The notes beneath the pieces were generated by a model, which worked only from the letters and a program-made list of their open reading frames with translations, made no database searches and had not been told where the DNA came from. From contig NZ_QKSD01000010.1 in NCBI RefSeq assembly GCF_003234085.1, positions 1 to 64,000 on the forward strand: a stretch of 64,000 nt of DNA, written 5' to 3'. Source of the stretch: Curtobacterium sp. MCPF17_052. GTDB lineage: Bacteria; Actinomycetota; Actinomycetes; Actinomycetales; Microbacteriaceae. This document shows positions 1-64,000 of this stretch, piece after piece; the stretch's first letter is position 1, and every line of letters starts with the position of its first letter. The position numbers and the translations under genes are program-made.

Positions 1-17
1 ATGTGTATAAGAGACAG
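1..17 (+). other. Nextera transposase mosaic-end remnant (library adapter)
   Basis: The first 17 bases match the 3' part of the 19-base Tn5/Nextera mosaic end used in tagmentation libraries. This is untrimmed adapter at a contig end, not genomic DNA. Chromosomal sequence begins at about base 18, one base before the stop codon of the first gene. Confidence 0.93.
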
Positions 18-18
18 C

Positions 19-969
19 TCAGGCTGCGCCGAGCCCGCGCTCCCCCGACCTCGCATCCGCGGCCTCACGCTCGAGCCGCTCGATGCGCCGCATCGCCGCC
101 CGCTCGCTGCCCGTCTGGTTGCCCAGCACGCCGGTGATGCCGTCGAGGACCAGCCCGGTCGCCCGGTCGACGGGCAGCTCGATCGGACCGATCATGGGTG
201 CCCGGATCCCGAGCAGCGCCCGGTGTCGCGGGTCGAGGGTCGACACCGCGCCCTGGTAGATCGCTCGGTAACCGGGTCGGAGCATCGCGGCGAGGGGCGG
301 GTTCTTGATGAACCGCAGGACTTCACGGGTCCGGGGTGTGACGGCGAGCTCGCCGCGGTCGAGGTAGCCGTCCATCTGCGCGCGGAGTTCGACCTCGGTC
401 TCGGGGGCGTCGTGCACGCGCATCAGGCGTCCGGCGACGGCCCACTCGCGGACGTAGGCGTCGGCACCACCGGGGATCGGCTCGCCCCAGCGCTGGGCGG
501 TGCGGAGGAACGCGTCGGTGAACGCGAGGTGCACCCAGCGGGCGAGATCCGGGTCGTTCGCCGTGTACGGCCGTCCGATACCGTGACCGTCGACGTACAG
601 GCCGCGCACCCGCTCGTGGAGCCGGAGCACCCATTCGCTGCCGGAGGTGGCGGTGGCGGTGTCGCCGTGGGTGACGGTGTAGATCCAGCGGATGGTGCCC
701 GCGAGCCGGCCGAACGGGTCTTCCTTGTACCGGGAGTGGTCCGCGACCCCGGCGAGCGCCCCGGGGTGCAGGGCCTGGACGAGGAGCGCCCGGACGCCGG
801 CGACGATGGTCTGGTTGCCGCCGTGCACGGACCAGGTGGCGGAGCCGGGGCCGAAGAAGCCGGCGTCGGTTCCCTTCTCGAGCTCGTCCACCCATTCCGG
901 GCTGCCGTGGGTGTTGCCCGTGAACGTGGCCTGCAGACGGGTGCGGAACGCATCGGTGACGAACGACAT
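19..969 (-). CDS. Oxygenase MpaB family protein (DUF2236)
   Basis: The 316-residue product resembles the DUF2236/MpaB family, related to latex-clearing-protein haem oxygenases. Recognisable family features are the Gly-rich N-terminal stretch followed by a QALHPGALAGV segment, a DPFGRL segment, and a central helical region with a WVHLAFTDAF stretch. The substrate is unknown. I chose the ATG at 969 because translation further upstream enters a Cys/Gly/Arg-rich artefact produced by a 9-bp tandem repeat. The stop codon lies one base inside the adapter junction, so the gene is complete but nothing downstream of it is visible. Transcription diverges from the acyl-CoA ligase gene. Confidence 0.8.
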   Translation of the reverse strand: MSFVTDAFRTRLQATFTGNTHGSPEWVDELEKGTDAGFFGPGSATWSVHGGNQTIVAGVRALLVQALHPGALAGVADHSRYKEDPFGRLAGTIRWIYTVTHGDTATATSGSEWVLRLHERVRGLYVDGHGIGRPYTANDPDLARWVHLAFTDAFLRTAQRWGEPIPGGADAYVREWAVAGRLMRVHDAPETEVELRAQMDGYLDRGELAVTPRTREVLRFIKNPPLAAMLRPGYRAIYQGAVSTLDPRHRALLGIRAPMIGPIELPVDRATGLVLDGITGVLGNQTGSERAAMRRIERLEREAADARSGERGLGAA

Positions 970-1070
970 GCCGTCATGGTCCGTCGGCCCCCTGACAGCG
1001 CACCGGACACTCGCCGGAAACCGCGTCTGCGCCGATGACCGTCCCGAGCAACGCCCCGAGCAACGTCCAA

Positions 1071-1124
1071 GGCACCCGCGGCACCCGTGGCACTCCCGGC
1101 ACCCCCGGCAACCCCGGCACGCTC
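1071..1124. repeat. Six-copy 9-bp tandem repeat
   Basis: Six consecutive 9-base units of the form GGCACCCGC, GGCACCCGT, GGCACTCCC and so on lie in the 220-bp divergent intergenic region between the MpaB-like and acyl-CoA ligase genes. Just before it, CCGAGCAACG occurs twice (1045-1064). It is upstream of the presumed ligase promoter. Confidence 0.75.
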
Positions 1125-1176
1125 CGCTGCCGACGCGCGCACCGCCCTCGTCTGACAACCCCTCGGGTCCGCCCGC

Positions 1177-1182
1177 TAGGTT
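1177..1182 (+). promoter_or_regulatory. -10 box for a leaderless acyl-CoA ligase transcript
   Basis: TAGGTT ends 7 bases before the GTG start at 1190, so transcription should begin at or next to the start codon. A CTGACA 19 bases upstream (1152-1157) is a poor -35 candidate. No Shine-Dalgarno sequence is present. Confidence 0.6.
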
Positions 1183-1189
1183 GGACGAC

Positions 1190-2875
1190 GTGAGCATCGA
1201 CACGCCTCGTCCCTGGCTTGCCTCCTACGCGTCAGGGGTGCCGCACGACATCGAACCGATGGCGGGATCCCTGCCGGATCTCGTGGAGCAGTCGGCACGG
1301 CGCTTCCCGAAGGCGGTCGCGCTGGAGTTCTTCACGCGGGAGACCACGTACGCCCAGCTCGAGGAGCAGATCGCCCGTGCAGCGAACGGGCTGCGCAAGC
1401 TCGGCGTGACGAAGGGCGACCGGGTGGCGCTGGTGCTGCCGAACTGTCCGCAGCACGTCGTGGCGTTCTACGCGGTGCTCCGGCTCGGCGGCATCGTCGT
1501 GGAGCACAACCCGTTGTACACACCGCGGGAGCTGCGCCACCAGTTCGAGGACCACGGCGCGAAGGTCGCGATCGCGTGGGACAAGTCGGTGGCGACGCTG
1601 CAGGACTTCCCGAAGGACGTCGCGCTCGACGCGATCGTCTCGGTGGACCTCACCCGGGCGATGCCGCGCAGCACGCGCCTGGCACTGTCGTTGCCGGTGG
1701 CGAAGGCCCGCGAGTCCCGCGCGAAGCTCACGACCTCGGTGTCCGGAACCACGCGGTGGGACGACCTGGTGTCGGCCCGGAAGCTGTCGAAGCGGCACCC
1801 GCGGCCGGAGACCGACGACGTCGCGCTCATCCAGTACACCTCCGGCACGACCGGCACCCCGAAGGGCGCGGTCCTGACGCACCGGAACCTGCTGGCGAAC
1901 GCCGCGCAGGCCCGGGCCTGGATCCCCCAGATCAGCGCGGGTGACGGCAGCGTCGTGCACGCGGTGCTGCCGATGTTCCACGCGTACGGCCTGACACTGT
2001 GCCTCACGTTCGCGATGAGCATCGCCGGGAGGCTCGTCCTGTTCCCGGCGTTCGACCCTGCGTTGGTCCTCAAGGCGATCAAGAAGCGTCCGCCGACGTT
2101 CCTGCCGGCCGTACCGCCGATCTACGCCCGGCTGCAGCACGCCGCCGACTCGGCGAAGGTGTCGCTGGCGGGCATCGACATCGGCATCTCCGGCGCGATG
2201 CCGCTGTCGCAGGACGTCATCGAGCCCTGGGAGGCCCGCACCGGCGGCTTCCTGGTGGAGGGCTACGGCCTGTCCGAGTGCTCTCCCGTGCTGATGGCGA
2301 ACCCGGTGTCGGACGCACGACGTCTGGGCGCGATCGGCCTGCCGCTGCCGTCGACCGAGTGCCGGGTGGTGGACCCCGACGACGAGTCCCGGGTGCTCGG
2401 CACCGACGAGTCCGGTGAGCTGCAGGTCCGCGGCCCGCAGGTCTTCGGCGGCTACTGGGGCAAGGCCGAGGCCACCGACGAGGTCTTCACCTCCGACGGC
2501 TGGTTCCGGACGGGCGACATCGTGGCGATCGACGCGGACGGGTTCGTGCGCATCGTCGACCGGCTCAAGGAGCTCATCATCACCGGTGGGTTCAACGTCG
2601 CACCCTCCGAGGTGGAGGACACGCTCCTCAAGCACCCCAGCGTCAAGGAGGTCGCGGTCGTCGGCATCACGCAGGGCGGCAACGAGCAGGTCGTCGCCGC
2701 GGTGATCCCGACCGACCCGGCGACGTTCGACGGGGATGCGCTCCGGGCCTGGTCCCGCGACCACCTCGCCGCGTACAAGGTGCCGCGGCGGGTGGTGGTG
2801 GTCGAGGACCTGCCCCGCTCGATGATCGGCAAGGTCCTGCGCCGTAAGGTGCGCGACGCCATCCTGCACGACTAG
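1190..2875 (+). CDS. Long-chain fatty acid--CoA ligase (AMP-forming)
   Basis: The 561-residue product belongs to the ANL adenylating superfamily and should activate a fatty acid to acyl-AMP and then acyl-CoA in the cytoplasm. The P-loop-like A3 motif is YTSGTTGTPKG (around residue 220). The A5 region is VEGYGLSE, the A7/A8 region is WFRTGDI followed by DRLKELIITGG, and the A10 catalytic lysine lies in SMIGKVLRR near the C terminus. The length is normal for FadD-type ligases. The GTG start is chosen because it begins family-like sequence and is preceded by an adjacent -10 box. The gene is monocistronic and convergent with the ABC exporter genes. Confidence 0.9.
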   Translation: MSIDTPRPWLASYASGVPHDIEPMAGSLPDLVEQSARRFPKAVALEFFTRETTYAQLEEQIARAANGLRKLGVTKGDRVALVLPNCPQHVVAFYAVLRLGGIVVEHNPLYTPRELRHQFEDHGAKVAIAWDKSVATLQDFPKDVALDAIVSVDLTRAMPRSTRLALSLPVAKARESRAKLTTSVSGTTRWDDLVSARKLSKRHPRPETDDVALIQYTSGTTGTPKGAVLTHRNLLANAAQARAWIPQISAGDGSVVHAVLPMFHAYGLTLCLTFAMSIAGRLVLFPAFDPALVLKAIKKRPPTFLPAVPPIYARLQHAADSAKVSLAGIDIGISGAMPLSQDVIEPWEARTGGFLVEGYGLSECSPVLMANPVSDARRLGAIGLPLPSTECRVVDPDDESRVLGTDESGELQVRGPQVFGGYWGKAEATDEVFTSDGWFRTGDIVAIDADGFVRIVDRLKELIITGGFNVAPSEVEDTLLKHPSVKEVAVVGITQGGNEQVVAAVIPTDPATFDGDALRAWSRDHLAAYKVPRRVVVVEDLPRSMIGKVLRRKVRDAILHD

Positions 2876-2920
2876 CGACCGCCGAACCGCCGACCGGCAC
2901 CACACGCCGGCAGCCCGCTC

Positions 2921-3781
2921 CTACTTGCTGCTGATCCTCGTGTACTTGTTCACCGCCCACGGCACGAACACCGCGAGCATCACCGCGATCCCGATCAACA
3001 CCGTCGTGATCGGGTGCTGCATGGTCCAGATCTCCGGCACCGGCGCCGACCCGGCGTTGCCGAACAGCTCGCGCGCCGCCTGCACGAGCGAGGAGACCGG
3101 GTTCCACTCCGCGAACACCCGGAGCACGAGCGGCATCGTCTCGCTGGGCACGAAGGCGTTGGAGATGAACGTGAGCGGGAACAGGATCATGAACGAGGCG
3201 TTGTTGATCACCTCGGGCGTCTTGACGCTCATGCCGAGCAGGGCCATCACCCAGCTGAACGCGTAGCTGAACAGCAGGAGCAGTGCGAGCCCGCCGACGA
3301 ACTCCACCGGTGACGATCCCACCCGCCAACCGACCGCCAGCCCGGTGGCCATCATGATCACCATCGAGATGCCGTTGAGCACGAGGTCGGAGTTCGTCCG
3401 TCCGACGAGCACGGCCGAGGCCGACATCGGCAGGGTCCGGAACCGGTCGATGAGTCCTTCCTTGAGGTCCTGCGCCATGGCCGATCCGGAGAACGTGGCG
3501 CCGAAGACGACGGTCTGCGCGAAGATCCCCGCCATCAGGAACTGCGTGTAGTCGGTCCCCTGCACGCTGATGGCGCCGCCGTAGACCTGGCTGAACAGCA
3601 GGACGAACATGATCGGCTGCAGCACGGCGAACACGAGCATGTCCGGCGACCGCTTGATCTTGATCAGGTTGCGCTTCGTCACCGTCCAGCCGTCCTCGAA
3701 CCAGACGGCGAGCGGGGCGGTGACGACGACGGGCAGCTGCCGCCCGAGCGCGTTGCCGGTGCCGGTCGTGGTGGTGGTCAT
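2921..3781 (-). CDS. ABC-2 type exporter permease (DrrB-like)
   Basis: The 286-residue membrane protein has about six hydrophobic segments. It begins with a Thr-rich N terminus and the ABC-2 type hallmark region (VTKRNLIKIKRSPDMLVFAV), followed by a LKEGLIDRFRTLPM coupling segment typical of DrrB-like permeases. Its ATG overlaps the stop of the ATPase gene by 4 bases (ATGA), so the two are translationally coupled. Together they should form an exporter of the daunorubicin/multidrug type in the cytoplasmic membrane; the substrate cannot be told from sequence. Confidence 0.88.
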   Translation of the reverse strand: MTTTTTGTGNALGRQLPVVVTAPLAVWFEDGWTVTKRNLIKIKRSPDMLVFAVLQPIMFVLLFSQVYGGAISVQGTDYTQFLMAGIFAQTVVFGATFSGSAMAQDLKEGLIDRFRTLPMSASAVLVGRTNSDLVLNGISMVIMMATGLAVGWRVGSSPVEFVGGLALLLLFSYAFSWVMALLGMSVKTPEVINNASFMILFPLTFISNAFVPSETMPLVLRVFAEWNPVSSLVQAARELFGNAGSAPVPEIWTMQHPITTVLIGIAVMLAVFVPWAVNKYTRISSK

Positions 3782-4824
3782 GGCACCAGCTCCTGTCGGG
3801 AGGCCCGCTCCCCGCCCGACGGACCGGTCGCCGCCGTCCCGTCCACACGTCCGCCCCCACCGCCGTCCTGGTCGTCCGTGGCGGCGTGTCCGGTGAGACG
3901 GAGGAACACGTCGTCCAGCGTCGGGCGGCGCATCCCGGCGTCGTGCAGCGCGATGCCGGCGGCGCCGAGGTCGGCGAGGACCCGTTGCAGCGCCGCGGGC
4001 CCGGCGTCGACGGTGACGGCCCGGGTGCGACCGTCGCCGCTCGTCTCGACCTCCCCGCTGCCGTGCCGCCGGAGGACGGTGGTTGTGGCGTCCCCGTCGG
4101 CGGCGTCCACGAGGGTGACGACGACGCGGTGTCCGCCGACCTGGGCCTTGAGCTCGTCCGAGGTGCCCTCGGCGATGACCCGGCCGTCGTCGATGACGGC
4201 GATGTCGTCGGCGAGCTGGTCGGCCTCCTCGAGGTACTGCGTGGTGAGGAGCACCGTGGCTCCGCCGGCGACGAGGTCCTCGATGATGCCCCAGAGCGCG
4301 AGGCGGCTGCGCGGGTCGAGGCCCGTCGTCGGCTCGTCCAGGAACAGCACGCGCGGGTTCATCACGAGCGCCCCGGCGAGGTCGATCCGACGGCGCATGC
4401 CGCCGGAGAACCCCTTGACGGGGCGGTCGCCCGCTTCGGAGAGCCCGAACACGTCGATGAGCTCGCGTGCCCGGTCGCGCGCTGCTCGTCGGCCCAGGTG
4501 GTAGAGCCGCCCGATCATCTCGAGGTTCTCGAACCCGGTGAGGTTCTCGTCGACGGCGGCGTACTGCCCGGAGACGCCGATCGCGCGGCGGGTGCCCTGC
4601 GGGTCGGCGACGACGTCCATGCCGGCGACGGACGCCGACCCGGCGTCCGGTTCGACGAGGGTCGTGAGGACCTTCACGGTGGTGGTCTTCCCGGCCCCGT
4701 TCGGGCCGAGCAGTGCGGTGACGGTGCCCTCGGGCACCGAGAGGTCGAGGCCCGCCAGTGCGTGCACGGGCCCCGACTTGGATCGGTAGGTCTTGGTGAG
4801 GCCGGAGGCCTCGATGATGGCCAT
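3778..4824 (-). CDS. ABC exporter ATP-binding protein (DrrA-like)
   Basis: The 348-residue ATPase carries Walker A GPNGAGKTT (residues 40-48), the signature FSGGMRRR, Walker B VLFLDEPTTG and a switch-region TTQYLEEAD. The C-terminal DUF4162-like extension, after about residue 220, is usual for DrrA proteins. A clear AAGGAG Shine-Dalgarno lies 5 bases before the ATG at 4824. It is the first gene of a two-gene exporter operon. The last 25 residues form a low-complexity Gly/Asp tail with ERASRQ, encoded by a copy of the recurrent GGGAGGCCCG element (3798-3807). Confidence 0.9.
   Translation of the reverse strand: MAIIEASGLTKTYRSKSGPVHALAGLDLSVPEGTVTALLGPNGAGKTTTVKVLTTLVEPDAGSASVAGMDVVADPQGTRRAIGVSGQYAAVDENLTGFENLEMIGRLYHLGRRAARDRARELIDVFGLSEAGDRPVKGFSGGMRRRIDLAGALVMNPRVLFLDEPTTGLDPRSRLALWGIIEDLVAGGATVLLTTQYLEEADQLADDIAVIDDGRVIAEGTSDELKAQVGGHRVVVTLVDAADGDATTTVLRRHGSGEVETSGDGRTRAVTVDAGPAALQRVLADLGAAGIALHDAGMRRPTLDDVFLRLTGHAATDDQDGGGGGRVDGTAATGPSGGERASRQELVP
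3798..3807 (+). repeat. Copy of the interspersed GGGAGGCCCG element, inside a gene
   Basis: An exact copy lies in the C-terminal linker codons of the DrrA-like ATPase, read as E-R-A-S-R. This part of the protein is not conserved in the family. Confidence 0.6.
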
Positions 4825-4911
4825 GTCGCTCCTTCGTGACCGGCTGCGTCCCTCGGGGCCGACCGGACACGCGGACCCGGTCGACCGGGCGGCGGGAGCG
4901 ACGGACGTCAC

Positions 4912-5700
4912 TCAGACGTCGAAGCCACCACCGAAGTCGCTGGAGCCCTGGTCGAACCCGCCGTCGGACATGCCGCCGAAGTCGGAACCACCGTCGCCCC
5001 AGGAGGCGTTGTCGTACCCGCCGCCGTCGGCCGCACCGCCGTCGCCGGATCCGTCACCAGTGTCCCCCGAACCGCCGTCATCCGCACCACTCGCATCGGT
5101 TCCACCGTCGAACGACCCGGGGTCCGGGAGGAAGGCGCTCATCAGGGCGGAACCGATCACGTAGCCGCCGACGGTGCCGAGTAGCGAGGCGCCGAGCATG
5201 CTGCCGAAGCCCGAGCCCTGCCGTCCGCCGAAGCCACCACCCATGCCGCCGCCACCGATGCCACCGAGCGAGCGCTCCATGTACCCGGGCTGCCGGAGCT
5301 CGGACCGGGTCGCACTCTGGGCGAGCGAGCGAGGATCGTCGCCACGTGGGGCCTCGCCGGCCGGAGCGGTGCGGGTGAACTCGTCGTAGACCATCCGTCG
5401 CTGCTCGGGCGTCAGGGTGGCGAACGCCTCGGCGTGCACCTCCTCGATCCGCTCCGGCGGCGCGGTGCGGAGCAGGTAGCGGTACCGCTCGACGGCGCGC
5501 TGGTCCTCGCCCCCGGGCTGCTGGCTGGGTCCTGACCGGTCGGGTACACCGGACGGCGTGGCTGCCCCGTACGGTGCGGCCGGTGCCTGCTGGTACGACT
5601 GCTGGCCGTACTGGTAGCCCGGCTGCGGTGCACCACCGGTCCCGCGTCGTGGCTGCTCCGGACGCTCCTCGCGGCCGAGCAGACGGTCGAGGAATCCCAT
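4912..5700 (-). CDS. Gly/Asp-rich protein of unknown function
   Basis: The 262-residue protein has three parts: a short conserved N terminus (MGFLDRLLGR) followed by a Gln/Tyr/Pro-rich linker; a helical module around residues 68-110 (RYRYLLRTAPPERIEEVHAE, then LTPEQRR); and a Gly-rich segment with one possible membrane helix (SLLGTVGGYVIGSALMSAF) before a C-terminal tail of Gly, Asp and Ser. Similar small modules occur in actinobacterial proteins often annotated loosely as cation-transport related; I do not accept that function. An AAGGAG Shine-Dalgarno precedes the ATG. Role unknown. Confidence 0.72.
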   Translation of the reverse strand: MGFLDRLLGREERPEQPRRGTGGAPQPGYQYGQQSYQQAPAAPYGAATPSGVPDRSGPSQQPGGEDQRAVERYRYLLRTAPPERIEEVHAEAFATLTPEQRRMVYDEFTRTAPAGEAPRGDDPRSLAQSATRSELRQPGYMERSLGGIGGGGMGGGFGGRQGSGFGSMLGASLLGTVGGYVIGSALMSAFLPDPGSFDGGTDASGADDGGSGDTGDGSGDGGAADGGGYDNASWGDGGSDFGGMSDGGFDQGSSDFGGGFDV

Positions 5701-5796
5701 GGTGTGCTCCTTCGTCGCGGGCACCGTGCCCACTGGCGCCCACGCTAGGCACCGTCGGCCGGGTCTGACTGTGCGTGCGCTCAGAAGCCGCCGTGC

Positions 5797-5814
5797 GCCT
5801 CCCGTCCGGGAGGC
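5797..5814. terminator. Short hairpin made of paired interspersed elements
   Basis: GCCTCCCG and CGGGAGGC form a perfect 8-bp stem with a 2-base gap, just downstream of the GDPD/IMPase gene (stop at 5825, minus strand). An exact GGGAGGCCCG copy is at 5808-5817. Probably a rho-independent-like terminator without a U-tract. Confidence 0.5.
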
Positions 5815-5824
5815 CCGTCCACCG

Positions 5825-7411
5825 TCAGGACGTCGGCCCGGCCCCGGTGACCGCTGCGGTCCAGACCGCGAACAGCTCGTCGGCCGCGCCCGGGTGCGCC
5901 GCCAGGAACGGCACACCGGCGGGCGGGAAGTCCTGCACCGGCCCGTCGAGGGTCAGCACGACCCCGCCGGCTTCGTGCACGAGGAGCACGGCGGCACCGT
6001 GGTCGACCGGGTCGAACGCCGGCATGCACGCCCCGATCCCCCGGCCGGCGGCGACCTGGGCGATCGTCAGGGTGCCTGAGCCGGGGACGCGCACGGAGCA
6101 GGACCGGGCGGCGAGCGCGTCGACGAACACACCGAAGCCGGGCCACGGGTGGGCACCGTCGAGCTCGGTCCCGACCACGGCGCCGGCGAGGGCGCGCGGG
6201 GCGTCGTCGAGGCGAAGCACCCGGTCGCGTTCGGTCGCTCCCCGGCCGCGGCGGGCTTCCAGGACCTCGCCGCGCCAGGGGTCCACGACGACGCCGACCA
6301 GGGGGCGCCCGGACCGGGTCAGGCACAGCGAGGTGCTCGTCCACGGCACGCCGTTCGCCAGGTTCCGGCTGCCGTCGACGGGGTCCAGGTACCACCGGTG
6401 CTTGTCCCCGGGGGCGACGCCGTACTCCTCGCCGACGAAGCCGTGCTCGGGGAACGCCGCCCGGACGCGACCGCGGACGTGCTGCTCGATCGACCGGTCC
6501 AGTGCCGTGACCTGCGCTCCGGTGTCTCCGGCGTCCGGGTCGACGCGGTGTTCGCGGGTGAAGGCGATGACCTCGTGCGCGATCCGGTGTGCCAGGGTCT
6601 GGGCGCGGCCGGCGACCTCGGCCTCGCCGGGCTCCCGCACCGGCCGCGACCAGCCGTCCCGCTCGGCGGCGGCCAGGACGGCGTGCACCGTGGCGACGTC
6701 CTCGGTGAGGACCAGGTCCGCGCCGAGCCGGGTCGCCCAGCGGGTCGGCTCCGGGTCGTCGACGGTCCACACCGCGACGCACAGCCCGAGGGCGTGTGCC
6801 GCGCGGACGGTGGCGGGCGTGAGGAAGGCGACGTCGAGGTCGAGTGTCGAGGGCCCGAGCTCCTGCACGTCGGCGGCCGTCGGCGCTCGGAGGGTGTCCC
6901 AGGGCATCCAGACGTCGGCCTCGGGCAGCAGCGCCCGGACGGCCTGCATCGCAACCAGCGTCCCGCGCCAGGCCACCCGCACGGCGTCGTCCAAGCCCGT
7001 GCCTGCTCCCGCCACGGTGCGCACCGCGGCCGCGGCATCGGCCGGGTCCGTGAGCCCGACCACCAGTGCAGCGGAGCACCCCTCGAGGCGCTCGAGCACG
7101 GCGTCGAGGCGTGGGATGCGGTCGAGCCCGTTGCCCAGCCGTGCGACGTCGCACCACGGCGTCGCGGAGACCCGGCGGCCGTCGCCCCACATCCGGCCGA
7201 GGGTCTCGTCGTGCAGCAGCACGGCGACCCCGTCGGCGGTGACCCGGACGTCGACCGCGACGAGGTCAGCACCGAGGGCCTCGGCGACGGCGACGGCCGG
7301 CAGCGTGTTCTCGCGGCGGACACCCGGGGCTCCACGCGAGGCGACGATCCGGGGCGGACGGAGGCCGGGCCTCCCGGTCGTCGTCGGTGCCGGGGTCTCG
7401 AGCGTCGTCAC
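5825..7411 (-). CDS. Fused GDPD-like / inositol monophosphatase family protein
   Basis: The 528-residue protein joins two domains. Residues ~20-250 resemble glycerophosphodiester phosphodiesterase (RRENTLPA, VRVTADGVAVLLHDE). The usual AHRG is ASRG (S26), the usual ELD is AVD (A52), and the EIK-like strand has no Glu, so this domain is probably inactive. Residues ~265-528 are an inositol-monophosphatase-family domain with intact metal sites: GEE (327-329), LDPVDGSRN (342-350) and a C-terminal PVDHGAA..EAGG motif. It may dephosphorylate an inositol or sugar phosphate. The GTG start at 7411 lies 105 bp from the divergent DUF3054 gene. No clear Shine-Dalgarno; a CACGAT six bases upstream could be a weak leaderless -10. 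Confidence 0.82.
   Translation of the reverse strand: MTTLETPAPTTTGRPGLRPPRIVASRGAPGVRRENTLPAVAVAEALGADLVAVDVRVTADGVAVLLHDETLGRMWGDGRRVSATPWCDVARLGNGLDRIPRLDAVLERLEGCSAALVVGLTDPADAAAAVRTVAGAGTGLDDAVRVAWRGTLVAMQAVRALLPEADVWMPWDTLRAPTAADVQELGPSTLDLDVAFLTPATVRAAHALGLCVAVWTVDDPEPTRWATRLGADLVLTEDVATVHAVLAAAERDGWSRPVREPGEAEVAGRAQTLAHRIAHEVIAFTREHRVDPDAGDTGAQVTALDRSIEQHVRGRVRAAFPEHGFVGEEYGVAPGDKHRWYLDPVDGSRNLANGVPWTSTSLCLTRSGRPLVGVVVDPWRGEVLEARRGRGATERDRVLRLDDAPRALAGAVVGTELDGAHPWPGFGVFVDALAARSCSVRVPGSGTLTIAQVAAGRGIGACMPAFDPVDHGAAVLLVHEAGGVVLTLDGPVQDFPPAGVPFLAAHPGAADELFAVWTAAVTGAGPTS
7366..7375 (-). repeat. Copy of the interspersed element in the fusion gene
   Basis: An exact copy near the N terminus of the GDPD-like fusion, read as G-R-P-G in the disordered segment before the first domain. 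Confidence 0.55.
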
Positions 7412-7516
7412 CGTCCCATCGTGGGAGCGCGGCCCGAACACCACGTGACGCGGCGGTGAACAGCCGGGGGCCACGCGGCCGGTGGCCATGTGGTCGGGGC
7501 CTGAGAGGATGGCGCC

Positions 7517-7942
7517 GTGGAGACTCGTACCTGGGGTTGGCTCGCGGCGGTCGTCGACGTCGTGCTCATCGTCGCGTTCGCCGTCATCGGACGCAGTTCG
7601 CACGGCGAGGCGTTCGCGCCGCTCGGCCTGTGGACGACCGCGTACCCGTTCCTGGCGGGGTGGGCGATCGCGTACGTGACCTCCGGGGCGTGGTCGCGCC
7701 CGCTCGCGATCTGGCCGACCGGTGTCGTGGCGTGGATCCTGACGGTGTTCGTCGGGATGGCGATCCGGGTCGCGACCGGGCAGGGCGTGGTCGACGGCAA
7801 CCCACTGCCGATCTCGTTCCTCGTCGTGGCGACGATCGTGCTCGGTGTGTTCCTGGTCGGCTGGCGGCTCCTCGCCCGACTCGTGGTCCGCCTCCGGTCG
7901 GGCAGGCGCCCGGCGGGCGGCGACGCGCGGGCTGTCGGCTAG
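7517..7942 (+). CDS. DUF3054 family membrane protein
   Basis: The 141-residue protein has four hydrophobic segments, around residues 8-24, 43-58, 66-84 and 101-120, with the DUF3054-like start ETRTWGWLAAVVDVVLIVAFAVIGR and a conserved Pro-Thr-Gly in the third helix. Function unknown; an inner-membrane location is expected. The GTG start follows GAGGATGGCGCC, which could be a weak -10 (GAGGAT) for leaderless transcription. Its stop codon shares the palindrome CTAG (7939-7942) with the stop of the convergent downstream gene. Confidence 0.8.
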   Translation: METRTWGWLAAVVDVVLIVAFAVIGRSSHGEAFAPLGLWTTAYPFLAGWAIAYVTSGAWSRPLAIWPTGVVAWILTVFVGMAIRVATGQGVVDGNPLPISFLVVATIVLGVFLVGWRLLARLVVRLRSGRRPAGGDARAVG

Positions 7943-8592
7943 AAGAGGCCGCCCCGCGGGCCCTCGTCCGGGCCGTCGAACCCGCGGAACATGTCCGACA
8001 CCAGCGCGGCGATCTGCGGTTCGACGAGACGCTCGACGGCCTCGGCGATGCGCTCCCGGTGGTCCAGCAGCGCCAGGCACACGGCTGTGCCGGTCGACCG
8101 CGCGCACTCGTCGGACAGCTCGATCTCGTGGCGGAGTGCGGCCTTCGCCTCGTCCGACAGCGGCTCGCGCGGCTCCTGTTCGCTCGCCCCGGTGCCCGCC
8201 AGCTCGCCGAGGGTGAACAGGAACGGCTCGCCCGGCTCGGGCTGCGGGTCCACGTCCAGGCCCTGGAACTCCGGCGACAACCCGTCGGCGGGTTGGTACC
8301 CCGAGCGTCGCTTGCGTGCTGCGGCCCGCTCGAGTTCACGCTGCAGCAGCGGCAGGTTCTTCGCCGTGTGGTCGTCGACCGCGTCCTCGACGATGGCGGA
8401 CATCCGACCGATCAGCGCGTGCTGCACCGGGTGCGGAACGTCCGGCCCGAACCCCGCCGCGGCGGCGATCGGCGAGCCCGTGCAGCGTCGGCAGATGCGG
8501 GTGCGTGGACGGGCCGTCCCGATCTGCCACCGGGGCAGCCAGCGCAGCCAGACGTCGACGGCGTTCCGCACGCGTCCGTCGATGCCGTCCAT
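7939..8592 (-). CDS. Conserved hypothetical protein
   Basis: The 217-residue soluble protein begins MDGIDGRVRNAVDVWLRWLP and has a CRRC pair at about residues 34-37, a single possible zinc half-site. A helical segment follows (MSAIVEDAVDDHTAKNLPLL), and a C-terminal helical part ends in EPQIAALVSDMFRGF. I recognise similar proteins in other Microbacteriaceae but know no function. The ATG is preceded at 6 bases by TACGCT, indicating leaderless transcription. It converges on the DUF3054 gene with stop codons sharing CTAG. Confidence 0.75.
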   Translation of the reverse strand: MDGIDGRVRNAVDVWLRWLPRWQIGTARPRTRICRRCTGSPIAAAAGFGPDVPHPVQHALIGRMSAIVEDAVDDHTAKNLPLLQRELERAAARKRRSGYQPADGLSPEFQGLDVDPQPEPGEPFLFTLGELAGTGASEQEPREPLSDEAKAALRHEIELSDECARSTGTAVCLALLDHRERIAEAVERLVEPQIAALVSDMFRGFDGPDEGPRGGLF

Positions 8593-8598
8593 CCTGCA

Positions 8599-8604
8599 AG
8601 CGTA
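8599..8604 (-). promoter_or_regulatory. -10 box, leaderless hypothetical gene
   Basis: TACGCT on the minus strand, 6 bases before the ATG at 8592. Confidence 0.55.
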
Positions 8605-8638
8605 GGCGGCGCGCCCGGGATCCGCCCCGAGGCGCGAC

Positions 8639-8648
8639 GGGAGGCCCG
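8639..8648 (+). repeat. Intergenic copy of the interspersed element
   Basis: A single unpaired copy between two minus-strand genes, 12 bases past the DUF3097 stop codon. Confidence 0.6.
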
Positions 8649-8659
8649 GTGCGCGACCG

Positions 8660-9598
8660 TCAGACCGGCTCGGTCACGAAGTCGATCAGCTCCTCGACCC
8701 GACCGAGCAGCTGTGGTTCGAGGTCGGCGAAGGTCCGCACCTGCCCCAGGATCCGCTGCCACGCCCGGGCGATGTCGGCCTGCTCGGCGTGCGGCCACCC
8801 GAGTGCCTGGCAGATGCCGGCCTTCCACTCGATCGACCGTGGGATCGTCGGCCAGGCCTGCAGTCCGACACGTGCCGGCTTCACCGACTGCCAGACGTCG
8901 ACGAACGGGTGTCCGACGACGAGCACGTGTGCGCCCCACTTCCCGCGCATCACGGCATCGGCGGAACGGGACTCCTTCGAGCCCGGCACGAGGTGGTCCA
9001 CGAGGACGCCGACCCGGCGCTCCCGGGTCGGGCGGAAGTCGTCCAGCACGTCGGCCAGGTTGTCGACGCCGGACAGCTCCTCGACGACGACCCCCTCGAC
9101 GCGGAGGTCCGCGCCCCACACCTTCTCGACGAGTTCGGCGTCGTGCTTGCCCTCGACCATGATCCGGCTCGGCAGGGCCACCCGGGCGCGCTGCTGCTCG
9201 ACGGCGAACGACCCGGACGCGGTGCGGAGGCGGCCACCGTCGGAGGCATGCCGGACCGCCGGGGCCGCTCCGGGCCTCCCGGCCGTGGCGGTGCCGGCGG
9301 TGGAACGAGCCGGCGGCGCGGCCGCGGCGGACCGACCGACCGGTGCCTGTGGACGCGTCAGGGTGACCAGTTCACCCTCGAGCAGGAACTGACCGACGAA
9401 GGGGAAGGCGCGGACGCGACCCTTCCAGTCCTCGAGCGAGACGTTGCCGGCTTCGAGGCCGACCACGGCGCCAGCCCACCCGGAGTCCGGGTCCTCGAGC
9501 ACCATGTCACGCTCGAGCGGCACCTGCCGCACCTTTTGCACACCCCGCGAGCGCCAGTCGCCCGAGAGCACGTCACTGCCGTACCGGTCCTCGTCCAC
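8660..9598 (-). CDS. DUF3097 family protein
   Basis: The 312-residue protein starts DEDRYGSDVLSGDWR, the usual N terminus of actinobacterial DUF3097. It has an N-terminal beta-rich part (about 1-90), an Ala/Pro-rich linker (about 90-135), and a C-terminal domain with SRIMVEGKHDAELVEKVWG. That motif and the later acidic VGVLVDHL resemble a TOPRIM fold, but this is my inference. Function unknown; no signal or membrane segment. The GTG start at 9598 is chosen because it starts family-like sequence and has TACGCT 7 bases upstream. The linker includes a GRPG read from an interspersed element copy. Confidence 0.82.
   Translation of the reverse strand: MDEDRYGSDVLSGDWRSRGVQKVRQVPLERDMVLEDPDSGWAGAVVGLEAGNVSLEDWKGRVRAFPFVGQFLLEGELVTLTRPQAPVGRSAAAAPPARSTAGTATAGRPGAAPAVRHASDGGRLRTASGSFAVEQQRARVALPSRIMVEGKHDAELVEKVWGADLRVEGVVVEELSGVDNLADVLDDFRPTRERRVGVLVDHLVPGSKESRSADAVMRGKWGAHVLVVGHPFVDVWQSVKPARVGLQAWPTIPRSIEWKAGICQALGWPHAEQADIARAWQRILGQVRTFADLEPQLLGRVEELIDFVTEPV
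9271..9280 (-). repeat. Copy of the interspersed element inside the DUF3097 linker
   Basis: An exact copy read as A-G-R-P-G in a low-complexity Ala/Pro linker that separates the two domains. Confidence 0.55.
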
Positions 9599-9605
9599 CC
9601 GCACG

Positions 9606-9611
9606 AGCGTA
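9606..9611 (-). promoter_or_regulatory. -10 box, leaderless DUF3097 gene
   Basis: TACGCT on the minus strand with a 7-base spacer to the GTG at 9598. Confidence 0.55.
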
Positions 9612-9677
9612 CTGTCGACGGGCGTCCGGACAACGTCGACCGGCCGGTCCCCCATCATCCCGACGGAAGGCACACCC

Positions 9678-10730
9678 GTGCGTGCAACAGTGATCCACGC
9701 CCCCCGCGACATCCGTGTCGAAGAGCGCGATGCCCCCACGATCCTCACCCCGTCCGACGCCGTCGTACGTGTCGTCGCCGCGTGCGTCTGCGGCTCGGAC
9801 CTCTGGCCCTACCGGGGTGTCCGCGACACGAAGGAACCGCGGGCGATCGGTCACGAGTTCGTCGGCGTCGTCGACCAGGTCGGCGACGACGTGACCGACG
9901 TGCGCGTCGGCGACTTCGTCATCGCACCGTTCACGACCAACGACGGCACCTGCCAGGCCTGCGCGCACGGCATGACGAGCGGCTGCGACCACGGCTCCAC
10001 GTTCGGTGTCACGCCGGACGCCTACGGCCACCCGCTGGGCGGCGCCCAGGCCGAGTACGTCCGTGTGCCGGACGCCGCCGCCAGCCTCGTCGTCGTGCCC
10101 GGGCCGGTCGACGAGGACCTCGTGCCGTCGCTCCTGACCCTGTCCGACGTGTTCTCCACCGGGCACCACGCCGCGGTGTCGGCCGGGGTCGGCCCGGGCA
10201 AGACCGTCGTCGTGGTCGGCGACGGTGCGGTCGGGCTGTCGGCGGTCCTCGCCGCGAAGCGTCTCGGCGCCGAGCGGATCATCGCGATGAGCCGCCACGC
10301 GGACCGGCAGGCGCTGGCGCGCGACTTCGGCGCGAGCGACATCGTCGAGACCCGCGGCGACGAGGGCGTCCAGGCCGTGCGGGACCTGCTGGACGGCGAC
10401 CTCGCCGACTGCGCGCTCGAGGCCGTCGGCACCGCGGAGAGCATGGACCAGGCCCTGCGGGTCGTCCGCGCCGGTGGTGCGGTGGGCTACGTCGGCGTGC
10501 CGGCGGGTGACCCCGAGCTGCCGATGCCGTTCCTGTTCGCGAAGAACATCACGGTCGGCGGCGGCATGGCCCCGGCCCGCGCGTACATCGAGGAGCTGTT
10601 GCCCGACGTGCTGTCGCGGACCATCGACCCGGGCAAGGTGTTCGACCTCGAACTGCCCCTGGACCAGGCTCCCGAGGCCTACGCCGCGATGGACGAGCGC
10701 CGGGCGATCAAGGTGCTGCTGCGCCCGTAG
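9678..10730 (+). CDS. Zinc-dependent alcohol dehydrogenase family protein
   Basis: The 350-residue medium-chain dehydrogenase has the GroES-like N-terminal domain with catalytic-zinc residues in CGSD and GHEFVG, a lobe CQACAHGMTSGC with only three cysteines, and a Rossmann fold with VVVVGDGAVGLSAV (around residue 170). It should oxidise an alcohol or reduce an aldehyde/ketone with NAD(P); the natural substrate is unknown. The GTG start at 9678 is supported by GGAAGG seven bases before it. It diverges from DUF3097 and ends at a strong hairpin. Confidence 0.88.
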   Translation: MRATVIHAPRDIRVEERDAPTILTPSDAVVRVVAACVCGSDLWPYRGVRDTKEPRAIGHEFVGVVDQVGDDVTDVRVGDFVIAPFTTNDGTCQACAHGMTSGCDHGSTFGVTPDAYGHPLGGAQAEYVRVPDAAASLVVVPGPVDEDLVPSLLTLSDVFSTGHHAAVSAGVGPGKTVVVVGDGAVGLSAVLAAKRLGAERIIAMSRHADRQALARDFGASDIVETRGDEGVQAVRDLLDGDLADCALEAVGTAESMDQALRVVRAGGAVGYVGVPAGDPELPMPFLFAKNITVGGGMAPARAYIEELLPDVLSRTIDPGKVFDLELPLDQAPEAYAAMDERRAIKVLLRP

Positions 10731-10739
10731 CTCCTCGCG

Positions 10740-10803
10740 GAACGCAACGTGGGCGGTTGCGCGCGACGGTGTTCCGTTGCGTACAGCCGCCCACGTTGCG
10801 TTC
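10740..10803. terminator. Long imperfect hairpin between convergent genes
   Basis: Arms 10741-10759 and 10784-10802 are complementary over 19 bases with one mismatch, extended by a G-C pair. The 24-base loop carries another near-copy of the arm end (GTTCCGTTGCG). It lies 10 bases after the dehydrogenase stop and 10 bases from the convergent methyltransferase stop, so it should terminate both. It is unrelated to the GGGAGGCCCG family. Confidence 0.7.
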
Positions 10804-10812
10804 TGGGGAAGG

Positions 10813-11502
10813 TCAGCGGACGGCGAGGACCCGGTGTGGGGACGCCGCCTCGGCACGCCAACCCGGCGGCAGGGCGGCGCTGAGCTCGGGGACGGTGAAA
10901 CTCCGGCGGATGGAGCGGAGACCGTCCTCGCGGATGAACGTGCCCGCCGAGACGAACGACGCCCCGATCGCGTACAGCCGGTAGGCCGACACCGAACGCC
11001 GGATGTCGGAGTGCACGCTGCGGGTGACGGCCAGCTCCCCGGAGTCCCGGAGGAACGCCGCTCGCTCGGCGTCGTCGAGGTGGTGCAGCACGTGGTTCGA
11101 CACGACGACGTCGAACCGCTCTCCCGCCGCGACCAGGTCGGCGCTCGACTCCGTGCGGAACCTCACCCCGGCCGTCGTCCGTCGCTCCGCCGCCGCGATC
11201 GCCCGCGGGTCCGGGTCCACCCCGACGACCTCGAGGTCGAAGCCGTCCCCCCGCGCCCACCGCACCAGCGACCGGGCGAGGTCACCGCCGCCGCAGCCGA
11301 GGTCGAGCACGCGGGCCCGACCGGTCGGCGGCAGTGCCGGGGCGACGTGGGTGCGCCAGACCGACCGCCAGCCGGACACCGCGGCGTTCACCAGGGCGAA
11401 GCGGCGGAAGGTCCGGTCGAGCGTCGCGGGGTCGCAGTCCGGGTCGTCCATCAACTCGCGCAGGTCGACCGCGCGGGTGGAGAGGTCGACGGGATCGGTC
11501 AC
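10813..11502 (-). CDS. Class I SAM-dependent methyltransferase
   Basis: The 229-residue protein has SAM-binding motif I VLDLGCGGGDLA (about residues 65-76), the acidic motif II in VVGVDPDPRAI and the post-motif VVSNHVLHHL. The GTG start overlaps the TGA of the upstream type III polyketide synthase by 4 bases (GTGA), so the two are coupled. This pairing suggests it methylates the polyketide product, as methyltransferases next to alkylresorcinol or alkylpyrone synthases do. The acceptor is not known from sequence. Confidence 0.85.
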   Translation of the reverse strand: MTDPVDLSTRAVDLRELMDDPDCDPATLDRTFRRFALVNAAVSGWRSVWRTHVAPALPPTGRARVLDLGCGGGDLARSLVRWARGDGFDLEVVGVDPDPRAIAAAERRTTAGVRFRTESSADLVAAGERFDVVVSNHVLHHLDDAERAAFLRDSGELAVTRSVHSDIRRSVSAYRLYAIGASFVSAGTFIREDGLRSIRRSFTVPELSAALPPGWRAEAASPHRVLAVR

Positions 11503-12668
11503 GCCCCCACCCCGACGGGGGCGACAGCGTCGGCCGCGTCGACCACTGCGGGCGCACCGCTGGCGTCCGCCGCGGCGACCGCGCTCCCGACCACGGTCAG
11601 CGACGCCGCCTCGACGGTCAGCCCCGGCCCGAAGGCCAGCGCGACGACGGGCGTACCGTCCGCGGGACGTGCCTCGAGGGCCTCCCGGAGGACGAACAGC
11701 ACCGTCGCACTCGACATGTTGCCGTGGTCGCGGAGGACCGCGCGGCTCGCCGTCAACGCGCTGTCCGGCAGGTGCAGGGCGTCCTGGGTACGGTCCAGGA
11801 TCGCCCGCCCGCCGGGGTGCACGGCCCAGACCGGCACGTCGTCCGGCGTCCAGCCGCGCGGGTCGAGGAGCGGGGCGACCGCCTCGGCCGCGTGCACGCC
11901 GATCAGCTTCGGGACCTCGGTGCTCAGCACCATCTCGAAGCCCTCGTCACCGATGTTCCACGCCATCTCGCTCGCCCCCTCGGGCAGGACCATGGTGGTG
12001 AAGGCGTCGAGTCGGAGGCCCGGACCGTCCGCCGTGACGACGGCCGCCGCGGCTCCGTCGCCGAAGACGCTGTTCGCGACGATCTGGTCCGGGTCCTCGG
12101 AGTGACGGACGTGCAACGTGCAGAGCTCGGCGCAGACGACGAGGACGACCGCCGTCGGGTCCGCGCCGACGAACGCATCGGCGATGCGGAGGGCGGGGAA
12201 CGCGGCGAAGCACCCCATGAACCCGACGTGCTGCCGGAAGACGTTGCGCGGCAGACCGAGTTCCTCGACGATCGCCAGGTCCGGCCCGGGCTGCGTGAAG
12301 CCGGTGCAGGACACGGTCACGACGTGTGTGACGGTCGCCGGGTCGACCGCAGCGCGCTCGAGGGCGTCACGAGCGGCGCCGACGAAGAGCGGCGGAGCGA
12401 GCTCGCGGAAGCGGTCGTTCCGTGTCCCGGTGCTCGGCGAGCTGAGGATCCCGTCGGCGTCGCGGAACGCACCGGGCGCGGCCGCCGCGTCGAGCTCCGG
12501 CAGGACGCTGTGGCGGTGCTCCACCTCGGAGGCGTTGAAGGCCGCGGGGACGAGCCGCGAGGCAAGCCTCCCGAGGCCGGGCTGGGCGGCGAACAGGTCA
12601 CGGACCGACGCCTGCCCGAGGGTGGTCCGCGGGACGGCGGTACCGATGGCTCGGATCGTTGCTGACAC
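11499..12668 (-). CDS. Type III polyketide synthase (chalcone/stilbene synthase family)
   Basis: The 389-residue homodimer-type ketosynthase condenses malonyl-CoA onto an acyl-CoA starter. The catalytic triad is visible: Cys153 in MGCFAA, His284 in AVHPGG and Asn317 in DHGNMSS. The C-terminal GFGPG-like loop reads AFGPGLTVE. The last ~35 residues are Ala/Val-rich and not typical. The GTG at 12668 starts family-like sequence (SATIRAIGTAVP). It leads a two-gene operon with the methyltransferase; the product is probably an alkyl-resorcinol, -pyrone or -quinone precursor, which is inference. Confidence 0.92.
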   Translation of the reverse strand: MSATIRAIGTAVPRTTLGQASVRDLFAAQPGLGRLASRLVPAAFNASEVEHRHSVLPELDAAAAPGAFRDADGILSSPSTGTRNDRFRELAPPLFVGAARDALERAAVDPATVTHVVTVSCTGFTQPGPDLAIVEELGLPRNVFRQHVGFMGCFAAFPALRIADAFVGADPTAVVLVVCAELCTLHVRHSEDPDQIVANSVFGDGAAAAVVTADGPGLRLDAFTTMVLPEGASEMAWNIGDEGFEMVLSTEVPKLIGVHAAEAVAPLLDPRGWTPDDVPVWAVHPGGRAILDRTQDALHLPDSALTASRAVLRDHGNMSSATVLFVLREALEARPADGTPVVALAFGPGLTVEAASLTVVGSAVAAADASGAPAVVDAADAVAPVGVGA

Positions 12669-12709
12669 GCTCCATCCTGTCACCGGATCGCTGACGTGTC
12701 CCCAGGATG

Positions 12710-12749
12710 GACGGGAGGCCCGTGGCGTTCTCGCCACGGGCCTCCCGTC
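12710..12749. terminator. Perfect 18-bp hairpin made of two interspersed elements
   Basis: Arms 12710-12727 and 12732-12749 are perfectly complementary around a TTCT loop and each contains a GGGAGGCCCG copy. It lies 32 bases downstream of the gatB stop and should terminate the gatCAB transcript. Confidence 0.85.
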
Positions 12750-12780
12750 ATGCGCGTCCAGCGCTGGGTCGTGCTGGGTC

Positions 12781-14283
12781 CTACTGCTGCTGCGCGCGCT
12801 CCAGCACGAGCTCACGCACGCGCGCGGCGTCGGCCTGGCCCTTCATGGCCTTCATCACCGAGCCGATGATCGCCCCGGCGGCCTGCACCTTGCCGTCGCG
12901 GATCTTCTGCAGCACGTCCGGCTGCCCGGCCAGTGCCTCGTCGACCGCGGCGGTGAGGGCGGAGTCGTCGGAGACGACCTGCAGCCCACGGGACTCGACG
13001 ACCTGCGCCGGCGAGCCCTCGCCGGCGATGACGCCCTCGAGGACCTGGCGCGCGAGACGGTCGGTCAGGTCACCGGACTCCACCAGCGCGATGACCTCGG
13101 CCACGTGCTGCGGCGACACCAGGTCGCCGGGAGCGGCGTCCTGCGCGTTCGCGACACGGCTGATCTCACCGGTCCACCACTTGCGGGCGGCCTGCGGACC
13201 GGCACCGGCGTCGACGGTCGCCTGGACCTCGTCGAGGAGCCCGCCGTTGACGACGTCCTGGAACTCGAGGTCCGCGAAGCCCCACTCGCCCTTCAGGCGA
13301 CGACGTCGGGCCACCGGCGCCTCGGGCAGACCCGCGCGGAGCTCCTCGATCAGTGCCGGGTCGGGCACGACGGGCAGCAGGTCCGGCTCCGGGAAGTAGC
13401 GGTAGTCGTCGGCGTCCGACTTGGGACGGCCGGCCGAGGTGCGACCGGTGTCCTCGTGCCAGTGTCGGGTCTCCTGCGTGATGGTGCCGCCGGCCGCGAG
13501 GATCGCCGCCTGCCGCTGGATCTCGTAGCGGATGGCCCGCTCGACCGCGCGGAACGAGTTGACGTTCTTCGTCTCGGTGCGGGTGCCGAGCTTCTCCTGG
13601 CCCCACGGGCGCAGCGAGATGTTCGCGTCGCAGCGCAGGTTCCCGCGCTCCATGCGGGCCTCGGAGACGCCGAGGGCACGGACGAGGTCACGGATGACCT
13701 GCACGTACGCGGCGCCGAGCTCGGGGGCGCGCTCCTTGGCGCCGACGATCGGCTTCGTGACGATCTCGACCAGCGGGACACCCGCGCGGTTGTAGTCGAC
13801 GAGCGAGTACTCGGCGCCCTGGATCCGGCCCGTGGCACCACCCACGTGCGTCAGCTTGCCCGCGTCCTCTTCCATGTGGGCGCGCTCGATCGGCACCTGG
13901 AAGATCGTGCCGTCGGCGAGTTCGACCTCGACCTCGCCCTCGAAGGCGATCGGCTCGTCGAACTGCGAGATCTGGTAGTTCTTCGGGTTGTCCGGGTAGA
14001 AGTAGTTCTTCCGCGCGAACCGCGAGCTCTCGGCGATCGAGCAGCCGAGCGCGAGCCCGAGCTGGATCGAGTAGCGCACGGCCTGCTCGTTGACGACCGG
14101 CAGGGACCCGGGCAGCCCGAGGTCGACCGGTGTCACGTTCGTGTTCGGTTCGCCGCCGAAGAAGTTCGGCGCGTCCGAGAACATTTTCGTGGCCGTCGCG
14201 AGTTCGACGTGCACCTCGAAGCCGAGGACCGGCTCGAACCGCTCGAGCGCCTCGTCGAAGTCCATGAGTGCGTCCTTGGCCAT
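12781..14283 (-). CDS. gatB: Asp-tRNA(Asn)/Glu-tRNA(Gln) amidotransferase subunit B
   Basis: The 500-residue subunit binds misacylated Glu-tRNA(Gln) or Asp-tRNA(Asn), phosphorylates the side chain with ATP and accepts ammonia from GatA. Family motifs are [10 protein letters not shown], the cradle [20 protein letters not shown] (as [12 protein letters not shown]), GVPLVEIVT and RCDANIS. The C-terminal YqeY-like tail domain (about 355-500) is complete with [11 protein letters not shown]. The ATG overlaps the last base of the gatA stop (TGATG). It is the last gene of gatC-gatA-gatB and is followed by a strong hairpin. Confidence 0.97.
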
Positions 14284-15830
14284 CAGATGACACCTTCCTC
14301 TGCGGCGGACTGCTGTGTGGCGTCCAGGTTCGGGATCCGGGAGATGAGCGGGGCACCCCACTGCTGCTCGAGCAGACGCTCCAGCGCGGCACCGACCCGG
14401 TAGAGCCGGGCGTCCTCGCGCTGCGGGGCCATCAGCTGCACGCCGGTCGGCAGCGAGTCCTCGGGCGCCAGGCCGTTCGGGATGCTCATGCCGGGGACGC
14501 CCGCCAGGTTCGCGGGGATCGTGGTGAGGTCGTTGAGGTACATCGCGAGCGGGTCGTCGATGCGCTCACCGATCTTGAACGCCGTCGTCGGCGCCGACGG
14601 GCTGATGAGCAGGTCGACCTGCTCGAAGGCGGCCGTGAAGTCGCGCTGGACGAGCGTGCGGACCTTCTGCGCACTGCCGTAGTAGGCGTCGTAGTACCCG
14701 GCGCTCAGGGCGTACGTGCCGAGGATGATGCGGCGCTTGACCTCGGGCCCGAAGCCGGCTTCGCGCGTGGCGGCCATGACGTCCTCGACCGTGGCGCCGC
14801 CCTCGGGCGTGACACGCAGGCCGAAGCGGACCGAGTCGAACTTCGCGAGGTTCGAGGACGCCTCCGCCGGGAGGATCAGGTAGTAGGCGCTGATCGCGTA
14901 CGCGAACGACGGCGCGTCGATCTCGACGACCACGGCACCGGCCGACTCGAGCAGCGCGACGGTCTCCTGGAAGCGCTGCGTGACGCCGGCCTGGAAGCCC
15001 TCGCCACCGGCGAGTTCCTTGACGACGCCGATGCGGACGCCCTTGAGCGAGTCGGCCTGCAGACCGTCGCGCGCGGCAGCGGCGAACGAGGGCCACTCCT
15101 GCCGCAGCGAGGTGGAGTCCTTCGGGTCGTGCCCGCCGATGACGTCGTGCAGCAGTGCGGCGTCGAGGACGGTGCGGGACACCGGCCCGATCTGGTCGAG
15201 GCTCGACGCCAACGCGATCGCACCGTAACGGCTGACGCCACCGTAGGTCGGCTTCACACCGACGGTGCCCGTGACGGCACCGGGCTGACGGATCGACCCA
15301 CCGGTGTCGGAGCCCAGGGCGAGCGGGGCTTCGTGCGCGGCCACCGCTGCCGCCGAGCCGCCGCCGGACCCGCCGGGGATCCGGTCCAGGTCCCACGGGT
15401 TGTGGGTCGGGCCGTACGCCGAGAACTCGGTCGACGAGCCCATCGCGAACTCGTCCATGTTCGTCTTGCCGAGCGGCACCAGGCCGGCACGGCGGAGCTT
15501 GGCGACCGGGGTGGCGTCGTACGGCGGCACCCAGCCCTCGAGGATCTTCGAGCCCGAGGTGGTCGGCATGTCCTGCGTGCACAGGACGTCCTTGACGGCG
15601 ATCGGCACGCCGGCGAGCGGACCGAGGTCGTCCCCGGCCGCGCGGCGGGAGTCGATGGCCTTCGCGGCGGCGATCGCGTTCTGGTTGACGTGCAGGAACG
15701 CGTGCACGTCCCCGTCGACGGCGGCGATCCGGTCGAGGTGGGCCTGCGTGGCCTCGACGCTTGAGACGTCGCGGGCCACCAGGGCGTCGACGAGCGCGGC
15801 AGCGCTCAGCGTGGTGATGTCGTGGGTCAC
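14283..15830 (-). CDS. gatA: Asp/Glu-tRNA amidotransferase subunit A (amidase)
   Basis: The 515-residue glutaminase subunit releases ammonia from glutamine for GatB. The amidase-signature catalytic triad is present: Lys80 in PIAVKD, Ser155 in GGSGGGS and Ser179 in DTGGSIRQP. Length is normal. The GTG start at 15830 begins the conserved N terminus and lies 11 bases after the gatC stop codon. Cytoplasmic, in complex with GatB and GatC; the organism therefore probably makes Gln-tRNA by the indirect route. Confidence 0.97.
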
Positions 15831-15841
15831 TGTTCTTCCGC

Positions 15842-16141
15842 CTACTGTTCTTCGCCGAGGATCGCGGTCACCCGGAAGCGCTCGCCGTCCGAGTCGGGGG
15901 CACCGGAGAGCGCCTGCTCCTGGGTCAGCGTCTCGCCGACCACGTCGGGGCGGGACACGTTCTCGAGCGGGACCGGGTGGCTCGTCGCGGGGACGTCCGG
16001 GGTCGCGACCTCGGTGACCTTGGCGACGCTGTCGACGATGAGAGACAGCTCCTCGGTCATCTTCTCGATCTCGTCGGGCGTGAGTGCGATACGTGCGAGG
16101 TTCGCCAGGTGTGCGACCTGCTCGCTCGTGATGTCAGGCAT
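15842..16141 (-). CDS. gatC: Asp/Glu-tRNA amidotransferase subunit C
   Basis: The 99-residue protein wraps around GatA and stabilises the GatAB complex. It shows the family start [21 protein letters not shown] and the later [10 protein letters not shown] segment. It is the first gene of gatCAB. A GGAGCACC Shine-Dalgarno precedes the ATG at 16141. The usual order gatC-gatA-gatB is kept. Confidence 0.95.
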
Positions 16142-16196
16142 GGTGCTCCGTCGATCGGTTCGTGGAATGCGCACCAGTCTATTGGGCGTGCCACGC

Positions 16197-16226
16197 GGGG
16201 TCGGACGGCTGTGCACGGCCGACCCC
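16197..16226 (-). terminator. Hairpin downstream of the PBP gene
   Basis: GGGGTCGG (16197-16204) pairs with CCGACCCC (16219-16226) around a loop that can pair further. It is 25 bases past the stop codon of the minus-strand PBP gene. Confidence 0.5.
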
Positions 16227-16251
16227 GAGCGCTCGCCTGTGCAGGACTGGG

Positions 16252-18633
16252 TCAGCCGGCCGGAGGCGCAGCTGCACCGCCGACCGCAGCCCCACCGGCG
16301 GCGGGAGCCTGCGCGGCCGGAGCCTGCGCAGCAGGGCCCGACGACGCCGGTGCCTGCGTGCCCTGGGTCTGCGTGCCCGGGGTCCGCGTGCCCTGGGTCT
16401 GCGTGCCCTGGGTCTGTGTCCCCGCGGCCTGCTGCCCGGCCGCCTGCGTCCCCTGCCGGGCGCCGGATCCGGTCGACGGCGTCGCGGTCTTCGCCTTCGC
16501 GGGCGTCCCGATCATCGCCGGGTCCGGTGCCGGCAGCGCCCCGCCGCCGTACGCGCCGTCGAGGTAGGTCATCATCTGCTTGCCGACGCCGAACTTCGCG
16601 CTGTACCCGGTCGTGCCCTGCAGGAACGGCCAGTTCGCGAGGCGCACGTGGCCCTGCACGTTGCCGATCCAGGTGGCGTTCGTGTACTTCGTCGACGAGG
16701 TGATCAGCCAGTTCTGCTCGTCACCGTCGGTGGTGCCGGTCTTCGCGAACTTCGGCACCGTGTCGCCGGGGTTCGCACTGGCCGCCGTGCCCGCCCCACT
16801 CAGGACGCCCTGCAGCGCGTAGTCGACCGTGCCGGCGACCGCGGCGCTGACCCCGCGGTTGCAGGTGGCCGGGGTCGGGCGGATGGTGCCGCCGCTGGCG
16901 GTCGTGACGGAGTCGATCGTGGTGGGCGTGCAGGCGACGCCGCCGTTGGCGAACCCGGCGTACGCCTCGGCCAGGTCGATCGGTGCCAGCGGGTTGGTGC
17001 CGAGCACGGAGGCGGGGTTCGAGTCCGGTGCGCTGCCGTCGGCCTGGTGGATGCCCATGCTCTCGGCGGTCTTCTGGATCCCGCACAGGTCGAGCTGCTC
17101 GGCCATCGCGCCGAACGCGGTGTTGATCGACTCGACGGTGGCCGCGAGGACCGTCATCGAGGACGGCACCTGCTCGGCGTTGGCCACCATCCACGGTGCG
17201 CCACCGACGGGCGTGCACGAGTTGGTGAACTCGGCCTGCGGGAACGTGTGCTCGGTCGTCGAGACGGACTGCGACAGGGTGTGCCCGTTCGCCAACCAGT
17301 CGGCCAGGGTGAAGACCTTGTAGGTCGACCCGGTCGGGAAGCCGCTGGAGCTGCCGATGGCCTGGTCGGCGTTGTAGTTGACGGCGGTGGCGCCTGCGGT
17401 GGGCGCATCGGACTGCGTGTAGGCGGTGTTCTGCACCATCGACAGCACGCGTCCCGTGCCGGGTTCGACCGTGACGTTCGTGCCACCGGCGTCGACGCCC
17501 GCCATCGTGGTCGGGACGTAGGACGACAGGGCGTTCTGCGCGTGGCCCTGCAGGTCGAGGTCGAGCGACGTGTGGATCGACAGTCCCTTCGTGTCGAGGG
17601 TGGCGATCCGGTCCGAGGCCGTCTTGCCGAACGCCGGGTCGGCGAGCAGCTGCGAGCGCACCATGTCGCAGAAGTAGCCGGCGTCGTACTTCGTGGCGGC
17701 GGTCGAGCAACCGTTGGCGGTCGCGGTGATCTCCGGTGCGATCGGGGTCGCGACGGCCTTCGCCAGTTCGTCCCGGGTGATGGCTCCGTGCGCGTACATC
17801 CGGCGGAGGACGTAGTCGCGGCGGACCTTCGTCAGGGCGTACCCGTTCGCCGCCCCGTTCGTCTTGTCCGCCGGCTGGTCGATGCGCAGGTTCGAGGGGT
17901 TGTTGAGGATCGCCACCAGGGTCGCCGACTGCACGAGCGACAGGTCCTTCGCGTGCACGCCGAAGTAGTACTCGGCCCCCGCTTCGGCACCGTAGACACG
18001 ACCGCCGAGCCCGACGATGTTCAGGTAGCCGGTGAGGACCTGGTCCTTCGTGTACTTCTCGTCGACGGCGATCGCGTACCGGATCTCCTGCAGCTTGCGT
18101 GCCTTCGACTGACCGGCGACCTTCTCGTAGCAGGCATCCACCTTCTTCTTGGTGGAGGCCGCGTCCGTGCCGTTCAACTGTTCGCACTGCTGCACGAGCA
18201 CGTTCTTGACGTACTGCTGCGTGATGCTCGAGCCGCCCTGCACGCCCTGGTGGAGTGCGTCCGCGATGGTCGCGCGGAGGGTCCCGACCACGTCGATCCC
18301 GCCCTCGTCGTGGAAGCGCGGGTCCTCGGTGTCGATCGCCGCCTGCTTGAGCGAGTCGGCGATCTGGTCGGACGTGACGTTGACGCGGTTCTCGGCGTAG
18401 AAGGACGCGATCGGGACCTCGTGTCCGCCCTGCTTCGCGTAGACGGTGGACACCTGCTGCGGTGTCTGGATGTCGAGGTAGCTCGGCAGGTCCTCGAAGA
18501 ACTCGGCCGCTCCGCTCGTGCCCTCCCCCGCGACCGCGACGGCCGGGGTGAGCGCGACGGCGACGAGCAGGCCGGCGAGGACCGACATGACGATGAACAT
18601 CAGGAGGGCACCCGGCCACCGCACGATTCGCAT
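16252..18633 (-). CDS. Class A penicillin-binding protein (transglycosylase/transpeptidase)
   Basis: The 793-residue bifunctional peptidoglycan synthase has a signal-anchor helix (about residues 9-30). Its glycosyltransferase 51 domain has TEDPRFHDEGGID and GGSSITQQYVKN. Its transpeptidase domain has the SxxK serine in GSTYKVF, SxN in SINTAFG and KTG in FAKTGTTDG. A C-terminal tail of about 75 residues is Ala/Pro/Gln/Thr-rich with GTQTQ repeats. It acts outside the membrane on lipid II. The ATG at 18633 is preceded at 7 bases by TACCGT, consistent with leaderless transcription; an in-frame GTG three codons upstream is the alternative start. Confidence 0.93.
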   Translation of the reverse strand: MRIVRWPGALLMFIVMSVLAGLLVAVALTPAVAVAGEGTSGAAEFFEDLPSYLDIQTPQQVSTVYAKQGGHEVPIASFYAENRVNVTSDQIADSLKQAAIDTEDPRFHDEGGIDVVGTLRATIADALHQGVQGGSSITQQYVKNVLVQQCEQLNGTDAASTKKKVDACYEKVAGQSKARKLQEIRYAIAVDEKYTKDQVLTGYLNIVGLGGRVYGAEAGAEYYFGVHAKDLSLVQSATLVAILNNPSNLRIDQPADKTNGAANGYALTKVRRDYVLRRMYAHGAITRDELAKAVATPIAPEITATANGCSTAATKYDAGYFCDMVRSQLLADPAFGKTASDRIATLDTKGLSIHTSLDLDLQGHAQNALSSYVPTTMAGVDAGGTNVTVEPGTGRVLSMVQNTAYTQSDAPTAGATAVNYNADQAIGSSSGFPTGSTYKVFTLADWLANGHTLSQSVSTTEHTFPQAEFTNSCTPVGGAPWMVANAEQVPSSMTVLAATVESINTAFGAMAEQLDLCGIQKTAESMGIHQADGSAPDSNPASVLGTNPLAPIDLAEAYAGFANGGVACTPTTIDSVTTASGGTIRPTPATCNRGVSAAVAGTVDYALQGVLSGAGTAASANPGDTVPKFAKTGTTDGDEQNWLITSSTKYTNATWIGNVQGHVRLANWPFLQGTTGYSAKFGVGKQMMTYLDGAYGGGALPAPDPAMIGTPAKAKTATPSTGSGARQGTQAAGQQAAGTQTQGTQTQGTRTPGTQTQGTQAPASSGPAAQAPAAQAPAAGGAAVGGAAAPPAG
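16355..16414. repeat. 15-bp tandem repeat in the PBP C-terminal tail
   Basis: Four units of about TGCGTGCCCTGGGTC encode the G-T-Q-T-Q repeats of the PBP tail, with decayed units following. It is in frame (15 bp), so copy number can vary without breaking the protein. Confidence 0.75.
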
Positions 18634-18640
18634 GCCGAGC

Positions 18641-18646
18641 ACGGTA
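18641..18646 (-). promoter_or_regulatory. -10 box, leaderless PBP gene
   Basis: TACCGT on the minus strand with a 7-base spacer to the ATG at 18633. Confidence 0.5.
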
Positions 18647-18747
18647 AGGAGACGGGCTGGGTCCACTCTGGTGCGCGTGGTCGCGCGACTGCGCAGCCGC
18701 ACAGGATGCGCTCGGCCTCGCCTCCGGCACGTGCTCCGACCCGGCCT

Positions 18748-18812
18748 GGAGGCCCGGATCACCGGCCCTGCACGGGTCCGGTCACGATCCGGTCACGTCT
18801 GACGGGCCTCCC
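18748..18812. repeat. Two opposed interspersed element copies between PBP and hydrolase genes
   Basis: GGAGGCCCG (18748-18756) and the exact element CGGGCCTCCC (18803-18812) are complementary over 9 bases across a 46-base loop. They lie just downstream of the alpha/beta hydrolase stop (18836, minus strand) and may form its terminator. The 46 bases between hold no gene. Confidence 0.5.
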
Positions 18813-18835
18813 GTCCGGCCTCCGGTGAAAAGTGC

Positions 18836-20179
18836 TCAGTCGCGCGGCTGGAGGTCCTGCGGACGGACGAGGTACATGTCCGGCGACGCCTGGACGACCC
18901 CGTCGTCCGGGGTGTCGCCCGGCCGGTGCCCACTGCGGACCAGGTCACCCCGTCCGACCGCGATGAGCGCCACGTCGTGCAGCGAGGCGGTGCCGGGCTT
19001 GAGGTAGTCGTTGTGCCCCCACGGCTGGCGGAAGACGTCACCGGCGTCCGCCGGGTCGCTCCCGCCGACGAGGTCGAGGGCCGCAGCACCGAACGCCGCC
19101 CGCCCCGGGTCGGTGCCGAAGAAGCCCGTGCCCGCGATGGGGTCCCAGTGCGCCCCGCCGACGTACACCTCGCCGCGTGGCACGCCGAGCTCGTCGACGG
19201 AGGTGACCGCGCTCCCCGGGGACCCGAGCATGGTGAGGCTGTCGACCCGGGTCCGCCCGGACGACAGCGCGATCATCGCGGTGGTCGAGCCGTACGAGTG
19301 CGCGACGACGCCCAGGCGCGGCTGGTGGTCGTTGCGGACCGCACGGATGCCGTCGAGGGTGCGCACGAGCCGGTCGGCACCGAGGTGGGCCAGGTCGAGC
19401 GACATGAAGTCCGAGATGCCGGGCGTGCGGTATCCCATCCACGCCAGGACCGCGATGCCCGGTCCGTCCGCCGGGGCGGCCACGGGTGCCAGGGTGGCCT
19501 GCTCCCGGAACACGTCGCCGGCCGTCGCGGTGAAGTCCGCCATCTGGCCGTTGACCGAGAAGAAGATGCCGGGCACCACGACCGAGACGTCGCCCGCGGT
19601 GTCGAGGTCACCGACCGAGATCGCGCACCGGCCACTGCCACGCGTGTCGAGGGTGACGAGGTACTTCCGCGGGTCGTCGGGGGCCTGCTCGAGCGACTCC
19701 CGCACCTGGCCGAGCATCGAGGCGAGCGCGGTCGGGGTGCCCGCGTCGGCGAGGCCTGCTGCCAGGGCAGCCCGGTTCGCGACGTCCCGGACGGCGTACG
19801 GCACACCGTCCAGGTTGCCGATCACGACGGGGGCGTCGTCCGTCAGGGACGTCCGGGACGCCGGCGACAGGGCGCGCCACCAGTTCGCGACGAGGTTCGT
19901 GCTGGGCGGGTCGTCCATCGCGGTCGCGGTCACGCGGGAGTCGTCGTCGGCGGCCCGCAGCGTCACCGGCGCCGCCGCCTCGAGGGCGTCCAGCCAGCGC
20001 TGCCCGGAGGCTCCGGCGAGCGCGTCGACGGACGGCTGCGTGCCCCGCTCGGGCCGTCCCGGTCCCGAGGTCCCCGCGGCGCCCGACGAGACGGCGGCGG
20101 AAACGGGCACGGTCGGTGCCTCGACGACTCCCAGCGAGTGGATCGAGGCGGTCAGCAGCGCCGCGGCGATGAGCAGCAA
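18836..20179 (-). CDS. Alpha/beta hydrolase (DUF1023 family)
   Basis: The 447-residue protein has a hydrophobic N terminus (LLLIAAALLTASIHSLGVV), likely a signal or anchor segment, so it is probably exported. The DUF1023-type hydrolase domain occupies about residues 120-440, with the nucleophile elbow AHSYGSTTA, preceded by VVVPGIFFSVNG and VLAWMGYRTP. A late HNDYLKPG may supply the catalytic His. Substrate unknown; the family is poorly characterised. The TTG start at 20179 is chosen because GGGGGAG lies six bases upstream and gives a sensible signal sequence. Confidence 0.8.
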   Translation of the reverse strand: MLLIAAALLTASIHSLGVVEAPTVPVSAAVSSGAAGTSGPGRPERGTQPSVDALAGASGQRWLDALEAAAPVTLRAADDDSRVTATAMDDPPSTNLVANWWRALSPASRTSLTDDAPVVIGNLDGVPYAVRDVANRAALAAGLADAGTPTALASMLGQVRESLEQAPDDPRKYLVTLDTRGSGRCAISVGDLDTAGDVSVVVPGIFFSVNGQMADFTATAGDVFREQATLAPVAAPADGPGIAVLAWMGYRTPGISDFMSLDLAHLGADRLVRTLDGIRAVRNDHQPRLGVVAHSYGSTTAMIALSSGRTRVDSLTMLGSPGSAVTSVDELGVPRGEVYVGGAHWDPIAGTGFFGTDPGRAAFGAAALDLVGGSDPADAGDVFRQPWGHNDYLKPGTASLHDVALIAVGRGDLVRSGHRPGDTPDDGVVQASPDMYLVRPQDLQPRD

Positions 20180-20358
20180 ACGGGTCTCCCCCGGGAAGGC
20201 CGGCCTGTCGTTCCCCTGCAGACGACAGGTGATGCTCTGTCGAGTCTATGGAGATCCGGCCCTTCGGGGGTCATGCGGAGGGCGACTTGCCCCCCGTACT
20301 GGGGTCAATCCGGAGGTGCGTCGCGACAGCCGGATCCCGCACGGCCGTGCATGTGCCG

Positions 20359-22716
<2,358 letters not shown>

Positions 22717-22766
22717 TCAGTTCTACCGTGCGCCACCGACCCCGGTCCCACCGGCGGGAGGCACGA

Positions 22767-22808
22767 GCGAGGTCAGGCGTGCGAGGTCAGGCGTGCGAGG
22801 TCAGGCGG
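22767..22808. repeat. Three-copy 14-bp tandem repeat overlapping the mnmA stop
   Basis: GCGAGGTCAGGCGT repeats twice exactly plus a third, nearly complete copy that includes the mnmA stop codon (22801-22803). Confidence 0.75.
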
Positions 22809-23907
22809 GGACGGGTGCCGCCGACACGGTGGTGTCGATCGTGCACTGTCCGAGCACGCGCGTGCCGACGTACACGACCGCGGTCTGCCCGGGAGCGACG
22901 CCGGAGAGCGGCGCGTCCGGGACGATCACGAGCGCGCCGTCCTCGATCCGGGCCGTGGCGGGCTCCGGGTCGGCGTGCGCCCGGATCTGCACGTCGCAGC
23001 GGAACGGGGTCGACGGGTCCGCCGGTGCCGCGCCGGCCCAGGTGTAGCGGGTGCCCGAGAGCGAGGCGACGTCGAGCGCCTCCTTCGGGCCGACGACGAC
23101 GGTGTTGTCCTTCGGGCGGATCTCGAGCACGAAGCGGGGCTTGCCGTCCGCCGCCGGACGTCCCAGCGCCAGACCGCGGCGCTGCCCGACCGTGTAGCCG
23201 TGCGCGCCGTCGTGGCTGCCGACGACCGTTCCGTCGCGCTCGACGACGTCGCCGGTCTCGCTGCCCACGCGGTCGGCGAGCCACCCGCGGGTGTCACCGT
23301 CGGGGATGAAGCAGATGTCGTACGAGTCGGGCTTCTGCGCGACCGTGAGCCCGCGGGCGGCGGCCTCGGCCCGGACCTCGTCCTTCGACGGGGTGGCCCC
23401 GAGCGGGAACATGGCGTGCTGCAGCTGTTCGGCCGTCAGGACGCCGAGCACGTACGACTGGTCCTTCGCCCACGCCGCCGAGCGGTGCAGCTCCCGCGAG
23501 CCGTCCGGGCCGGTGACGATCGAGGCGTAGTGGCCGGTCGCGACGGCGTCGAACCCGAGGGCCAGTGCCTTCTCGAGCAGGGCCGCGAACTTGATCCGCT
23601 CGTTGCAGCGCATGCAGGGGTTCGGCGTGCGGCCGGCCTGGTACTCGGCCACGAAGTCGTCGACGACGTCCTCCTTGAACCGGGCCGAGAAGTCCCACAC
23701 GTAGTACGGGATGCCGAGGGCCGCGGCGGCACGCTGGGCGTCCATCGAGTCCTCGACCGTGCAGCAGCCGCGGCTGCCGGTGCGCAGGGTGCCGGGCATC
23801 CGGCTGAGCGCCAGGTGCACCCCGACGACGTCGTGTCCGGCGTCCACCGCCCGGGCCGCGGCCACCGCCGAGTCGACACCACCGCTCATCGCCGCCAGAA
23901 CACGCAT
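22801..23907 (-). CDS. mnmA: tRNA-specific 2-thiouridylase
   Basis: The 368-residue enzyme adds sulfur to U34 of tRNAs for Lys, Glu and Gln using ATP and a persulfide. The PP-loop SGGVDSAV (residues 8-15) binds ATP; catalytic Cys101 is in MRCNERIKF and the second cysteine, Cys199, in DICFIP. The C-terminal beta-barrel is complete. The ATG at 23907 is preceded at 6 bases by TACCCT and no Shine-Dalgarno, so it is probably leaderless. It diverges from the MFS gene with only 41 bases between starts. Confidence 0.96.
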
Positions 23908-23913
23908 GGGTCC

Positions 23914-23919
23914 AGGGTA
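23914..23919 (-). promoter_or_regulatory. -10 box, leaderless mnmA
   Basis: TACCCT on the minus strand, 6 bases before the ATG at 23907. It sits inside a 41-base divergent region shared with the MFS gene. Confidence 0.6.
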
Positions 23920-23933
23920 ACTCCGACACGGCG

Positions 23934-23939
23934 TACCGT
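23934..23939 (+). promoter_or_regulatory. -10 box for the MFS gene
   Basis: TACCGT, 9 bases before the ATG at 23949, leaving at most about two untranslated bases. The -35 regions of the two divergent promoters must overlap. Confidence 0.5.
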
Positions 23940-23948
23940 TGCTCGACG

Positions 23949-25286
23949 ATGACGAGCACCACGAATGACGCCTTCGACCTCCGGGGCGTCCTGCTGTCCG
24001 GGTTCCTGCCCGCCGCGCTCTTCGCGATCGGCGAGGGTGCCATCATCCCGATCATCCCGATCGCGGCGGACTCCCTCGGGGCGAGCCTGGCGATCGCCGG
24101 GTTCGTCGCCTCGCTGATCCTGGTCGGCGAACTCATCGGGGACGTCCCCTCGGGCGTCGTCGTGGCCAGGATCGGCGAACGCAACGCCATGATCGGCGCC
24201 GCGGTGGTCTCGGTCGTCGGGCTGCTGGTCTGCACCGTCGCCCCGAACCCCCTCGTCCTGGCCGTCGGCGTCTTCCTGGTGGGCCTGTCCACCGCCGTCT
24301 TCGCCCTGGCCCGGCACGCGTACATGACGACCGCGATCCCGTTGCGGATCCGGGCCCGGGCGCTCTCGAGCCTCGGCGGCGTCTTCCGCTTCGGCTACTT
24401 CGTCGGTCCGTTCCTGGCGGCCGGGGTCATCCACCTCACCGGCACGACCCAGAGCGCGTTCTGGGTGCACGTCGTCTGCTGCCTCGGCGCTGCCGTGGTG
24501 CTGCTCGTCATCCGCGACCCCGCGACGGGCGTCCGCGGCCTGCAGCGGCCGACCCGGGCCTCCCGGCCGACGGCGACCGACGCGGCAGCGACCGACGCGA
24601 CGGCGACCGACGTGTCAGCGACGACCGACGGCACGACGCGACCGGGCGAGCTCGAGGGCGAACAGTTCGTCGAGGAGGAGTCCCACGGTCTCTTCCAGAC
24701 CATCCGCGCGCACCACCGGGTGCTCGTGCGTCTGGGCAGCGGGGCGGCGCTGATCGGTGCGATGCGCGCCGGACGCCAGGTGATCCTGCCGCTCTGGGCG
24801 GTCAGCGTCGGTCTGGACGACTCCACCGCCGCTCTCGTCATCGGCATCGCCGGCGCCGTCGACTTCGCGCTCTTCTACACGAGCGGGCAGATCATGGACC
24901 GCTGGGGACGCCTGGCGAGCGCCCTGCCCTGCATGCTCGGCCTGAGCATCTGCTACTTCCTGCTGGCCTGGAGCGACCACCTCGACGCCCGCGTCGGCTG
25001 GTTCGTCGCGGTCGCGATGGCGATGTCCCTGGCGAACGGCGTCGGCTCCGGGATCCTCATGACGCTCGGCGCGGACCTGGCACCCGCGGACCGGCCCGCA
25101 CCGTTCCTCGGGGCGTGGCGGTTCACCGGCGACCTCGGGTCCGCCGCGGCCCCGCTCGTGATCTCCGGCGTCACCGCGCTCGCGACGATCGCGGTCGCGA
25201 GCGGCGTGATGGGGGTGCTCGGCCTGGTCGGCGCGGGCATCCTGCTCCGGTACGTGCCGCGGTACCTGCCCCGCACGCTGCGCTGA
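23949..25286 (+). CDS. MFS transporter
   Basis: The 445-residue integral membrane protein has about twelve transmembrane segments in two halves. They are split by a cytoplasmic loop (about residues 195-245) of T-A-T-D repeats and an acidic patch ([12 protein letters not shown]). The A-like motif is [15 protein letters not shown] (residues 65-79). It looks like a drug:H+ antiporter-type exporter; the substrate is unknown. The loop contains R-A-S-R encoded by an interspersed element copy. The stop codon lies in the first unit of a downstream tandem repeat array. Confidence 0.88.
24555..24564 (+). repeat. Copy of the interspersed element in the MFS loop
   Basis: An exact copy, read as T-R-A-S-R-P, in the variable central loop of the transporter. 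Confidence 0.55.
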
Positions 25287-25410
25287 CCGGGTCCGTCCTC
25301 GCCCGCACGCTGCGCTGATCGGGTCCGTCGCGCGGTCGCATGGTGCGATGACCGGGTCCGTCGCGCGATCGCATGGTGCGATGACCGGGTCCGTCGCGCG
25401 GTCGCGCCCC
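25269..25410. repeat. Decaying ~33-bp tandem array after the MFS gene
   Basis: About four to five units share a GACCGGGTCCGTC core with a 30-33 base period (cores near 25285, 25317, 25350 and 25383). The first unit includes the MFS stop codon, and CCGCACGCTGCGCTGA is duplicated at 25270 and 25302. No spacers of CRISPR type are present. Confidence 0.75.
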
Positions 25411-25472
25411 GTCACGGACGGCGCGCCCCGTCGCGACAGGGCACGACGTCCGAAGGCGGGCGCCACCCGACC

Positions 25473-25482
25473 GGGAGGCCCG
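25473..25482 (+). repeat. Intergenic copy of the interspersed element
   Basis: An exact unpaired copy between the tandem array and the tRNA-Leu promoter. Confidence 0.6.
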
Positions 25483-25510
25483 TCCCACCTCCGCCACCCG
25501 GCCCGCTGCG

Positions 25511-25516
25511 TACACT
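25511..25516 (+). promoter_or_regulatory. -10 box of the tRNA-Leu gene
   Basis: TACACT, 10 bases before the mature tRNA 5' end. No convincing -35 is visible. Confidence 0.5.
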
Positions 25517-25526
25517 GGGTCGGCCA

Positions 25527-25608
25527 GCGGGAGTGGTGGAATTGGTAGACACGCAGGATTTAGGTTCCTGTGCTCCGGCGTGAGGGTTCGAGTCCCTCCT
25601 TCCGCACC
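25527..25608 (+). tRNA. tRNA-Leu (anticodon UAG)
   Basis: A class II tRNA with a long variable arm. The acceptor 5' strand GCGGGAG pairs with CTTCCGC (one G-U). The D-arm contains GGTGGAATTGGTAGAC, the anticodon stem CAGGA/TTCCTG carries loop TTTAGGT with anticodon TAG, and the T-arm is AGGGTTCGAGTCCCT. Discriminator A at 25606 followed by CC; the final A of CCA is not encoded. Confidence 0.95.
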
Positions 25609-25738
25609 GAACGTCCCCGGGACCGTGCTCGAGGCCGCTCCGGACGTCACCCTCCCGACGGACGGCCCGGACACGCCCGCACGGTACCCTCGGTCCGGCG
25701 GGTGCTCCATCCGCCCTCGCCCGCCGACCGGAAGAACC

Positions 25739-26416
25739 ATGCACTCCGTCGCACTCGCCCTGATCCCCTGGCTGGATCCGCAGTACATCCTCGACCACTT
25801 CGGGGCGTTCGCCGTGCTCATCGTCTGCGCGATCATCTTCGCCGAGACCGGACTGCTGGTCGGCTTCATCTTCCCCGGCGACAGCCTGCTCGTCATCACG
25901 GGCCTGTTCGCCTTCGACCGCGACGGCCAGATCGGCGGGATCCCGATCTGGGTCGTCGCGCTGATGATCGGCGCAGCGGCGTTCCTCGGCGGTGAGCTCG
26001 GCTACTACATCGGCAAGAAGGCCGGCCCGCCGATCTTCGAGCGCAAGGACAGCGGTCTGTTCTCGAAGGCGAACGTCGACCGGACGAACGCGTTCTTCCA
26101 CAGGTACGGCGCCCTCGCGGTGATCCTCGCCCGCTTCGTCCCCGTCGTGCGGACGTTCGCCCCGATCGCGGCCGGTGTCGGTCGGATGAACTACAAGAAG
26201 TACTCCCTCTACAACGCGGTCGGAGCGGTCGTCTGGGGCGTCGGTGTGACGTTCCTCGGGTACTTCCTCGGGTACATCCCCGCCGTGGCGTACATCGTGC
26301 GCAACTACATCGACGTGATCCTCCTCGTGGCGGTCGTCGTCACCGTGGTCCCGGCCGCGATCACCTACTTCCGGAACGCCCGCAAGGCGAAGCAGCGCGA
26401 GCCCGAGCAGCCGTAG
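25739..26416 (+). CDS. DedA family membrane protein (SNARE-associated domain)
   Basis: The 225-residue polytopic protein has the DedA hallmarks: FAETGLLVGFIFPGDSLL, GGELGYYIGKKAG, and RYGALAVILARFVPVVRTFAPIAAGVG (as FVPVVRTF). Five to six hydrophobic segments are present. DedA proteins are thought to act in membrane lipid (undecaprenyl phosphate or phospholipid) translocation and in proton-motive-force homeostasis. The ATG at 25739 has GAAGAA 3-8 bases upstream. The gene follows tRNA-Leu and ends before a large hairpin. Confidence 0.9.
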   Translation: MHSVALALIPWLDPQYILDHFGAFAVLIVCAIIFAETGLLVGFIFPGDSLLVITGLFAFDRDGQIGGIPIWVVALMIGAAAFLGGELGYYIGKKAGPPIFERKDSGLFSKANVDRTNAFFHRYGALAVILARFVPVVRTFAPIAAGVGRMNYKKYSLYNAVGAVVWGVGVTFLGYFLGYIPAVAYIVRNYIDVILLVAVVVTVVPAAITYFRNARKAKQREPEQP

Positions 26417-26512
26417 CCCGGCGCAGCCGGCGCCCGGCCGTCCGGCCGTCCGGCCGCCGGGCTGCCCGCGCCCCTCGGCTGCACCAGCGCCCGCCTGGCG
26501 CGAGCGGGACCC

Positions 26513-26572
26513 GCACAACACGAACCGGCTCGAACCACGCAATCCCGTGGTTCGAGCCGGTTTCCGTTGTGC
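26513..26572. terminator. 27-bp-arm hairpin between convergent dedA-like gene and rdgB
   Basis: Arms 26513-26539 and 26546-26572 pair over 7 bp, then a 3-base internal loop, then 17 bp, around a 6-base loop. It should terminate the DedA transcript and, from the other side, the rph-rdgB transcript. It is unrelated to the GGGAGGCCCG family. Confidence 0.75.
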
Positions 26573-26585
26573 GCTGCCATTCGGC

Positions 26586-26648
26586 GCCAGCACCAGCACC
26601 AGCGCCAGCACCAGCACCAGCACCAGCACCAGCACCAGCGCCAGCGCC
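26586..26648. repeat. Hexanucleotide tandem repeat (ACCAGC/GCCAGC), about ten copies
   Basis: About ten and a half units of CACCAG, some with CGCCAG, lie between the hairpin and the rdgB stop codon (26657). Confidence 0.85.
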
Positions 26649-26656
26649 GGGCGCGC

Positions 26657-27286
26657 CTACGCCCGCGGCGTCTCGCCGTCGAACCACTCGCGGACGATCG
26701 GCGCGATGCCCCGGAAGGCCTTCGACCGGTGGCTCAGCGCGTTCTTCTCCGCCCGGGTCAGCTGCGCCGCCGAGCGGTCCGCGTCGTCCGGCTGGAACAC
26801 CGGGTCGTAGCCGTGCCCGCCGTCCCCGATCGGCTCGGTGCGGACCTCGCCGTTCCACACGGCCTCGAACACGTGCTCGACGCCGGAGGGCGTGACGAAC
26901 GCGGCCGCGCAGACGAACGCCGCGGTGCGCTCGACCACACCGTCCAGGTTCTGCAGCAGCAGCGCGATGTTGTCGGCGTCCACCCGGGTGCCGGCGTACC
27001 GGGCGGAGTGGATGCCGGGTGCTCCGTCGAGCGCGTCGACCGCGATGCCGGAGTCGTCCGCCAGGGCCGGCAGTCCGGTGTGGGCGACCGCGGCCCGCGC
27101 CTTGATGAGTGCGTTCGCCGCGTAGGTGTCGCCGTCCTCGACGGGTTCGGGCCCGTCGTAGGACGAGAGCGTCACGCCGTCACCCAGGGCCGAACCGAGG
27201 ATCTCGCGCAGTTCGACGACCTTGCCCTGGTTGTGGGTGGCCAGGACGACGGTACGGGCGGTGCCGTCCGCCGCCGCCCCGGTCAT
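26657..27286 (-). CDS. rdgB: XTP/dITP diphosphatase (non-canonical purine NTP pyrophosphatase)
   Basis: The 209-residue house-cleaning enzyme hydrolyses dITP, XTP and similar to monophosphates. HAM1/RdgB motifs are [15 protein letters not shown], the acidic [21 protein letters not shown], and SARYAG, with SHRSKAF near the C terminus. The ATG overlaps the rph stop by 4 bases (ATGA), the usual rph-rdgB arrangement. Cytoplasmic. Confidence 0.96.
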
Positions 27287-28029
27287 GCCAGCCCCAGCGC
27301 GGTCCGCTGCACCGCGGCGAGCGACGCGTTCCCGGCGAGCCCGAGGTCGAGCAGCGCGTCCAGCTCCTGGCGGTCGAACGGCGCGTGCTCGGCGGTGCCC
27401 TGCACCTCGATGAACTTGCCCGACCCGGTCGTGACGATGTTCATGTCGGTGTCGGCGCGCGAGTCCTCTTCGTAGGCCAGGTCGAGCATCGGCACACCCC
27501 CGACGATGCCGACGGAGATCGCCTGCACGCTGTCGGTGAGCGGCGTCGCCTTCTTGCCGATGAAGCCACGCTCGCGACCCCACTCGATCGCGTCGACCAT
27601 CGCCACGTAGGCGCCGGTGATCGACGCGGTGCGGGTGCCGCCGTCGGCCTGCAGCACGTCGCAGTCGAGCACGAGGGTGTTCTCGCCCAGCCCCTTCATG
27701 TCGACGACAGCGCGCAGTGAACGGCCGATCAGCCGGGAGATCTCGTGCGTGCGCCCGCCGACCTTGCCCTTGATCGACTCGCGCTGCATGCGCTCGTTCG
27801 TCGAGCGCGGGAGCATCGAGTACTCGGCGGTGACCCAGCCGGTGCCCTTGCCGGCCATCCAGCGTGGGACGCCGTTGGTGAACGAGGCGGTGCAGAGCAC
27901 CCGGGTGTTGCCGAACGAGATGAGCGCGCTGCCCTCGGCCTGGGTGCTCCAGCCGCGTTCGATGGTGACGGGTCGGTGGTCGGTGGTGGTCCGGCCGTCG
28001 ATGCGGACGGTGCCGTCGGTGGCGTTCAT
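27283..28029 (-). CDS. rph: Ribonuclease PH
   Basis: The 248-residue phosphorolytic 3'-5' exoribonuclease trims tRNA 3' ends using phosphate. Motifs include [10 protein letters not shown], the basic RSLRAVVDM, and [16 protein letters not shown], with [11 protein letters not shown]. It should form a hexameric ring. A GAGAGGAAC Shine-Dalgarno precedes the ATG. It lies 82 bases downstream of murI and directly upstream of rdgB, forming murI-rph-rdgB on the minus strand. Confidence 0.97.
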
Positions 28030-28111
28030 GGTGTTCCTCTCGGTCCGGCCTGGAGGCTCGGTGCGGGTGGTCCGGTCGTCGTGCCTCCGCCGAGGGCGGC
28101 GTGGGGCATGG

Positions 28112-28951
28112 TCAGCGCAGGGTGCGCGGGAGCGTGATGGTGCCGGTCTCGAGGTGGCCGACGGTCGCGACCTCGGGGCCGAGGAACCGGCGGGCCAGGC
28201 GGACGAACCCGGCCTCGTCGGCACCGGTGGCCTCGAACGAGTACTCCGGCGGTTCGGTGCCGGTGCGTTCCAGACCGTGTTCGACGAGTCGGCGGTAGAC
28301 GTCGTTCGCGGTCTCCTCGGCACTCGACACCAGCGTGACGTCCGGTCCCATGACGTACTGGATCGCGGCGGACATCAGCGGGTAGTGCGTGCACCCGAGG
28401 ACCAGCGTGTCGACCCCGGCGGCCCGCACGGGTGTGAGGTAGCCCGCGGCGACCTCGCGGAGCTGGGCGGACGAAGTGTCCCCGGCCTCGACGAACTCGA
28501 CGAAGCGAGGGCACGCCGCAGTGGTGAGGGTGACGTCGGCGGCGACCGCGAAGGCGTCCTCGTAGGCGCGGGACGCGATGGTGCCGATCGTGCCGATGAC
28601 CCCGATGCGGCCGGTGCGGGTCTGCTTGACGGCGGCCCGGGCGGCGGGCTGGATGACCTCGACGACGGGGATGCCGTACGCCTGCTCGTAGCGTTCACGC
28701 GCGTCGCGGAGGACGGCGGAACTCGCGGTGTTGCACGCGATGACGAGCGCCTTGACGCCCTGGTCGACGAGGTCGTCCATGACCTCGAGCGCGTAGCGGC
28801 GGACGTCGGCGATGGGCTTCGGGCCGTACGGCGAGTGCAGCGTGTCGCCGACGTAGCGGATGCTCTCGCGCGGCAGCTGGTCGATGATCGCCCGCGCCAC
28901 CGTCAGCCCGCCGACGCCGCTGTCGAAGACTCCGATCGGTGCATCCGTCAC
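28112..28951 (-). CDS. murI: Glutamate racemase
   Basis: The 279-residue enzyme makes D-glutamate for peptidoglycan. The cofactor-independent pair is visible: Cys73 in ACNTASS and Cys187-Thr-His189 in GCTHYPL, with D10-S11 in FDSGVGGL. The GTG start at 28951 has no Shine-Dalgarno and TACGCT 7 bases upstream, so transcription is probably leaderless. It heads the murI-rph-rdgB transcription unit. Confidence 0.96.
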
Positions 28952-28958
28952 GGTGACC

Positions 28959-28964
28959 AGCGTA
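28959..28964 (-). promoter_or_regulatory. -10 box, leaderless murI
   Basis: TACGCT on the minus strand, 7 bases before the GTG at 28951. Confidence 0.6.
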
Positions 28965-28994
28965 CCGACGCGCGCCGACCCTGCGGGCGTGGCC

Positions 28995-29004
28995 CGGGCC
29001 TCCC
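28995..29004 (-). repeat. Intergenic copy of the interspersed element
   Basis: An exact copy within the longer CGGGCCTCCCGTCCGG, in the divergent region between murI and pncB; it would lie upstream of both promoters. Confidence 0.6.
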
Positions 29005-29067
29005 GTCCGGATGCCGGCGACGTCCACCGTTCCCGGCCCGCCCCGTGCCTGCGCACCCGGTCCTGGT

Positions 29068-29073
29068 TAGGGT
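29068..29073 (+). promoter_or_regulatory. -10 box, leaderless pncB
   Basis: TAGGGT, 7 bases before the GTG at 29081. Confidence 0.6.
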
Positions 29074-29080
29074 CGGAGTC

Positions 29081-30367
29081 GTGACCACCGCGCTCCTGAC
29101 GGACCAGTACGAACTCACCATGGTCGACGCCGCCCTGAAGGACGGCACCGCCGACCGCCGCTGCGTCTTCGAGGTCTTCGCGAGACGACTGCCGGACGGT
29201 CGCCGGTACGGCGTCGCCGCGGGGCTCGGACGCTTCCTCACCCAGCTGACCGAGTTCCGGTTCGGCGACGAGGAGATCGGGTTCCTCCGGGACCGCCGTG
29301 TCATCGACGAGGGCACCGCCCGGTGGCTCGCCGACTACCGGTTCAGCGGGAACGTCCGTGCGTACCGCGAGGGCGAGGTCTTCTTCCCGAACTCCCCCGT
29401 GCTGCAGATCGAGGGCACCTTCGCCGAGGCCGTGATGCTCGAGACCCTGGCGCTCAGCGTGTTCAACGCCGACTCCGCCATCGCCTCCGCCGCCGCGCGC
29501 ATGGTGTCCGCCGCCGACCGTCGCCCGCTCGCCGAGATGGGCTCGCGTCGGACCGGTGAGTGGAACGCCGTCGCCGCCGCCCGGGCCGCCTACATCGCAG
29601 GCTTCGGTGCGACGAGCAACCTGGAGGCCGGCCGGACCTGGGGCATCCCGACGATGGGCACCGCAGCGCACGCGTTCACGCTGCTGCACGACTCGGAAGA
29701 GGCCGCGTTCCGGTCCCAGCTCGACGCGCTCGGCAGCGGTACGACCCTGCTCGTCGACACCTACGACATCGAGCAGGCGGTCGAGACGGCCGTCCGCCTG
29801 ACCGACGGCAAGCTCGGCGCGGTCCGCATCGACAGCGGTGACCTGCCGTCGGTGGTCGCGTCGGTGCGCGCGCAGCTCGACCGGCTCGGTGCGACCGCGA
29901 CGAAGATCACGGTGACCAACGACCTGGACGAGTACACGATCGCCGCACTCCGTGCCGCACCGGTCGACTCCTACGGCGTCGGCACCTCGGTCGTCTCCGG
30001 GTCGGGGCACCCGGCCGCCGGGATGGTCTTCAAGCTCGTCGCCCACCACTCCCCCGCGGGCGAGTGGGTGCCGGTGGCGAAGAAGTCCGCCGACAAGGCG
30101 TCGGTCGGTGGACGGAAGGAGGCCGGCCGTCGTCTGCGGAACGGCATCGCGACGGCGGAGGTCGTGCTGACCTCCGGCTCCGTCGGCCCGGACGAGCGGG
30201 ACCTGCTCGTCCCGGTCGTCACGCACGGCGAGGTCGATCCGGCGTTCCTCGGGTCTGCCGGGGTCGAGGCCGCTCGCGCGCACCACAAGCGTGCGAAGGC
30301 GGAGCTGCCGGCTGATGCCGAGCGGATCGGTCGGGGCGACCCGGCCATCCCGACGCTGCTCGTCTGA
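29081..30367 (+). CDS. pncB: Nicotinate phosphoribosyltransferase
   Basis: The 428-residue enzyme converts nicotinate and PRPP to NaMN in NAD salvage. Family landmarks are [10 protein letters not shown] at the N terminus, [10 protein letters not shown], the autophosphorylation-site region [10 protein letters not shown] (His), LVDTYDIEQ, and RIDSGDLPS, then GVGTSVVSG. Length is as expected for the short actinobacterial type. The GTG start is fixed by the conserved [11 protein letters not shown] terminus. Confidence 0.95.
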
Positions 30368-30383
30368 GCGGCGTCGGCGGGGG

Positions 30384-30647
30384 TCACTCGGACTTCATCT
30401 TCTCGTAGATCGCCTTGCAGTCCGGGCAGACCGGGAACTTCTCGGGGTCCCGGCCCGGGATCCACTTCTTGCCGCACAGGGCCTTGACGGCCTTGCCGGT
30501 CAGTGCGGACTCGAGGATCTTGTCCTTCTTGACGTAGTGCGAGAAGCGCTCGTGGTCGCCGGGCTCGATCGCCTCCTCTTCCAGGAGCTTCTCGAGTTCG
30601 CGGTCCATCACGTCGAGGCCGCCACCACCGGGTTCCGTCGTGCTCAT
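30384..30647 (-). CDS. DUF3039 family protein
   Basis: The 87-residue protein matches DUF3039 ([21 protein letters not shown], then KALCGKKW and a CPDC pair). The C..CxxC arrangement suggests a small zinc-binding protein. Function unknown; the family is widespread in Actinobacteria. TACCCT lies 6 bases before the ATG, indicating a leaderless message. It is tail-to-tail with pncB, 16 bases apart. Confidence 0.9.
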
Positions 30648-30653
30648 GTCACC

Positions 30654-30659
30654 AGGGTA
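30654..30659 (-). promoter_or_regulatory. -10 box, leaderless DUF3039 gene
   Basis: TACCCT on the minus strand with a 6-base spacer to the ATG at 30647. Confidence 0.6.
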
Positions 30660-30698
30660 CGTCGTCACCGCCGGGTCCGTCGGCCGATCGGTCACGCT

Positions 30699-30808
30699 GT
30701 GGGCGGAGCGGCTGCAGCGCGTGGGCCGACCGGCTGCAGCGCGTGGGCGGGCCGGCTCCAGCGCGCGGGCAGAGCGGGTGCAGCGCGTGGGCGGACCGGC
30801 TGCGGTGG
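30699..30808. repeat. Five-copy 22-bp tandem repeat
   Basis: Five diverged units of about GTGGGCGGACCGGCTGCAGC plus two bases run from 30699 to 30808 and stop two bases before the stop codon of the ABC permease gene (30810). Ala/Pro-like hypothetical translations of this array are not a gene. Confidence 0.85.
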
Positions 30809-30809
30809 G

Positions 30810-32381
30810 TCAGTTCCGCTGCGCCGCGGCCAGGAGGTCCGGACCACGTCGGTCGAACACCGCGCCTCCGACGACGACGCCGAGCACCAGGACGACCACG
30901 CCGACACCGATCCCGACACCGAGGACGAGCGTGAGCGACGGGTCCTCCGCCCCGATGAGCGCGCGCACGCCGAACCACCCGGCCGGCACCATGCAGAGCA
31001 CCGTGCCGATGACCATCAGGGTCTGCGCGACGGTCGCCGTCGCCCCCGCGGCCTGCGGCTGGTGGAACGGGTGGTCACCCGGTCGGACGGTCGGGTACGG
31101 CAGTGCGACCGAGACGATGCTCGACAGGCCGAGACCGCCGAGCAACCCGCTCGCCGACACCGCCACGAGCAACGGGAACGCGGCCATGTCGCCGTACAGC
31201 CAGGCGGACACCGCAGCCCCGGCGACCAGCAGGGGGACGCCGACGACGATGAGCGGCACCAGACGACCGAGGCGGTCGGTCCAGCCCGGAGCGCCCGAGG
31301 CGACGTGCAACCACACCGCCGTGTTGTCGTAGGAGACGTCGTTGTGCGGCAGGAACCCGGCGATCAGGGCCATCAGCGGCAGCGGCACGAGGGCCGTCCA
31401 CGCCCAGGGCACCCCGGCGACACCGAGCGGCAGCACCACGATCGGCACGAACGCCAGGATCAGGTACGAGCTGCGGTACCGCGGGTCGCGGGTCCAGTAC
31501 GTCAGCGCCCGGGCCGCGACGGCGCCGAACGGGGTCGAGCCGAGCCGGTCGAACCAGCCCAGCGCGCGGTGTCGGCGCGCACGGAGCGGACGTGGGACCG
31601 TGACGAGCACGTGACCGACCAGTGCCCACCAGGCCAGGCCGAGCAGCCCGACGACGACGAGCGCCACGAGAAGCCGGGCGACCGCCGTCCCGACGTGACC
31701 GGTCGCGGCGTCGGCGGGCACGGCCCACGCTGCACCCCACGGCGTCCACCCGGCGATGTCGGCGAGTCCCTGCAGTGCGGGTCCGGCCGGGTCGAGCCGG
31801 TCGGTCCGGAGCAGGAGCGACACGGACGGGACGAGCAGCACGAGTCCGACGAGCACCACGGGCCAGTTGGCCTCGCGGACGCGGTGGCCGGCGAACGCCA
31901 GCGCGCCGAGCGTGCTGCCGACGCGGATGAGCAGGGCCGTGGTGGCGAGCACGAGCACGGCGGCGACGACGGCCAGGAGGGCCGGGCCGGCACCGCGACT
32001 CCAGGTGACGACCTGCGCGACGGCGAGCACGGCGACCGCGACGACCGGGATGCCCAGGAGCCCGGCGACACCGAGTCCGACGGCCAGGTCGCGCTGCCCG
32101 ATCCCGAACGCGGCGAAGCGCCGTGGGTCGAACTGGTCGGCGACACCGACGGCGAACGGCACGACGGTGCAGCCGATGGCCACCGCCGTGCCGACCAGGA
32201 CCACGATCGTCCGTGCGGCGACCGGGTCGGCGGTGCGGAGCCCGCCGAGGACGGTCGCCGCCCAGAGGACGACGACCAGGGCGACCAGGCTGCCCACGAC
32301 CACGGCGGCCGGACGGCGTGCCCCACCGCGGACCTCGCCCGCGAGCAGGTCGACCCTCAGCCGGAGAAGCTGTGCAACCAT
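30810..32381 (-). CDS. ABC exporter permease, large polytopic protein
   Basis: The 523-residue protein has at least ten hydrophobic segments and a soluble stretch (about 255-300, RARRHRALGWFDRLG), followed by PHNDVSYDNTAVWLHV between membrane segments. It overlaps the upstream ATPase gene by 25 bases, so the pair form one exporter. I recognise the architecture from actinobacterial ABC-2 type permeases of unknown substrate. The start at 32381 is chosen because it opens the first helix-bearing region with MVAQLLRLRVDLLAGEV. Confidence 0.8.
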   Translation of the reverse strand: MVAQLLRLRVDLLAGEVRGGARRPAAVVVGSLVALVVVLWAATVLGGLRTADPVAARTIVVLVGTAVAIGCTVVPFAVGVADQFDPRRFAAFGIGQRDLAVGLGVAGLLGIPVVAVAVLAVAQVVTWSRGAGPALLAVVAAVLVLATTALLIRVGSTLGALAFAGHRVREANWPVVLVGLVLLVPSVSLLLRTDRLDPAGPALQGLADIAGWTPWGAAWAVPADAATGHVGTAVARLLVALVVVGLLGLAWWALVGHVLVTVPRPLRARRHRALGWFDRLGSTPFGAVAARALTYWTRDPRYRSSYLILAFVPIVVLPLGVAGVPWAWTALVPLPLMALIAGFLPHNDVSYDNTAVWLHVASGAPGWTDRLGRLVPLIVVGVPLLVAGAAVSAWLYGDMAAFPLLVAVSASGLLGGLGLSSIVSVALPYPTVRPGDHPFHQPQAAGATATVAQTLMVIGTVLCMVPAGWFGVRALIGAEDPSLTLVLGVGIGVGVVVLVLGVVVGGAVFDRRGPDLLAAAQRN

Positions 32382-33562
32382 TCCATGCTCTCTGCGACGG
32401 GACGACCGCCGGCGAGTTCGACGAACTTGTCCTCGAGGCTGCGACGACCGCGGACCTGCGCCATGGTGCCGGCGGCCAGGACCTTGCCGCCGACGATGAT
32501 CGCCACGGAGTCGCACGTGCGCTGGACGAGTTCCATCGAGTGGCTGGAGAGCACGACGGTGCCGCCGCCCGCGGTGTAGCGCCGCAGGATGTCGGTGATG
32601 GTCGTCGCGCTGACCGGGTCGACGGACTCGAACGGTTCGTCGAGCACCAGCACGCGTGGCGAGTGGATGAGCGTGGCGGCCAGGGCGATCTTCTTCGCCA
32701 TGCCCATCGAGTAGTCCGCGACCGGTCGACCGAGGGCGTCGCCGAGGCCGAACGCCTCGGCCAGGTCGGCGCTGCGGCTCCGGGCGGTCTTGCCGTCGAG
32801 TCCGCGCAGCGTCGCGGAGTAGAAGAGCATCTGCGCGCCGGTCAGGCGGTCGAACAGGCGGAGCCGGTCCGGCAGGACGCCCATCGCCCGCTTGGCGGCG
32901 GTCGGGTCGGCCCAGACGTCGTGGTCGAGCACGGTCACGGTGCCGGCGTCCGGGCGCAGGAGGCCCGTGAGGACCGAGAGCGTCGTCGTCTTGCCGGCGC
33001 CGTTCGGGCCGACGACCCCGAAGATCGAGCCCTTCCGGATCTCCAGGTCGACGTCGTCCACGGCGAGCGTCTGGCCGTACCGCTTGACGAGGCCGTCGGC
33101 GCGGAGCACGACGGGCTGCTGCGGCACGTTCGGCCGACCGGTCGGGCGCTTCGTCGTGGTCGAGCCGGGCGCGCCGCCCGTGCCGTTCCGGGATGCCGAC
33201 GTGCCGGAGCCGCCCCGGGCCTCCCGGCCGTCCGGCTCGTCACCCGTGGGGGCCGAGCCCTGCGGCCGGGTCGCCCGGCCGGAACGCTTGTCCCGCTTCT
33301 TCCCCTGGCGAGGCTGTGGCGTCGTGCTCGACGACGACCCGGCGGGCAGGACGTCCGCCCCCGCCGTCGTCTCCGAGCCGGTCCTGTCGTCCGTCATGTC
33401 GTCACCCGCGAGCGCGCCGTACGCACCCGTGTCCCCCGTGTCGTCGTGGTCGTCGTCGCCCGTCCCCAGGGCGACGGTCGTGCCGTCGTCGTCCGCGTCG
33501 GCCGTCCACGTCGCGTCCGACGTGCTGTAGACGTCGTCGTTTCCCGTTGTTCCTGCCGACAC
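32357..33562 (-). CDS. ABC exporter ATP-binding protein with long disordered N terminus
   Basis: The ATPase domain (about residues 150-401) has Walker A GPNGAGKTT (185-193), a DYSMGMAKK signature and VLVLDEPFESVDP. It is preceded by 150 residues of acidic then Gly/Ser/Thr/Arg-rich sequence (DDDHDDTGDTG, SSSSTTPQPRQGKK), not part of the usual family. The GTG at 33562 is supported by TACGGT 7 bases upstream; an internal ATG at about residue 56 would give a shorter form. The linker contains G-R-E-A-R-G read from an interspersed element. The partner permease follows with a 25-base overlap. Confidence 0.85.
   Translation of the reverse strand: MSAGTTGNDDVYSTSDATWTADADDDGTTVALGTGDDDHDDTGDTGAYGALAGDDMTDDRTGSETTAGADVLPAGSSSSTTPQPRQGKKRDKRSGRATRPQGSAPTGDEPDGREARGGSGTSASRNGTGGAPGSTTTKRPTGRPNVPQQPVVLRADGLVKRYGQTLAVDDVDLEIRKGSIFGVVGPNGAGKTTTLSVLTGLLRPDAGTVTVLDHDVWADPTAAKRAMGVLPDRLRLFDRLTGAQMLFYSATLRGLDGKTARSRSADLAEAFGLGDALGRPVADYSMGMAKKIALAATLIHSPRVLVLDEPFESVDPVSATTITDILRRYTAGGGTVVLSSHSMELVQRTCDSVAIIVGGKVLAAGTMAQVRGRRSLEDKFVELAGGRPVAESMEWLHSFSG
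33216..33225 (-). repeat. Copy of the interspersed element in the ABC ATPase linker
   Basis: An exact copy read as R-E-A-R in the disordered N-terminal region; the frame differs from copies read as R-A-S-R. Confidence 0.55.
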
Positions 33563-33924
33563 GAGGCCAACCGTACCAACGGTTCCGACCACTCGCTGAG
33601 CCGTGTCCGACCGGGTCACGAATTGAACACGATGCTGCCCGACCCGTACCCCGGCACCGGGTGGTTCCGTATCATTCACCGAGACACGACGGAGTGTTCA
33701 CCACTCGGAAACCTGCCCGCAGCGCTCCCGGAGCGGTTGCTGGACCGGGCGTTCGTCGCTCCGGATCACGCGACTCCCGGCCAACTCGAACGCGGTGCGA
33801 GCAGTATCCATGAAAGCCGTATCGAAGTGCCCGTCAGGACACGCTCGACGTGTCCCCCAGTGCGGACCGGAACCTCCACCCTCGCGGGCGGACCGGACGC
33901 AGGCGGACACCGGAAGGGACAAGC
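33563..33924. promoter_or_regulatory. Divergent intergenic region upstream of the wall-polymer locus
   Basis: This 362-base stretch separates the ABC exporter from the nucleotidyltransferase and holds no credible gene. On the minus side TACGGT (33570-33575) is 7 bases from the exporter GTG. On the plus side TTGAAC (33623-33628) and TACCCC (33647-33652) are 18 bases apart and could be a promoter with a ~260-base leader; TATCAT (33670-33675) is a second -10 candidate. I see no clear riboswitch fold. Confidence 0.45.
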
Positions 33925-34620
33925 ATGACCACGCAGATCGTCATCCTCGCAGCGGGGATGGGCAGCCGCCTCGGGCGCAGCCTGCCGAAGCCGCTCACCG
34001 AGCTCAGCGACGGCCGCACCATCATGCAGCAGCAGTTCGACAACATCCGTGCCGCCTTCGGGTCCAGCGCGCGGGTCACGATCGTCGTCGGCTACAAGTC
34101 GGAGTACATCGTCGAGGCCTTCCCCGAGGCGAACTTCGTCTACAACGAGTCCTACGACTCCACGAACACCTCGAAGAGCCTGCTCCGGGCGCTCAAGGCG
34201 ACCGGCAAGAGCGGCGTCCTCTGGATGAACGGCGACGTGGTCTTCGACCCGATGGCGCTCGTCCGTGCCGCCGACATGATCGACGAGGGTCGGTCGTTCG
34301 TCAGCGTCAACACCGAGAAGGTCTCCGACGAAGAGGTCAAGTACACGATCGACGCCGAGGGCTTCATCGCGAAGCTCTCGAAGAAGGTCGTCGGCGGCCT
34401 GGGTGAAGCCGTGGGCATCAACTACGTCTCCGCAGCCGACAAGCAGGCGCTGATCCGCCAGCTCGGCCGGGTCGACGACCAGGAGTACTTCGAGGGCGGC
34501 ATCGAGGCTGCCATCGCCGAGGACGGGCTACGCTGGACGCCGATCGACATCTCCGACCTGTACGCGGTCGAGATCGACTTCGCCGAGGACCTGCAGCGCG
34601 CGAACGACCTGTTCGCCTGA
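33925..34620 (+). CDS. NTP transferase domain protein (cytidylyltransferase-like)
   Basis: The 231-residue protein has the nucleotidyltransferase signature LAAGMGSRLG followed by PKPLTEL (residues 9-29), metal-binding WMNGDVVFDP, and a C-terminal DISDLYAVEIDFAEDL. It resembles LicC/choline-phosphate or sugar-phosphate cytidylyltransferases and probably makes a CDP-alcohol or NDP-sugar for the polymer encoded downstream. The ATG at 33925 is preceded by GGAAGGGAC; an in-frame ATG 25 codons upstream (33850) gives an Arg-rich tail that looks spurious. It is first in the same-strand trio with the exporter genes. Confidence 0.85.
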   Translation: MTTQIVILAAGMGSRLGRSLPKPLTELSDGRTIMQQQFDNIRAAFGSSARVTIVVGYKSEYIVEAFPEANFVYNESYDSTNTSKSLLRALKATGKSGVLWMNGDVVFDPMALVRAADMIDEGRSFVSVNTEKVSDEEVKYTIDAEGFIAKLSKKVVGGLGEAVGINYVSAADKQALIRQLGRVDDQEYFEGGIEAAIAEDGLRWTPIDISDLYAVEIDFAEDLQRANDLFA

Positions 34621-34698
34621 GCCCGGTCAGGATCCCCCGATCCGGCCCACCGGCCCGGGTGGCCCGCCCCTCGGCGCGGTCCCGGCCGGAGGGAACCC

Positions 34699-35523
34699 AT
34701 GACTGACGCGCAGACGCAGACCACCGTCGTCGCCGCGACGCCGGTGGCTCCGCGTGGTTCCGGTCGTCGGTACCGCCAGGCCCTCTGGCTGCTGACGGTG
34801 CGCGACCTGCGTGTGCGGTACTCGACGTCGGCGCTCGGGTACTTCTGGTCGATCCTCGACCCGCTGGTGATGTCGGCCATCTACTGGTTCGTCTTCACCC
34901 AGGTGTTCCACCGCGGCAAGGTGGGTGAGGAGCCGTACATCGTCTTCCTGCTCACCGCGCTGCTGCCCTGGATGTGGTTCACCGGGGCCGTGTCGGACTC
35001 GACCCGGGCCTTCATCAAGGAAGCCAAGCTGATCCGCTCGACGACGATCCCGCGGAGCATCTGGGTCGCCCGGATCGACGCGTCGAAGGGCATCGAGTTC
35101 CTGCTGAGCATCCCGGTGCTCGCGGTCTTCGTCATCGCCACCGGAGCCCACCTGCACTGGCAGGTCGTGCTGTGGCCGCTGGCGATCGTTCTGCAGGTCG
35201 CGCTGGTCTACGGCCTCGGGCTCATCGTGGCACCGCTCGTGGTCTTCTTCCGCGACCTCGAGCGAGCGGTCAAGCTCGTCCTGCGCTTCCTGTTCTACGC
35301 ATCCCCGATCATCTACGGCACGCAGGCGTTGCCGGAGGCCCTGCACGACCTCGCCGCGATCAACCCGCTGAGCGGCATCTTCGGCATCTACCGCTCGGCG
35401 TTCTTCCCCGGGCAGCTGGACTGGAAGGAGGTGCTCGCGTCGGTCGTCGTCACGGGCATCGTCCTCGTCATCGGGCTCGTCGTGTTCCGTCGGAGCGAGC
35501 ACCGCGTCCTCAAGGAGCTGTGA
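34699..35523 (+). CDS. Polysaccharide/teichoic acid exporter permease (TagG-like)
   Basis: The 274-residue ABC-2 permease has six hydrophobic segments. Family landmarks are TVRDLRVRYSTSALGYFWSILDPL (residues ~33-55, as RYSTSALGYFW), FTQVFHRGK and RFLFYASPIIYG. The late INPLSGIFGIYR is typical of O-antigen/teichoic acid exporters. It moves an undecaprenyl-linked polymer across the membrane with its ATPase. The stop shares one base with the ATPase ATG. Confidence 0.9.
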   Translation: MTDAQTQTTVVAATPVAPRGSGRRYRQALWLLTVRDLRVRYSTSALGYFWSILDPLVMSAIYWFVFTQVFHRGKVGEEPYIVFLLTALLPWMWFTGAVSDSTRAFIKEAKLIRSTTIPRSIWVARIDASKGIEFLLSIPVLAVFVIATGAHLHWQVVLWPLAIVLQVALVYGLGLIVAPLVVFFRDLERAVKLVLRFLFYASPIIYGTQALPEALHDLAAINPLSGIFGIYRSAFFPGQLDWKEVLASVVVTGIVLVIGLVVFRRSEHRVLKEL

Positions 35524-36293
35524 TGGCCACGACCGAACCCGTGACGACCGCTCGCGCCACCGCGCCGGTGATCTCCGTGACCGACGCCGGGATCCGCTTC
35601 AAACGGAACCGCCGTGCCAGCCGGAGCTTCAAGGACCTCTTCGGCCGGGGACAGCGCCGGCGGAAGGCGGACGAGTTCTGGGCGCTCCGGAACGTGTCGT
35701 TCGACGTCCGTCCCGGCGAGGCCATCGGCGTCGTCGGACGGAACGGACAGGGCAAGTCGACGCTCCTCAAGCTCGTCGCCCAGGTGATGCTGCCGGACGA
35801 GGGCCGTGTGCACGTCGGCGCCGGTGTCGCGCCGCTGATCGAGATCACCGGCGGGTTCGTCGGCGACCTCACGGTGCGGGACAACGTCTACCTGACCGCG
35901 GGGCTGCACGGCATGTCGCGGGCCGAGATCCGTGCCGCCTTCGACGAGGTCATCGCATTCGCCGAGATTGCGGACTTCGTCGACACCCCCTACAAGCACC
36001 TGTCGAGCGGCATGAAGGTGCGGATCGCCTTCGCCGTCATCTCGCGGTTGGACGAGCCGGTGATCCTGGTCGACGAGGTCCTGGCCGTGGGCGACAAGAA
36101 GTTCCGCGAGAAGTGCTACAAGCGGATCGAGGAGCTCCTGGCGGGCGGCCGGACGCTGTTCTTCGTCTCGCACAACGACAAGGACCTGCGCCGGTTCTGC
36201 GACCGGGGCCTGTACCTCGACGGTGGCCGACTGCAGTTCGACGGACCCATCGACGAGGCCCTCGAGCGGTACAACGCGGACCACGGCGTCTGA
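35523..36293 (+). CDS. Polysaccharide/teichoic acid exporter ATPase (TagH-like)
   Basis: The 256-residue ATPase has Walker A GRNGQGKST, a HLSSGMKVRIAF signature and Walker B VILVDEVLAVGD, the arrangement of TagH/Wzt-type ATPases. An N-terminal basic segment (FKRNRRASRSFKDLFGRG) is typical of the family. No C-terminal polymer-binding domain is present. It overlaps the permease stop by one base; together they form the exporter of this locus. Confidence 0.92.
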   Translation: MATTEPVTTARATAPVISVTDAGIRFKRNRRASRSFKDLFGRGQRRRKADEFWALRNVSFDVRPGEAIGVVGRNGQGKSTLLKLVAQVMLPDEGRVHVGAGVAPLIEITGGFVGDLTVRDNVYLTAGLHGMSRAEIRAAFDEVIAFAEIADFVDTPYKHLSSGMKVRIAFAVISRLDEPVILVDEVLAVGDKKFREKCYKRIEELLAGGRTLFFVSHNDKDLRRFCDRGLYLDGGRLQFDGPIDEALERYNADHGV

Positions 36294-36388
36294 CGCCCGC
36301 TCCTCCACAACCGAGCACCTCCGCAGCACGCTCCACAGCCCCGGTTCCCCGAGGGCTCTCCGGGGGTCCCGACGTCGGACCCCACCCC

Positions 36389-36394
36389 TAACGT
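36389..36394 (+). promoter_or_regulatory. -10 box, leaderless small gene
   Basis: TAACGT, 7 bases before the ATG at 36402. Confidence 0.5.
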
Positions 36395-36401
36395 GCTCCC
36401 C

Positions 36402-36704
36402 ATGCACCACCCCACCACCGCCTACCCGGTTCCCTTCTCCATCGACCGATCAGCCGCTCCACGCCGCTACGAACTGGTCAACACCAGTACCGAGACCCTC
36501 GACGGGATCTCCCTCACCCACCTCGGTACCGGCTACTCGCCGCCGCTCGTCGTCCGACGCCTCGAGCCGGGGCGCGGCCTGTCCCTGGCCGTCTTCGGCG
36601 CCGGCGCGGACGAGACCGGTGTCGTCATCGTCCGGTGGCGCCGACCGGACCGCACGGAGTTCCTGTGGCGGATGTCGCTCGCCGGACCCGGGCTCGCCCC
36701 GTGA
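36402..36704 (+). CDS. Small protein of unknown function
   Basis: The 100-residue protein has no recognised domain. It reads as a compact beta-rich sequence (RYELVNTSTETLDGISL, then VVRRLEPGRGLSLAVFG and VVIVRWRRPDRTEFLW), reminiscent of a small beta-sandwich. The 7-base spacing from a TAACGT -10 box to the ATG supports it as a real gene, but codon bias alone would be needed to confirm. It sits between the TagGH-like exporter and the TagF-like gene. Confidence 0.6.
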   Translation: MHHPTTAYPVPFSIDRSAAPRRYELVNTSTETLDGISLTHLGTGYSPPLVVRRLEPGRGLSLAVFGAGADETGVVIVRWRRPDRTEFLWRMSLAGPGLAP

Positions 36705-36733
36705 CCGGGCACCCGGCCCGGGGCATCCGGACA

Positions 36734-36772
36734 CCCGTGCGACGGCGCCGACACCGGCGGTGCCCGCACGGG
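36734..36772. terminator. Hairpin between convergent genes
   Basis: CCCGTGCG (36734-36741) pairs with CGCACGGG (36765-36772); the loop can pair further. It lies between the small gene and the TagF-like gene, which converge. Confidence 0.5.
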
Positions 36773-36794
36773 CGACGCCGGCGCACGCCGGAGG

Positions 36795-38027
36795 TCAGTC
36801 GGCCGATCGGGAGCGCGCGACCTCATGCCAGCGTGCGACGAGCCGGTCGATCGCGTCGTGGAAGCGCGCCGTGGCGACGCCCGGCGTGGTGTCCCCGAAG
36901 TACCGCTCCACCCAGTGGCGGAGTCGGGCCAGTTCGTCCGCGTCCGTGGCGGCGCGGTCCACCCGCGCCACGACGTCCTCGGCGTCCTCCGCCCGCAGCC
37001 AGTTCGCGTCACCCAGGTAGCCGCGCTCGTCGACGTCGGCCTCGGGCGACACCGGTCGGGTGACGATCAGGGGCTTGCCCACGGCCAGGCGGTCGTAGAT
37101 CATCGCGCTGATGTCGGTGATCGCCACGTCGGCCCCGGCGAGCTGCCAGCCCAGCGTCGGCCCGTCGTCGTACACGTGGTGCGCCGACGGGTCGGCGGCG
37201 TTCGCGGCCGTGATGGCGGCGACGATCCGCTGGTGGGCCGACCGGTAGTCCGCGTCGAGCACCCCACTGCGAGGGTGCGGCCGGTACACCAGCCGGTGTC
37301 GTGCCGACGCCAGGACCTGCTCCGCGATCGTCGTGCCGTGGCTGGCGATCGACCCGTAGGCGGCCGCGGGACGGTCGCCCTCCCAGGTCGGCGCGTACAG
37401 CACGACGGTGCGGTCGTCCGCCGGGTACGGCGGCTCGCCGGCGAAGTGGTCCGCCTGGGGCCGACCGATCGCGATCGTGCGCGCGTCCAGGTCGTAGTCC
37501 CAGAGCGCGTCGGCGAGCCGGTCCCGGGCCGCGTCGCCGGCGATCAGCGCGGCGTCGTAGGCCTTGAACTGGTTCGTCGTCATGTACATCTTGTCGCTCT
37601 CGCCGTGGTTGACGAAGACGTGCCACATCCGCCCGTACCGCATCATCTGGAAGTTGCGGGCGTTCTGGTTGACGTAGAGCACCACCTTCGGCGCCTGCTC
37701 GGTGACGAAGCGCTCGAGGTCGACCACCTGCCGGGCGTAGACGACGGGGACGGGTGACTCGTCCGCCAACACCAGCATCGCTCCGGGGCTGCGGGACAGG
37801 ATCGCCACCCCGCGGTGCCGGGCCAGTTCGGCGAGCGGGCCGTACCACTGGCGGATCTGGTACATGTTCACCGGACCGTCGGCGAAGTAGACGGCGATCT
37901 CGACGGTCCCCGGTGCCGGCATCGGCATCGAGGGCAACCGACGGGCCAGCTGCGACCGCGTCTGCCGCGACCGCCACAGCCGTTGCGCGAGCCGGATCGC
38001 GGTACGGGCGTCCTTGACGATGGCCAT
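36795..38027 (-). CDS. CDP-glycerol glycerophosphotransferase family protein (TagF-like)
   Basis: The 410-residue protein matches the teichoic-acid polymerase family. Landmarks are FVNHGESDKMYMTTNQFKAYD (as NHGESDK), VLYAPTWEGDRP, YRPHPRSG and VAITDISAMIYDRLAVGKPLI. It should transfer glycerol-phosphate or another polyol-phosphate from a CDP carrier at the inner membrane surface. An N-terminal basic segment replaces any transmembrane helix. An AGGAG Shine-Dalgarno precedes the ATG. It is separated from the glycosyltransferase upstream by a perfect 32-bp palindrome. Confidence 0.88.
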   Translation of the reverse strand: MAIVKDARTAIRLAQRLWRSRQTRSQLARRLPSMPMPAPGTVEIAVYFADGPVNMYQIRQWYGPLAELARHRGVAILSRSPGAMLVLADESPVPVVYARQVVDLERFVTEQAPKVVLYVNQNARNFQMMRYGRMWHVFVNHGESDKMYMTTNQFKAYDAALIAGDAARDRLADALWDYDLDARTIAIGRPQADHFAGEPPYPADDRTVVLYAPTWEGDRPAAAYGSIASHGTTIAEQVLASARHRLVYRPHPRSGVLDADYRSAHQRIVAAITAANAADPSAHHVYDDGPTLGWQLAGADVAITDISAMIYDRLAVGKPLIVTRPVSPEADVDERGYLGDANWLRAEDAEDVVARVDRAATDADELARLRHWVERYFGDTTPGVATARFHDAIDRLVARWHEVARSRSAD

Positions 38028-38074
38028 GCTGTGCTCCTGGGCGGTGGGTCGGACAGGTCGTTCGGTGCGGTGCA

Positions 38075-38106
38075 GGACGGACGGGAGGCGCGCCTCCCGT
38101 CCGTCC
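38075..38106. terminator. Perfect 32-bp palindrome
   Basis: Arms 38075-38090 and 38091-38106 are exactly complementary with no loop. The core is GGGAGGCGCGCCTCCC, a variant of the interspersed element. It follows the glycosyltransferase stop (38115, minus strand) and precedes the TagF-like gene. Confidence 0.7.
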
Positions 38107-38114
38107 CGACCCTG

Positions 38115-38993
38115 TCAGACGACGGGTGGGCGGCCGGCCAGCGTCATCCGGCCGATCGTCAGCCAGCCCATCACGTGGACCGGCCCGCAGTCGGTGCGCC
38201 ACCCCTCGGCGACACCACCGAACCAGGTCGCGAGCCGCCGCGGCGACCGCCACCAGCGCAACACCTGGATCGCGGCCCAGCTGCCGACGTACAGGGGCCG
38301 GAGCACGGCGGGCAGGTTGCGCCGCGCCAGCCACACCCGGTTCCGGGCGTTGAGGCGGACGTACTCGCGGTGGCGCGCCGGGTCGATCGCCGGGTGGTTC
38401 GCGACGAGCTCGCCCGCGTACCAGGTGCGTCGTCCGGCGCCCCAGACCCGCCACGCGAGCTCGATGCCCTCGTGCGCGTAGAAGTACTCGGCTCCCCAAC
38501 CGCCGACCGCCCGCCAGACGTCCATCGGCAGGACGACGGCGCCCTCCCAGACGGAGAACACCGGTGAGCTCTGCTCCGGGTCGCCCTTCCGGATCCGTGG
38601 CACCCAGCGTCGGGGGTTCGCCGACCCGGTGGGGTCGACCACCCGTGGCTGCACCAGCCCGAGCGACGGGTCGTGCTCGAACAGGGCGATGGCGTCGCGG
38701 AGGAACGTCGGCGACGGGACCGAGGCGTCGTCGTCGAGGAAGAACACGTAGTCACCGTCGACCTCGGCGGCACCGGCGTTGCGGCCAGCGGGGATGCCGA
38801 GGTTCTCCGGCAGGGCGAGCGCGCGGACGCCGTCGGGCAGTCCGACCGGCTGCCAACCGTTGCCGACGCAGACCACGTCGAGCTCGACGCCCTGCTGCGC
38901 GAGCACGCTCTCGAGGCCCCGTCGCAGGTCCTCGGGTCGGGTGCCCTGTGACAGGCTCACCACGGCCACGCGCGGTCGGTCGCGGTGCGGCAC
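38115..38993 (-). CDS. Family 2 glycosyltransferase
   Basis: The 292-residue protein is a GT-A enzyme with the nucleotide-binding strand VAVVSLSQG near its start, the metal-binding FFLDDDAS, and a catalytic-region HEGIELAWR. It ends with a partly hydrophobic segment. It should add a sugar to the wall polymer. The GTG at 38993 leaves eight residues before the first strand, as is usual; a GTG eight codons downstream is the alternative. It starts 26 bases after the CDP-alcohol transferase stop, in the same operon. Confidence 0.82.
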   Translation of the reverse strand: MPHRDRPRVAVVSLSQGTRPEDLRRGLESVLAQQGVELDVVCVGNGWQPVGLPDGVRALALPENLGIPAGRNAGAAEVDGDYVFFLDDDASVPSPTFLRDAIALFEHDPSLGLVQPRVVDPTGSANPRRWVPRIRKGDPEQSSPVFSVWEGAVVLPMDVWRAVGGWGAEYFYAHEGIELAWRVWGAGRRTWYAGELVANHPAIDPARHREYVRLNARNRVWLARRNLPAVLRPLYVGSWAAIQVLRWWRSPRRLATWFGGVAEGWRTDCGPVHVMGWLTIGRMTLAGRPPVV

Positions 38994-39019
38994 CGCCTCC
39001 CGACGGAGCGTGCCGGGCC

Positions 39020-39877
39020 TCACGCGCGGACCCGCTTCGACGACATGATCGCCAGGAAGTGCCCGGCGGTGGCGAGGACGGCGAGCGGCAGGAGCGCCCC
39101 GACCAGGATCCGGTCGGCCAGCGGGTGCCCGATGACGAGCGCCAGCAGGGCGACGACGAACGTGATGATCGTCAGTTCGACGGAGTGGTAGAGCCGGTGG
39201 AACGGCAGGAAGCGGGCGACACGGCGGAGCGTCGCGAGCCGGGCACCCGACGGCGCGGTGACTCCGTCGCGCCGGTCGGCGAGCTTCTCCATGCCGCCGT
39301 GCGCACGCGCCACGTGCACCATGTCGTTGAGGGCCTTGTTGAGGACGATGACCAGGCCGAGGGCGCAGCCGATCGTCGTCCACATCCAGTCGACGCCGTG
39401 GATCGGCCACGTCGCCGCCCGGACGCCGAGTGCGATCGGGATGAGCCCCTCGGTCGTGTAGTGCCCGACCTTGTCGAGGAAGATGCCGGCCGGGGAACGG
39501 GTCCCGCGCCACCGGGCGACCTCGCCGTCGGAGCAGTCGACGAGCATCTGCAGTTGCCCGAGCACGAGCGCGAGCAGCGCACCCCAGATGCCCGGGATGA
39601 GCAGCGCGGCCGCGGTGGACCACCCGACCAGGATCATCAGACCGGTGACCTGGTTCGCACTGACCCGGGTGCGGAGCAGCACCGACGTCAGGTACGGCGA
39701 GACGTCCCGCAGGTAGAGCGAGGCCGTCCAGTGCTCGGCGTTGGCGCGCGCACGGACCTCGTCCGGCTGGGCGACCGCCCGCAGTTCGGCGATCGAGGTC
39801 GGGCGGGTGAACCCGCGGGCGTCCCGGGGGTCCGGCGCGCCGCCGTTCCCGAGGTCATCGTCGGCCATGTCGGTCAC
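39020..39877 (-). CDS. CDP-alcohol phosphatidyltransferase family protein
   Basis: The 285-residue membrane protein has the CDP-alcohol motif DGEVARWRGTRSPAGIFLDKVG (seen as DGEVAR, G and D). The last Asp of the DxxDG..G..D..D pattern is replaced by His (DKVGHY). Several membrane helices follow. It transfers a CDP-activated alcohol to an acceptor. The GTG at 39877 is chosen because it overlaps the upstream stop as GTGA; an ATG three codons later is possible. It lies between two glycosyltransferases. Confidence 0.83.
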   Translation of the reverse strand: MTDMADDDLGNGGAPDPRDARGFTRPTSIAELRAVAQPDEVRARANAEHWTASLYLRDVSPYLTSVLLRTRVSANQVTGLMILVGWSTAAALLIPGIWGALLALVLGQLQMLVDCSDGEVARWRGTRSPAGIFLDKVGHYTTEGLIPIALGVRAATWPIHGVDWMWTTIGCALGLVIVLNKALNDMVHVARAHGGMEKLADRRDGVTAPSGARLATLRRVARFLPFHRLYHSVELTIITFVVALLALVIGHPLADRILVGALLPLAVLATAGHFLAIMSSKRVRA

Positions 39878-40917
39878 CGTCCCGTGTGCGTGGTCAGATC
39901 GGAGGTCCGCGTCAGGAACCCGATGATGAAGCCGACACCCCAGCCGACGTGGATGCACGGCAGCACGACGAGCAGCCACGCCCGCGTCGCCGGCACCGAT
40001 CGCCGCGACACCGCGAGGGCACCGACGACGACGAAGAGCAGGTAGACCGCCGGGATCGCGAACCCGGTCATCGCCCACGCCGACGGCGAGCCGAGGACCG
40101 CCCCGACGACACCGACGAGTCCGGCGACCAGCCCGAGGGCGACGGCCACGACCATCAGCGGCGGGACGAAGTAGCGCAGCCCGTTGCCGGCCGGGAACCG
40201 CCGTGCCAGTTCGCCGCGCCAGAGACCGGTGGCCACGAACTGACGCACCAGACGTTTCAGGCTCGGGCGCGGACGGTAGGTGACGACGAGCTCCGGCGTG
40301 AACCAGACCGTGCCGCCCGTGGTCCGGAGGCGCCGGTTGAGCTCCCAGTCCTGCCCGCGCTTGATCCCCTCGTCGAAGAGACCGACCGCGAACAGGCGCT
40401 CACGTCGGAACACCCCGAGGTACGCCGTCTCAGCGGGGCCCGCCTGCCCACCGACGTGGTGCGGGGTCCCACCGAGGCCGACGCGGCTGCCGTAGGCGAG
40501 GGCAACGGCCTGCTCGAACGGCGTCCGCCCCTCGGCCCGCATGATGCCGCCGACGTTGTCGGCTCCGGACTCCTGCAGGGTCCGGACGGCGATGCGCGTG
40601 TAGTCGGGAGGAAGGACACTGTGCGCATCGACCCGCACCACGATCGGGTGCTCGGAGGCACGGATCGCGACGTTGAGACCGGCGGGCGTCGACCCGACGG
40701 GGTTGTCGACCGCGCGGATCCGCGGGTCGGCGGCGCTCATCTCGGCGACGAGTTCGTTCGTGCCGTCGATCGACGGACCCAGTGCCAGGATGACCTCGAA
40801 CGGCCCGGCGTAGTCCTGGTCGAGCAGGCTGCCGACCGCGGCGCGGACCTCGGTCACCTCGTTGAGGACGGGCATGACGTAGGAGACACCCGGCAGGGCC
40901 TGTCCGTCGTGCTGCAT
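39874..40917 (-). CDS. Family 2 glycosyltransferase with C-terminal membrane helices
   Basis: The 347-residue protein has a GT-A domain (VSYVMPVLNE near the start, VRVDAHSVLP with the DxH/D motif, and RGQDWELNRR in the acceptor region). About three transmembrane segments at the C terminus anchor it. This resembles ExoA-type polymer glycosyltransferases. The ATG at 40917 follows GAGGATCAC. The stop overlaps the next gene's GTG by 4 bases, so it heads the three-gene operon. Confidence 0.86.
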   Translation of the reverse strand: MQHDGQALPGVSYVMPVLNEVTEVRAAVGSLLDQDYAGPFEVILALGPSIDGTNELVAEMSAADPRIRAVDNPVGSTPAGLNVAIRASEHPIVVRVDAHSVLPPDYTRIAVRTLQESGADNVGGIMRAEGRTPFEQAVALAYGSRVGLGGTPHHVGGQAGPAETAYLGVFRRERLFAVGLFDEGIKRGQDWELNRRLRTTGGTVWFTPELVVTYRPRPSLKRLVRQFVATGLWRGELARRFPAGNGLRYFVPPLMVVAVALGLVAGLVGVVGAVLGSPSAWAMTGFAIPAVYLLFVVVGALAVSRRSVPATRAWLLVVLPCIHVGWGVGFIIGFLTRTSDLTTHTGR

Positions 40918-41090
40918 GTGATCCTCGGGGTCCGGCGGGCGCGACACGACCTGGTGGGGCCGCCCCGCAGAGCGGACCGAGCCTATCAAGCACCCGAGGC
41001 GGACACCTGGCCGCACCCTGGACCGGCGCGGGAGCAGATCCCGTCGAGCCGGTCCGGCGGTACTGGCCGGTCCCGCCCGTGCCCCGGACG

Positions 41091-41131
41091 GACGGGAGGC
41101 CCGCCACCGGACCGGTGGCGGGCCTCCCGTC
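41091..41131. terminator. Perfect 20-bp-arm hairpin made of two interspersed elements
   Basis: Arms 41091-41110 and 41112-41131 are exactly complementary with a single base between. Each contains a GGGAGGCCCG copy. It lies 15 bases past the HtrA-like gene stop codon (41146, minus strand). Confidence 0.85.
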
Positions 41132-41145
41132 AGGGGTCGGTCGGG

Positions 41146-43116
<1,971 letters not shown>

Positions 43117-43337
43117 GCTGGACGTGCTCCTTTCAAGCCCCTGCAGTCTCCACCACCGACCTGGGCGGTCATGATGGCGCACCTGCGAGGTGGCCAAGCC
43201 GATCGTATGCGTCCGCTGTGTGCACGGTCCGCGCAGGAGGCCCGCGGCTCCGGGGCCGGCACGGGGCGGACGCTAGGTTGGTGGCCAGCGTGCGCCGCGC
43301 CTCCCGGCCGGTGCCGCGACGTCGAGAGGGGTCGCTC

Positions 43338-44540
43338 ATGCGGCAGACCGGTCCGTGGCTGCGAGCCGCCGAGGGCGCCATGCTCCTGGGAGCCGACGGG
43401 GTGCCCGCGCCGACCGTCTTCGCCGAGATGAGCGCGCTGGCGGCGGCGACCGGGGCGATCAACCTCGGGCAGGGCTTCCCGGACGAGGACGGTCCGGTCG
43501 AGGTGCTGGAGGCCGCGGTCCGCGCGATCCGCACCGGTGCGAACCAGTACCCACCGGGCCGTGGCACGCCGGACCTGCGCGCTGCCGTCGCGGAACACCA
43601 GGCACGGTGGTACGGCCTGGACGTCGATCCCGACCGGGAGGTCTTGGTCACCGCCGGCGCGACCGAGGCCCTCGCCGCCACCCTGCTCGCCCTGGTCGAG
43701 CCCGGCGACGAGGTCATCACCTTCGAGCCGTTCTACGACGCCTACGGCGCCCTCATCCGCTTGGCCGGCGCGACGCACGTCACCGTCCCGCTCCGGGCCC
43801 CGGACTTCCTGCCGGACGAGGCGGACCTGCGTGCCGCGTTCTCCGACCGCACCCGCGTCGTCCTCGTGAACACCCCGCACAACCCCACCGGTCGGGTGCT
43901 GCCGGTCGAGGTCCTCCGCACCGTGGTCGAGCTCGCCGAGCGGTCCGACGCGGTCATCGTCACCGACGAGGTCTACGAGCACCTGGCGTTCGCCGGCACG
44001 CACGTCCCGCCGGTCACACTCCCCGGGGCACGCGAACGGACCGTGTCGATCTCCAGCGCCGGCAAGACCTTCAACACGACGGGGTGGAAGATCGGCTGGC
44101 TCACCGCTCCCCCGGCGCTGGTCCAGGCCATCACGACCGTCAAGCAGTACCTGACGTTCGTCAACGGGGCGCCGTTCCAACCGGCGATCGCCACCGGGCT
44201 GCGACTGCCCGACGCGGTGTTCGCCGGCATCGCGGCCGATCTCGGGGCGAAGCAGGAGATCCTGGCCGACGGCCTCGCCGCCGCCGGCTTCGACGTCCTC
44301 CGGCCGGACGCCGGCTACTTCGTCATCGCGGACGCGGCACCCCTCGGGTACGACGACGCCCGGGCCCTCTGCCTGGAGCTCCCGGGGATCGCCGGCGTCG
44401 TCGGTGTGCCGGTGTCCGCGTTCGTCCGGCCCGACCACGTCGACGGGTACCGGTCGCTCATCCGGTTCGCCTTCTGCAAGCGGCGGTCGGTGCTCGAGGA
44501 GGCCGTGGCCCGGCTGGCGGGGCTCGCCGCGGCTGTCTGA
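43338..44540 (+). CDS. PLP-dependent aminotransferase class I/II
   Basis: The 400-residue fold-type I aminotransferase has the PLP-lysine in SSAGKTFNTTGWK, NPHNPTG-like VNTPHNPTGR, and LGQGFPDEDGP at the N terminus, typical of the DapC/YbdL/kynurenine-aminotransferase subgroup. The substrate is not fixed; N-succinyl-diaminopimelate or methionine/kynurenine are possible. The ATG at 43338 is preceded by GAGAGGGG. A TAGGTT (43274-43279) upstream is near an in-frame GTG (43290) that could give a longer form. Confidence 0.88.
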   Translation: MRQTGPWLRAAEGAMLLGADGVPAPTVFAEMSALAAATGAINLGQGFPDEDGPVEVLEAAVRAIRTGANQYPPGRGTPDLRAAVAEHQARWYGLDVDPDREVLVTAGATEALAATLLALVEPGDEVITFEPFYDAYGALIRLAGATHVTVPLRAPDFLPDEADLRAAFSDRTRVVLVNTPHNPTGRVLPVEVLRTVVELAERSDAVIVTDEVYEHLAFAGTHVPPVTLPGARERTVSISSAGKTFNTTGWKIGWLTAPPALVQAITTVKQYLTFVNGAPFQPAIATGLRLPDAVFAGIAADLGAKQEILADGLAAAGFDVLRPDAGYFVIADAAPLGYDDARALCLELPGIAGVVGVPVSAFVRPDHVDGYRSLIRFAFCKRRSVLEEAVARLAGLAAAV

Positions 44541-44548
44541 GCGCCTCC

Positions 44549-44564
44549 CGCCGACCCGTCGGCG
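44549..44564. terminator. Small hairpin between convergent genes
   Basis: CGCCGA and TCGGCG pair around a CCCG loop, just after the aminotransferase stop and 27 bases from the nitrilase stop. Confidence 0.4.
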
Positions 44565-44590
44565 TCGGTGGCCAGCCTGCGCTGTCGCCC

Positions 44591-45406
44591 TCAGCCCCGC
44601 GCGCGCACGTCGTACCGACGGAGTGACAGGGACGGGTTGACGGTCCGCACCCGCTCGGTGACCGCGGTGTCGACGGTCGTGACGAGCAGCCCGGGCTCGG
44701 CCCCGAGCGCGGCGACGGCGGTGCCGGTGGGGTCGAGTGCGACCGATCCCCCGATGCCGACGGGCGGCGCCTGCCCGACGCCGAGCACCCACACCGTGTT
44801 CTCGATCGCCCGCGCCGTGAGCAGCGTCCGCCAGTGGTGCTCCTTGCCCGGCCCGCGCACCCACTCCGCCGGGACGACCACCACATCGGCAGCACCGTCC
44901 TCGGGGGCCGCCAGGCGGCGCGTGACCTCGGGGAAACGCAGGTCGTAGCAGGTCTCCAGCCCGACCCGGACGCCGTCGAACGTGAACACCGGCAGCTGCT
45001 CCGGATCGCCGGGCTCGATGTGGTCCGACTCGCGGGAGCCGAAGGCGTCGTAGAGGTGCACCTTCCGGTACGTGCTGACGAGCGAACCGTCCGGAGCGAT
45101 CGCCACGAGGGTGTTGCGGAAGCGGTCCGCCCTCTGCCCCGCCTCGGCGACGCCGACCACGAGCGCGATCCCGGTGCTGCGCGCGATCCGGCGGAGCCCC
45201 GTCACGAACGGACCGTCGAGCGGTTGGGCTGCGGCGACGAAGCGGTCGTCGATCTCCGGGGTGAAGTACGACGTGTACTCGGGGGTGACCAGGAGCCGCG
45301 CACCCCGGGCCACCGCGTCGACCGCGGCCGCCCGCACGGCCTCGAGGTTCGCCGCGGGGTCGTCCACGGGGGCGAACTGGGCTGCCGCGATCGTCAGGGT
45401 CGTCAC
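44591..45406 (-). CDS. Carbon-nitrogen hydrolase (nitrilase superfamily)
   Basis: The 271-residue protein has the nitrilase triad: Glu in VTPEYTSY, Lys in YRKVHLYD and Cys in ETCYDLRFPE. It should hydrolyse an amide or omega-amidase-type substrate; actinobacterial homologues of this length are often omega-amidase or formamidase-like, but the substrate is unresolved. The GTG at 45406 has TACCCT 6 bases upstream (45413-45418) and no Shine-Dalgarno. It is convergent with the aminotransferase. Confidence 0.86.
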   Translation of the reverse strand: MTTLTIAAAQFAPVDDPAANLEAVRAAAVDAVARGARLLVTPEYTSYFTPEIDDRFVAAAQPLDGPFVTGLRRIARSTGIALVVGVAEAGQRADRFRNTLVAIAPDGSLVSTYRKVHLYDAFGSRESDHIEPGDPEQLPVFTFDGVRVGLETCYDLRFPEVTRRLAAPEDGAADVVVVPAEWVRGPGKEHHWRTLLTARAIENTVWVLGVGQAPPVGIGGSVALDPTGTAVAALGAEPGLLVTTVDTAVTERVRTVNPSLSLRRYDVRARG

Positions 45407-45412
45407 GGTGTC

Positions 45413-45418
45413 AGGGTA
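45413..45418 (-). promoter_or_regulatory. -10 box, leaderless nitrilase gene
   Basis: TACCCT on the minus strand, 6 bases before the GTG at 45406. Confidence 0.6.
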
Positions 45419-45435
45419 ACCGCACGTCCGCCCGG

Positions 45436-45477
45436 CGGCCCCGGACGTCGGCCCGTCGGCTCCGGACGTCGGCCCGT
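45436..45477. repeat. Two-copy 21-bp tandem repeat before the TetR stop
   Basis: CGGCCCCGGACGTCGGCCCG plus T repeats twice with one difference and a third partial copy runs into the TetR stop codon (45477-45479). Confidence 0.7.
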
Positions 45478-46073
45478 CAGCCCCGGACGGCGAGGACGTT
45501 GAACGACCGCCGCAGGATCGCGACCACGTCGTCGTCGCCCGTCGCCCAGGTCGTGATCGACACGTCGAAGCACGCGAGCGCCGCCTGCACGATCGTCCGG
45601 GCACGCAGGTCGGTGTCCGTCCCGCGGAGACGATCGGCGACCAGTGGCGTGAGCGCCTCGGCCCACGCCTGGTGCTTCTCCAGGTTCCGCGCACGGAGCG
45701 ACGGTGTGCTCGTCATCACCCGGACGGAACGACGCCCGGTCTCCGGGTCGTCGCCGCCGTGCACGAGCATCGTCGCGAAGGACTCGCGCAGGGCCGTCCA
45801 GACGGGCTCCTCGTCCGGCTGGTCCCGGAACGCCGCGGCGAGGGCGTCCCGGTGTCGTGCCGGATCGCCGATGACCGCGTCCTCCTTCGCCGGGAAGTAC
45901 CGGTGGAAGCTCCGAGCCGAGATCCCTGCCTCGGCCGCCACCTGCTCGACGGTGACCCGGTCGAAGCCGTCCGCGTCGAAGCGGGCGATGGCCACCGCGG
46001 CGATGCGCGCCCGGACGGCGTCGCGCGTGATGTCGCGCAGGACGTTCCGCGTCGGCGTCGTCGTCTCGCTCAT
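45477..46073 (-). CDS. TetR family transcriptional regulator
   Basis: The 198-residue repressor has an N-terminal helix-turn-helix (AIARFDADGFDRVTVEQVAAEAGISARSFHRYF; core VEQVAAEAGIS) and a variable C-terminal ligand-binding domain. The ATG at 46073 has TAGACT 6 bases upstream (46080-46085), indicating leaderless transcription. It diverges from the aldo-keto reductase gene across a 99-base region and probably represses that gene in response to a small ligand; ligand unknown. Confidence 0.86.
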   Translation of the reverse strand: MSETTTPTRNVLRDITRDAVRARIAAVAIARFDADGFDRVTVEQVAAEAGISARSFHRYFPAKEDAVIGDPARHRDALAAAFRDQPDEEPVWTALRESFATMLVHGGDDPETGRRSVRVMTSTPSLRARNLEKHQAWAEALTPLVADRLRGTDTDLRARTIVQAALACFDVSITTWATGDDDVVAILRRSFNVLAVRG

Positions 46074-46079
46074 GGGGCG

Positions 46080-46085
46080 AGTCTA
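46080..46085 (-). promoter_or_regulatory. -10 box, leaderless TetR gene
   Basis: TAGACT on the minus strand with a 6-base spacer to the ATG at 46073. Confidence 0.55.
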
Positions 46086-46109
46086 CCGCGATGACAGGAT
46101 GAGTCGTAC

Positions 46110-46140
46110 TTGACAGTCTCTGCCAGGCTCGGCGTAGTGT
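46110..46140 (+). promoter_or_regulatory. Promoter of the aldo-keto reductase gene
   Basis: TTGACA (46110-46115) and TAGTGT (46135-46140), 19 bases apart, with a short leader to the ATG at 46173. TGACAG occurs at 46092 and again at 46111, a direct repeat that could be part of the TetR operator. The promoter lies 36 bases from the divergent TetR start. Confidence 0.5.
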
Positions 46141-46172
46141 GCCAACAGACATCCACTCGAGAGGAGAACGAC

Positions 46173-47114
46173 ATGCAGCAACGCACACTCGGACGACAGG
46201 GCCTCGTCGTCAGCGCGATCGGCTACGGCGCGATGGGGACGACCTTCGCGTACGGGCCCGGCGACGACACCGAGTCGATCACCGCGATCCGGCACGCCCA
46301 CGAACTCGGCGTGACCCACTTCGACACCGCGGAGCTCTACGGGTGGGGGACGGGCGAACGCCTGCTCGGCGCCGCCCTCGCACCGATCCGCGACGAGGTC
46401 ACCATCGCGACGAAGTTCGGCTTCACGCCCGACACCTTCGCCCCGAACTCGCAGCTCGACCACATCCGGCAGGTCGTCGACGCGAGCCTGCGCAACCTCG
46501 GTACCGACTCGATCGACGTGCTCTACCAGCACGTGCACGACCCCCGGGTACCGATCGAGGACGTCGTCGGCGTCATGCAGGAGTTCGTGCAGGCCGGCAA
46601 GGTCCGCTACCTCGGGTTGTCGAACACGGACGCGGAGAACATCCGCCGCGCACACTCGGTCCATCCGATCTCCGTGCTGCAGACGGAGTACTCGGTCTTC
46701 GCCCGCGAGTCCGAGGAGCTGTTCCCCGTCGTGGACGAGCTCGGCATCGGCCTCGTCGCGTACTCACCCCTGGCGCGCGGCTTCCTCAGCGGAGCCGTGC
46801 AGCCGCGGAGCGCGTACGCGGCGGACGACATCCGGCAGTGGCTGGAGTGGTGGGCACCCGAGCACTGGGACGCAAACACCGCGGTCGTCGGCGGCCTGAC
46901 CGAGCTCGCCGACGAGAAGGGCATCTCGCTCTCCCAGCTCGCGCTCGCGTGGATCCTCGCGCAGCGCGACGACATCGTGCCGATCCCGGGGTCGCGCAAC
47001 CCGCGGCGCGTCGCGGAGAACGTCGCCGCCGCCGAGGTGGCCCTGTCCGCGGACGAGCTCGCGCGCATCGACGTCCTCGGACGCGGCGTCCGTGGCGCAC
47101 GCGCCACGAGCTGA
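46173..47114 (+). CDS. Aldo-keto reductase
   Basis: The 313-residue TIM-barrel NAD(P)H-dependent oxidoreductase shows the tetrad Asp and Tyr in HFDTAELYGWG, Lys in ATKFGF and His in YQHVHDP. The phosphate-binding tail PGSRNPRRVAENVAA is intact. It should reduce an aldehyde or ketone; substrate unknown. GAGAGGAGA precedes the ATG. The divergent TetR gene is probably its regulator. Confidence 0.9.
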   Translation: MQQRTLGRQGLVVSAIGYGAMGTTFAYGPGDDTESITAIRHAHELGVTHFDTAELYGWGTGERLLGAALAPIRDEVTIATKFGFTPDTFAPNSQLDHIRQVVDASLRNLGTDSIDVLYQHVHDPRVPIEDVVGVMQEFVQAGKVRYLGLSNTDAENIRRAHSVHPISVLQTEYSVFARESEELFPVVDELGIGLVAYSPLARGFLSGAVQPRSAYAADDIRQWLEWWAPEHWDANTAVVGGLTELADEKGISLSQLALAWILAQRDDIVPIPGSRNPRRVAENVAAAEVALSADELARIDVLGRGVRGARATS

Positions 47115-47142
47115 GGAACAGCGCGAGGCCACGACTCGGCCC

Positions 47143-47196
47143 GGTGACGGACGGGAGGCCCGGTGCCAGCTGGCACCGGGCCTCCCGTCCGTCACC
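47143..47196. terminator. Perfect 54-bp palindrome of interspersed elements
   Basis: Arms 47143-47169 and 47170-47196 are exactly complementary over 27 bases with no loop, each containing a GGGAGGCCCG copy. It begins 28 bases after the aldo-keto reductase stop codon. Confidence 0.85.
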
Positions 47197-47272
47197 ACAG
47201 CCGCCTCGGCGCTGCCGGGGATCGCGCCGTACCGGACAGCGAACGCGGCCAACCAAGTCCGCGGTGAACGCG

Positions 47273-47306
47273 AAGAAGCCCCGGTCCGTGAGGACCGGGG
47301 CTTCTT
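47273..47306. terminator. Terminator of the initiator tRNA gene
   Basis: AAGAAGCCCCGGTCC (47273-47287) pairs perfectly with 47292-47306 around the GTGA tetraloop, 9 bases past the tRNA 3' end on the minus strand. Confidence 0.8.
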
Positions 47307-47315
47307 GTGTCGCAT

Positions 47316-47392
47316 TGGTTGCGGGGGCAGGATTTGAACCTACGACCTCTGGGTTATGAGCCCAGCGAGCTACCGAACTGCTCCACCCCGCG
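47316..47392 (-). tRNA. Initiator tRNA-Met (anticodon CAU)
   Basis: The 77-nt gene, CCA included, shows initiator hallmarks: a C1-A72 mismatch at the acceptor end (CGCGGGG against CCCCGCA) and three consecutive G-C pairs in the anticodon stem (TGGGCTCATAACCCA). The D- and T-arms are standard. The CCA is encoded (47316-47318). Confidence 0.95.
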
Positions 47393-47403
47393 GCACATGG
47401 AAA

Positions 47404-47432
47404 ACACTACACGGACCCGAGCGGGGTGCCAA
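47404..47432 (-). promoter_or_regulatory. Promoter of the initiator tRNA gene
   Basis: TTGGCA (47427-47432) and TAGTGT (47404-47409) on the minus strand, 17 bases apart, with the -10 box 11 bases from the mature 5' end. Confidence 0.6.
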
Positions 47433-47455
47433 ATCGAGCACCCCGCTCGGCGTGT

Positions 47456-50400
47456 TCAGCCCTGCGGGGCGCTGCTGCCCTCCGCGGCGATGGCGGCCTC
47501 GATGGCCTCCTGCAGCTGCTTGTCGGCCTCGGCCGCCGCGACCAGGTCGTTGTCGGCGTACGCCTGCTCGCGAGCCCGGAGTGCCTTGTCGGCGTCGGAG
47601 AGGGCCTGCTGCACGTCGGGGTCCGTGCTGCCCGCGGACGAACCACCCGTGGCGCCACCCGTCGCACCGCCGGTGGAGCTGCCACCGGTCGAGCTGCCAC
47701 CGGTCGACGCGTCCGACCCGGTGTCCGCCGAGTCCGAACCGGATGCGGCACCGGAGTCACCCGCGGCCGCCCCGGAGTTGCCGCCGAAGAGCTCGTCGAG
47801 TGCCTGGTCGAGGGTGTCCTCGAACGCGATCTTGTCGCCGAAGGCCACCAGGACCTTCTGCAGCAGCGGGTACGAACCACTCGAGGTGGACTGCACGTAC
47901 ACCGGCTGGACGTACAGGAAGCCACCGCCCACCGGCAGGGTCAGCAGGTTGCCCTGCTTCACCGTGCTGTTCCCGCGCTTCAGGATGTTGAGCTCCTGCG
48001 ACACGGTCGGGTCCGAGTTGAACAGGTTCTGCACCTGGGACGGCCCGGGGATGCTGTCGGTCTTCGGGATCGTCAGCAGCGTCAGCTTGCCGTAGCCCTT
48101 GCCCTTCTTGCCCTTGCCCGCCCCACTGGCGTCCGACCCGACGGCCAGGTAGCCGGTCAGGACGTTCCGGGCGTTCGACGACGAGTTCTGCTTCGGGATG
48201 TACGTGCTGTAGAGCGAGTACGCCGTGCCGGAGCCGGGGACCTTCATCGTCAGGTAGTACGGGTCCTGCTGATCCGGGTTCGTCGCGGTGGTCTGCGTCC
48301 CGAGCGCGTTCGTCGTGGTCGTGTTCGTCCCCGAGCCGGAGCCGGCCGAGTCGGAGTCACCCGCGCTCGTCGACGTCGAGGTCGGGTCGACCGGGGTCGT
48401 CCACGCGTCGTCGCCCGAGTAGAACGAGTTGGCGTTGGTGACGTGGTAGGTGCCGAGGATGCTGCGCTGGACCTTGAACAGGTCCGTCGGGTAGCGGACG
48501 TGGGACAGCAGGTCGGCGCTCATCGAGGAGACCGGCTGCAGCGACGTCGGGAAGATCTTCTGCCAGGTCTTCAGCACCGGATCAGTGGTGTCCCAGGCGT
48601 AGAGCGTGACCTTGCCCGTGTACGCGTCGACCGTGGCCTTGACCGAGTTCCGGATGTAGTTCACCTGGTCGGTGCGGAAGCTGCCGGTGTCGGTGCCGTT
48701 GATGCTGTCCGTCATGCTCTGGCTCTGCGAGTACGGGTACGCGTTGCTCGTGGTGTACCCGTCGACGACCCACTGGATGCGGTTGTCGACGATCGCCGGG
48801 TAGGCGTCCTTGTCGAGCTTCAGGTAGGGCGCGACCTTGCCGACGCGCTGCACCGGGTCACGGTCGTAGAGGATCTGCGAGTCCGCGTTCACGGCGTTCG
48901 AGAGCAGGATCTGCTCGGACTGGAACTTGGCTGCGTAGACCAGACGGTTGAAGAAGTTGCCGATCGTCGGACCACCGTCGGCCGCGTAGGTCGTGGTCGC
49001 GTTGCCGTCGTTGTCGTCCGATCCGGACGGGTAGTCCAGCTCGACGTCCTTGGTGCCCTTCGGCGCCCCGACGATCGAGTACGCGGGCGAGTTCTCACCG
49101 AAGTACACGCGCGGCTGGTACTTGCCGAGGTCGCCGCCGGCGGGGATGCCCGACTCGATGAAGACCGGCTTGCCGTCGCTGGCACGCTGGTTGCCGTACG
49201 CCGCGACGACGCCGTAGCCGTGGGTGTAGACGAACGTGCGGTTGTACTGCGTCGCCGACGAGCCCAGCCCGTCGAGGTCGATGTCGCGGACGGCCAGGAC
49301 GGTGTCCTCGGTCTTCCCGTCGACCTGGTAGCGGTCGACGTCCAGCTGATCCGGGAACTGGTAGTACTGCCGGTACTGCTGCAGCTGGCTGTACGTGTCC
49401 GCGACGATCTTCGGGTCGATGATGCGGATGTTCGCAGTGGTCTGGGCGTCCTCCGAGAGCGCACCCGACGTCGCCGTGGTGGTCGCGTCGTAGTCGCGTT
49501 CCTTGACGCCCGCGACGTCGTAGGCGTCCCTGGTGGCGTCGATGTTCCGTTGGATGAACGCCGACTCGAACGACCGCTCGCTCGGTGCGACCTGGAGGCG
49601 CTGGACGATCCACGGGTAGATGCCGCCGATGACGATCGCCGCGACCAGGAGCAGGCCCGTGCCGACGATCGAGATGCGCCAGCGGCCGATGACCGCCGTC
49701 ACGATGAACAGGATCGCCACGATCGCGGCGATGCCGGCCATGATCTCGCGACCCGGGATGGTCGCGTTCACCTCGGTGTACTGCGCACCGGTGATCAGCG
49801 AGTTGTCCTTGGTCAACGCGGCGTACTGGTCGAGCCACAGGCTGGCTGCCTGCAGGGCGATGTAGACGCCTGCCGTGACCGCGAGCTGGACACGGGCGGC
49901 ACGCGAGATCCGGACCTCGCGGCCACCGAAGCGGAGCGCCCCGTACAGGTACGTGGCGGCCAGGGCGGCGAGCCCGGCGATCAGGACGACCGCGGACGAG
50001 TACGCCACGACGGCACGCCAGAACGGCAGCTCGAAGACGTAGAAGCCGATGTCCAGACCGAACTGCGGGTCCGTCTTGCCGAAGGGCGTGCGGTTGAAGT
50101 ACTCCAGCACCATGCTCCAGCGCGGGGCCGTCGCGAGACCGGCGAAGACGCCGAGCACCGCGGGGATGCCGAGCATGACGACGCGGCGCAGCGGTTCGAT
50201 GACCTGCTGGTAGCGGTCGAGCTGCGAGTTGAGCTTCGCGTAGACCGGACGGAACCGGAAGGCGAGCGTGATGCTCAGCCACACCGGGACCGCCATGCCC
50301 AGGAACCCGGCGACGAACATCGCCGTCCCGGCGAGCCACCTGGTGGTCAGGACCCGCTCGAACCCGAGCTGCGTGAACCACGCGTAGTCGGTGTAGAGGC

Positions 50401-50506
50401 TGGCGAAGATGAAGAAGCCGATCACCAGTGCGGCCAGCACGATGATCGTGACCACGATCGGGACTCGCGGCGAGCGCCGTCCCGCGGTGGTCGAGGGGTT
50501 CGTCAC
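47456..50506 (-). CDS. UPF0182 family membrane protein
   Basis: The 1016-residue protein has about seven transmembrane segments in its first 300 residues, then a large outside domain (about 300-850) and a Gly/Ser-rich tail with a coiled Ala-rich end (DADKALRAREQAYADNDLVAAAEAD as QALSDADKALRARE). Family marks are DYAWFTQLGF, QFGLDIGFYVFELPFWR and TYLYGALRFGGR. Function unknown. The GTG at 50506 is preceded by CTGGAGC. It faces the PDZ/Lon-type protease gene on the same strand, as in many Actinobacteria. Confidence 0.92.
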   Translation of the reverse strand: MTNPSTTAGRRSPRVPIVVTIIVLAALVIGFFIFASLYTDYAWFTQLGFERVLTTRWLAGTAMFVAGFLGMAVPVWLSITLAFRFRPVYAKLNSQLDRYQQVIEPLRRVVMLGIPAVLGVFAGLATAPRWSMVLEYFNRTPFGKTDPQFGLDIGFYVFELPFWRAVVAYSSAVVLIAGLAALAATYLYGALRFGGREVRISRAARVQLAVTAGVYIALQAASLWLDQYAALTKDNSLITGAQYTEVNATIPGREIMAGIAAIVAILFIVTAVIGRWRISIVGTGLLLVAAIVIGGIYPWIVQRLQVAPSERSFESAFIQRNIDATRDAYDVAGVKERDYDATTTATSGALSEDAQTTANIRIIDPKIVADTYSQLQQYRQYYQFPDQLDVDRYQVDGKTEDTVLAVRDIDLDGLGSSATQYNRTFVYTHGYGVVAAYGNQRASDGKPVFIESGIPAGGDLGKYQPRVYFGENSPAYSIVGAPKGTKDVELDYPSGSDDNDGNATTTYAADGGPTIGNFFNRLVYAAKFQSEQILLSNAVNADSQILYDRDPVQRVGKVAPYLKLDKDAYPAIVDNRIQWVVDGYTTSNAYPYSQSQSMTDSINGTDTGSFRTDQVNYIRNSVKATVDAYTGKVTLYAWDTTDPVLKTWQKIFPTSLQPVSSMSADLLSHVRYPTDLFKVQRSILGTYHVTNANSFYSGDDAWTTPVDPTSTSTSAGDSDSAGSGSGTNTTTTNALGTQTTATNPDQQDPYYLTMKVPGSGTAYSLYSTYIPKQNSSSNARNVLTGYLAVGSDASGAGKGKKGKGYGKLTLLTIPKTDSIPGPSQVQNLFNSDPTVSQELNILKRGNSTVKQGNLLTLPVGGGFLYVQPVYVQSTSSGSYPLLQKVLVAFGDKIAFEDTLDQALDELFGGNSGAAAGDSGAASGSDSADTGSDASTGGSSTGGSSTGGATGGATGGSSAGSTDPDVQQALSDADKALRAREQAYADNDLVAAAEADKQLQEAIEAAIAAEGSSAPQG

Positions 50507-50625
50507 TTGTTGTGCTCCAGACGTGTCGGACCGGCGGCGCCGGCAGGCCGAGCCGTCAGTGCTGACGATCCTATTCGCCCCGGCCGACAGTGAACCTGTG
50601 CCGCGTCTCAGGAAGTCGCCACGTT

Positions 50626-50645
50626 CCTCCCGTCCGGCCGGGAGG
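50626..50645. terminator. Short hairpin with interspersed element
   Basis: CCTCCCG (50626-50632) pairs with CGGGAGG (50639-50645); an exact GGGAGGCCCG copy is at 50640-50649. It follows the PDZ/Lon-type protease stop (50670, minus strand). Confidence 0.5.
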
Positions 50646-50669
50646 CCCGTCCCCCGTCCGACCGGACGC

Positions 50670-51779
50670 TCAGGTCGTGCAGCGCTCCAGACCGGCGGTG
50701 CTGCGGCCGGCGGCGATCGTCTGCAGGTCGGTGACCGCCTGGTCGAGGGTGGAGACGGCGTAGACGTCGAGGCCCGCCGGCACGTGTCCGACGACCTCGT
50801 CGCAGTTCGTCTTCGGCGCGAGGAACACGGTGGCGCCGGCCGCTTCAGCCCCGTAGAGCTTCTGGCGGATCCCGCCGATGGGCCCGACCTCGCCGTCGGC
50901 CGTGATCGTGCCGGTGCCCGCCACGTGTCGGCCGCCGTTGAGCTTGCCCGGCGTGATCTCGTCGATGATCCCGAGCGCGAACATCATGCCGGCCGAGGGG
51001 CCGCCGACATCCTGGAGCCTGATGTCGACGTCGAAGGGGAAGTCGTAGTGCTCGACGACCCCGACGCCGATCAGGGCCGTGCCCTGCTCGGAGCGGGGCG
51101 TCAGCGAGAGCTCGCGGGTCGCGCCGTCACGCTCGACCGTGACCGTCGCGGGCGACGAGGTGCCGTGCTCCGCGACGAGCTCGCGGAGCACCGTCGCGTC
51201 GGCGTTGGTGCGGAGGGACTTCCCGTCGAAGGCGGTCACGACGTCGCCGGTGCGGACCACGCCCTGGGCCGCGGAGCCGTCCTGGATGCTGCCGACCTCG
51301 AGCTCGGTCGGGATCCGGTACCCCTGGTGGATCAGGGCGGCGGCCACGGCGGACTGCTGGGAGTTCGTCATGTCGGCGGCGTCCTGCTTGTTGACCTGGT
51401 CGGTCGAGGTACCGGGCGGGTAGATCGCGCTGGCCGGCACGACCGCCTGCGACTTCGTGAACAGGGCCCGGACGACGCTGGTCCACGAGGGCCGCTCGGT
51501 CGCGGTGCCCTGCACGCTCACCGTGAGCATGTCGAGCGCGCCGGAGGTCGGGTACGTGCGGTGTCCGTCGACCTGGATCAGTTCGACGTCCTTCGCGTCC
51601 TTGCCGGTCCCCTGCCGCTGGGTGCCGATCGTGTTGAACACCGGGCCGGGCATCTCGATGACGTACGGGCTCGGTAGCACGCTCGCGACCAGACCCAGCA
51701 CGACGGCTCCGGCGACGAAGACCCACCCGACCGTCCGCGATCGCGAACGACGACGGGGAGCGGGGGCGAAGAGGGTCAC
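50670..51779 (-). CDS. PDZ/Lon-type membrane protease (YlbL-like)
   Basis: The 369-residue protein has an N-terminal membrane helix (about residues 17-36), a PDZ domain (about 160-225) and a C-terminal Lon-type proteolytic domain with the Ser262/Lys307 dyad (GGPSAGMM and IRQKLYGA). The PDZ and protease sit outside the membrane. The GTG at 51779 is supported by GGAAGGA six bases upstream. It overlaps nothing and precedes UPF0182; substrate unknown. Confidence 0.9.
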   Translation of the reverse strand: MTLFAPAPRRRSRSRTVGWVFVAGAVVLGLVASVLPSPYVIEMPGPVFNTIGTQRQGTGKDAKDVELIQVDGHRTYPTSGALDMLTVSVQGTATERPSWTSVVRALFTKSQAVVPASAIYPPGTSTDQVNKQDAADMTNSQQSAVAAALIHQGYRIPTELEVGSIQDGSAAQGVVRTGDVVTAFDGKSLRTNADATVLRELVAEHGTSSPATVTVERDGATRELSLTPRSEQGTALIGVGVVEHYDFPFDVDIRLQDVGGPSAGMMFALGIIDEITPGKLNGGRHVAGTGTITADGEVGPIGGIRQKLYGAEAAGATVFLAPKTNCDEVVGHVPAGLDVYAVSTLDQAVTDLQTIAAGRSTAGLERCTT

Positions 51780-51869
51780 GCAGGGTCCTTCCGGAGGCTG
51801 TTCGCCCACGGCGCAGCCGTCCGGGCGGATGCCCGGGCCGGTCCCAGGTCCGGGCCCGCGGGCAGCGGT

Positions 51870-51875
51870 TAGCGT
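51870..51875 (+). promoter_or_regulatory. -10 box, leaderless metalloprotease-like gene
   Basis: TAGCGT, 7 bases before the ATG at 51883. Confidence 0.6.
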
Positions 51876-51882
51876 AGTCGGC

Positions 51883-53319
51883 ATGCCTGATGAACCGCAG
51901 CCGGGGCCGGACGACGACTTCCAGGAGATGCTCCGCAAGCTCCTGTCCGGCGAGGGGCAGATCGACCCGTCGCAGCTCGCCGGTGCCGCCGGCCTGCCGA
52001 ACGACCCCGCCGCCGTCGCCGAACTGATGAGCCAACTCCAGCGTGCCGCGCAGACCGGGTCGGACGGCATCGACTTCACGGTGACGGCCGACCGCGCCGC
52101 CGCCATCGCACGGGAGGGCGCCGAGCCGCTCGACCCCGCGACCGCCCAGGCGTCGGCTCAGGCGTTCCAGGTCGCCGCCCTCTGGCTCGACGAGGTGACC
52201 ACGGTGGCGGAGCTGACCGCCACGCCGAGCGTCTACACCCGCGAGCAGTGGGCGAAGGCGACGGCCCCGGTGTGGTCCCAGATCGCCGAACCCGTCGCAT
52301 CGAGCATCGCGACCGCCCTCACCGAGGCCATCGACCAGCGCGCGCCGGAGGAGCTCAAGGCGATGCTCGGCGACGTCTCGAAGGCGATGCGCGGCGTCGG
52401 TGGAGCGCTCTTCGCGATCCAGCTCGGCCAGGTGGTCGGACAGCTCGCGAAAGAGGTCGTGTCCGGTGGGGACGTCGGCGTGCCGCTGCTCGACGAACAG
52501 GTCGCCGCCCTGGTGCCGCAGAACGTCGCCGAGTTCGCCGACGGGCTCGACGTCCCGGTCGACGAGGTCCGCATCTACCTGGCGGTGCGCGAGCTCGCAC
52601 ACGCCCGGCTGTTCCGCTCGGCCCGCTGGCTCCGCCTGCACATCATCTCGTCGATCACCGAGTACGCGAAGGGCGTCCACATCCCGTTCGACCGGGTCGA
52701 GGAATCGCTCTCCGGCATCGACCCGACCGACCAGGAGCAGCTGCGTGACGCGCTGGCCTCCGGAGCGCTCATCCCGCCGCGGACGCCCGAGCAGGACGCT
52801 GCCCTCGCCCGGCTCGAGACGATGCTCGCCCTGGTCGAGGGCTGGGTCGACACCGTCACGGCCGCCGCCACCGCGCGTCTCCCCCGCGCCGGTGCGATCG
52901 CCGAGATGGTCCGGCGCCGCCGTGCCGCGGGTGGTCCCGCAGAGTCGGCGTTCGCCACGCTGGTCGGCCTGGAGCTCCGCCCCCGCCGACTGCGCGAGGC
53001 CGCCGCGATGTGGCAGCGCGTGACCGACGAGCTCGGCGCCGACCAGCGCGATGCGCTCTGGGCCGCGTTCGACCTGGTGCCCGGCTCGGACGACATCGAC
53101 GCTCCGGAGTCGCTCGTCGCCCGGCTGCGGGACCCGTCGCAGTCCGCCGAGGACGACGCGTTCGACCGTGCGCTCGAGGACCTGTTGAACGACGCGACCG
53201 ACGACCGTCCACACGAGGACGAGGCGGGCGGGATCGACGAGACCGGCGAGGACGGCAGCGCCGGTGGCCCGGCTGACGGCCCGACCGGCGGCCCGGTCAG
53301 CGGCCCGCAGCAGCAGTAG
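51883..53319 (+). CDS. Zinc-dependent metalloprotease-like protein (DUF2342)
   Basis: The 478-residue protein matches the actinobacterial DUF2342 family, often called zinc-dependent metalloprotease. The site that aligns with HExxH reads R236-E-L-A-H240, so the first zinc His is missing, as I recall is common in this family. Core helices GGALFAIQLGQVVGQLAKEV and RSARWLRLHI are conserved. An acidic Gly-rich tail follows residue 440. Leaderless start at 51883. Function unknown; it diverges from the PDZ/Lon protease gene. Confidence 0.88.
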   Translation: MPDEPQPGPDDDFQEMLRKLLSGEGQIDPSQLAGAAGLPNDPAAVAELMSQLQRAAQTGSDGIDFTVTADRAAAIAREGAEPLDPATAQASAQAFQVAALWLDEVTTVAELTATPSVYTREQWAKATAPVWSQIAEPVASSIATALTEAIDQRAPEELKAMLGDVSKAMRGVGGALFAIQLGQVVGQLAKEVVSGGDVGVPLLDEQVAALVPQNVAEFADGLDVPVDEVRIYLAVRELAHARLFRSARWLRLHIISSITEYAKGVHIPFDRVEESLSGIDPTDQEQLRDALASGALIPPRTPEQDAALARLETMLALVEGWVDTVTAAATARLPRAGAIAEMVRRRRAAGGPAESAFATLVGLELRPRRLREAAAMWQRVTDELGADQRDALWAAFDLVPGSDDIDAPESLVARLRDPSQSAEDDAFDRALEDLLNDATDDRPHEDEAGGIDETGEDGSAGGPADGPTGGPVSGPQQQ

Positions 53320-53326
53320 TCGTCCC

Positions 53327-53355
53327 GGACGGGAGGCGCGTCCCGCCTCCCGTCC
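53327..53355. terminator. Hairpin after the metalloprotease-like gene
   Basis: GGACGGGAGGCG (53327-53338) pairs perfectly with CGCCTCCCGTCC (53344-53355) around CGTCC, a variant of the interspersed element. It begins 7 bases after the stop codon. Confidence 0.75.
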
Positions 53356-53437
53356 ACACCCGCCGGTCCGCCGGGGGTTCTCCACAGATCGCGCTGCCCG
53401 CCGCCGCCGGAGTCCGTGGTGCGCCAGCGTTGACGAC

Positions 53438-54322
53438 ATGGGCATCCGCATCGATCCGTCGCTCGAGTTCGTGTGGCGCGACCCGTGCACCGTGCAGCTC
53501 GGGGTCGACCCGCCACGCGCCGTGGTGCCGGTCCCGACCACGGCCGAGGAACGGTTCCTCTGCGCGCTGCGACGCGAGACCGCCCGTGACGTGATGGCGG
53601 GGCTCGCTCGGAGCGTCGGGTGCGCACCGGCCGCCGCCGCACGCGTCCTGGGTGACGCTGCCGCCGCGGTCGTCGACATGCTGCCGGAACCCCTCGCCCG
53701 GGTCGAGGTCGCCGGGGCCGGTCCCCTCGCGGACGAACTCGACCGGATGCTCACCGGGGACGGTGTGACCGTCGTCCGGACCCTCACACCGCGGGGCGGG
53801 CCGGTGCCCGAGCCGGACCCGCCTCCGGCGCTGGCGGTCCTCGTCGCCGACCACGTCACTGATCCGACGGTCCGCGCGGCCTGGACCCGGCGCTCGGTGC
53901 CGCACCTGCCGGTCGTGGTCGGGGACGGCCGGGTGCGCGTCGGGCCGTTCCTGGTGCCGGGAGCCGGCCCGTGCCTCCAGTGCGTGGAGCTCGAGCGCAC
54001 CGATGCGGACCCCGCGTGGCCGGCGATCGCGGCGCAGGTGTGGGGGCGACCGGCGGCGGCGCTGTCACCGTGGCGCGCGGCGACCGTCGCGGCGACGGTG
54101 ACCCGTTCGGTCCTCGACCGACTCCCCCTGGTGGTGCAGCGGCCGGACGCCGAGCAGCTGGTGTTCGACCGGACCGACCTGTCGGTCACGCGCCGGTGGG
54201 TCGCTCCGCATCCGCGGTGTGCGTGCCGATCGTTGCCAGGAACCGACTCGCCACCCGGGGTCCGCCCCGTGACGAGCCCTGCGCCGACCACGTCATGGTC
54301 AGGGAACGACGAGCACGGGTGA
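53438..54322 (+). CDS. ThiF/cyclodehydratase-like protein of unknown function
   Basis: The 294-residue protein resembles the E1-like/ocin-ThiF cyclodehydratase family. It has VEVAGAGPLADELDRML (residues ~89-103), the zinc ligands C179-LQ-C182 and C261-A-C263, and a central LVADHVTDP. No Walker-type ATP site is obvious, so activity is doubtful. The last ~24 codons after Cys263 look unconserved. The 3' end overlaps the UvrD2 gene by 137 bases on the opposite strand, including the C261/C263 codons. No obvious precursor peptide is near. Confidence 0.75.
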   Translation: MGIRIDPSLEFVWRDPCTVQLGVDPPRAVVPVPTTAEERFLCALRRETARDVMAGLARSVGCAPAAAARVLGDAAAAVVDMLPEPLARVEVAGAGPLADELDRMLTGDGVTVVRTLTPRGGPVPEPDPPPALAVLVADHVTDPTVRAAWTRRSVPHLPVVVGDGRVRVGPFLVPGAGPCLQCVELERTDADPAWPAIAAQVWGRPAAALSPWRAATVAATVTRSVLDRLPLVVQRPDAEQLVFDRTDLSVTRRWVAPHPRCACRSLPGTDSPPGVRPVTSPAPTTSWSGNDEHG

Positions 54323-55931
54323 TGCCGACGTAGAACAGCCGACGCTCTTCGTCGATGCCGTCGTCGGTGGTCGCGTACGAGATGGGCAGCAACCCCTCGG
54401 CGACGCCGGCGAGCACCACGTGCGGCCACTCCAGGCCCTTCGACGAGTGCAGCGTCGCGAGCGTGACGGCGTCGAGCTCCGGCTCGTGGTGGGTTGCCGC
54501 GCGGTCGACCAGGTCGGCGGTGAACTGCTGCATGGTCGTGCCGGCGGGCGCTGCCTCGGCGAGCTGCATGATCGCCTGCAGGGCCTCCCACTGCTCACGG
54601 ACCGCTCCGGTGCCCTCGGGCGCGGTGCGGGTCCAGCCGCTGATCTGCAGGACGAGCTCCACACGTCGCAGCAGCTCGTCGTCGGTCTGCCGGACCGCCT
54701 CGCCGCGCATGTGGTGCACCGCGAGCTTGACCTCCGGCCGGTCGAAGAAGCGCTTGCCGCCCTGCACCCGGTACGGGATCCCGTTGCGGGCGAGCGCCGA
54801 CTCGATCGCGGCGGACTGTGCGCCGACGCGGAACAGCACCGCACAGTCGCCGTACGCGGCACCGCCGGTCACCAGTTCGGCGATCCGGCGGGCGATGGTC
54901 GCGGCCTCGTCACCGTCGTGCACGCAGGGCAGCACGACCGGGTCGGGTCCGGGCGTGGTCTCCTGCGCGACGAGGTCCAGCGCTCCCGGCTGCCCGCGCA
55001 TCAGGGCGTTCGCGGCGTGCACGACCTCCCGAGTGGACCGGTAGTTCCGCTCGAGCCGGAGGACGGACGCGCGCGGGAACTCCGACCCGAAACCGAGCAG
55101 GTAGCGGCTCGACGCTCCCGTGAACGAGTAGATCGTCTGGCTGGCGTCCCCGACGACGCACAGGTCGTCCCGACCGCCGAGCCAGGCCCGGAGCAGGTCG
55201 TGCTGCACGGGCGAGACGTCCTGGTACTCGTCCACCACGAAGAACCGGTACTGCTGCCGGACGTAGGACGCCACCCGGGGCTCGGACTCCACCATGCCGA
55301 GGGTCAGCAGGAGCACGTCCTCGAAGTCCATCTGTCGGCGGTCGTCCTTGAGCCGCTCGTAGGCGCGCATCAGGTCGACGACCCGCGACGGCGAGGTGTC
55401 CCGTGGCATGGTGCGCTCGGGTGCGGCCGCCTCGTACTCGTCGTAGGTGAGCCGCTGCACCTTCCGCCACTCGACCTCGCCGGCCAGGTCCCGCAGGGTC
55501 GGGGTGTCGACCCGCAGGCCGATCGTGTCGGCCGCGTGCGCGATCACCCGGCCCTTCGACTCCACCAGGCCGGGGGCGTGGCCGCCGACGGTGTCCGGCC
55601 AGAAGTACCCGAGCTGCGACATCGCCGCCGCGTGGAACGTCCGGGCCTGCACGGCTCCGGCGCCCAGGGCACGCAGCCGGGAGCGCAGCTCACCGGCCGC
55701 GCGGGTGGTGAAGGTCAGGGCCAGGACGTGGTTCGGCGAGTAGGTGCCGGTCGCGACGCCGTAGGCGATCCGGTGGGTGATCGCCCGGGTCTTGCCCGTG
55801 CCGGCGCCGGCCAGGACCGCGACCGGCCCGAGGAGCGTCCGGGCGACGGTGCGCTGCTCCGCGTCGAGCGCGGCGAGCAGGGCGTCCGGCGACGGGGTCG
55901 TCGGGTCGGCGGGACCGGCTGCGAGGGTCAC
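54186..55931 (-). CDS. ATP-dependent DNA helicase UvrD2-like
   Basis: The 581-residue SF1A helicase has Walker A AGAGTGKT (residues 41-48), VVDEYQD, SQTIYSFTGA, and ERNYRST; the C-terminal VATLHSSKGLEWP (as LHSSKGLEW) and VGITRARRSL complete the RecA2 set. It unwinds DNA 3'-5'. It lacks an HRDC domain, which mycobacterial UvrD2 has. The GTG at 55931 overlaps the nudC stop as GTGA. Its 3' end overlaps the ThiF-like gene on the other strand. Confidence 0.92.
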   Translation of the reverse strand: MTLAAGPADPTTPSPDALLAALDAEQRTVARTLLGPVAVLAGAGTGKTRAITHRIAYGVATGTYSPNHVLALTFTTRAAGELRSRLRALGAGAVQARTFHAAAMSQLGYFWPDTVGGHAPGLVESKGRVIAHAADTIGLRVDTPTLRDLAGEVEWRKVQRLTYDEYEAAAPERTMPRDTSPSRVVDLMRAYERLKDDRRQMDFEDVLLLTLGMVESEPRVASYVRQQYRFFVVDEYQDVSPVQHDLLRAWLGGRDDLCVVGDASQTIYSFTGASSRYLLGFGSEFPRASVLRLERNYRSTREVVHAANALMRGQPGALDLVAQETTPGPDPVVLPCVHDGDEAATIARRIAELVTGGAAYGDCAVLFRVGAQSAAIESALARNGIPYRVQGGKRFFDRPEVKLAVHHMRGEAVRQTDDELLRRVELVLQISGWTRTAPEGTGAVREQWEALQAIMQLAEAAPAGTTMQQFTADLVDRAATHHEPELDAVTLATLHSSKGLEWPHVVLAGVAEGLLPISYATTDDGIDEERRLFYVGITRARRSLTMTWSAQGSSRGGPRVASRFLATIGTHTADAERPTGA

Positions 55932-56863
55932 GGCAGGTCGAGCGGCCCGCCGTACCACTCCTCGATGATCACGCGGGCGATGGAGGTCGGGCCGGGCAGC
56001 AGGACGGTCTTCCCGGCCTGGTCGCGGATCTCGTCCCGCGAGAACCAGCGGACGTCGATGATCTCCACCCCGTCGGGGCGGGCGGTGGACGGGTCGCCGT
56101 CGACCGCCCGGGCACGGAACCCGACCATCAGCGACGCGGGGAACGGCCACGGCTGCGAGCCGAGGTACTCGGGCTCCTCGATGGTGACGCCGGCCTCTTC
56201 GAAGACCTCGCGGCGGACGGCGTCCTCGAGGGACTCCCCCGGCTCGACGAACCCGGCGAGCAACGAGTACCGGTTCGCGTCCCAGGCGGCGTTCGAGCCG
56301 AGCAGGATCCGGTCCTGCCCGTCGGTGATCCCGACGATGATCGCGGCATCGGTGCGGGGGAAGTGCTGGTGGCCCTCGGGGTCGCGGCGGACCCAGCCGC
56401 CCACGGTGGACTCGGTCGGCGAACCGGTTCGCGGCGAGAACCCGTGCACGGCGTGCCAGTTCGCCATCGCGACGGCCTCGACCGCCAGGCCCTGGTCGCG
56501 GGCGGAGAGTTCGGTGCCGAACATGCGGAGGTTCTCCCACGCGTCGGTGTCCGGTTCGATCCGGGCGGCCGCCGCGTCGTCGACGAGCGCCGCGACGAAG
56601 CGGGTGCCCGCCGGGGCGTCCGGGGCGTCGCTGACCGCACGACCGAGGTAGAGCAGGGTGGCGTCGTCCGGCACCTGGTCGGCGTCGACGAACCGCAGCG
56701 TGCCGTCGGCGTTCCGCAGCATCGCGCCGCCGTGGACGGGCAGGAAGCGGGTGGTCGGGTCGGCGCGCAGCACCCGCTCGAGGTCGGGCGTGGAACGGTG
56801 CTCCGCGTCGCGGTCGAGCTCGTTGCGGGCGAGCGGCAGCCGGGCGGCGAACTCCACGGTCAC
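55928..56863 (-). CDS. nudC: NAD(+)/NADH diphosphatase without zinc ribbon
   Basis: The 311-residue Nudix enzyme hydrolyses NAD(H) and decaps NAD-RNA in the family. The Nudix box is GFVEPGESLEDAVRREVFEEAG (as GFVEPGESLED and REVFEEAG), followed by the NudC signature SQPWPFP. The zinc-ribbon region (residues ~137-168) has no cysteines: the usual CxxC pairs read S143-P-R-T146 and D161-P-E-G164, and the whole protein has no Cys. GGAG precedes the GTG. It is translationally coupled to UvrD2. Confidence 0.93.
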   Translation of the reverse strand: MTVEFAARLPLARNELDRDAEHRSTPDLERVLRADPTTRFLPVHGGAMLRNADGTLRFVDADQVPDDATLLYLGRAVSDAPDAPAGTRFVAALVDDAAAARIEPDTDAWENLRMFGTELSARDQGLAVEAVAMANWHAVHGFSPRTGSPTESTVGGWVRRDPEGHQHFPRTDAAIIVGITDGQDRILLGSNAAWDANRYSLLAGFVEPGESLEDAVRREVFEEAGVTIEEPEYLGSQPWPFPASLMVGFRARAVDGDPSTARPDGVEIIDVRWFSRDEIRDQAGKTVLLPGPTSIARVIIEEWYGGPLDLP

Positions 56864-56931
56864 ACGGATCTCCTGGTGGTCGACACGTCCCGGGTCAGCG
56901 TGGCGCGCACCGATCGGATGCGCCGCGGACC

Positions 56932-56937
56932 TACCCT
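56932..56937 (+). promoter_or_regulatory. -10 box, leaderless phosphotransferase-like gene
   Basis: TACCCT, 7 bases before the ATG at 56945. Confidence 0.6.
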
Positions 56938-56944
56938 GTTGGGC

Positions 56945-57943
56945 ATGGCGGGATCGCAGTTCACTCTAGCCGCGTTGGCGACCACGGCCGTGCCCGGACT
57001 GGTCCTGACCGGCACACGCACGCTCGGCTCGGTGGCCGGTGGCGACTACGAGTCGGCCGTCGTCCGCGACGTCGACGGACGGTCCTCGGCGATCCGCCGG
57101 CCCCGGAACCAGCGGGCGGAAGCGCGTCAGTCCGCCGACCTCGTCGCGATCCGCGCCCTGAGCGCCGGGATCCGCACGCGCCTCCCGTTCGCCGTCCCGG
57201 AGTACCGCGGCCAGGCACCCATCGGGTCGACCCGAGCCATCCTGACCTCCTACGTCGAGGGCGAGCACCCCGCGCTCCGTGACCTGACCGACCGGCCCGA
57301 GCTCGCCACCAGCGTCGGCCGGGCGATCGCCGCACTGCACGTCCTGCCGACGAGCTTCGTCACCGACGCCGGCCTGCCGTCCCTCACCCCCTTCGAGGTG
57401 CTGCGGTCCGCGGTGTCCGTGATGGACCGGGCCGTCGCGACGAAGCTGGTGCCGGACGCGCTCCGGGAACGCTGGGAGGGCGCCGCCCGCGACCAGCAGC
57501 TGTGGCAGTTCACGCCCACGGTCGTGCACGGGTCGCTCGGCCTCGACTCGATCCTGGTCCGCGGCGACGACGTCACCGGGGTCCTCGGCTGGGGCGAGCT
57601 GCGTCTCGGCGACCCGGCGAAGGACCTGGCGTGGGTGCTCGCCGGACGCCGTGAGGCGTTCGACACCGTCCTCAGCGCCTACACCGCCGGTGGCGGCGGC
57701 CGTGACCGGCAGCTCGGGCAGCGTGCACGCGTGCACCACGAACTCGAGACGGCGCAGTGGCTGCTGCACGGTGTGCAGGTCAAGAGCACCGAGGTCGTCG
57801 ACGACGCCGTCGCGATGATGCACCGCCTCGCCGAGGCCGTGCACGCCCCGTCCGCCGCGCCGCTGCAGGCGGTGTCGCCGGAGACGATGGAGATCGGCGA
57901 GGTCGAGCAGCTGCTCTCGTCCACCGAGCGCCGCCACAGCTGA
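56945..57943 (+). CDS. Aminoglycoside/macrolide phosphotransferase homologue lacking catalytic residues
   Basis: The 332-residue protein has the APH-fold regions: an N-terminal lobe (SVAGGDYESAVVRDVDGRSSAIRR), ILTSYVEGEHPA hinge and IAALHVLP. The catalytic loop HGDxxxxN reads HGSLGLDS (H195, S197, S202), and the IDW metal-binding motif reads VLGWGE (G215). Both catalytic Asp residues are missing, so it is probably a pseudo-kinase. Function unknown. A leaderless start at 56945; convergent with the AdnB-like gene and divergent from nudC. Confidence 0.85.
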   Translation: MAGSQFTLAALATTAVPGLVLTGTRTLGSVAGGDYESAVVRDVDGRSSAIRRPRNQRAEARQSADLVAIRALSAGIRTRLPFAVPEYRGQAPIGSTRAILTSYVEGEHPALRDLTDRPELATSVGRAIAALHVLPTSFVTDAGLPSLTPFEVLRSAVSVMDRAVATKLVPDALRERWEGAARDQQLWQFTPTVVHGSLGLDSILVRGDDVTGVLGWGELRLGDPAKDLAWVLAGRREAFDTVLSAYTAGGGGRDRQLGQRARVHHELETAQWLLHGVQVKSTEVVDDAVAMMHRLAEAVHAPSAAPLQAVSPETMEIGEVEQLLSSTERRHS

Positions 57944-57977
57944 CGCGGCGGGCACAGGCCCGGCCCGCGGGACGGCC

Positions 57978-57987
57978 GGGAGGCCCG
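57978..57987 (+). repeat. Intergenic copy of the interspersed element
   Basis: An exact unpaired copy between the convergent phosphotransferase homologue and AdnB-like gene, eight bases before the latter's stop codon. Confidence 0.6.
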
Positions 57988-57994
57988 ACCAGCG

Positions 57995-60900
57995 TCAGCC
58001 GATCGCCTCGCGCCAGGCGCGCTCCAGTCCGGCACGATCGAGCAGCGACGACGGTCGGACCTCGAGGTCGTCGGCGACGAAGTAGAACACCGCGTCGACG
58101 TCCTCGATCGGCCGACCGGTGAACTCGGCGTACGCGACGCGGTACAGCGCGAGCTGCAACTGCCGGCGGTCCAGGTCGTCGGCACCGCTCGGGGCCTTGC
58201 CGGTCTTCCAGTCGACGACCTCGATGCGTCCGTCGATCTCGTAGACGGCGTCGAGCTTGCAGACGACGCTGTGCCCGAGGAACGGGATGTGGATCTCGCG
58301 CTCGACCTCGACCGGGGTCAGCCCCGCCCACCGTGAGCGGGCGAAGGTGTCCTGGAAGTCGGCCAGCCGTCGGGCGTCGTCGTCGCTCACCGGGACCTCA
58401 CCAGCGGAGGCCGGACCGCCCGCGGTCGTCTCGTCCGGATCGGCGTCGAGTTCGCCGTCCCACGCGTCGAAGCCGCCGTCCCATCCGCCGAGCGCCGCCG
58501 GTGCCCCACCCCGTGCGCGCTGCTCGACCCACTGGTGGAACAGGGTGCCGAGGCGCGTCGCGCGGTACGGCCGCTCGGGCATCGGCCGACGCAGCCGCTC
58601 GGCCACCCGGTCCGGTTCGCCGAGGTAGTCCTTGAAGCCGGACGCCGGTACCCGGTGCGGGACGACGACCTGGTGCGCGGCCGACCGGGAGGCCCGGCGT
58701 TCCGCCAGCAGCAGCTCGATGTCCGCCGCGTAGCGACCGGCGGCACCGGGGTTCGCGTTCCGGACCCGGTCGGCGGCGGCGAGCACACGGGGCCCGCGGG
58801 AGCCGAAGGGCACGTGCGGCCACGTCTGCGACGCGCCCTGGTCCCCGAGCGGGTTCGTCTCGTGCGCGGTGCCGTCCGGGATGCGGCCCGCGTCGAGCAC
58901 TCCGGCGTCAACCAGGTCGTGCAGGTACCGGCTCGGTGCGGTCGGCTTCACGCCGGTCGACCACGACGACCCGCTGACGAGCAGCTCGTGCTTCGCCCGG
59001 GTCAGCGCGACGTAGGTGAGGCGGCGTTCCTCGTCCTCGTTCCGGGCCTTGACCTCGTCCTTGAAGGCGTCGATCGCGTCGACCACGTCCTTCTGGGTCT
59101 CCTGCCCGCGCCAGTGCAGGCGGGGCAGTTCGTCGGCGTCGCCGCGGAACTCGTACGGCAGCCGACCGAAGCCGAGCCAGCCGGTCGAGCCCTCCTGTGG
59201 CCGGGCCGGCAGTCCGCCCTCGACCATGCGGGGCACGGCGACGGCGTCCCACTCGAGCCCCTTCGACCCGTGGATGGTGAGGATCTGGACGGTGCCGCCC
59301 TCGGGTTCCTCGGACCGCGGCCCCATGTCGTCGCGACGGGCGGCGGCGTCGATCCACCCGAGGAACGCCCCGAGGTCGGCCCGGTCGTCGGTCTGCACGA
59401 AGCCGCTGAGCTCGTCGACGAAGGCGTCGAGGTACGCCGAGCCGCCCTGCTCGTGCGCGGTGACCTCGATGTCCAGCCGCATCTCCTGCACGACGAGCGT
59501 GACGAAGTCGACCAGGTCGCCGCCGGCACGGGCTCGCAACGAGGACAGCTGCGCCCCGAGGGCCCGCATGCGCTCCCGTCCGGCCGGGCTGATGTCGGCG
59601 AGCGCGGAGTGGTCGTCCGGTGCGGTCGTGACGAAGTCGAGGGCGTCGACGACGGACCCGTGCTCCCCCGCCGCGACCGATGCCCGGAACGCCGCCGTGA
59701 CCTCGTCGTCGAGCCGTCGGTGCGTGTGGTCGCGGCCGAACAGCCAGCGGGCCAGGCCGTGCAACGCGACGATGTCCGCTGCCCCGATCCGCCACCGGGC
59801 ACCGGCGAGCAACCGGATGAGGTCGTTGCCCGCGGCCGGGTCGTGCAGCACGCGGAGGCACGCCACCAGGTCGACGATCTCCGGTCGCTGCAGCAGTCCG
59901 CCGGTCCCGAGCACGTGGTACGGCACGGCCCGGGCCCCGAGCGCCGCCGTGAAGGCAGACAGGTCCTTCCGGGCGCGGAGCAGCAGCGCCATCGACCCGC
60001 CGGGGTTCCGTGCCCGGTGGTCCGCGAACCAGGCGGCCACCGCGTCGGCTTCTTCGGGCAGGGTCTCCGGGAACACCGCGCTGACCGTGCCGCGATCGGC
60101 GCCGGGCCGCGGTGCGAGTCGTTCCACCTGGACCTCGGACGCGCTCGAGAGCGGCTCGACGACGGCGTTCGCGGCGGCGAGCACGTCGACCGGGTTCCGC
60201 CAGCTGGTCGACAGGGCGTAGGTGACGACCGGGTCGCCCGAGGCGTCCCCGAAGTCGGCGGGGAAGCGCGCGAGGTTCGCGGCACTCGCCCCGCGGAAGC
60301 CGTAGATGGACTGGTGCGGGTCCCCGACCGCCATCACCGGGTGGTCCCGGAACAGCCGTGCCAGGAACCGGGTCTGCACGACCGAGGTGTCCTGGTACTC
60401 GTCGAGCAGCACCACGGCGAACCGCGAGCGCAGGTCGGCGGCCACCCGCGGAGCAGCGTCGGCGGCGGCGAGCGCCAGGGCGATCTGGTCGGAGAACTCG
60501 ACGAACCCGCGGTCGACCTTCTGGCGGCGGAACTCCTCGACCAGGTCGGCGAGCGGCTCCAGGGACCCGACCGCGGCGACGGCATCCGTCACGGCCTTGT
60601 AGGGCGTGCCGCGGCTCGAGCCGGGCAGCTCGAGCAGCTCCCCGAAGTCGATCGAGAAGCGGCGGAGGTCGGCCGGGTCGACGAGGTGCTCGGACGCCGC
60701 CCCGGCGAGCGCGACGACCGCGGCGGTGATCGTGTCGACGTTGCGGTCGAGGCCCGCCAGCCGGTCGTCACGCGCGCTGACGACGACCCGTCGGGCGAGC
60801 TGCCACGCGGAGGGTTCGGTGAGCACCTGGGATTCGCCGTCCCGCCCGACGAGCAGGGCGTTCTCACGGAAGACGGCGTTCGCGAAGGCGTTGTAGGTGG

Positions 60901-61330
60901 ACACGGTCGGGGCGAGGAAGGCGTCCCCGGCCTCGATGAGCCCGGCGTCCTCGAGCGCACCGATCCGGTCGTTGATGCGGACGCCGAGCTCCCCGGCGGC
61001 CTTCCGGGTGAAGGTCAGCCCGAGCACCTGGTCAGGCTGCACGAACCCGTTCGCGAGCAGCCAGACGACGCGGGAGGCCATCGTCTCGGTCTTCCCGCTG
61101 CCGGCACCCGCGACGACGAGGGCCGGGGCGAGCGGCGACTCGATCACGGCGCGCTGCTGCTCGGTCGGCCGGGGCTTGCCGAGGGCGTCGGCGATCTCGT
61201 CGGCCCCGTACCGGCAGCGGGCCGGGCGCGCATCCGGCTCCGCGCCTCCGGTCGGTGCGGACGCGGGGGCCGCAGCCGGGGACGCTGCGACGGACGCAGC
61301 CGTCTCGTCCACCGTGGTCTCGTCGCTCAC
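57995..61330 (-). CDS. UvrD-type helicase with C-terminal PD-(D/E)XK nuclease (AdnB-like)
   Basis: The 1111-residue protein has Walker A VAGAGSGKT (about residue 75), LDEYQDTS, VGDPHQSIYGFRGA, LTIHGSKGLEWDAV and YVALTRAKHEL of an SF1A helicase. A C-terminal nuclease has FHQW, KLDAVYE and VDWKTGK. It should process double-strand breaks with its partner. The GTG at 61330 overlaps the upstream stop as GTGA. The linker holds R-A-S-R-S read from an interspersed element (58687-58696). Confidence 0.93.
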   Translation of the reverse strand: MSDETTVDETAASVAASPAAAPASAPTGGAEPDARPARCRYGADEIADALGKPRPTEQQRAVIESPLAPALVVAGAGSGKTETMASRVVWLLANGFVQPDQVLGLTFTRKAAGELGVRINDRIGALEDAGLIEAGDAFLAPTVSTYNAFANAVFRENALLVGRDGESQVLTEPSAWQLARRVVVSARDDRLAGLDRNVDTITAAVVALAGAASEHLVDPADLRRFSIDFGELLELPGSSRGTPYKAVTDAVAAVGSLEPLADLVEEFRRQKVDRGFVEFSDQIALALAAADAAPRVAADLRSRFAVVLLDEYQDTSVVQTRFLARLFRDHPVMAVGDPHQSIYGFRGASAANLARFPADFGDASGDPVVTYALSTSWRNPVDVLAAANAVVEPLSSASEVQVERLAPRPGADRGTVSAVFPETLPEEADAVAAWFADHRARNPGGSMALLLRARKDLSAFTAALGARAVPYHVLGTGGLLQRPEIVDLVACLRVLHDPAAGNDLIRLLAGARWRIGAADIVALHGLARWLFGRDHTHRRLDDEVTAAFRASVAAGEHGSVVDALDFVTTAPDDHSALADISPAGRERMRALGAQLSSLRARAGGDLVDFVTLVVQEMRLDIEVTAHEQGGSAYLDAFVDELSGFVQTDDRADLGAFLGWIDAAARRDDMGPRSEEPEGGTVQILTIHGSKGLEWDAVAVPRMVEGGLPARPQEGSTGWLGFGRLPYEFRGDADELPRLHWRGQETQKDVVDAIDAFKDEVKARNEDEERRLTYVALTRAKHELLVSGSSWSTGVKPTAPSRYLHDLVDAGVLDAGRIPDGTAHETNPLGDQGASQTWPHVPFGSRGPRVLAAADRVRNANPGAAGRYAADIELLLAERRASRSAAHQVVVPHRVPASGFKDYLGEPDRVAERLRRPMPERPYRATRLGTLFHQWVEQRARGGAPAALGGWDGGFDAWDGELDADPDETTAGGPASAGEVPVSDDDARRLADFQDTFARSRWAGLTPVEVEREIHIPFLGHSVVCKLDAVYEIDGRIEVVDWKTGKAPSGADDLDRRQLQLALYRVAYAEFTGRPIEDVDAVFYFVADDLEVRPSSLLDRAGLERAWREAIG
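58687..58696 (+). repeat. Copy of the interspersed element in the AdnB-like gene
   Basis: An exact copy read as R-A-S-R-S in a variable linker before the nuclease domain. Confidence 0.55.
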
Positions 61331-64000
61331 CAGGTGACCTCGCCCACCACGTGGATCCGGCACTCGGTGCCGGTGCGTGCCCGGTCGCAGTGGTCGTCGA
61401 CGTTGGCCAGGAACGTCCCTCCCGCCATGCCGCGTGCCACGGTGTGCAGGCGTTCCCGGTAGGCCTCGCGTGACTCCGGGTCGAGGGCCCGCTGCGTCCG
61501 CTCGGAGTACGCGTGCGCGCCCTTCGGGTTCTGCACGAACACGAGCCGGGCGTCCGTGGTCTCCGCACCCTCCGGCACCCCCTCGACCGCCCCGTCCGCG
61601 ACGGCGAGCTGGTAGGCAGCGAGCTGCGGGTGTCCGGGCATGTCGTTCTTCTCGCTCGGCATGGACCGGCCGGTCTTCAGGTCGACGATGCTGATCCGGC
61701 CGTCCGGGTCGACCTCGATGCGGTCGATGCTCCCGCGGACCCGGGCCGGCCCGGTCAGGAGCGCGAACGAGGCCTCGGCCCCGAGCACCCGTCGCCCCGC
61801 GCTGGCGAAGGTGCGCAGGTAGTCGCTGAGGCCCTCGATCATCCGTCGGGTGCGCGCGCGCTCGCGGTCCGCGACCCACGGCGACTCGAAGCTCAACTCG
61901 TCCCAGCGTTCCTCGACCCGGTGCCACAGCGACTCGACGTCCACGTCGGTGGCGTGCTCCATCGCCTCGTGCACGATCGTGCCGATGCCCATCGCCGGGC
62001 TCGGCGCACCGCCGCCGAACGTCTGCGCGAACCAGTGCACCGGGCACTCCTCGAAGGTGCCGATCCGGGAGGGGGACACCGCCACCGTCGGCGGGACCGG
62101 CTCGTCCCCGTCCTCGGGCACCACCGGTTCGGCAGCCAGGTCGACGAGGGGCGCGTCCGTCGTCGGTTCGACGATGCCGTACCAGTCGTCGGGGGCCGCG
62201 CCGGGCACGTCCTCGGCCGCGAGCCGGGCCAACGCGGAGGCCGCCTCGTGGTCCCCGGTCGCCACCACCCGGCGGCGGAGTGACCCGGCGAGCCCGCGCA
62301 GCGACAGCGGGTGCGCCGACGGTTGCCGGTCCGGCGGCACCGGCACCAGCCGCACGAAGGGCGAGGGTGACTCGTCGTCGTTCGCGACCGTGGCGATGAC
62401 GACCTGCGTCGTCGCGCGGGACACCGCCCGCGCGAACAGGCGGAGTTCGTCACCGATCACCGCGGCCCGGTCGTCCGTCGGCGAGTGCGGGATCCCCGCC
62501 GCCGCCCGCACCAGCCCGTCGGGGTCGAGCAGGCTGCCGCGGACGCGGGTGTTCGGCCAGACGCCGTCCTGGAGGCCCGTCACCACCACGACGTCGCACT
62601 CCAGTCCGACGGTGGCCGAGGGGGTGAGCACGCGGACCCGTCCGGCGGTCCGGTCCGGCCCGATCGAGTCCTCCGGCAGGTCCGCACCGAGGAGGTCGTC
62701 GACGAACACCCGGGCGGGGGCGTCCGGCGTCCGCTCGACGAAGCGCTTGGCGGCGGTGAACAGCCCGACGACCGCGTCGAGGTGCCGGTCCGCCTCGGCC
62801 GCGCCGACCCCGCCGGCGACGGACTGCGACCGCCACACACCGGCCAGACCGCTGCGTTCCCAGAGGCCCCAGAGGATCTCCTCGATGCTCGCACCCGACT
62901 CGGCGTCCTGCCGTGCGGTCACGAAGCTCGTCGCGAGCCGCATCGCACGTCGGGCGAAGGCGGCGTCGATCGTGGCCAGGCGTTCCGGGGCGCCCAGCGC
63001 GTCGACGAGCAGTTCGTCGGCCGTGCGGGTCCCGCCACCGGCCAGCTCCTCACGGCGGAGCGCCAGGCGGAGCCGACGGATCGCCAGGGTGTCGAGCCCT
63101 CCCAGCGGCCCGGTCGCGAAGGACGTCGCCAGGTCGGCGTCGAGCGGCACGACCCCGAGCGCGACCGCGGCGGCGTCGACCAGCGTCCGGGACGCCGTGT
63201 CGTCACGCGGACGGGTCGGCGCGGCGCCGGCCGTGGCGGGGACCTCCGCCACCGAGAGCGCCCGGACCAGTTCGGGGATCGCCGCACCGCTGCGGGTGAC
63301 GACGACCATCCGGTGCCACGGGACGCCGTCGAGCAGCCGGTGTTCGCGGAGGCGTCTCGCCACCGCGGCCACCATCGCGGAACGGCTGGGTGCTTCGAGG
63401 TGCAGGACGGCGTCGGAGCGGCCACGGGCCTCCCGGGCGAGGGCTGCACGCTGGCGACCGGCGGCGGCCGTGCCGATGCGCCCGGTGATGCCGGTGACCA
63501 GCGCGCGGACCGGCGCGGCGTGCCGGTGCACGGTGCCGAGCACGATCTCCTGCGCGTGCGCGACCCCGAGGCGCGGGCCGAGCCGGCCGAGCACGTCGGG
63601 CACGCCGCCGCGGAACGCGGAGGCGGCGATGTCCGGGTCGCCGAACGCCACCACCTGCACACCGGAGCGGGCCAGGGCGCCGAGCAGCGCGATCTCGCCC
63701 TCGACGAGTTCCTGCACGTCGTCGACGACCACCAGGCGCAGTGCGGCGACGGCCGGTGGCAGTTCGCCGCGGAGCACGGCTGCGGTGGCGAAGGCGACGA
63801 GTTCGGCGGCGTCGAGGCTCGTCGACCGGAACGCCGTGACGGCCGCCCGGTACTCGTCCACGAAGTCGCCCGCGGCGCGCCACTCGGGGTGTCCGGTGTC
63901 GTCGCCGAGCTCCCGCATGTCGTCGGGTTCGATGCCGGCGGCGACCGCCCGCATCATGAGGTCGCGGAGCGCGGTCCGGAAACCCGCACGCTCGCGGACC
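61327..64000 (-). CDS. UvrD-like helicase/nuclease (AdnA-like), partial
   Basis: The window cuts this gene at its 5' end; the visible 891 codons read through to the window edge without a start decision. A degenerate helicase core is present (LVVVDDVQE as Walker B, RVRVLTPSATVGLECDVVVV, VWPNTRVRG). The C-terminal PD-(D/E)XK nuclease has FEECPVHWFAQ, RGSIDRIEV and VDLKTGR. Fe-S cysteines are C (EECPVHW), then DDHC and TEC with an Ala in the third position, so one of four is missing. It overlaps AdnB-like gene by 4 bases. Walker A is outside the window. Confidence 0.88.
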   Translation of the reverse strand, partial: VRERAGFRTALRDLMMRAVAAGIEPDDMRELGDDTGHPEWRAAGDFVDEYRAAVTAFRSTSLDAAELVAFATAAVLRGELPPAVAALRLVVVDDVQELVEGEIALLGALARSGVQVVAFGDPDIAASAFRGGVPDVLGRLGPRLGVAHAQEIVLGTVHRHAAPVRALVTGITGRIGTAAAGRQRAALAREARGRSDAVLHLEAPSRSAMVAAVARRLREHRLLDGVPWHRMVVVTRSGAAIPELVRALSVAEVPATAGAAPTRPRDDTASRTLVDAAAVALGVVPLDADLATSFATGPLGGLDTLAIRRLRLALRREELAGGGTRTADELLVDALGAPERLATIDAAFARRAMRLATSFVTARQDAESGASIEEILWGLWERSGLAGVWRSQSVAGGVGAAEADRHLDAVVGLFTAAKRFVERTPDAPARVFVDDLLGADLPEDSIGPDRTAGRVRVLTPSATVGLECDVVVVTGLQDGVWPNTRVRGSLLDPDGLVRAAAGIPHSPTDDRAAVIGDELRLFARAVSRATTQVVIATVANDDESPSPFVRLVPVPPDRQPSAHPLSLRGLAGSLRRRVVATGDHEAASALARLAAEDVPGAAPDDWYGIVEPTTDAPLVDLAAEPVVPEDGDEPVPPTVAVSPSRIGTFEECPVHWFAQTFGGGAPSPAMGIGTIVHEAMEHATDVDVESLWHRVEERWDELSFESPWVADRERARTRRMIEGLSDYLRTFASAGRRVLGAEASFALLTGPARVRGSIDRIEVDPDGRISIVDLKTGRSMPSEKNDMPGHPQLAAYQLAVADGAVEGVPEGAETTDARLVFVQNPKGAHAYSERTQRALDPESREAYRERLHTVARGMAGGTFLANVDDHCDRARTGTECRIHVVGEVTW
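63425..63434 (-). repeat. Copy of the interspersed element in the AdnA-like gene
   Basis: An exact copy read as A-R-E-A-R-G in a variable region. Confidence 0.55.

What the first reader, a model, noticed from the sequence alone, without database searches (positions are those of the whole stretch)
3798..63434. A recurrent GGGAGGCCCG element seeds terminator hairpins and also sits inside genes in several frames
By eye I count 20 exact copies of GGGAGGCCCG or its complement: 3798, 5808, 7366, 8639, 9271, 12713, 12737, 18803, 24555, 25473, 28995, 33216, 41094, 41119, 47153, 47177, 50640, 57978, 58687, 63425. Variants occur at 38083, 43229, 43298, 44543 and 53331. A rough composition estimate would give about two. 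Opposed copies form perfect hairpins at gene ends (12710-12749, 41091-41131, 47143-47196). Copies in genes lie in unconserved linkers and are read as RASR, REAR or GRPG, so frame is not selected. This pattern suggests a small dispersed palindromic unit that spreads and is kept as a terminator. I do not recall a description of it.
Basis: partly seen in the sequence, partly recalled or inferred. Interest (0 to 1): 0.75.

Follow-up and report, generated by a model that had tools for sequence, protein, structure and literature searches.

The report
Genome-wide DNA tag in Curtobacterium
A short DNA word is scattered through these bacteria, folds into gene-end hairpins when two copies face each other, and also sits singly inside genes where even silent positions are kept, which looks like the self-DNA tags of bacteria that import DNA, though import itself is untested here.

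Summary
In detail: 21 exact GGGAGGCCCG copies in the window (1 to 2 expected), 508 in this Curtobacterium draft genome against 28 for the reversed word. Among genomes searched the excess is confined to the genus; single-base variants ("dialects") dominate in some species. There are two populations. Facing pairs, mostly 27-28 nt apart, form hairpins enriched between convergent genes and rare between divergent ones: terminator-like, without a T-run, changing in place with mostly matching changes on both arms. Single copies lie inside genes and between them, on either strand, and share a longer consensus, CGG(C/A)C(G/T)GGAGGC-N-CG. Coding copies are 4 times (exact word) to about 10 times (longer motif) more frequent than synonymous shuffling predicts and largely follow the species' dialect. 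Against a sister species 24 of 26 aligned coding copies keep all nine fixed bases (44% for permuted words); third codon positions are 79/80 identical (79% in controls); a second region shows the same trend, weaker. A large Curtobacterium plasmid is nearly free of the word. Best reading: a self-DNA recognition word like Neisseria DUS or Haemophilus USS, with pairs used as terminators. Uptake is inferred; no receptor or assay is available.

The parts
12709..12749 (.). facing pair, 27-nt spacing: bidirectional terminator-like hairpin downstream of gatB (gene named by eye)
   Evidence: orthologous hairpins with mostly compensated arms in other species
41090..41131 (.). facing pair, 28-nt spacing: terminator-like hairpin
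   Evidence: both arms of the exact word kept in G020, G007, G019 of 7 relatives aligned
47143..47196 (.). facing pair, 27-nt spacing: 54-nt perfect palindrome between convergent genes
38079..38102 (.). overlapping facing pair GGGAGGCGCGCCTCCC with GGAC/GTCC ends
53327..53355 (.). close facing pair, 14-nt spacing, with GGAC/GTCC ends
5797..5817 (+). intergenic copy overlapping an inverted GCCTCCC: tight hairpin after a minus-strand gene
   Evidence: -18 kcal/mol, z -1.86, 11 of 200 shuffles as good: weak
8639..8648 (+). intergenic single copy
18803..18812 (-). intergenic copy; a weaker TGGAGGCCCG lies at 18747, 59 nt away
25473..25482 (+). intergenic single copy
28995..29004 (-). intergenic single copy in a divergent gap
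50640..50649 (+). intergenic single copy just after a stop codon
57978..57987 (+). intergenic single copy just after a stop codon
22756..22765 (+). intergenic single copy, variant GGGAGGCACG
43296..43305 (-). intergenic single copy, variant GGGAGGCGCG
57177..57186 (-). single copy, variant GGGAGGCGCG; inside a doubtful ORF, intergenic
2027..2036 (+). coding single copy, variant GGGAGGCTCG
   Evidence: nine fixed bases kept in 1 of 5 close relatives
2229..2238 (+). coding single copy in an acyl-CoA-synthetase-like gene (named by eye); may be held by the protein
   Evidence: kept in 5 of 5
3798..3807 (+). coding copy near the 3' end of an ABC-transporter-like gene (named by eye)
   Evidence: exact word in 0 of 5 aligned relatives, G025 differing within the word only at the free position
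7366..7375 (-). coding copy near a gene start
   Evidence: kept in 5 of 5 aligned relatives while flanks vary; left out of the silent-site test (within 60 nt of the gene end)
9271..9280 (-). coding copy inside a gene
   Evidence: kept in 7 of 7 close relatives and in 12 of the 14 genomes that align there, out of 27 examined, beside length-variable flanks
24555..24564 (-). coding single copy in an MFS-like gene (named by eye)
   Evidence: nine fixed bases kept in 7 of 7; the free position varies
33216..33225 (-). coding single copy, not conserved
   Evidence: kept in 0 of 5
58687..58696 (+). coding single copy in a helicase-like gene (named by eye)
   Evidence: kept in 1 of 6
63425..63434 (-). 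coding single copy
   Evidence: no orthologue aligned

Best explanation
Curtobacterium chromosomes carry a genus-specific, species-tuned DNA recognition word, CGG(C/A)C(G/T)GGAGGC-N-CG, roughly 900 copies per genome by extrapolation. SHOWN: the word is maintained at the DNA level, because it occurs on both strands, inside genes at 4 to 10 times the synonymous-shuffle expectation, with silent positions nearly frozen and one position free, and because coding copies largely follow the dialect of the intergenic copies. SHOWN BY STRUCTURE AND PLACE, not by RNA: inverted pairs, mostly at one spacing, form terminator-like hairpins at gene ends. INFERRED: the agent is a sequence-specific DNA receptor, most likely in natural transformation, so that related chromosomal DNA is preferred over foreign DNA. 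Copies arise by mutation and are kept because recombination with imported, word-bearing DNA favours them; shifts in receptor preference create dialects; pairs were co-opted as terminators. This is the arrangement known from DUS (Neisseriaceae) and USS (Pasteurellaceae).
For: Counts: 508 against 28; 59 other genus genomes 23-551, 39 genomes of other families of the order near the control word; 195 genomes of other genera of the family 0-19 for GGACGGGAGGC, against 404 here. Dialects: own 508/225/49 and G034 53/195/654 for GGGAGGCCCG/GGGAGGCGCG/TGGAGGCGCG; clustered on a 28-genome tree, 6 changes against 10.7 shuffled, as low in 0 of 200. Coding interior, observed/expected: own GGGAGGCCCG 26/6.3 and TGGAGGCGCG 2/2.5; G034 3/4.0 and 9/4.0, TGGAGGCACG 7/0.6; Fisher p 4e-5 on 26:2 against 3:9. 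A longer matrix trained on the sister species G007 and applied to own coding DNA: 44/4.6 at score 15, 32/2.0 at 17. Consensus beyond the seed in 78 coding copies of own plus G007: C -5 77%, G -4 74%, G -3 65%, C -2 63%, C -1 96%. Conservation against G007: 24 of 26 aligned coding copies keep nine fixed bases, controls 1068 of 2420, p 3e-7 (best single control word with 10 or more sites 0.75); third codon positions 79 of 80 against 6147 of 7819; free position 21 of 26; bases -5..-1 125 of 127; flanks 896 of 988. No significant gene-strand bias and no chromosome-half bias in G007 and G034. Plasmid pTCL: 4 copies of the two main words in 150 kb against 22 expected at the density of G012. ComEC and ComEA-type domains in 11 of 11 genomes, TadE in 10 of 11.
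Against: No uptake, receptor or competence datum exists here. comEC and comEA also occur in the four other-genus genomes searched, which hold the word at or near background, and G051, with 417 copies, has no TadE hit. In the window the conservation test replicates more weakly: 21 of 35 site-genome comparisons kept, from six sites (controls 1076 of 3746), third positions 72 of 82 (controls 63-78%); three of the six sites are mostly lost. Coding copies are as dense in C1 DNA that did not align to G007 (17 in about 142 kb) as in DNA that did (26 in 258 kb); if the unaligned part were recent imports, a self-tag should be rarer there (it may instead be rearranged). Spacing along 400 kb is random rather than even (CV 0.96, random 0.93). 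G007 also shows a mild coding excess of the other dialect's word (8/3.5). GGGAGGCTCG is enriched in own coding DNA (15/1.9) but seen once between genes, unexplained. Own C1 has 45 plus- against 65 minus-strand copies, a mild lean. 17 of 43 coding sites were dropped from the key test as unaligned.
Confidence: 0.5

Rival explanations
1. A chromosome-wide DNA-binding protein not tied to uptake (nucleoid organiser, segregation or repair guide, or a self-mark read by a defence system) recognises the word; facing pairs double as terminators.
For: All the DNA-level evidence fits equally well: silent-site conservation, both strands, dialects, scarcity on a plasmid. ComEC is not specific to the genus.
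Against: No bias by chromosome half, as polar guide sequences of the Chi or KOPS type would show (from 20 evenly spaced samples in each of G007 and G034; own contig C1 leans 45 to 65). The combination of terminator pairs and single copies in genes is described for uptake sequences.
Confidence: 0.3
2. The word is only a favoured terminator stem shared by many terminators; coding copies are chance, misannotation or decayed terminators.
For: Intergenic density is about nine times the coding density for the exact word (40 per 60 kb against 26 per 352 kb); pairs are enriched in convergent gaps; another hairpin can stand in its place after gatB.
Against: Coding copies at least 60 nt from gene ends exceed synonymous shuffles, largely follow the dialect and are nearly frozen at silent sites; singles are about as common in divergent gaps (7-14%) as in others (3-11%).
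Confidence: 0.13
3. A small palindromic mobile element (REP/BIME/MITE-like) that inserts and is kept as a terminator.
For: Spacing of 27-28 nt in 21 of 30 pairs; a 53-nt segment of one element matches many places (77-85 matches per genome to the 2-kb query, mostly that segment in the listed rows).
Against: Y1 transposase in 0 of 10 genomes; inner stems differ and co-vary; coding copies are single and change mostly by substitution.
Confidence: 0.05
4. Base composition or codon bias.
For: The window is about 72% G+C.
Against: Reversed-word control 28 against 508; synonymous shuffles; background level in the other genera and families searched.
Confidence: 0.02

Closest known systems
DNA uptake sequence (DUS) of Neisseriaceae and its dialects
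   Same: Short non-palindromic word in many copies, in genes and between them; inverted pairs form terminators; species dialects that follow phylogeny (PMC3630211 abstract; PMC1852404 passages and one section)
   Different: Gram-positive high-GC host; different word; fewer exact copies; more concentrated between genes; no receptor or uptake shown; spacing of pairs mostly fixed
Uptake signal sequence (USS) of Pasteurellaceae
   Same: Core word with a longer consensus; pairs in terminators; many intragenic copies (PMC2346458, part 1 of 3; PMC1852404 passages)
   Different: Unrelated word and phylum; the orientation bias within genes reported for USS is not significant here; uptake untested
Repeated intrinsic terminators of other actinobacteria (recalled: mycobacterial TRIT and T-less hairpins)
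   Same: Repeated GC-rich hairpins without a T-run after genes (recall only)
   Different: Conserved single copies inside genes and species dialects are not known to me for those (recall only)
REP/BIME palindromes with RAYT (Y1) transposases (recalled)
   Same: Dispersed palindromes, mostly outside genes
   Different: No Y1 transposase found; single coding copies under silent-site constraint

Membership tests
DUS/USS uptake sequences | Hundreds or more copies of a 9-12 bp word, far above expectation | tested here: met
   508 against 28 for the exact 10-mer; Kingsford et al. write 'generally >= 1,000 times', so the exact-word count is lower
DUS/USS uptake sequences | Single copies inside coding sequences above expectation | tested here: met
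   26 against 6.3; longer motif 44 against 4.6
DUS/USS uptake sequences | Inverted pairs form terminator hairpins | tested here: met
   (structure and position only, no RNA data)
DUS/USS uptake sequences | Species dialects in related species | tested here: met
DUS/USS uptake sequences | DNA carrying the word is preferentially taken up | not testable with these tools
   needs a transformation assay
DUS/USS uptake sequences | A DNA receptor specific for the word (ComP-like minor pilin in Neisseria) | not tested
   only general competence and pilus families were sought
REP elements with RAYT | Y1 (RAYT) transposase in the genome | tested here: not met
   0 of 10 genomes; the same search rings in 5 of 14 control genomes
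Canonical Rho-independent terminators | T-run after the hairpin | tested here: not met
   1 of 42 tails has 4 or more T in the 8 nt examined
Canonical Rho-independent terminators | Stable hairpin after stop codons, favouring convergent gaps | tested here: met
Chi/KOPS-type polar guide sequences | Strand bias with replication direction | tested here: not met
   +/- counts by half of the sampled chromosome: G007 25/21 and 31/37, G034 31/28 and 28/32; that position 1 is the origin is inferred by eye

The most novel reading that the evidence does not exclude
First uptake-sequence system outside Neisseriaceae and Pasteurellaceae: a Gram-positive genus uses a species-dialect DNA word as a self-tag for DNA import, read by an unknown surface receptor in an envelope without a Gram-negative outer membrane.
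Probability: 0.45. Interest if true: 0.88.

Novelty: new variant of a known kind. Interest (0 to 1): 0.74.

Why it matters
In what I read, uptake sequences are described only from two Gram-negative families. An independent case in actinobacteria would show that self-tagging of DNA evolves repeatedly and without an outer-membrane receptor, and would predict competence and gene-flow barriers (dialects) among Curtobacterium species. Even if uptake is wrong, a DNA word in hundreds of copies that freezes silent sites inside genes implies an unknown genome-wide DNA-binding system in the genus.

Tried and rejected
Chance and codon bias: rejected by the reversed word and synonymous shuffles. RNA-level function of coding copies: no significant strand preference relative to the gene (28/23, 18/10, 13/11). 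REP/RAYT mobility: no Y1 transposase in 10 genomes. Replication-polar guide: no bias in G007 and G034. Even spacing, an extra signature that some uptake sequences might show: not found. Rfam at gathering thresholds: only two tRNAs in the window. Phage records: the hairpin matches none of 50,697, but I did not check whether Curtobacterium phages are among them. Five plasmid records hold a similar hairpin: two Curtobacterium, two Microbacterium, one Rhodococcus; of the last three only one was opened. Literature, listings only unless said: the exact word occurs in 15 papers of the library, none on such a bacterial element by title or abstract opening; searches on Curtobacterium with terminator and palindrome (2 papers), Curtobacterium with natural transformation (4 papers), uptake sequence with Actinobacteria (none, 3 papers) and uptake sequence with Gram-positive/self-DNA/dialects (10 of 14 listed) showed no paper that by title or abstract opening describes uptake sequences in an actinobacterium. 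The Curtobacterium review PMC8929003 has no occurrence of 'competence', 'uptake', 'transformation' or 'recombination'. TerminatorNet (PMC13020248), which looked for frequent words in terminators, has no word beginning 'actino' or 'Curtobacterium' (passages).
Full report
WHAT WAS CLAIMED AND WHETHER IT IS THERE. GGGAGGCCCG occurs 21 times in the window, not 20 (2229 was missed); dinucleotide shuffles give 0.98 on average and 4 at most, Markov order 5 gives 2.29. In the genome to which the window belongs (3.54 Mb draft, 76.6% complete) there are 508 copies against 28 of the reversed word. The genus is Curtobacterium: of 8 named loci for a window gene, 6 bear Curtobacterium species or strain names, one is an uncultured Curtobacterium MAG and one a Microbacteriaceae bacterium; contigs of the same-genus genomes G025 and G048 have the lengths of two of those named records.

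WHO HAS IT. In one search, 59 other Curtobacterium genomes hold 23 to 551 copies of the exact word, while 39 genomes from other families of the order are near the level of the control word. In one search the overlapping word GGACGGGAGGC has 404 copies here, 167, 145 and 21 in three other Curtobacterium genomes, and 0 to 19 in the 195 genomes of other genera of the family. Among what was searched, the excess is a property of the genus.

DIALECTS. Samples of three genomes poor in GGGAGGCCCG are not without the feature: among their most over-represented words are GGGAGGCGCG and CTGGAGGCGCGG. Genome-wide counts of GGGAGGCCCG / GGGAGGCGCG / TGGAGGCGCG are 508/225/49 here, 169/567/86 in G036, 53/195/654 in G034 and 73/176/609 in G018. 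Some genomes (for example G013, G014, G030, G038) have low totals for these three words, so further dialects or a weaker system may exist. On a 28-genome gatB-gatA tree the dominant dialect needs 6 changes against 10.7 for shuffled labels, as low in 0 of 200: inherited, with several switches.

FACING PAIRS ARE TERMINATOR-LIKE HAIRPINS. In 464 kb of own sequence (window plus the first 400 kb of contig C1) the pair rule lists 30 pairs, 21 at a spacing of 27 or 28 nt, typically with outer arm GGAC-GGGAGGC-N-CG and inner stem bases that differ between elements but stay mostly complementary. Paired elements occupy 19%, 24% and 32% of convergent gaps and 1%, 2% and 4% of divergent gaps in the own genome, G007 and G034. 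There is no T-run (1 of 42 tails). Downstream of gatB, 16 of 28 genomes show a GGAGGC...GCCTCC hairpin by the search used, with mostly matching changes on both arms: CCCG, GCGC and CACG each with its complement, a T...A pair in G017, a C...G pair in G035; G025, G012 and G006 have a G-T wobble, G034 and G049 a mismatch. Twelve of 28 are listed as 'none' by that rule; by eye three of these (G002, cut by a contig end, G031, G050) still carry a related or partial hairpin and five (G010, G046, G018, G001, G033) a different hairpin. So these are inherited gene-end hairpins that change in place or are replaced.

SINGLE COPIES ARE A SECOND POPULATION. Of intergenic copies, 45 lie in a facing pair and 31 are single here; 57 and 26 in G007; 65 and 23 in G034. 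Singles are found in divergent gaps about as often as elsewhere, unlike terminators. Coding copies at least 60 nt from gene ends: 26 observed against 6.3 expected from synonymous codon shuffling for GGGAGGCCCG; 2 against 2.5 for TGGAGGCGCG. In G034 the same words give 3 against 4.0 and 9 against 4.0, and TGGAGGCACG 7 against 0.6. Among 11,803 coding 10-mers seen at least 8 times, overlapping forms of this motif fill six of the top seven places by excess. G007 agrees for its own word (14 against 4.8) but also shows 8 against 3.5 for TGGAGGCGCG, which does not fit a clean dialect picture.

LONGER CONSENSUS. Aligning the coding copies found by the 10-base seed alone (78 of own plus G007) shows bases outside the seed: C, G, G, C/A, C at positions -5 to -1 (77, 74, 65, 63+21 and 96%), and in G034 (28 copies) a C four bases after the seed (89%). 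Intergenic singles resemble them. Facing pairs have A at -2 in 86% of own plus G007 copies (52% in G034), where coding copies mostly have C (63% and 71%); intergenic singles lie between (C 48%, A 40%). A matrix trained on G007 singles finds 44 sites in own coding DNA at score 15 against 4.6 in shuffles, and 73 between genes. Scaled to the genome this is roughly 900 sites (my extrapolation; G007 is a sister species, so the training is not fully independent).

SILENT-SITE CONSERVATION, THE KEY TEST. Own contig C1 (400 kb) was aligned with the matching region of G007: 257,850 aligned bases, 92.0% identity. Of 43 coding copies of GGGAGGC-N-CG, 26 lie in ungapped alignment; 17 do not and were left out. 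24 of 26 keep all nine fixed bases; for 251 permuted words of the same nine letters it is 1068 of 2420 (44%), binomial p 3e-7; the best control word with at least 10 sites reaches 0.75. Third codon positions within the motif are identical in 79 of 80 cases (controls 6147 of 7819, 79%). The free position is kept in 21 of 26, the five preceding bases in 125 of 127, the flanks in 896 of 988. Protein constraint alone does not explain this; the DNA word is what is kept. In the window, an independent region against seven relatives, the trend is the same but weaker: 21 of 35 comparisons kept (controls 1076 of 3746), third positions 72 of 82, from six sites, of which 2229, 9271 and 24555 are always kept and 2027, 33216 and 58687 mostly lost. 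Site 9271 is kept in 12 of the 14 genomes that align there (27 examined), beside flanks that differ in length.

HOW IT PROBABLY WORKS. A word kept on either strand (28 sense, 23 antisense), in and between genes, without clear bias by chromosome half, tuned to the species, is most simply read as double-stranded DNA by a protein. The systems I know with this anatomy (words in genes, inverted pairs as terminators, dialects) are the uptake sequences of Neisseriaceae and Pasteurellaceae (PMC1852404, passages and one section; PMC2346458, first of three parts; PMC3630211, abstract; PMC13020248, passages). A survey of spaced motifs in 30 genomes notes that repeated sequence in terminators is unexpected and met it only in two Pasteurellaceae species (PMC5217627, passages). 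Curtobacterium has the general equipment: ComEC and ComEA-type domains in 11 of 11 genomes searched (7 of them Curtobacterium) and TadE in 10 of 11. In Micrococcus luteus, another actinobacterium, Flp/Tad pili are needed for transformation (PMC6370729, passages). But the same genes occur in other genera without the excess, so this is permissive only. A plasmid record of Curtobacterium sp. TC1 has 4 copies of the two main words in 150 of its 164 kb, against 22 expected at the density of G012, whose chromosome length matches that strain; the plasmid has lower G+C (65.6%), and order-3 Markov expectation is 1.75. Scarcity on an acquired replicon is expected for a self-tag, but also for any slowly accumulated chromosomal word; and coding copies are not rarer in the C1 DNA that failed to align to G007.

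WHAT IS NOT KNOWN. No uptake, no receptor, no RNA ends. The main rival, a non-uptake DNA-binding protein, explains the same facts; I put it at 0.3. My gene calls come from a simple codon-usage caller written here, and gene names in this report are by eye from translations, without family searches; coding and intergenic labels carry some error. The 60-nt trim and the silent-site test guard against it.

Noticed in passing
window 42529-42814: Tandem 18/36-bp repeat (CAGTACGGCCAG units, 14 exact copies in the array) encoding a QYGQ-rich low-complexity stretch near the N-terminus of a gene (41146-43116, minus strand) whose C-terminal part reads, by eye, like a HtrA-type serine protease with a PDZ-like end.
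   Followed up: partly
window 25272-25405: About four copies of a 33-bp tandem repeat starting at the end of an MFS-like gene, upstream of a tRNA-Leu at 25527.
   Followed up: no
window 30699-30803 and 22767-22807: Mostly intergenic tandem repeats: 22 bp x 4.8 and a perfect 14 bp x 2.9.
   Followed up: no
own genome, coding sequences (464 kb sample): Variant GGGAGGCTCG is strongly enriched inside genes (15 against 1.9 expected) but occurs once between genes.
   Followed up: no
gatB 3' region in G010, G046, G018 (L102, L103, L107) and in G001, G033 (L100, L101): A different hairpin (GGACACAGCACC... in three genomes, a GGGCAC-type one in two) stands where others have the GGAGGC hairpin: possibly further terminator families.
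   Followed up: no
L183 14979-15031 (Microbacterium sediminis plasmid); hit H2 in a Microbacterium paraoxydans plasmid: A 53-bp stretch 91-94% identical to part of the window's 47143-47196 palindrome on plasmids of another genus, suggesting DNA of Curtobacterium origin or an exchanged terminator.
   Followed up: partly
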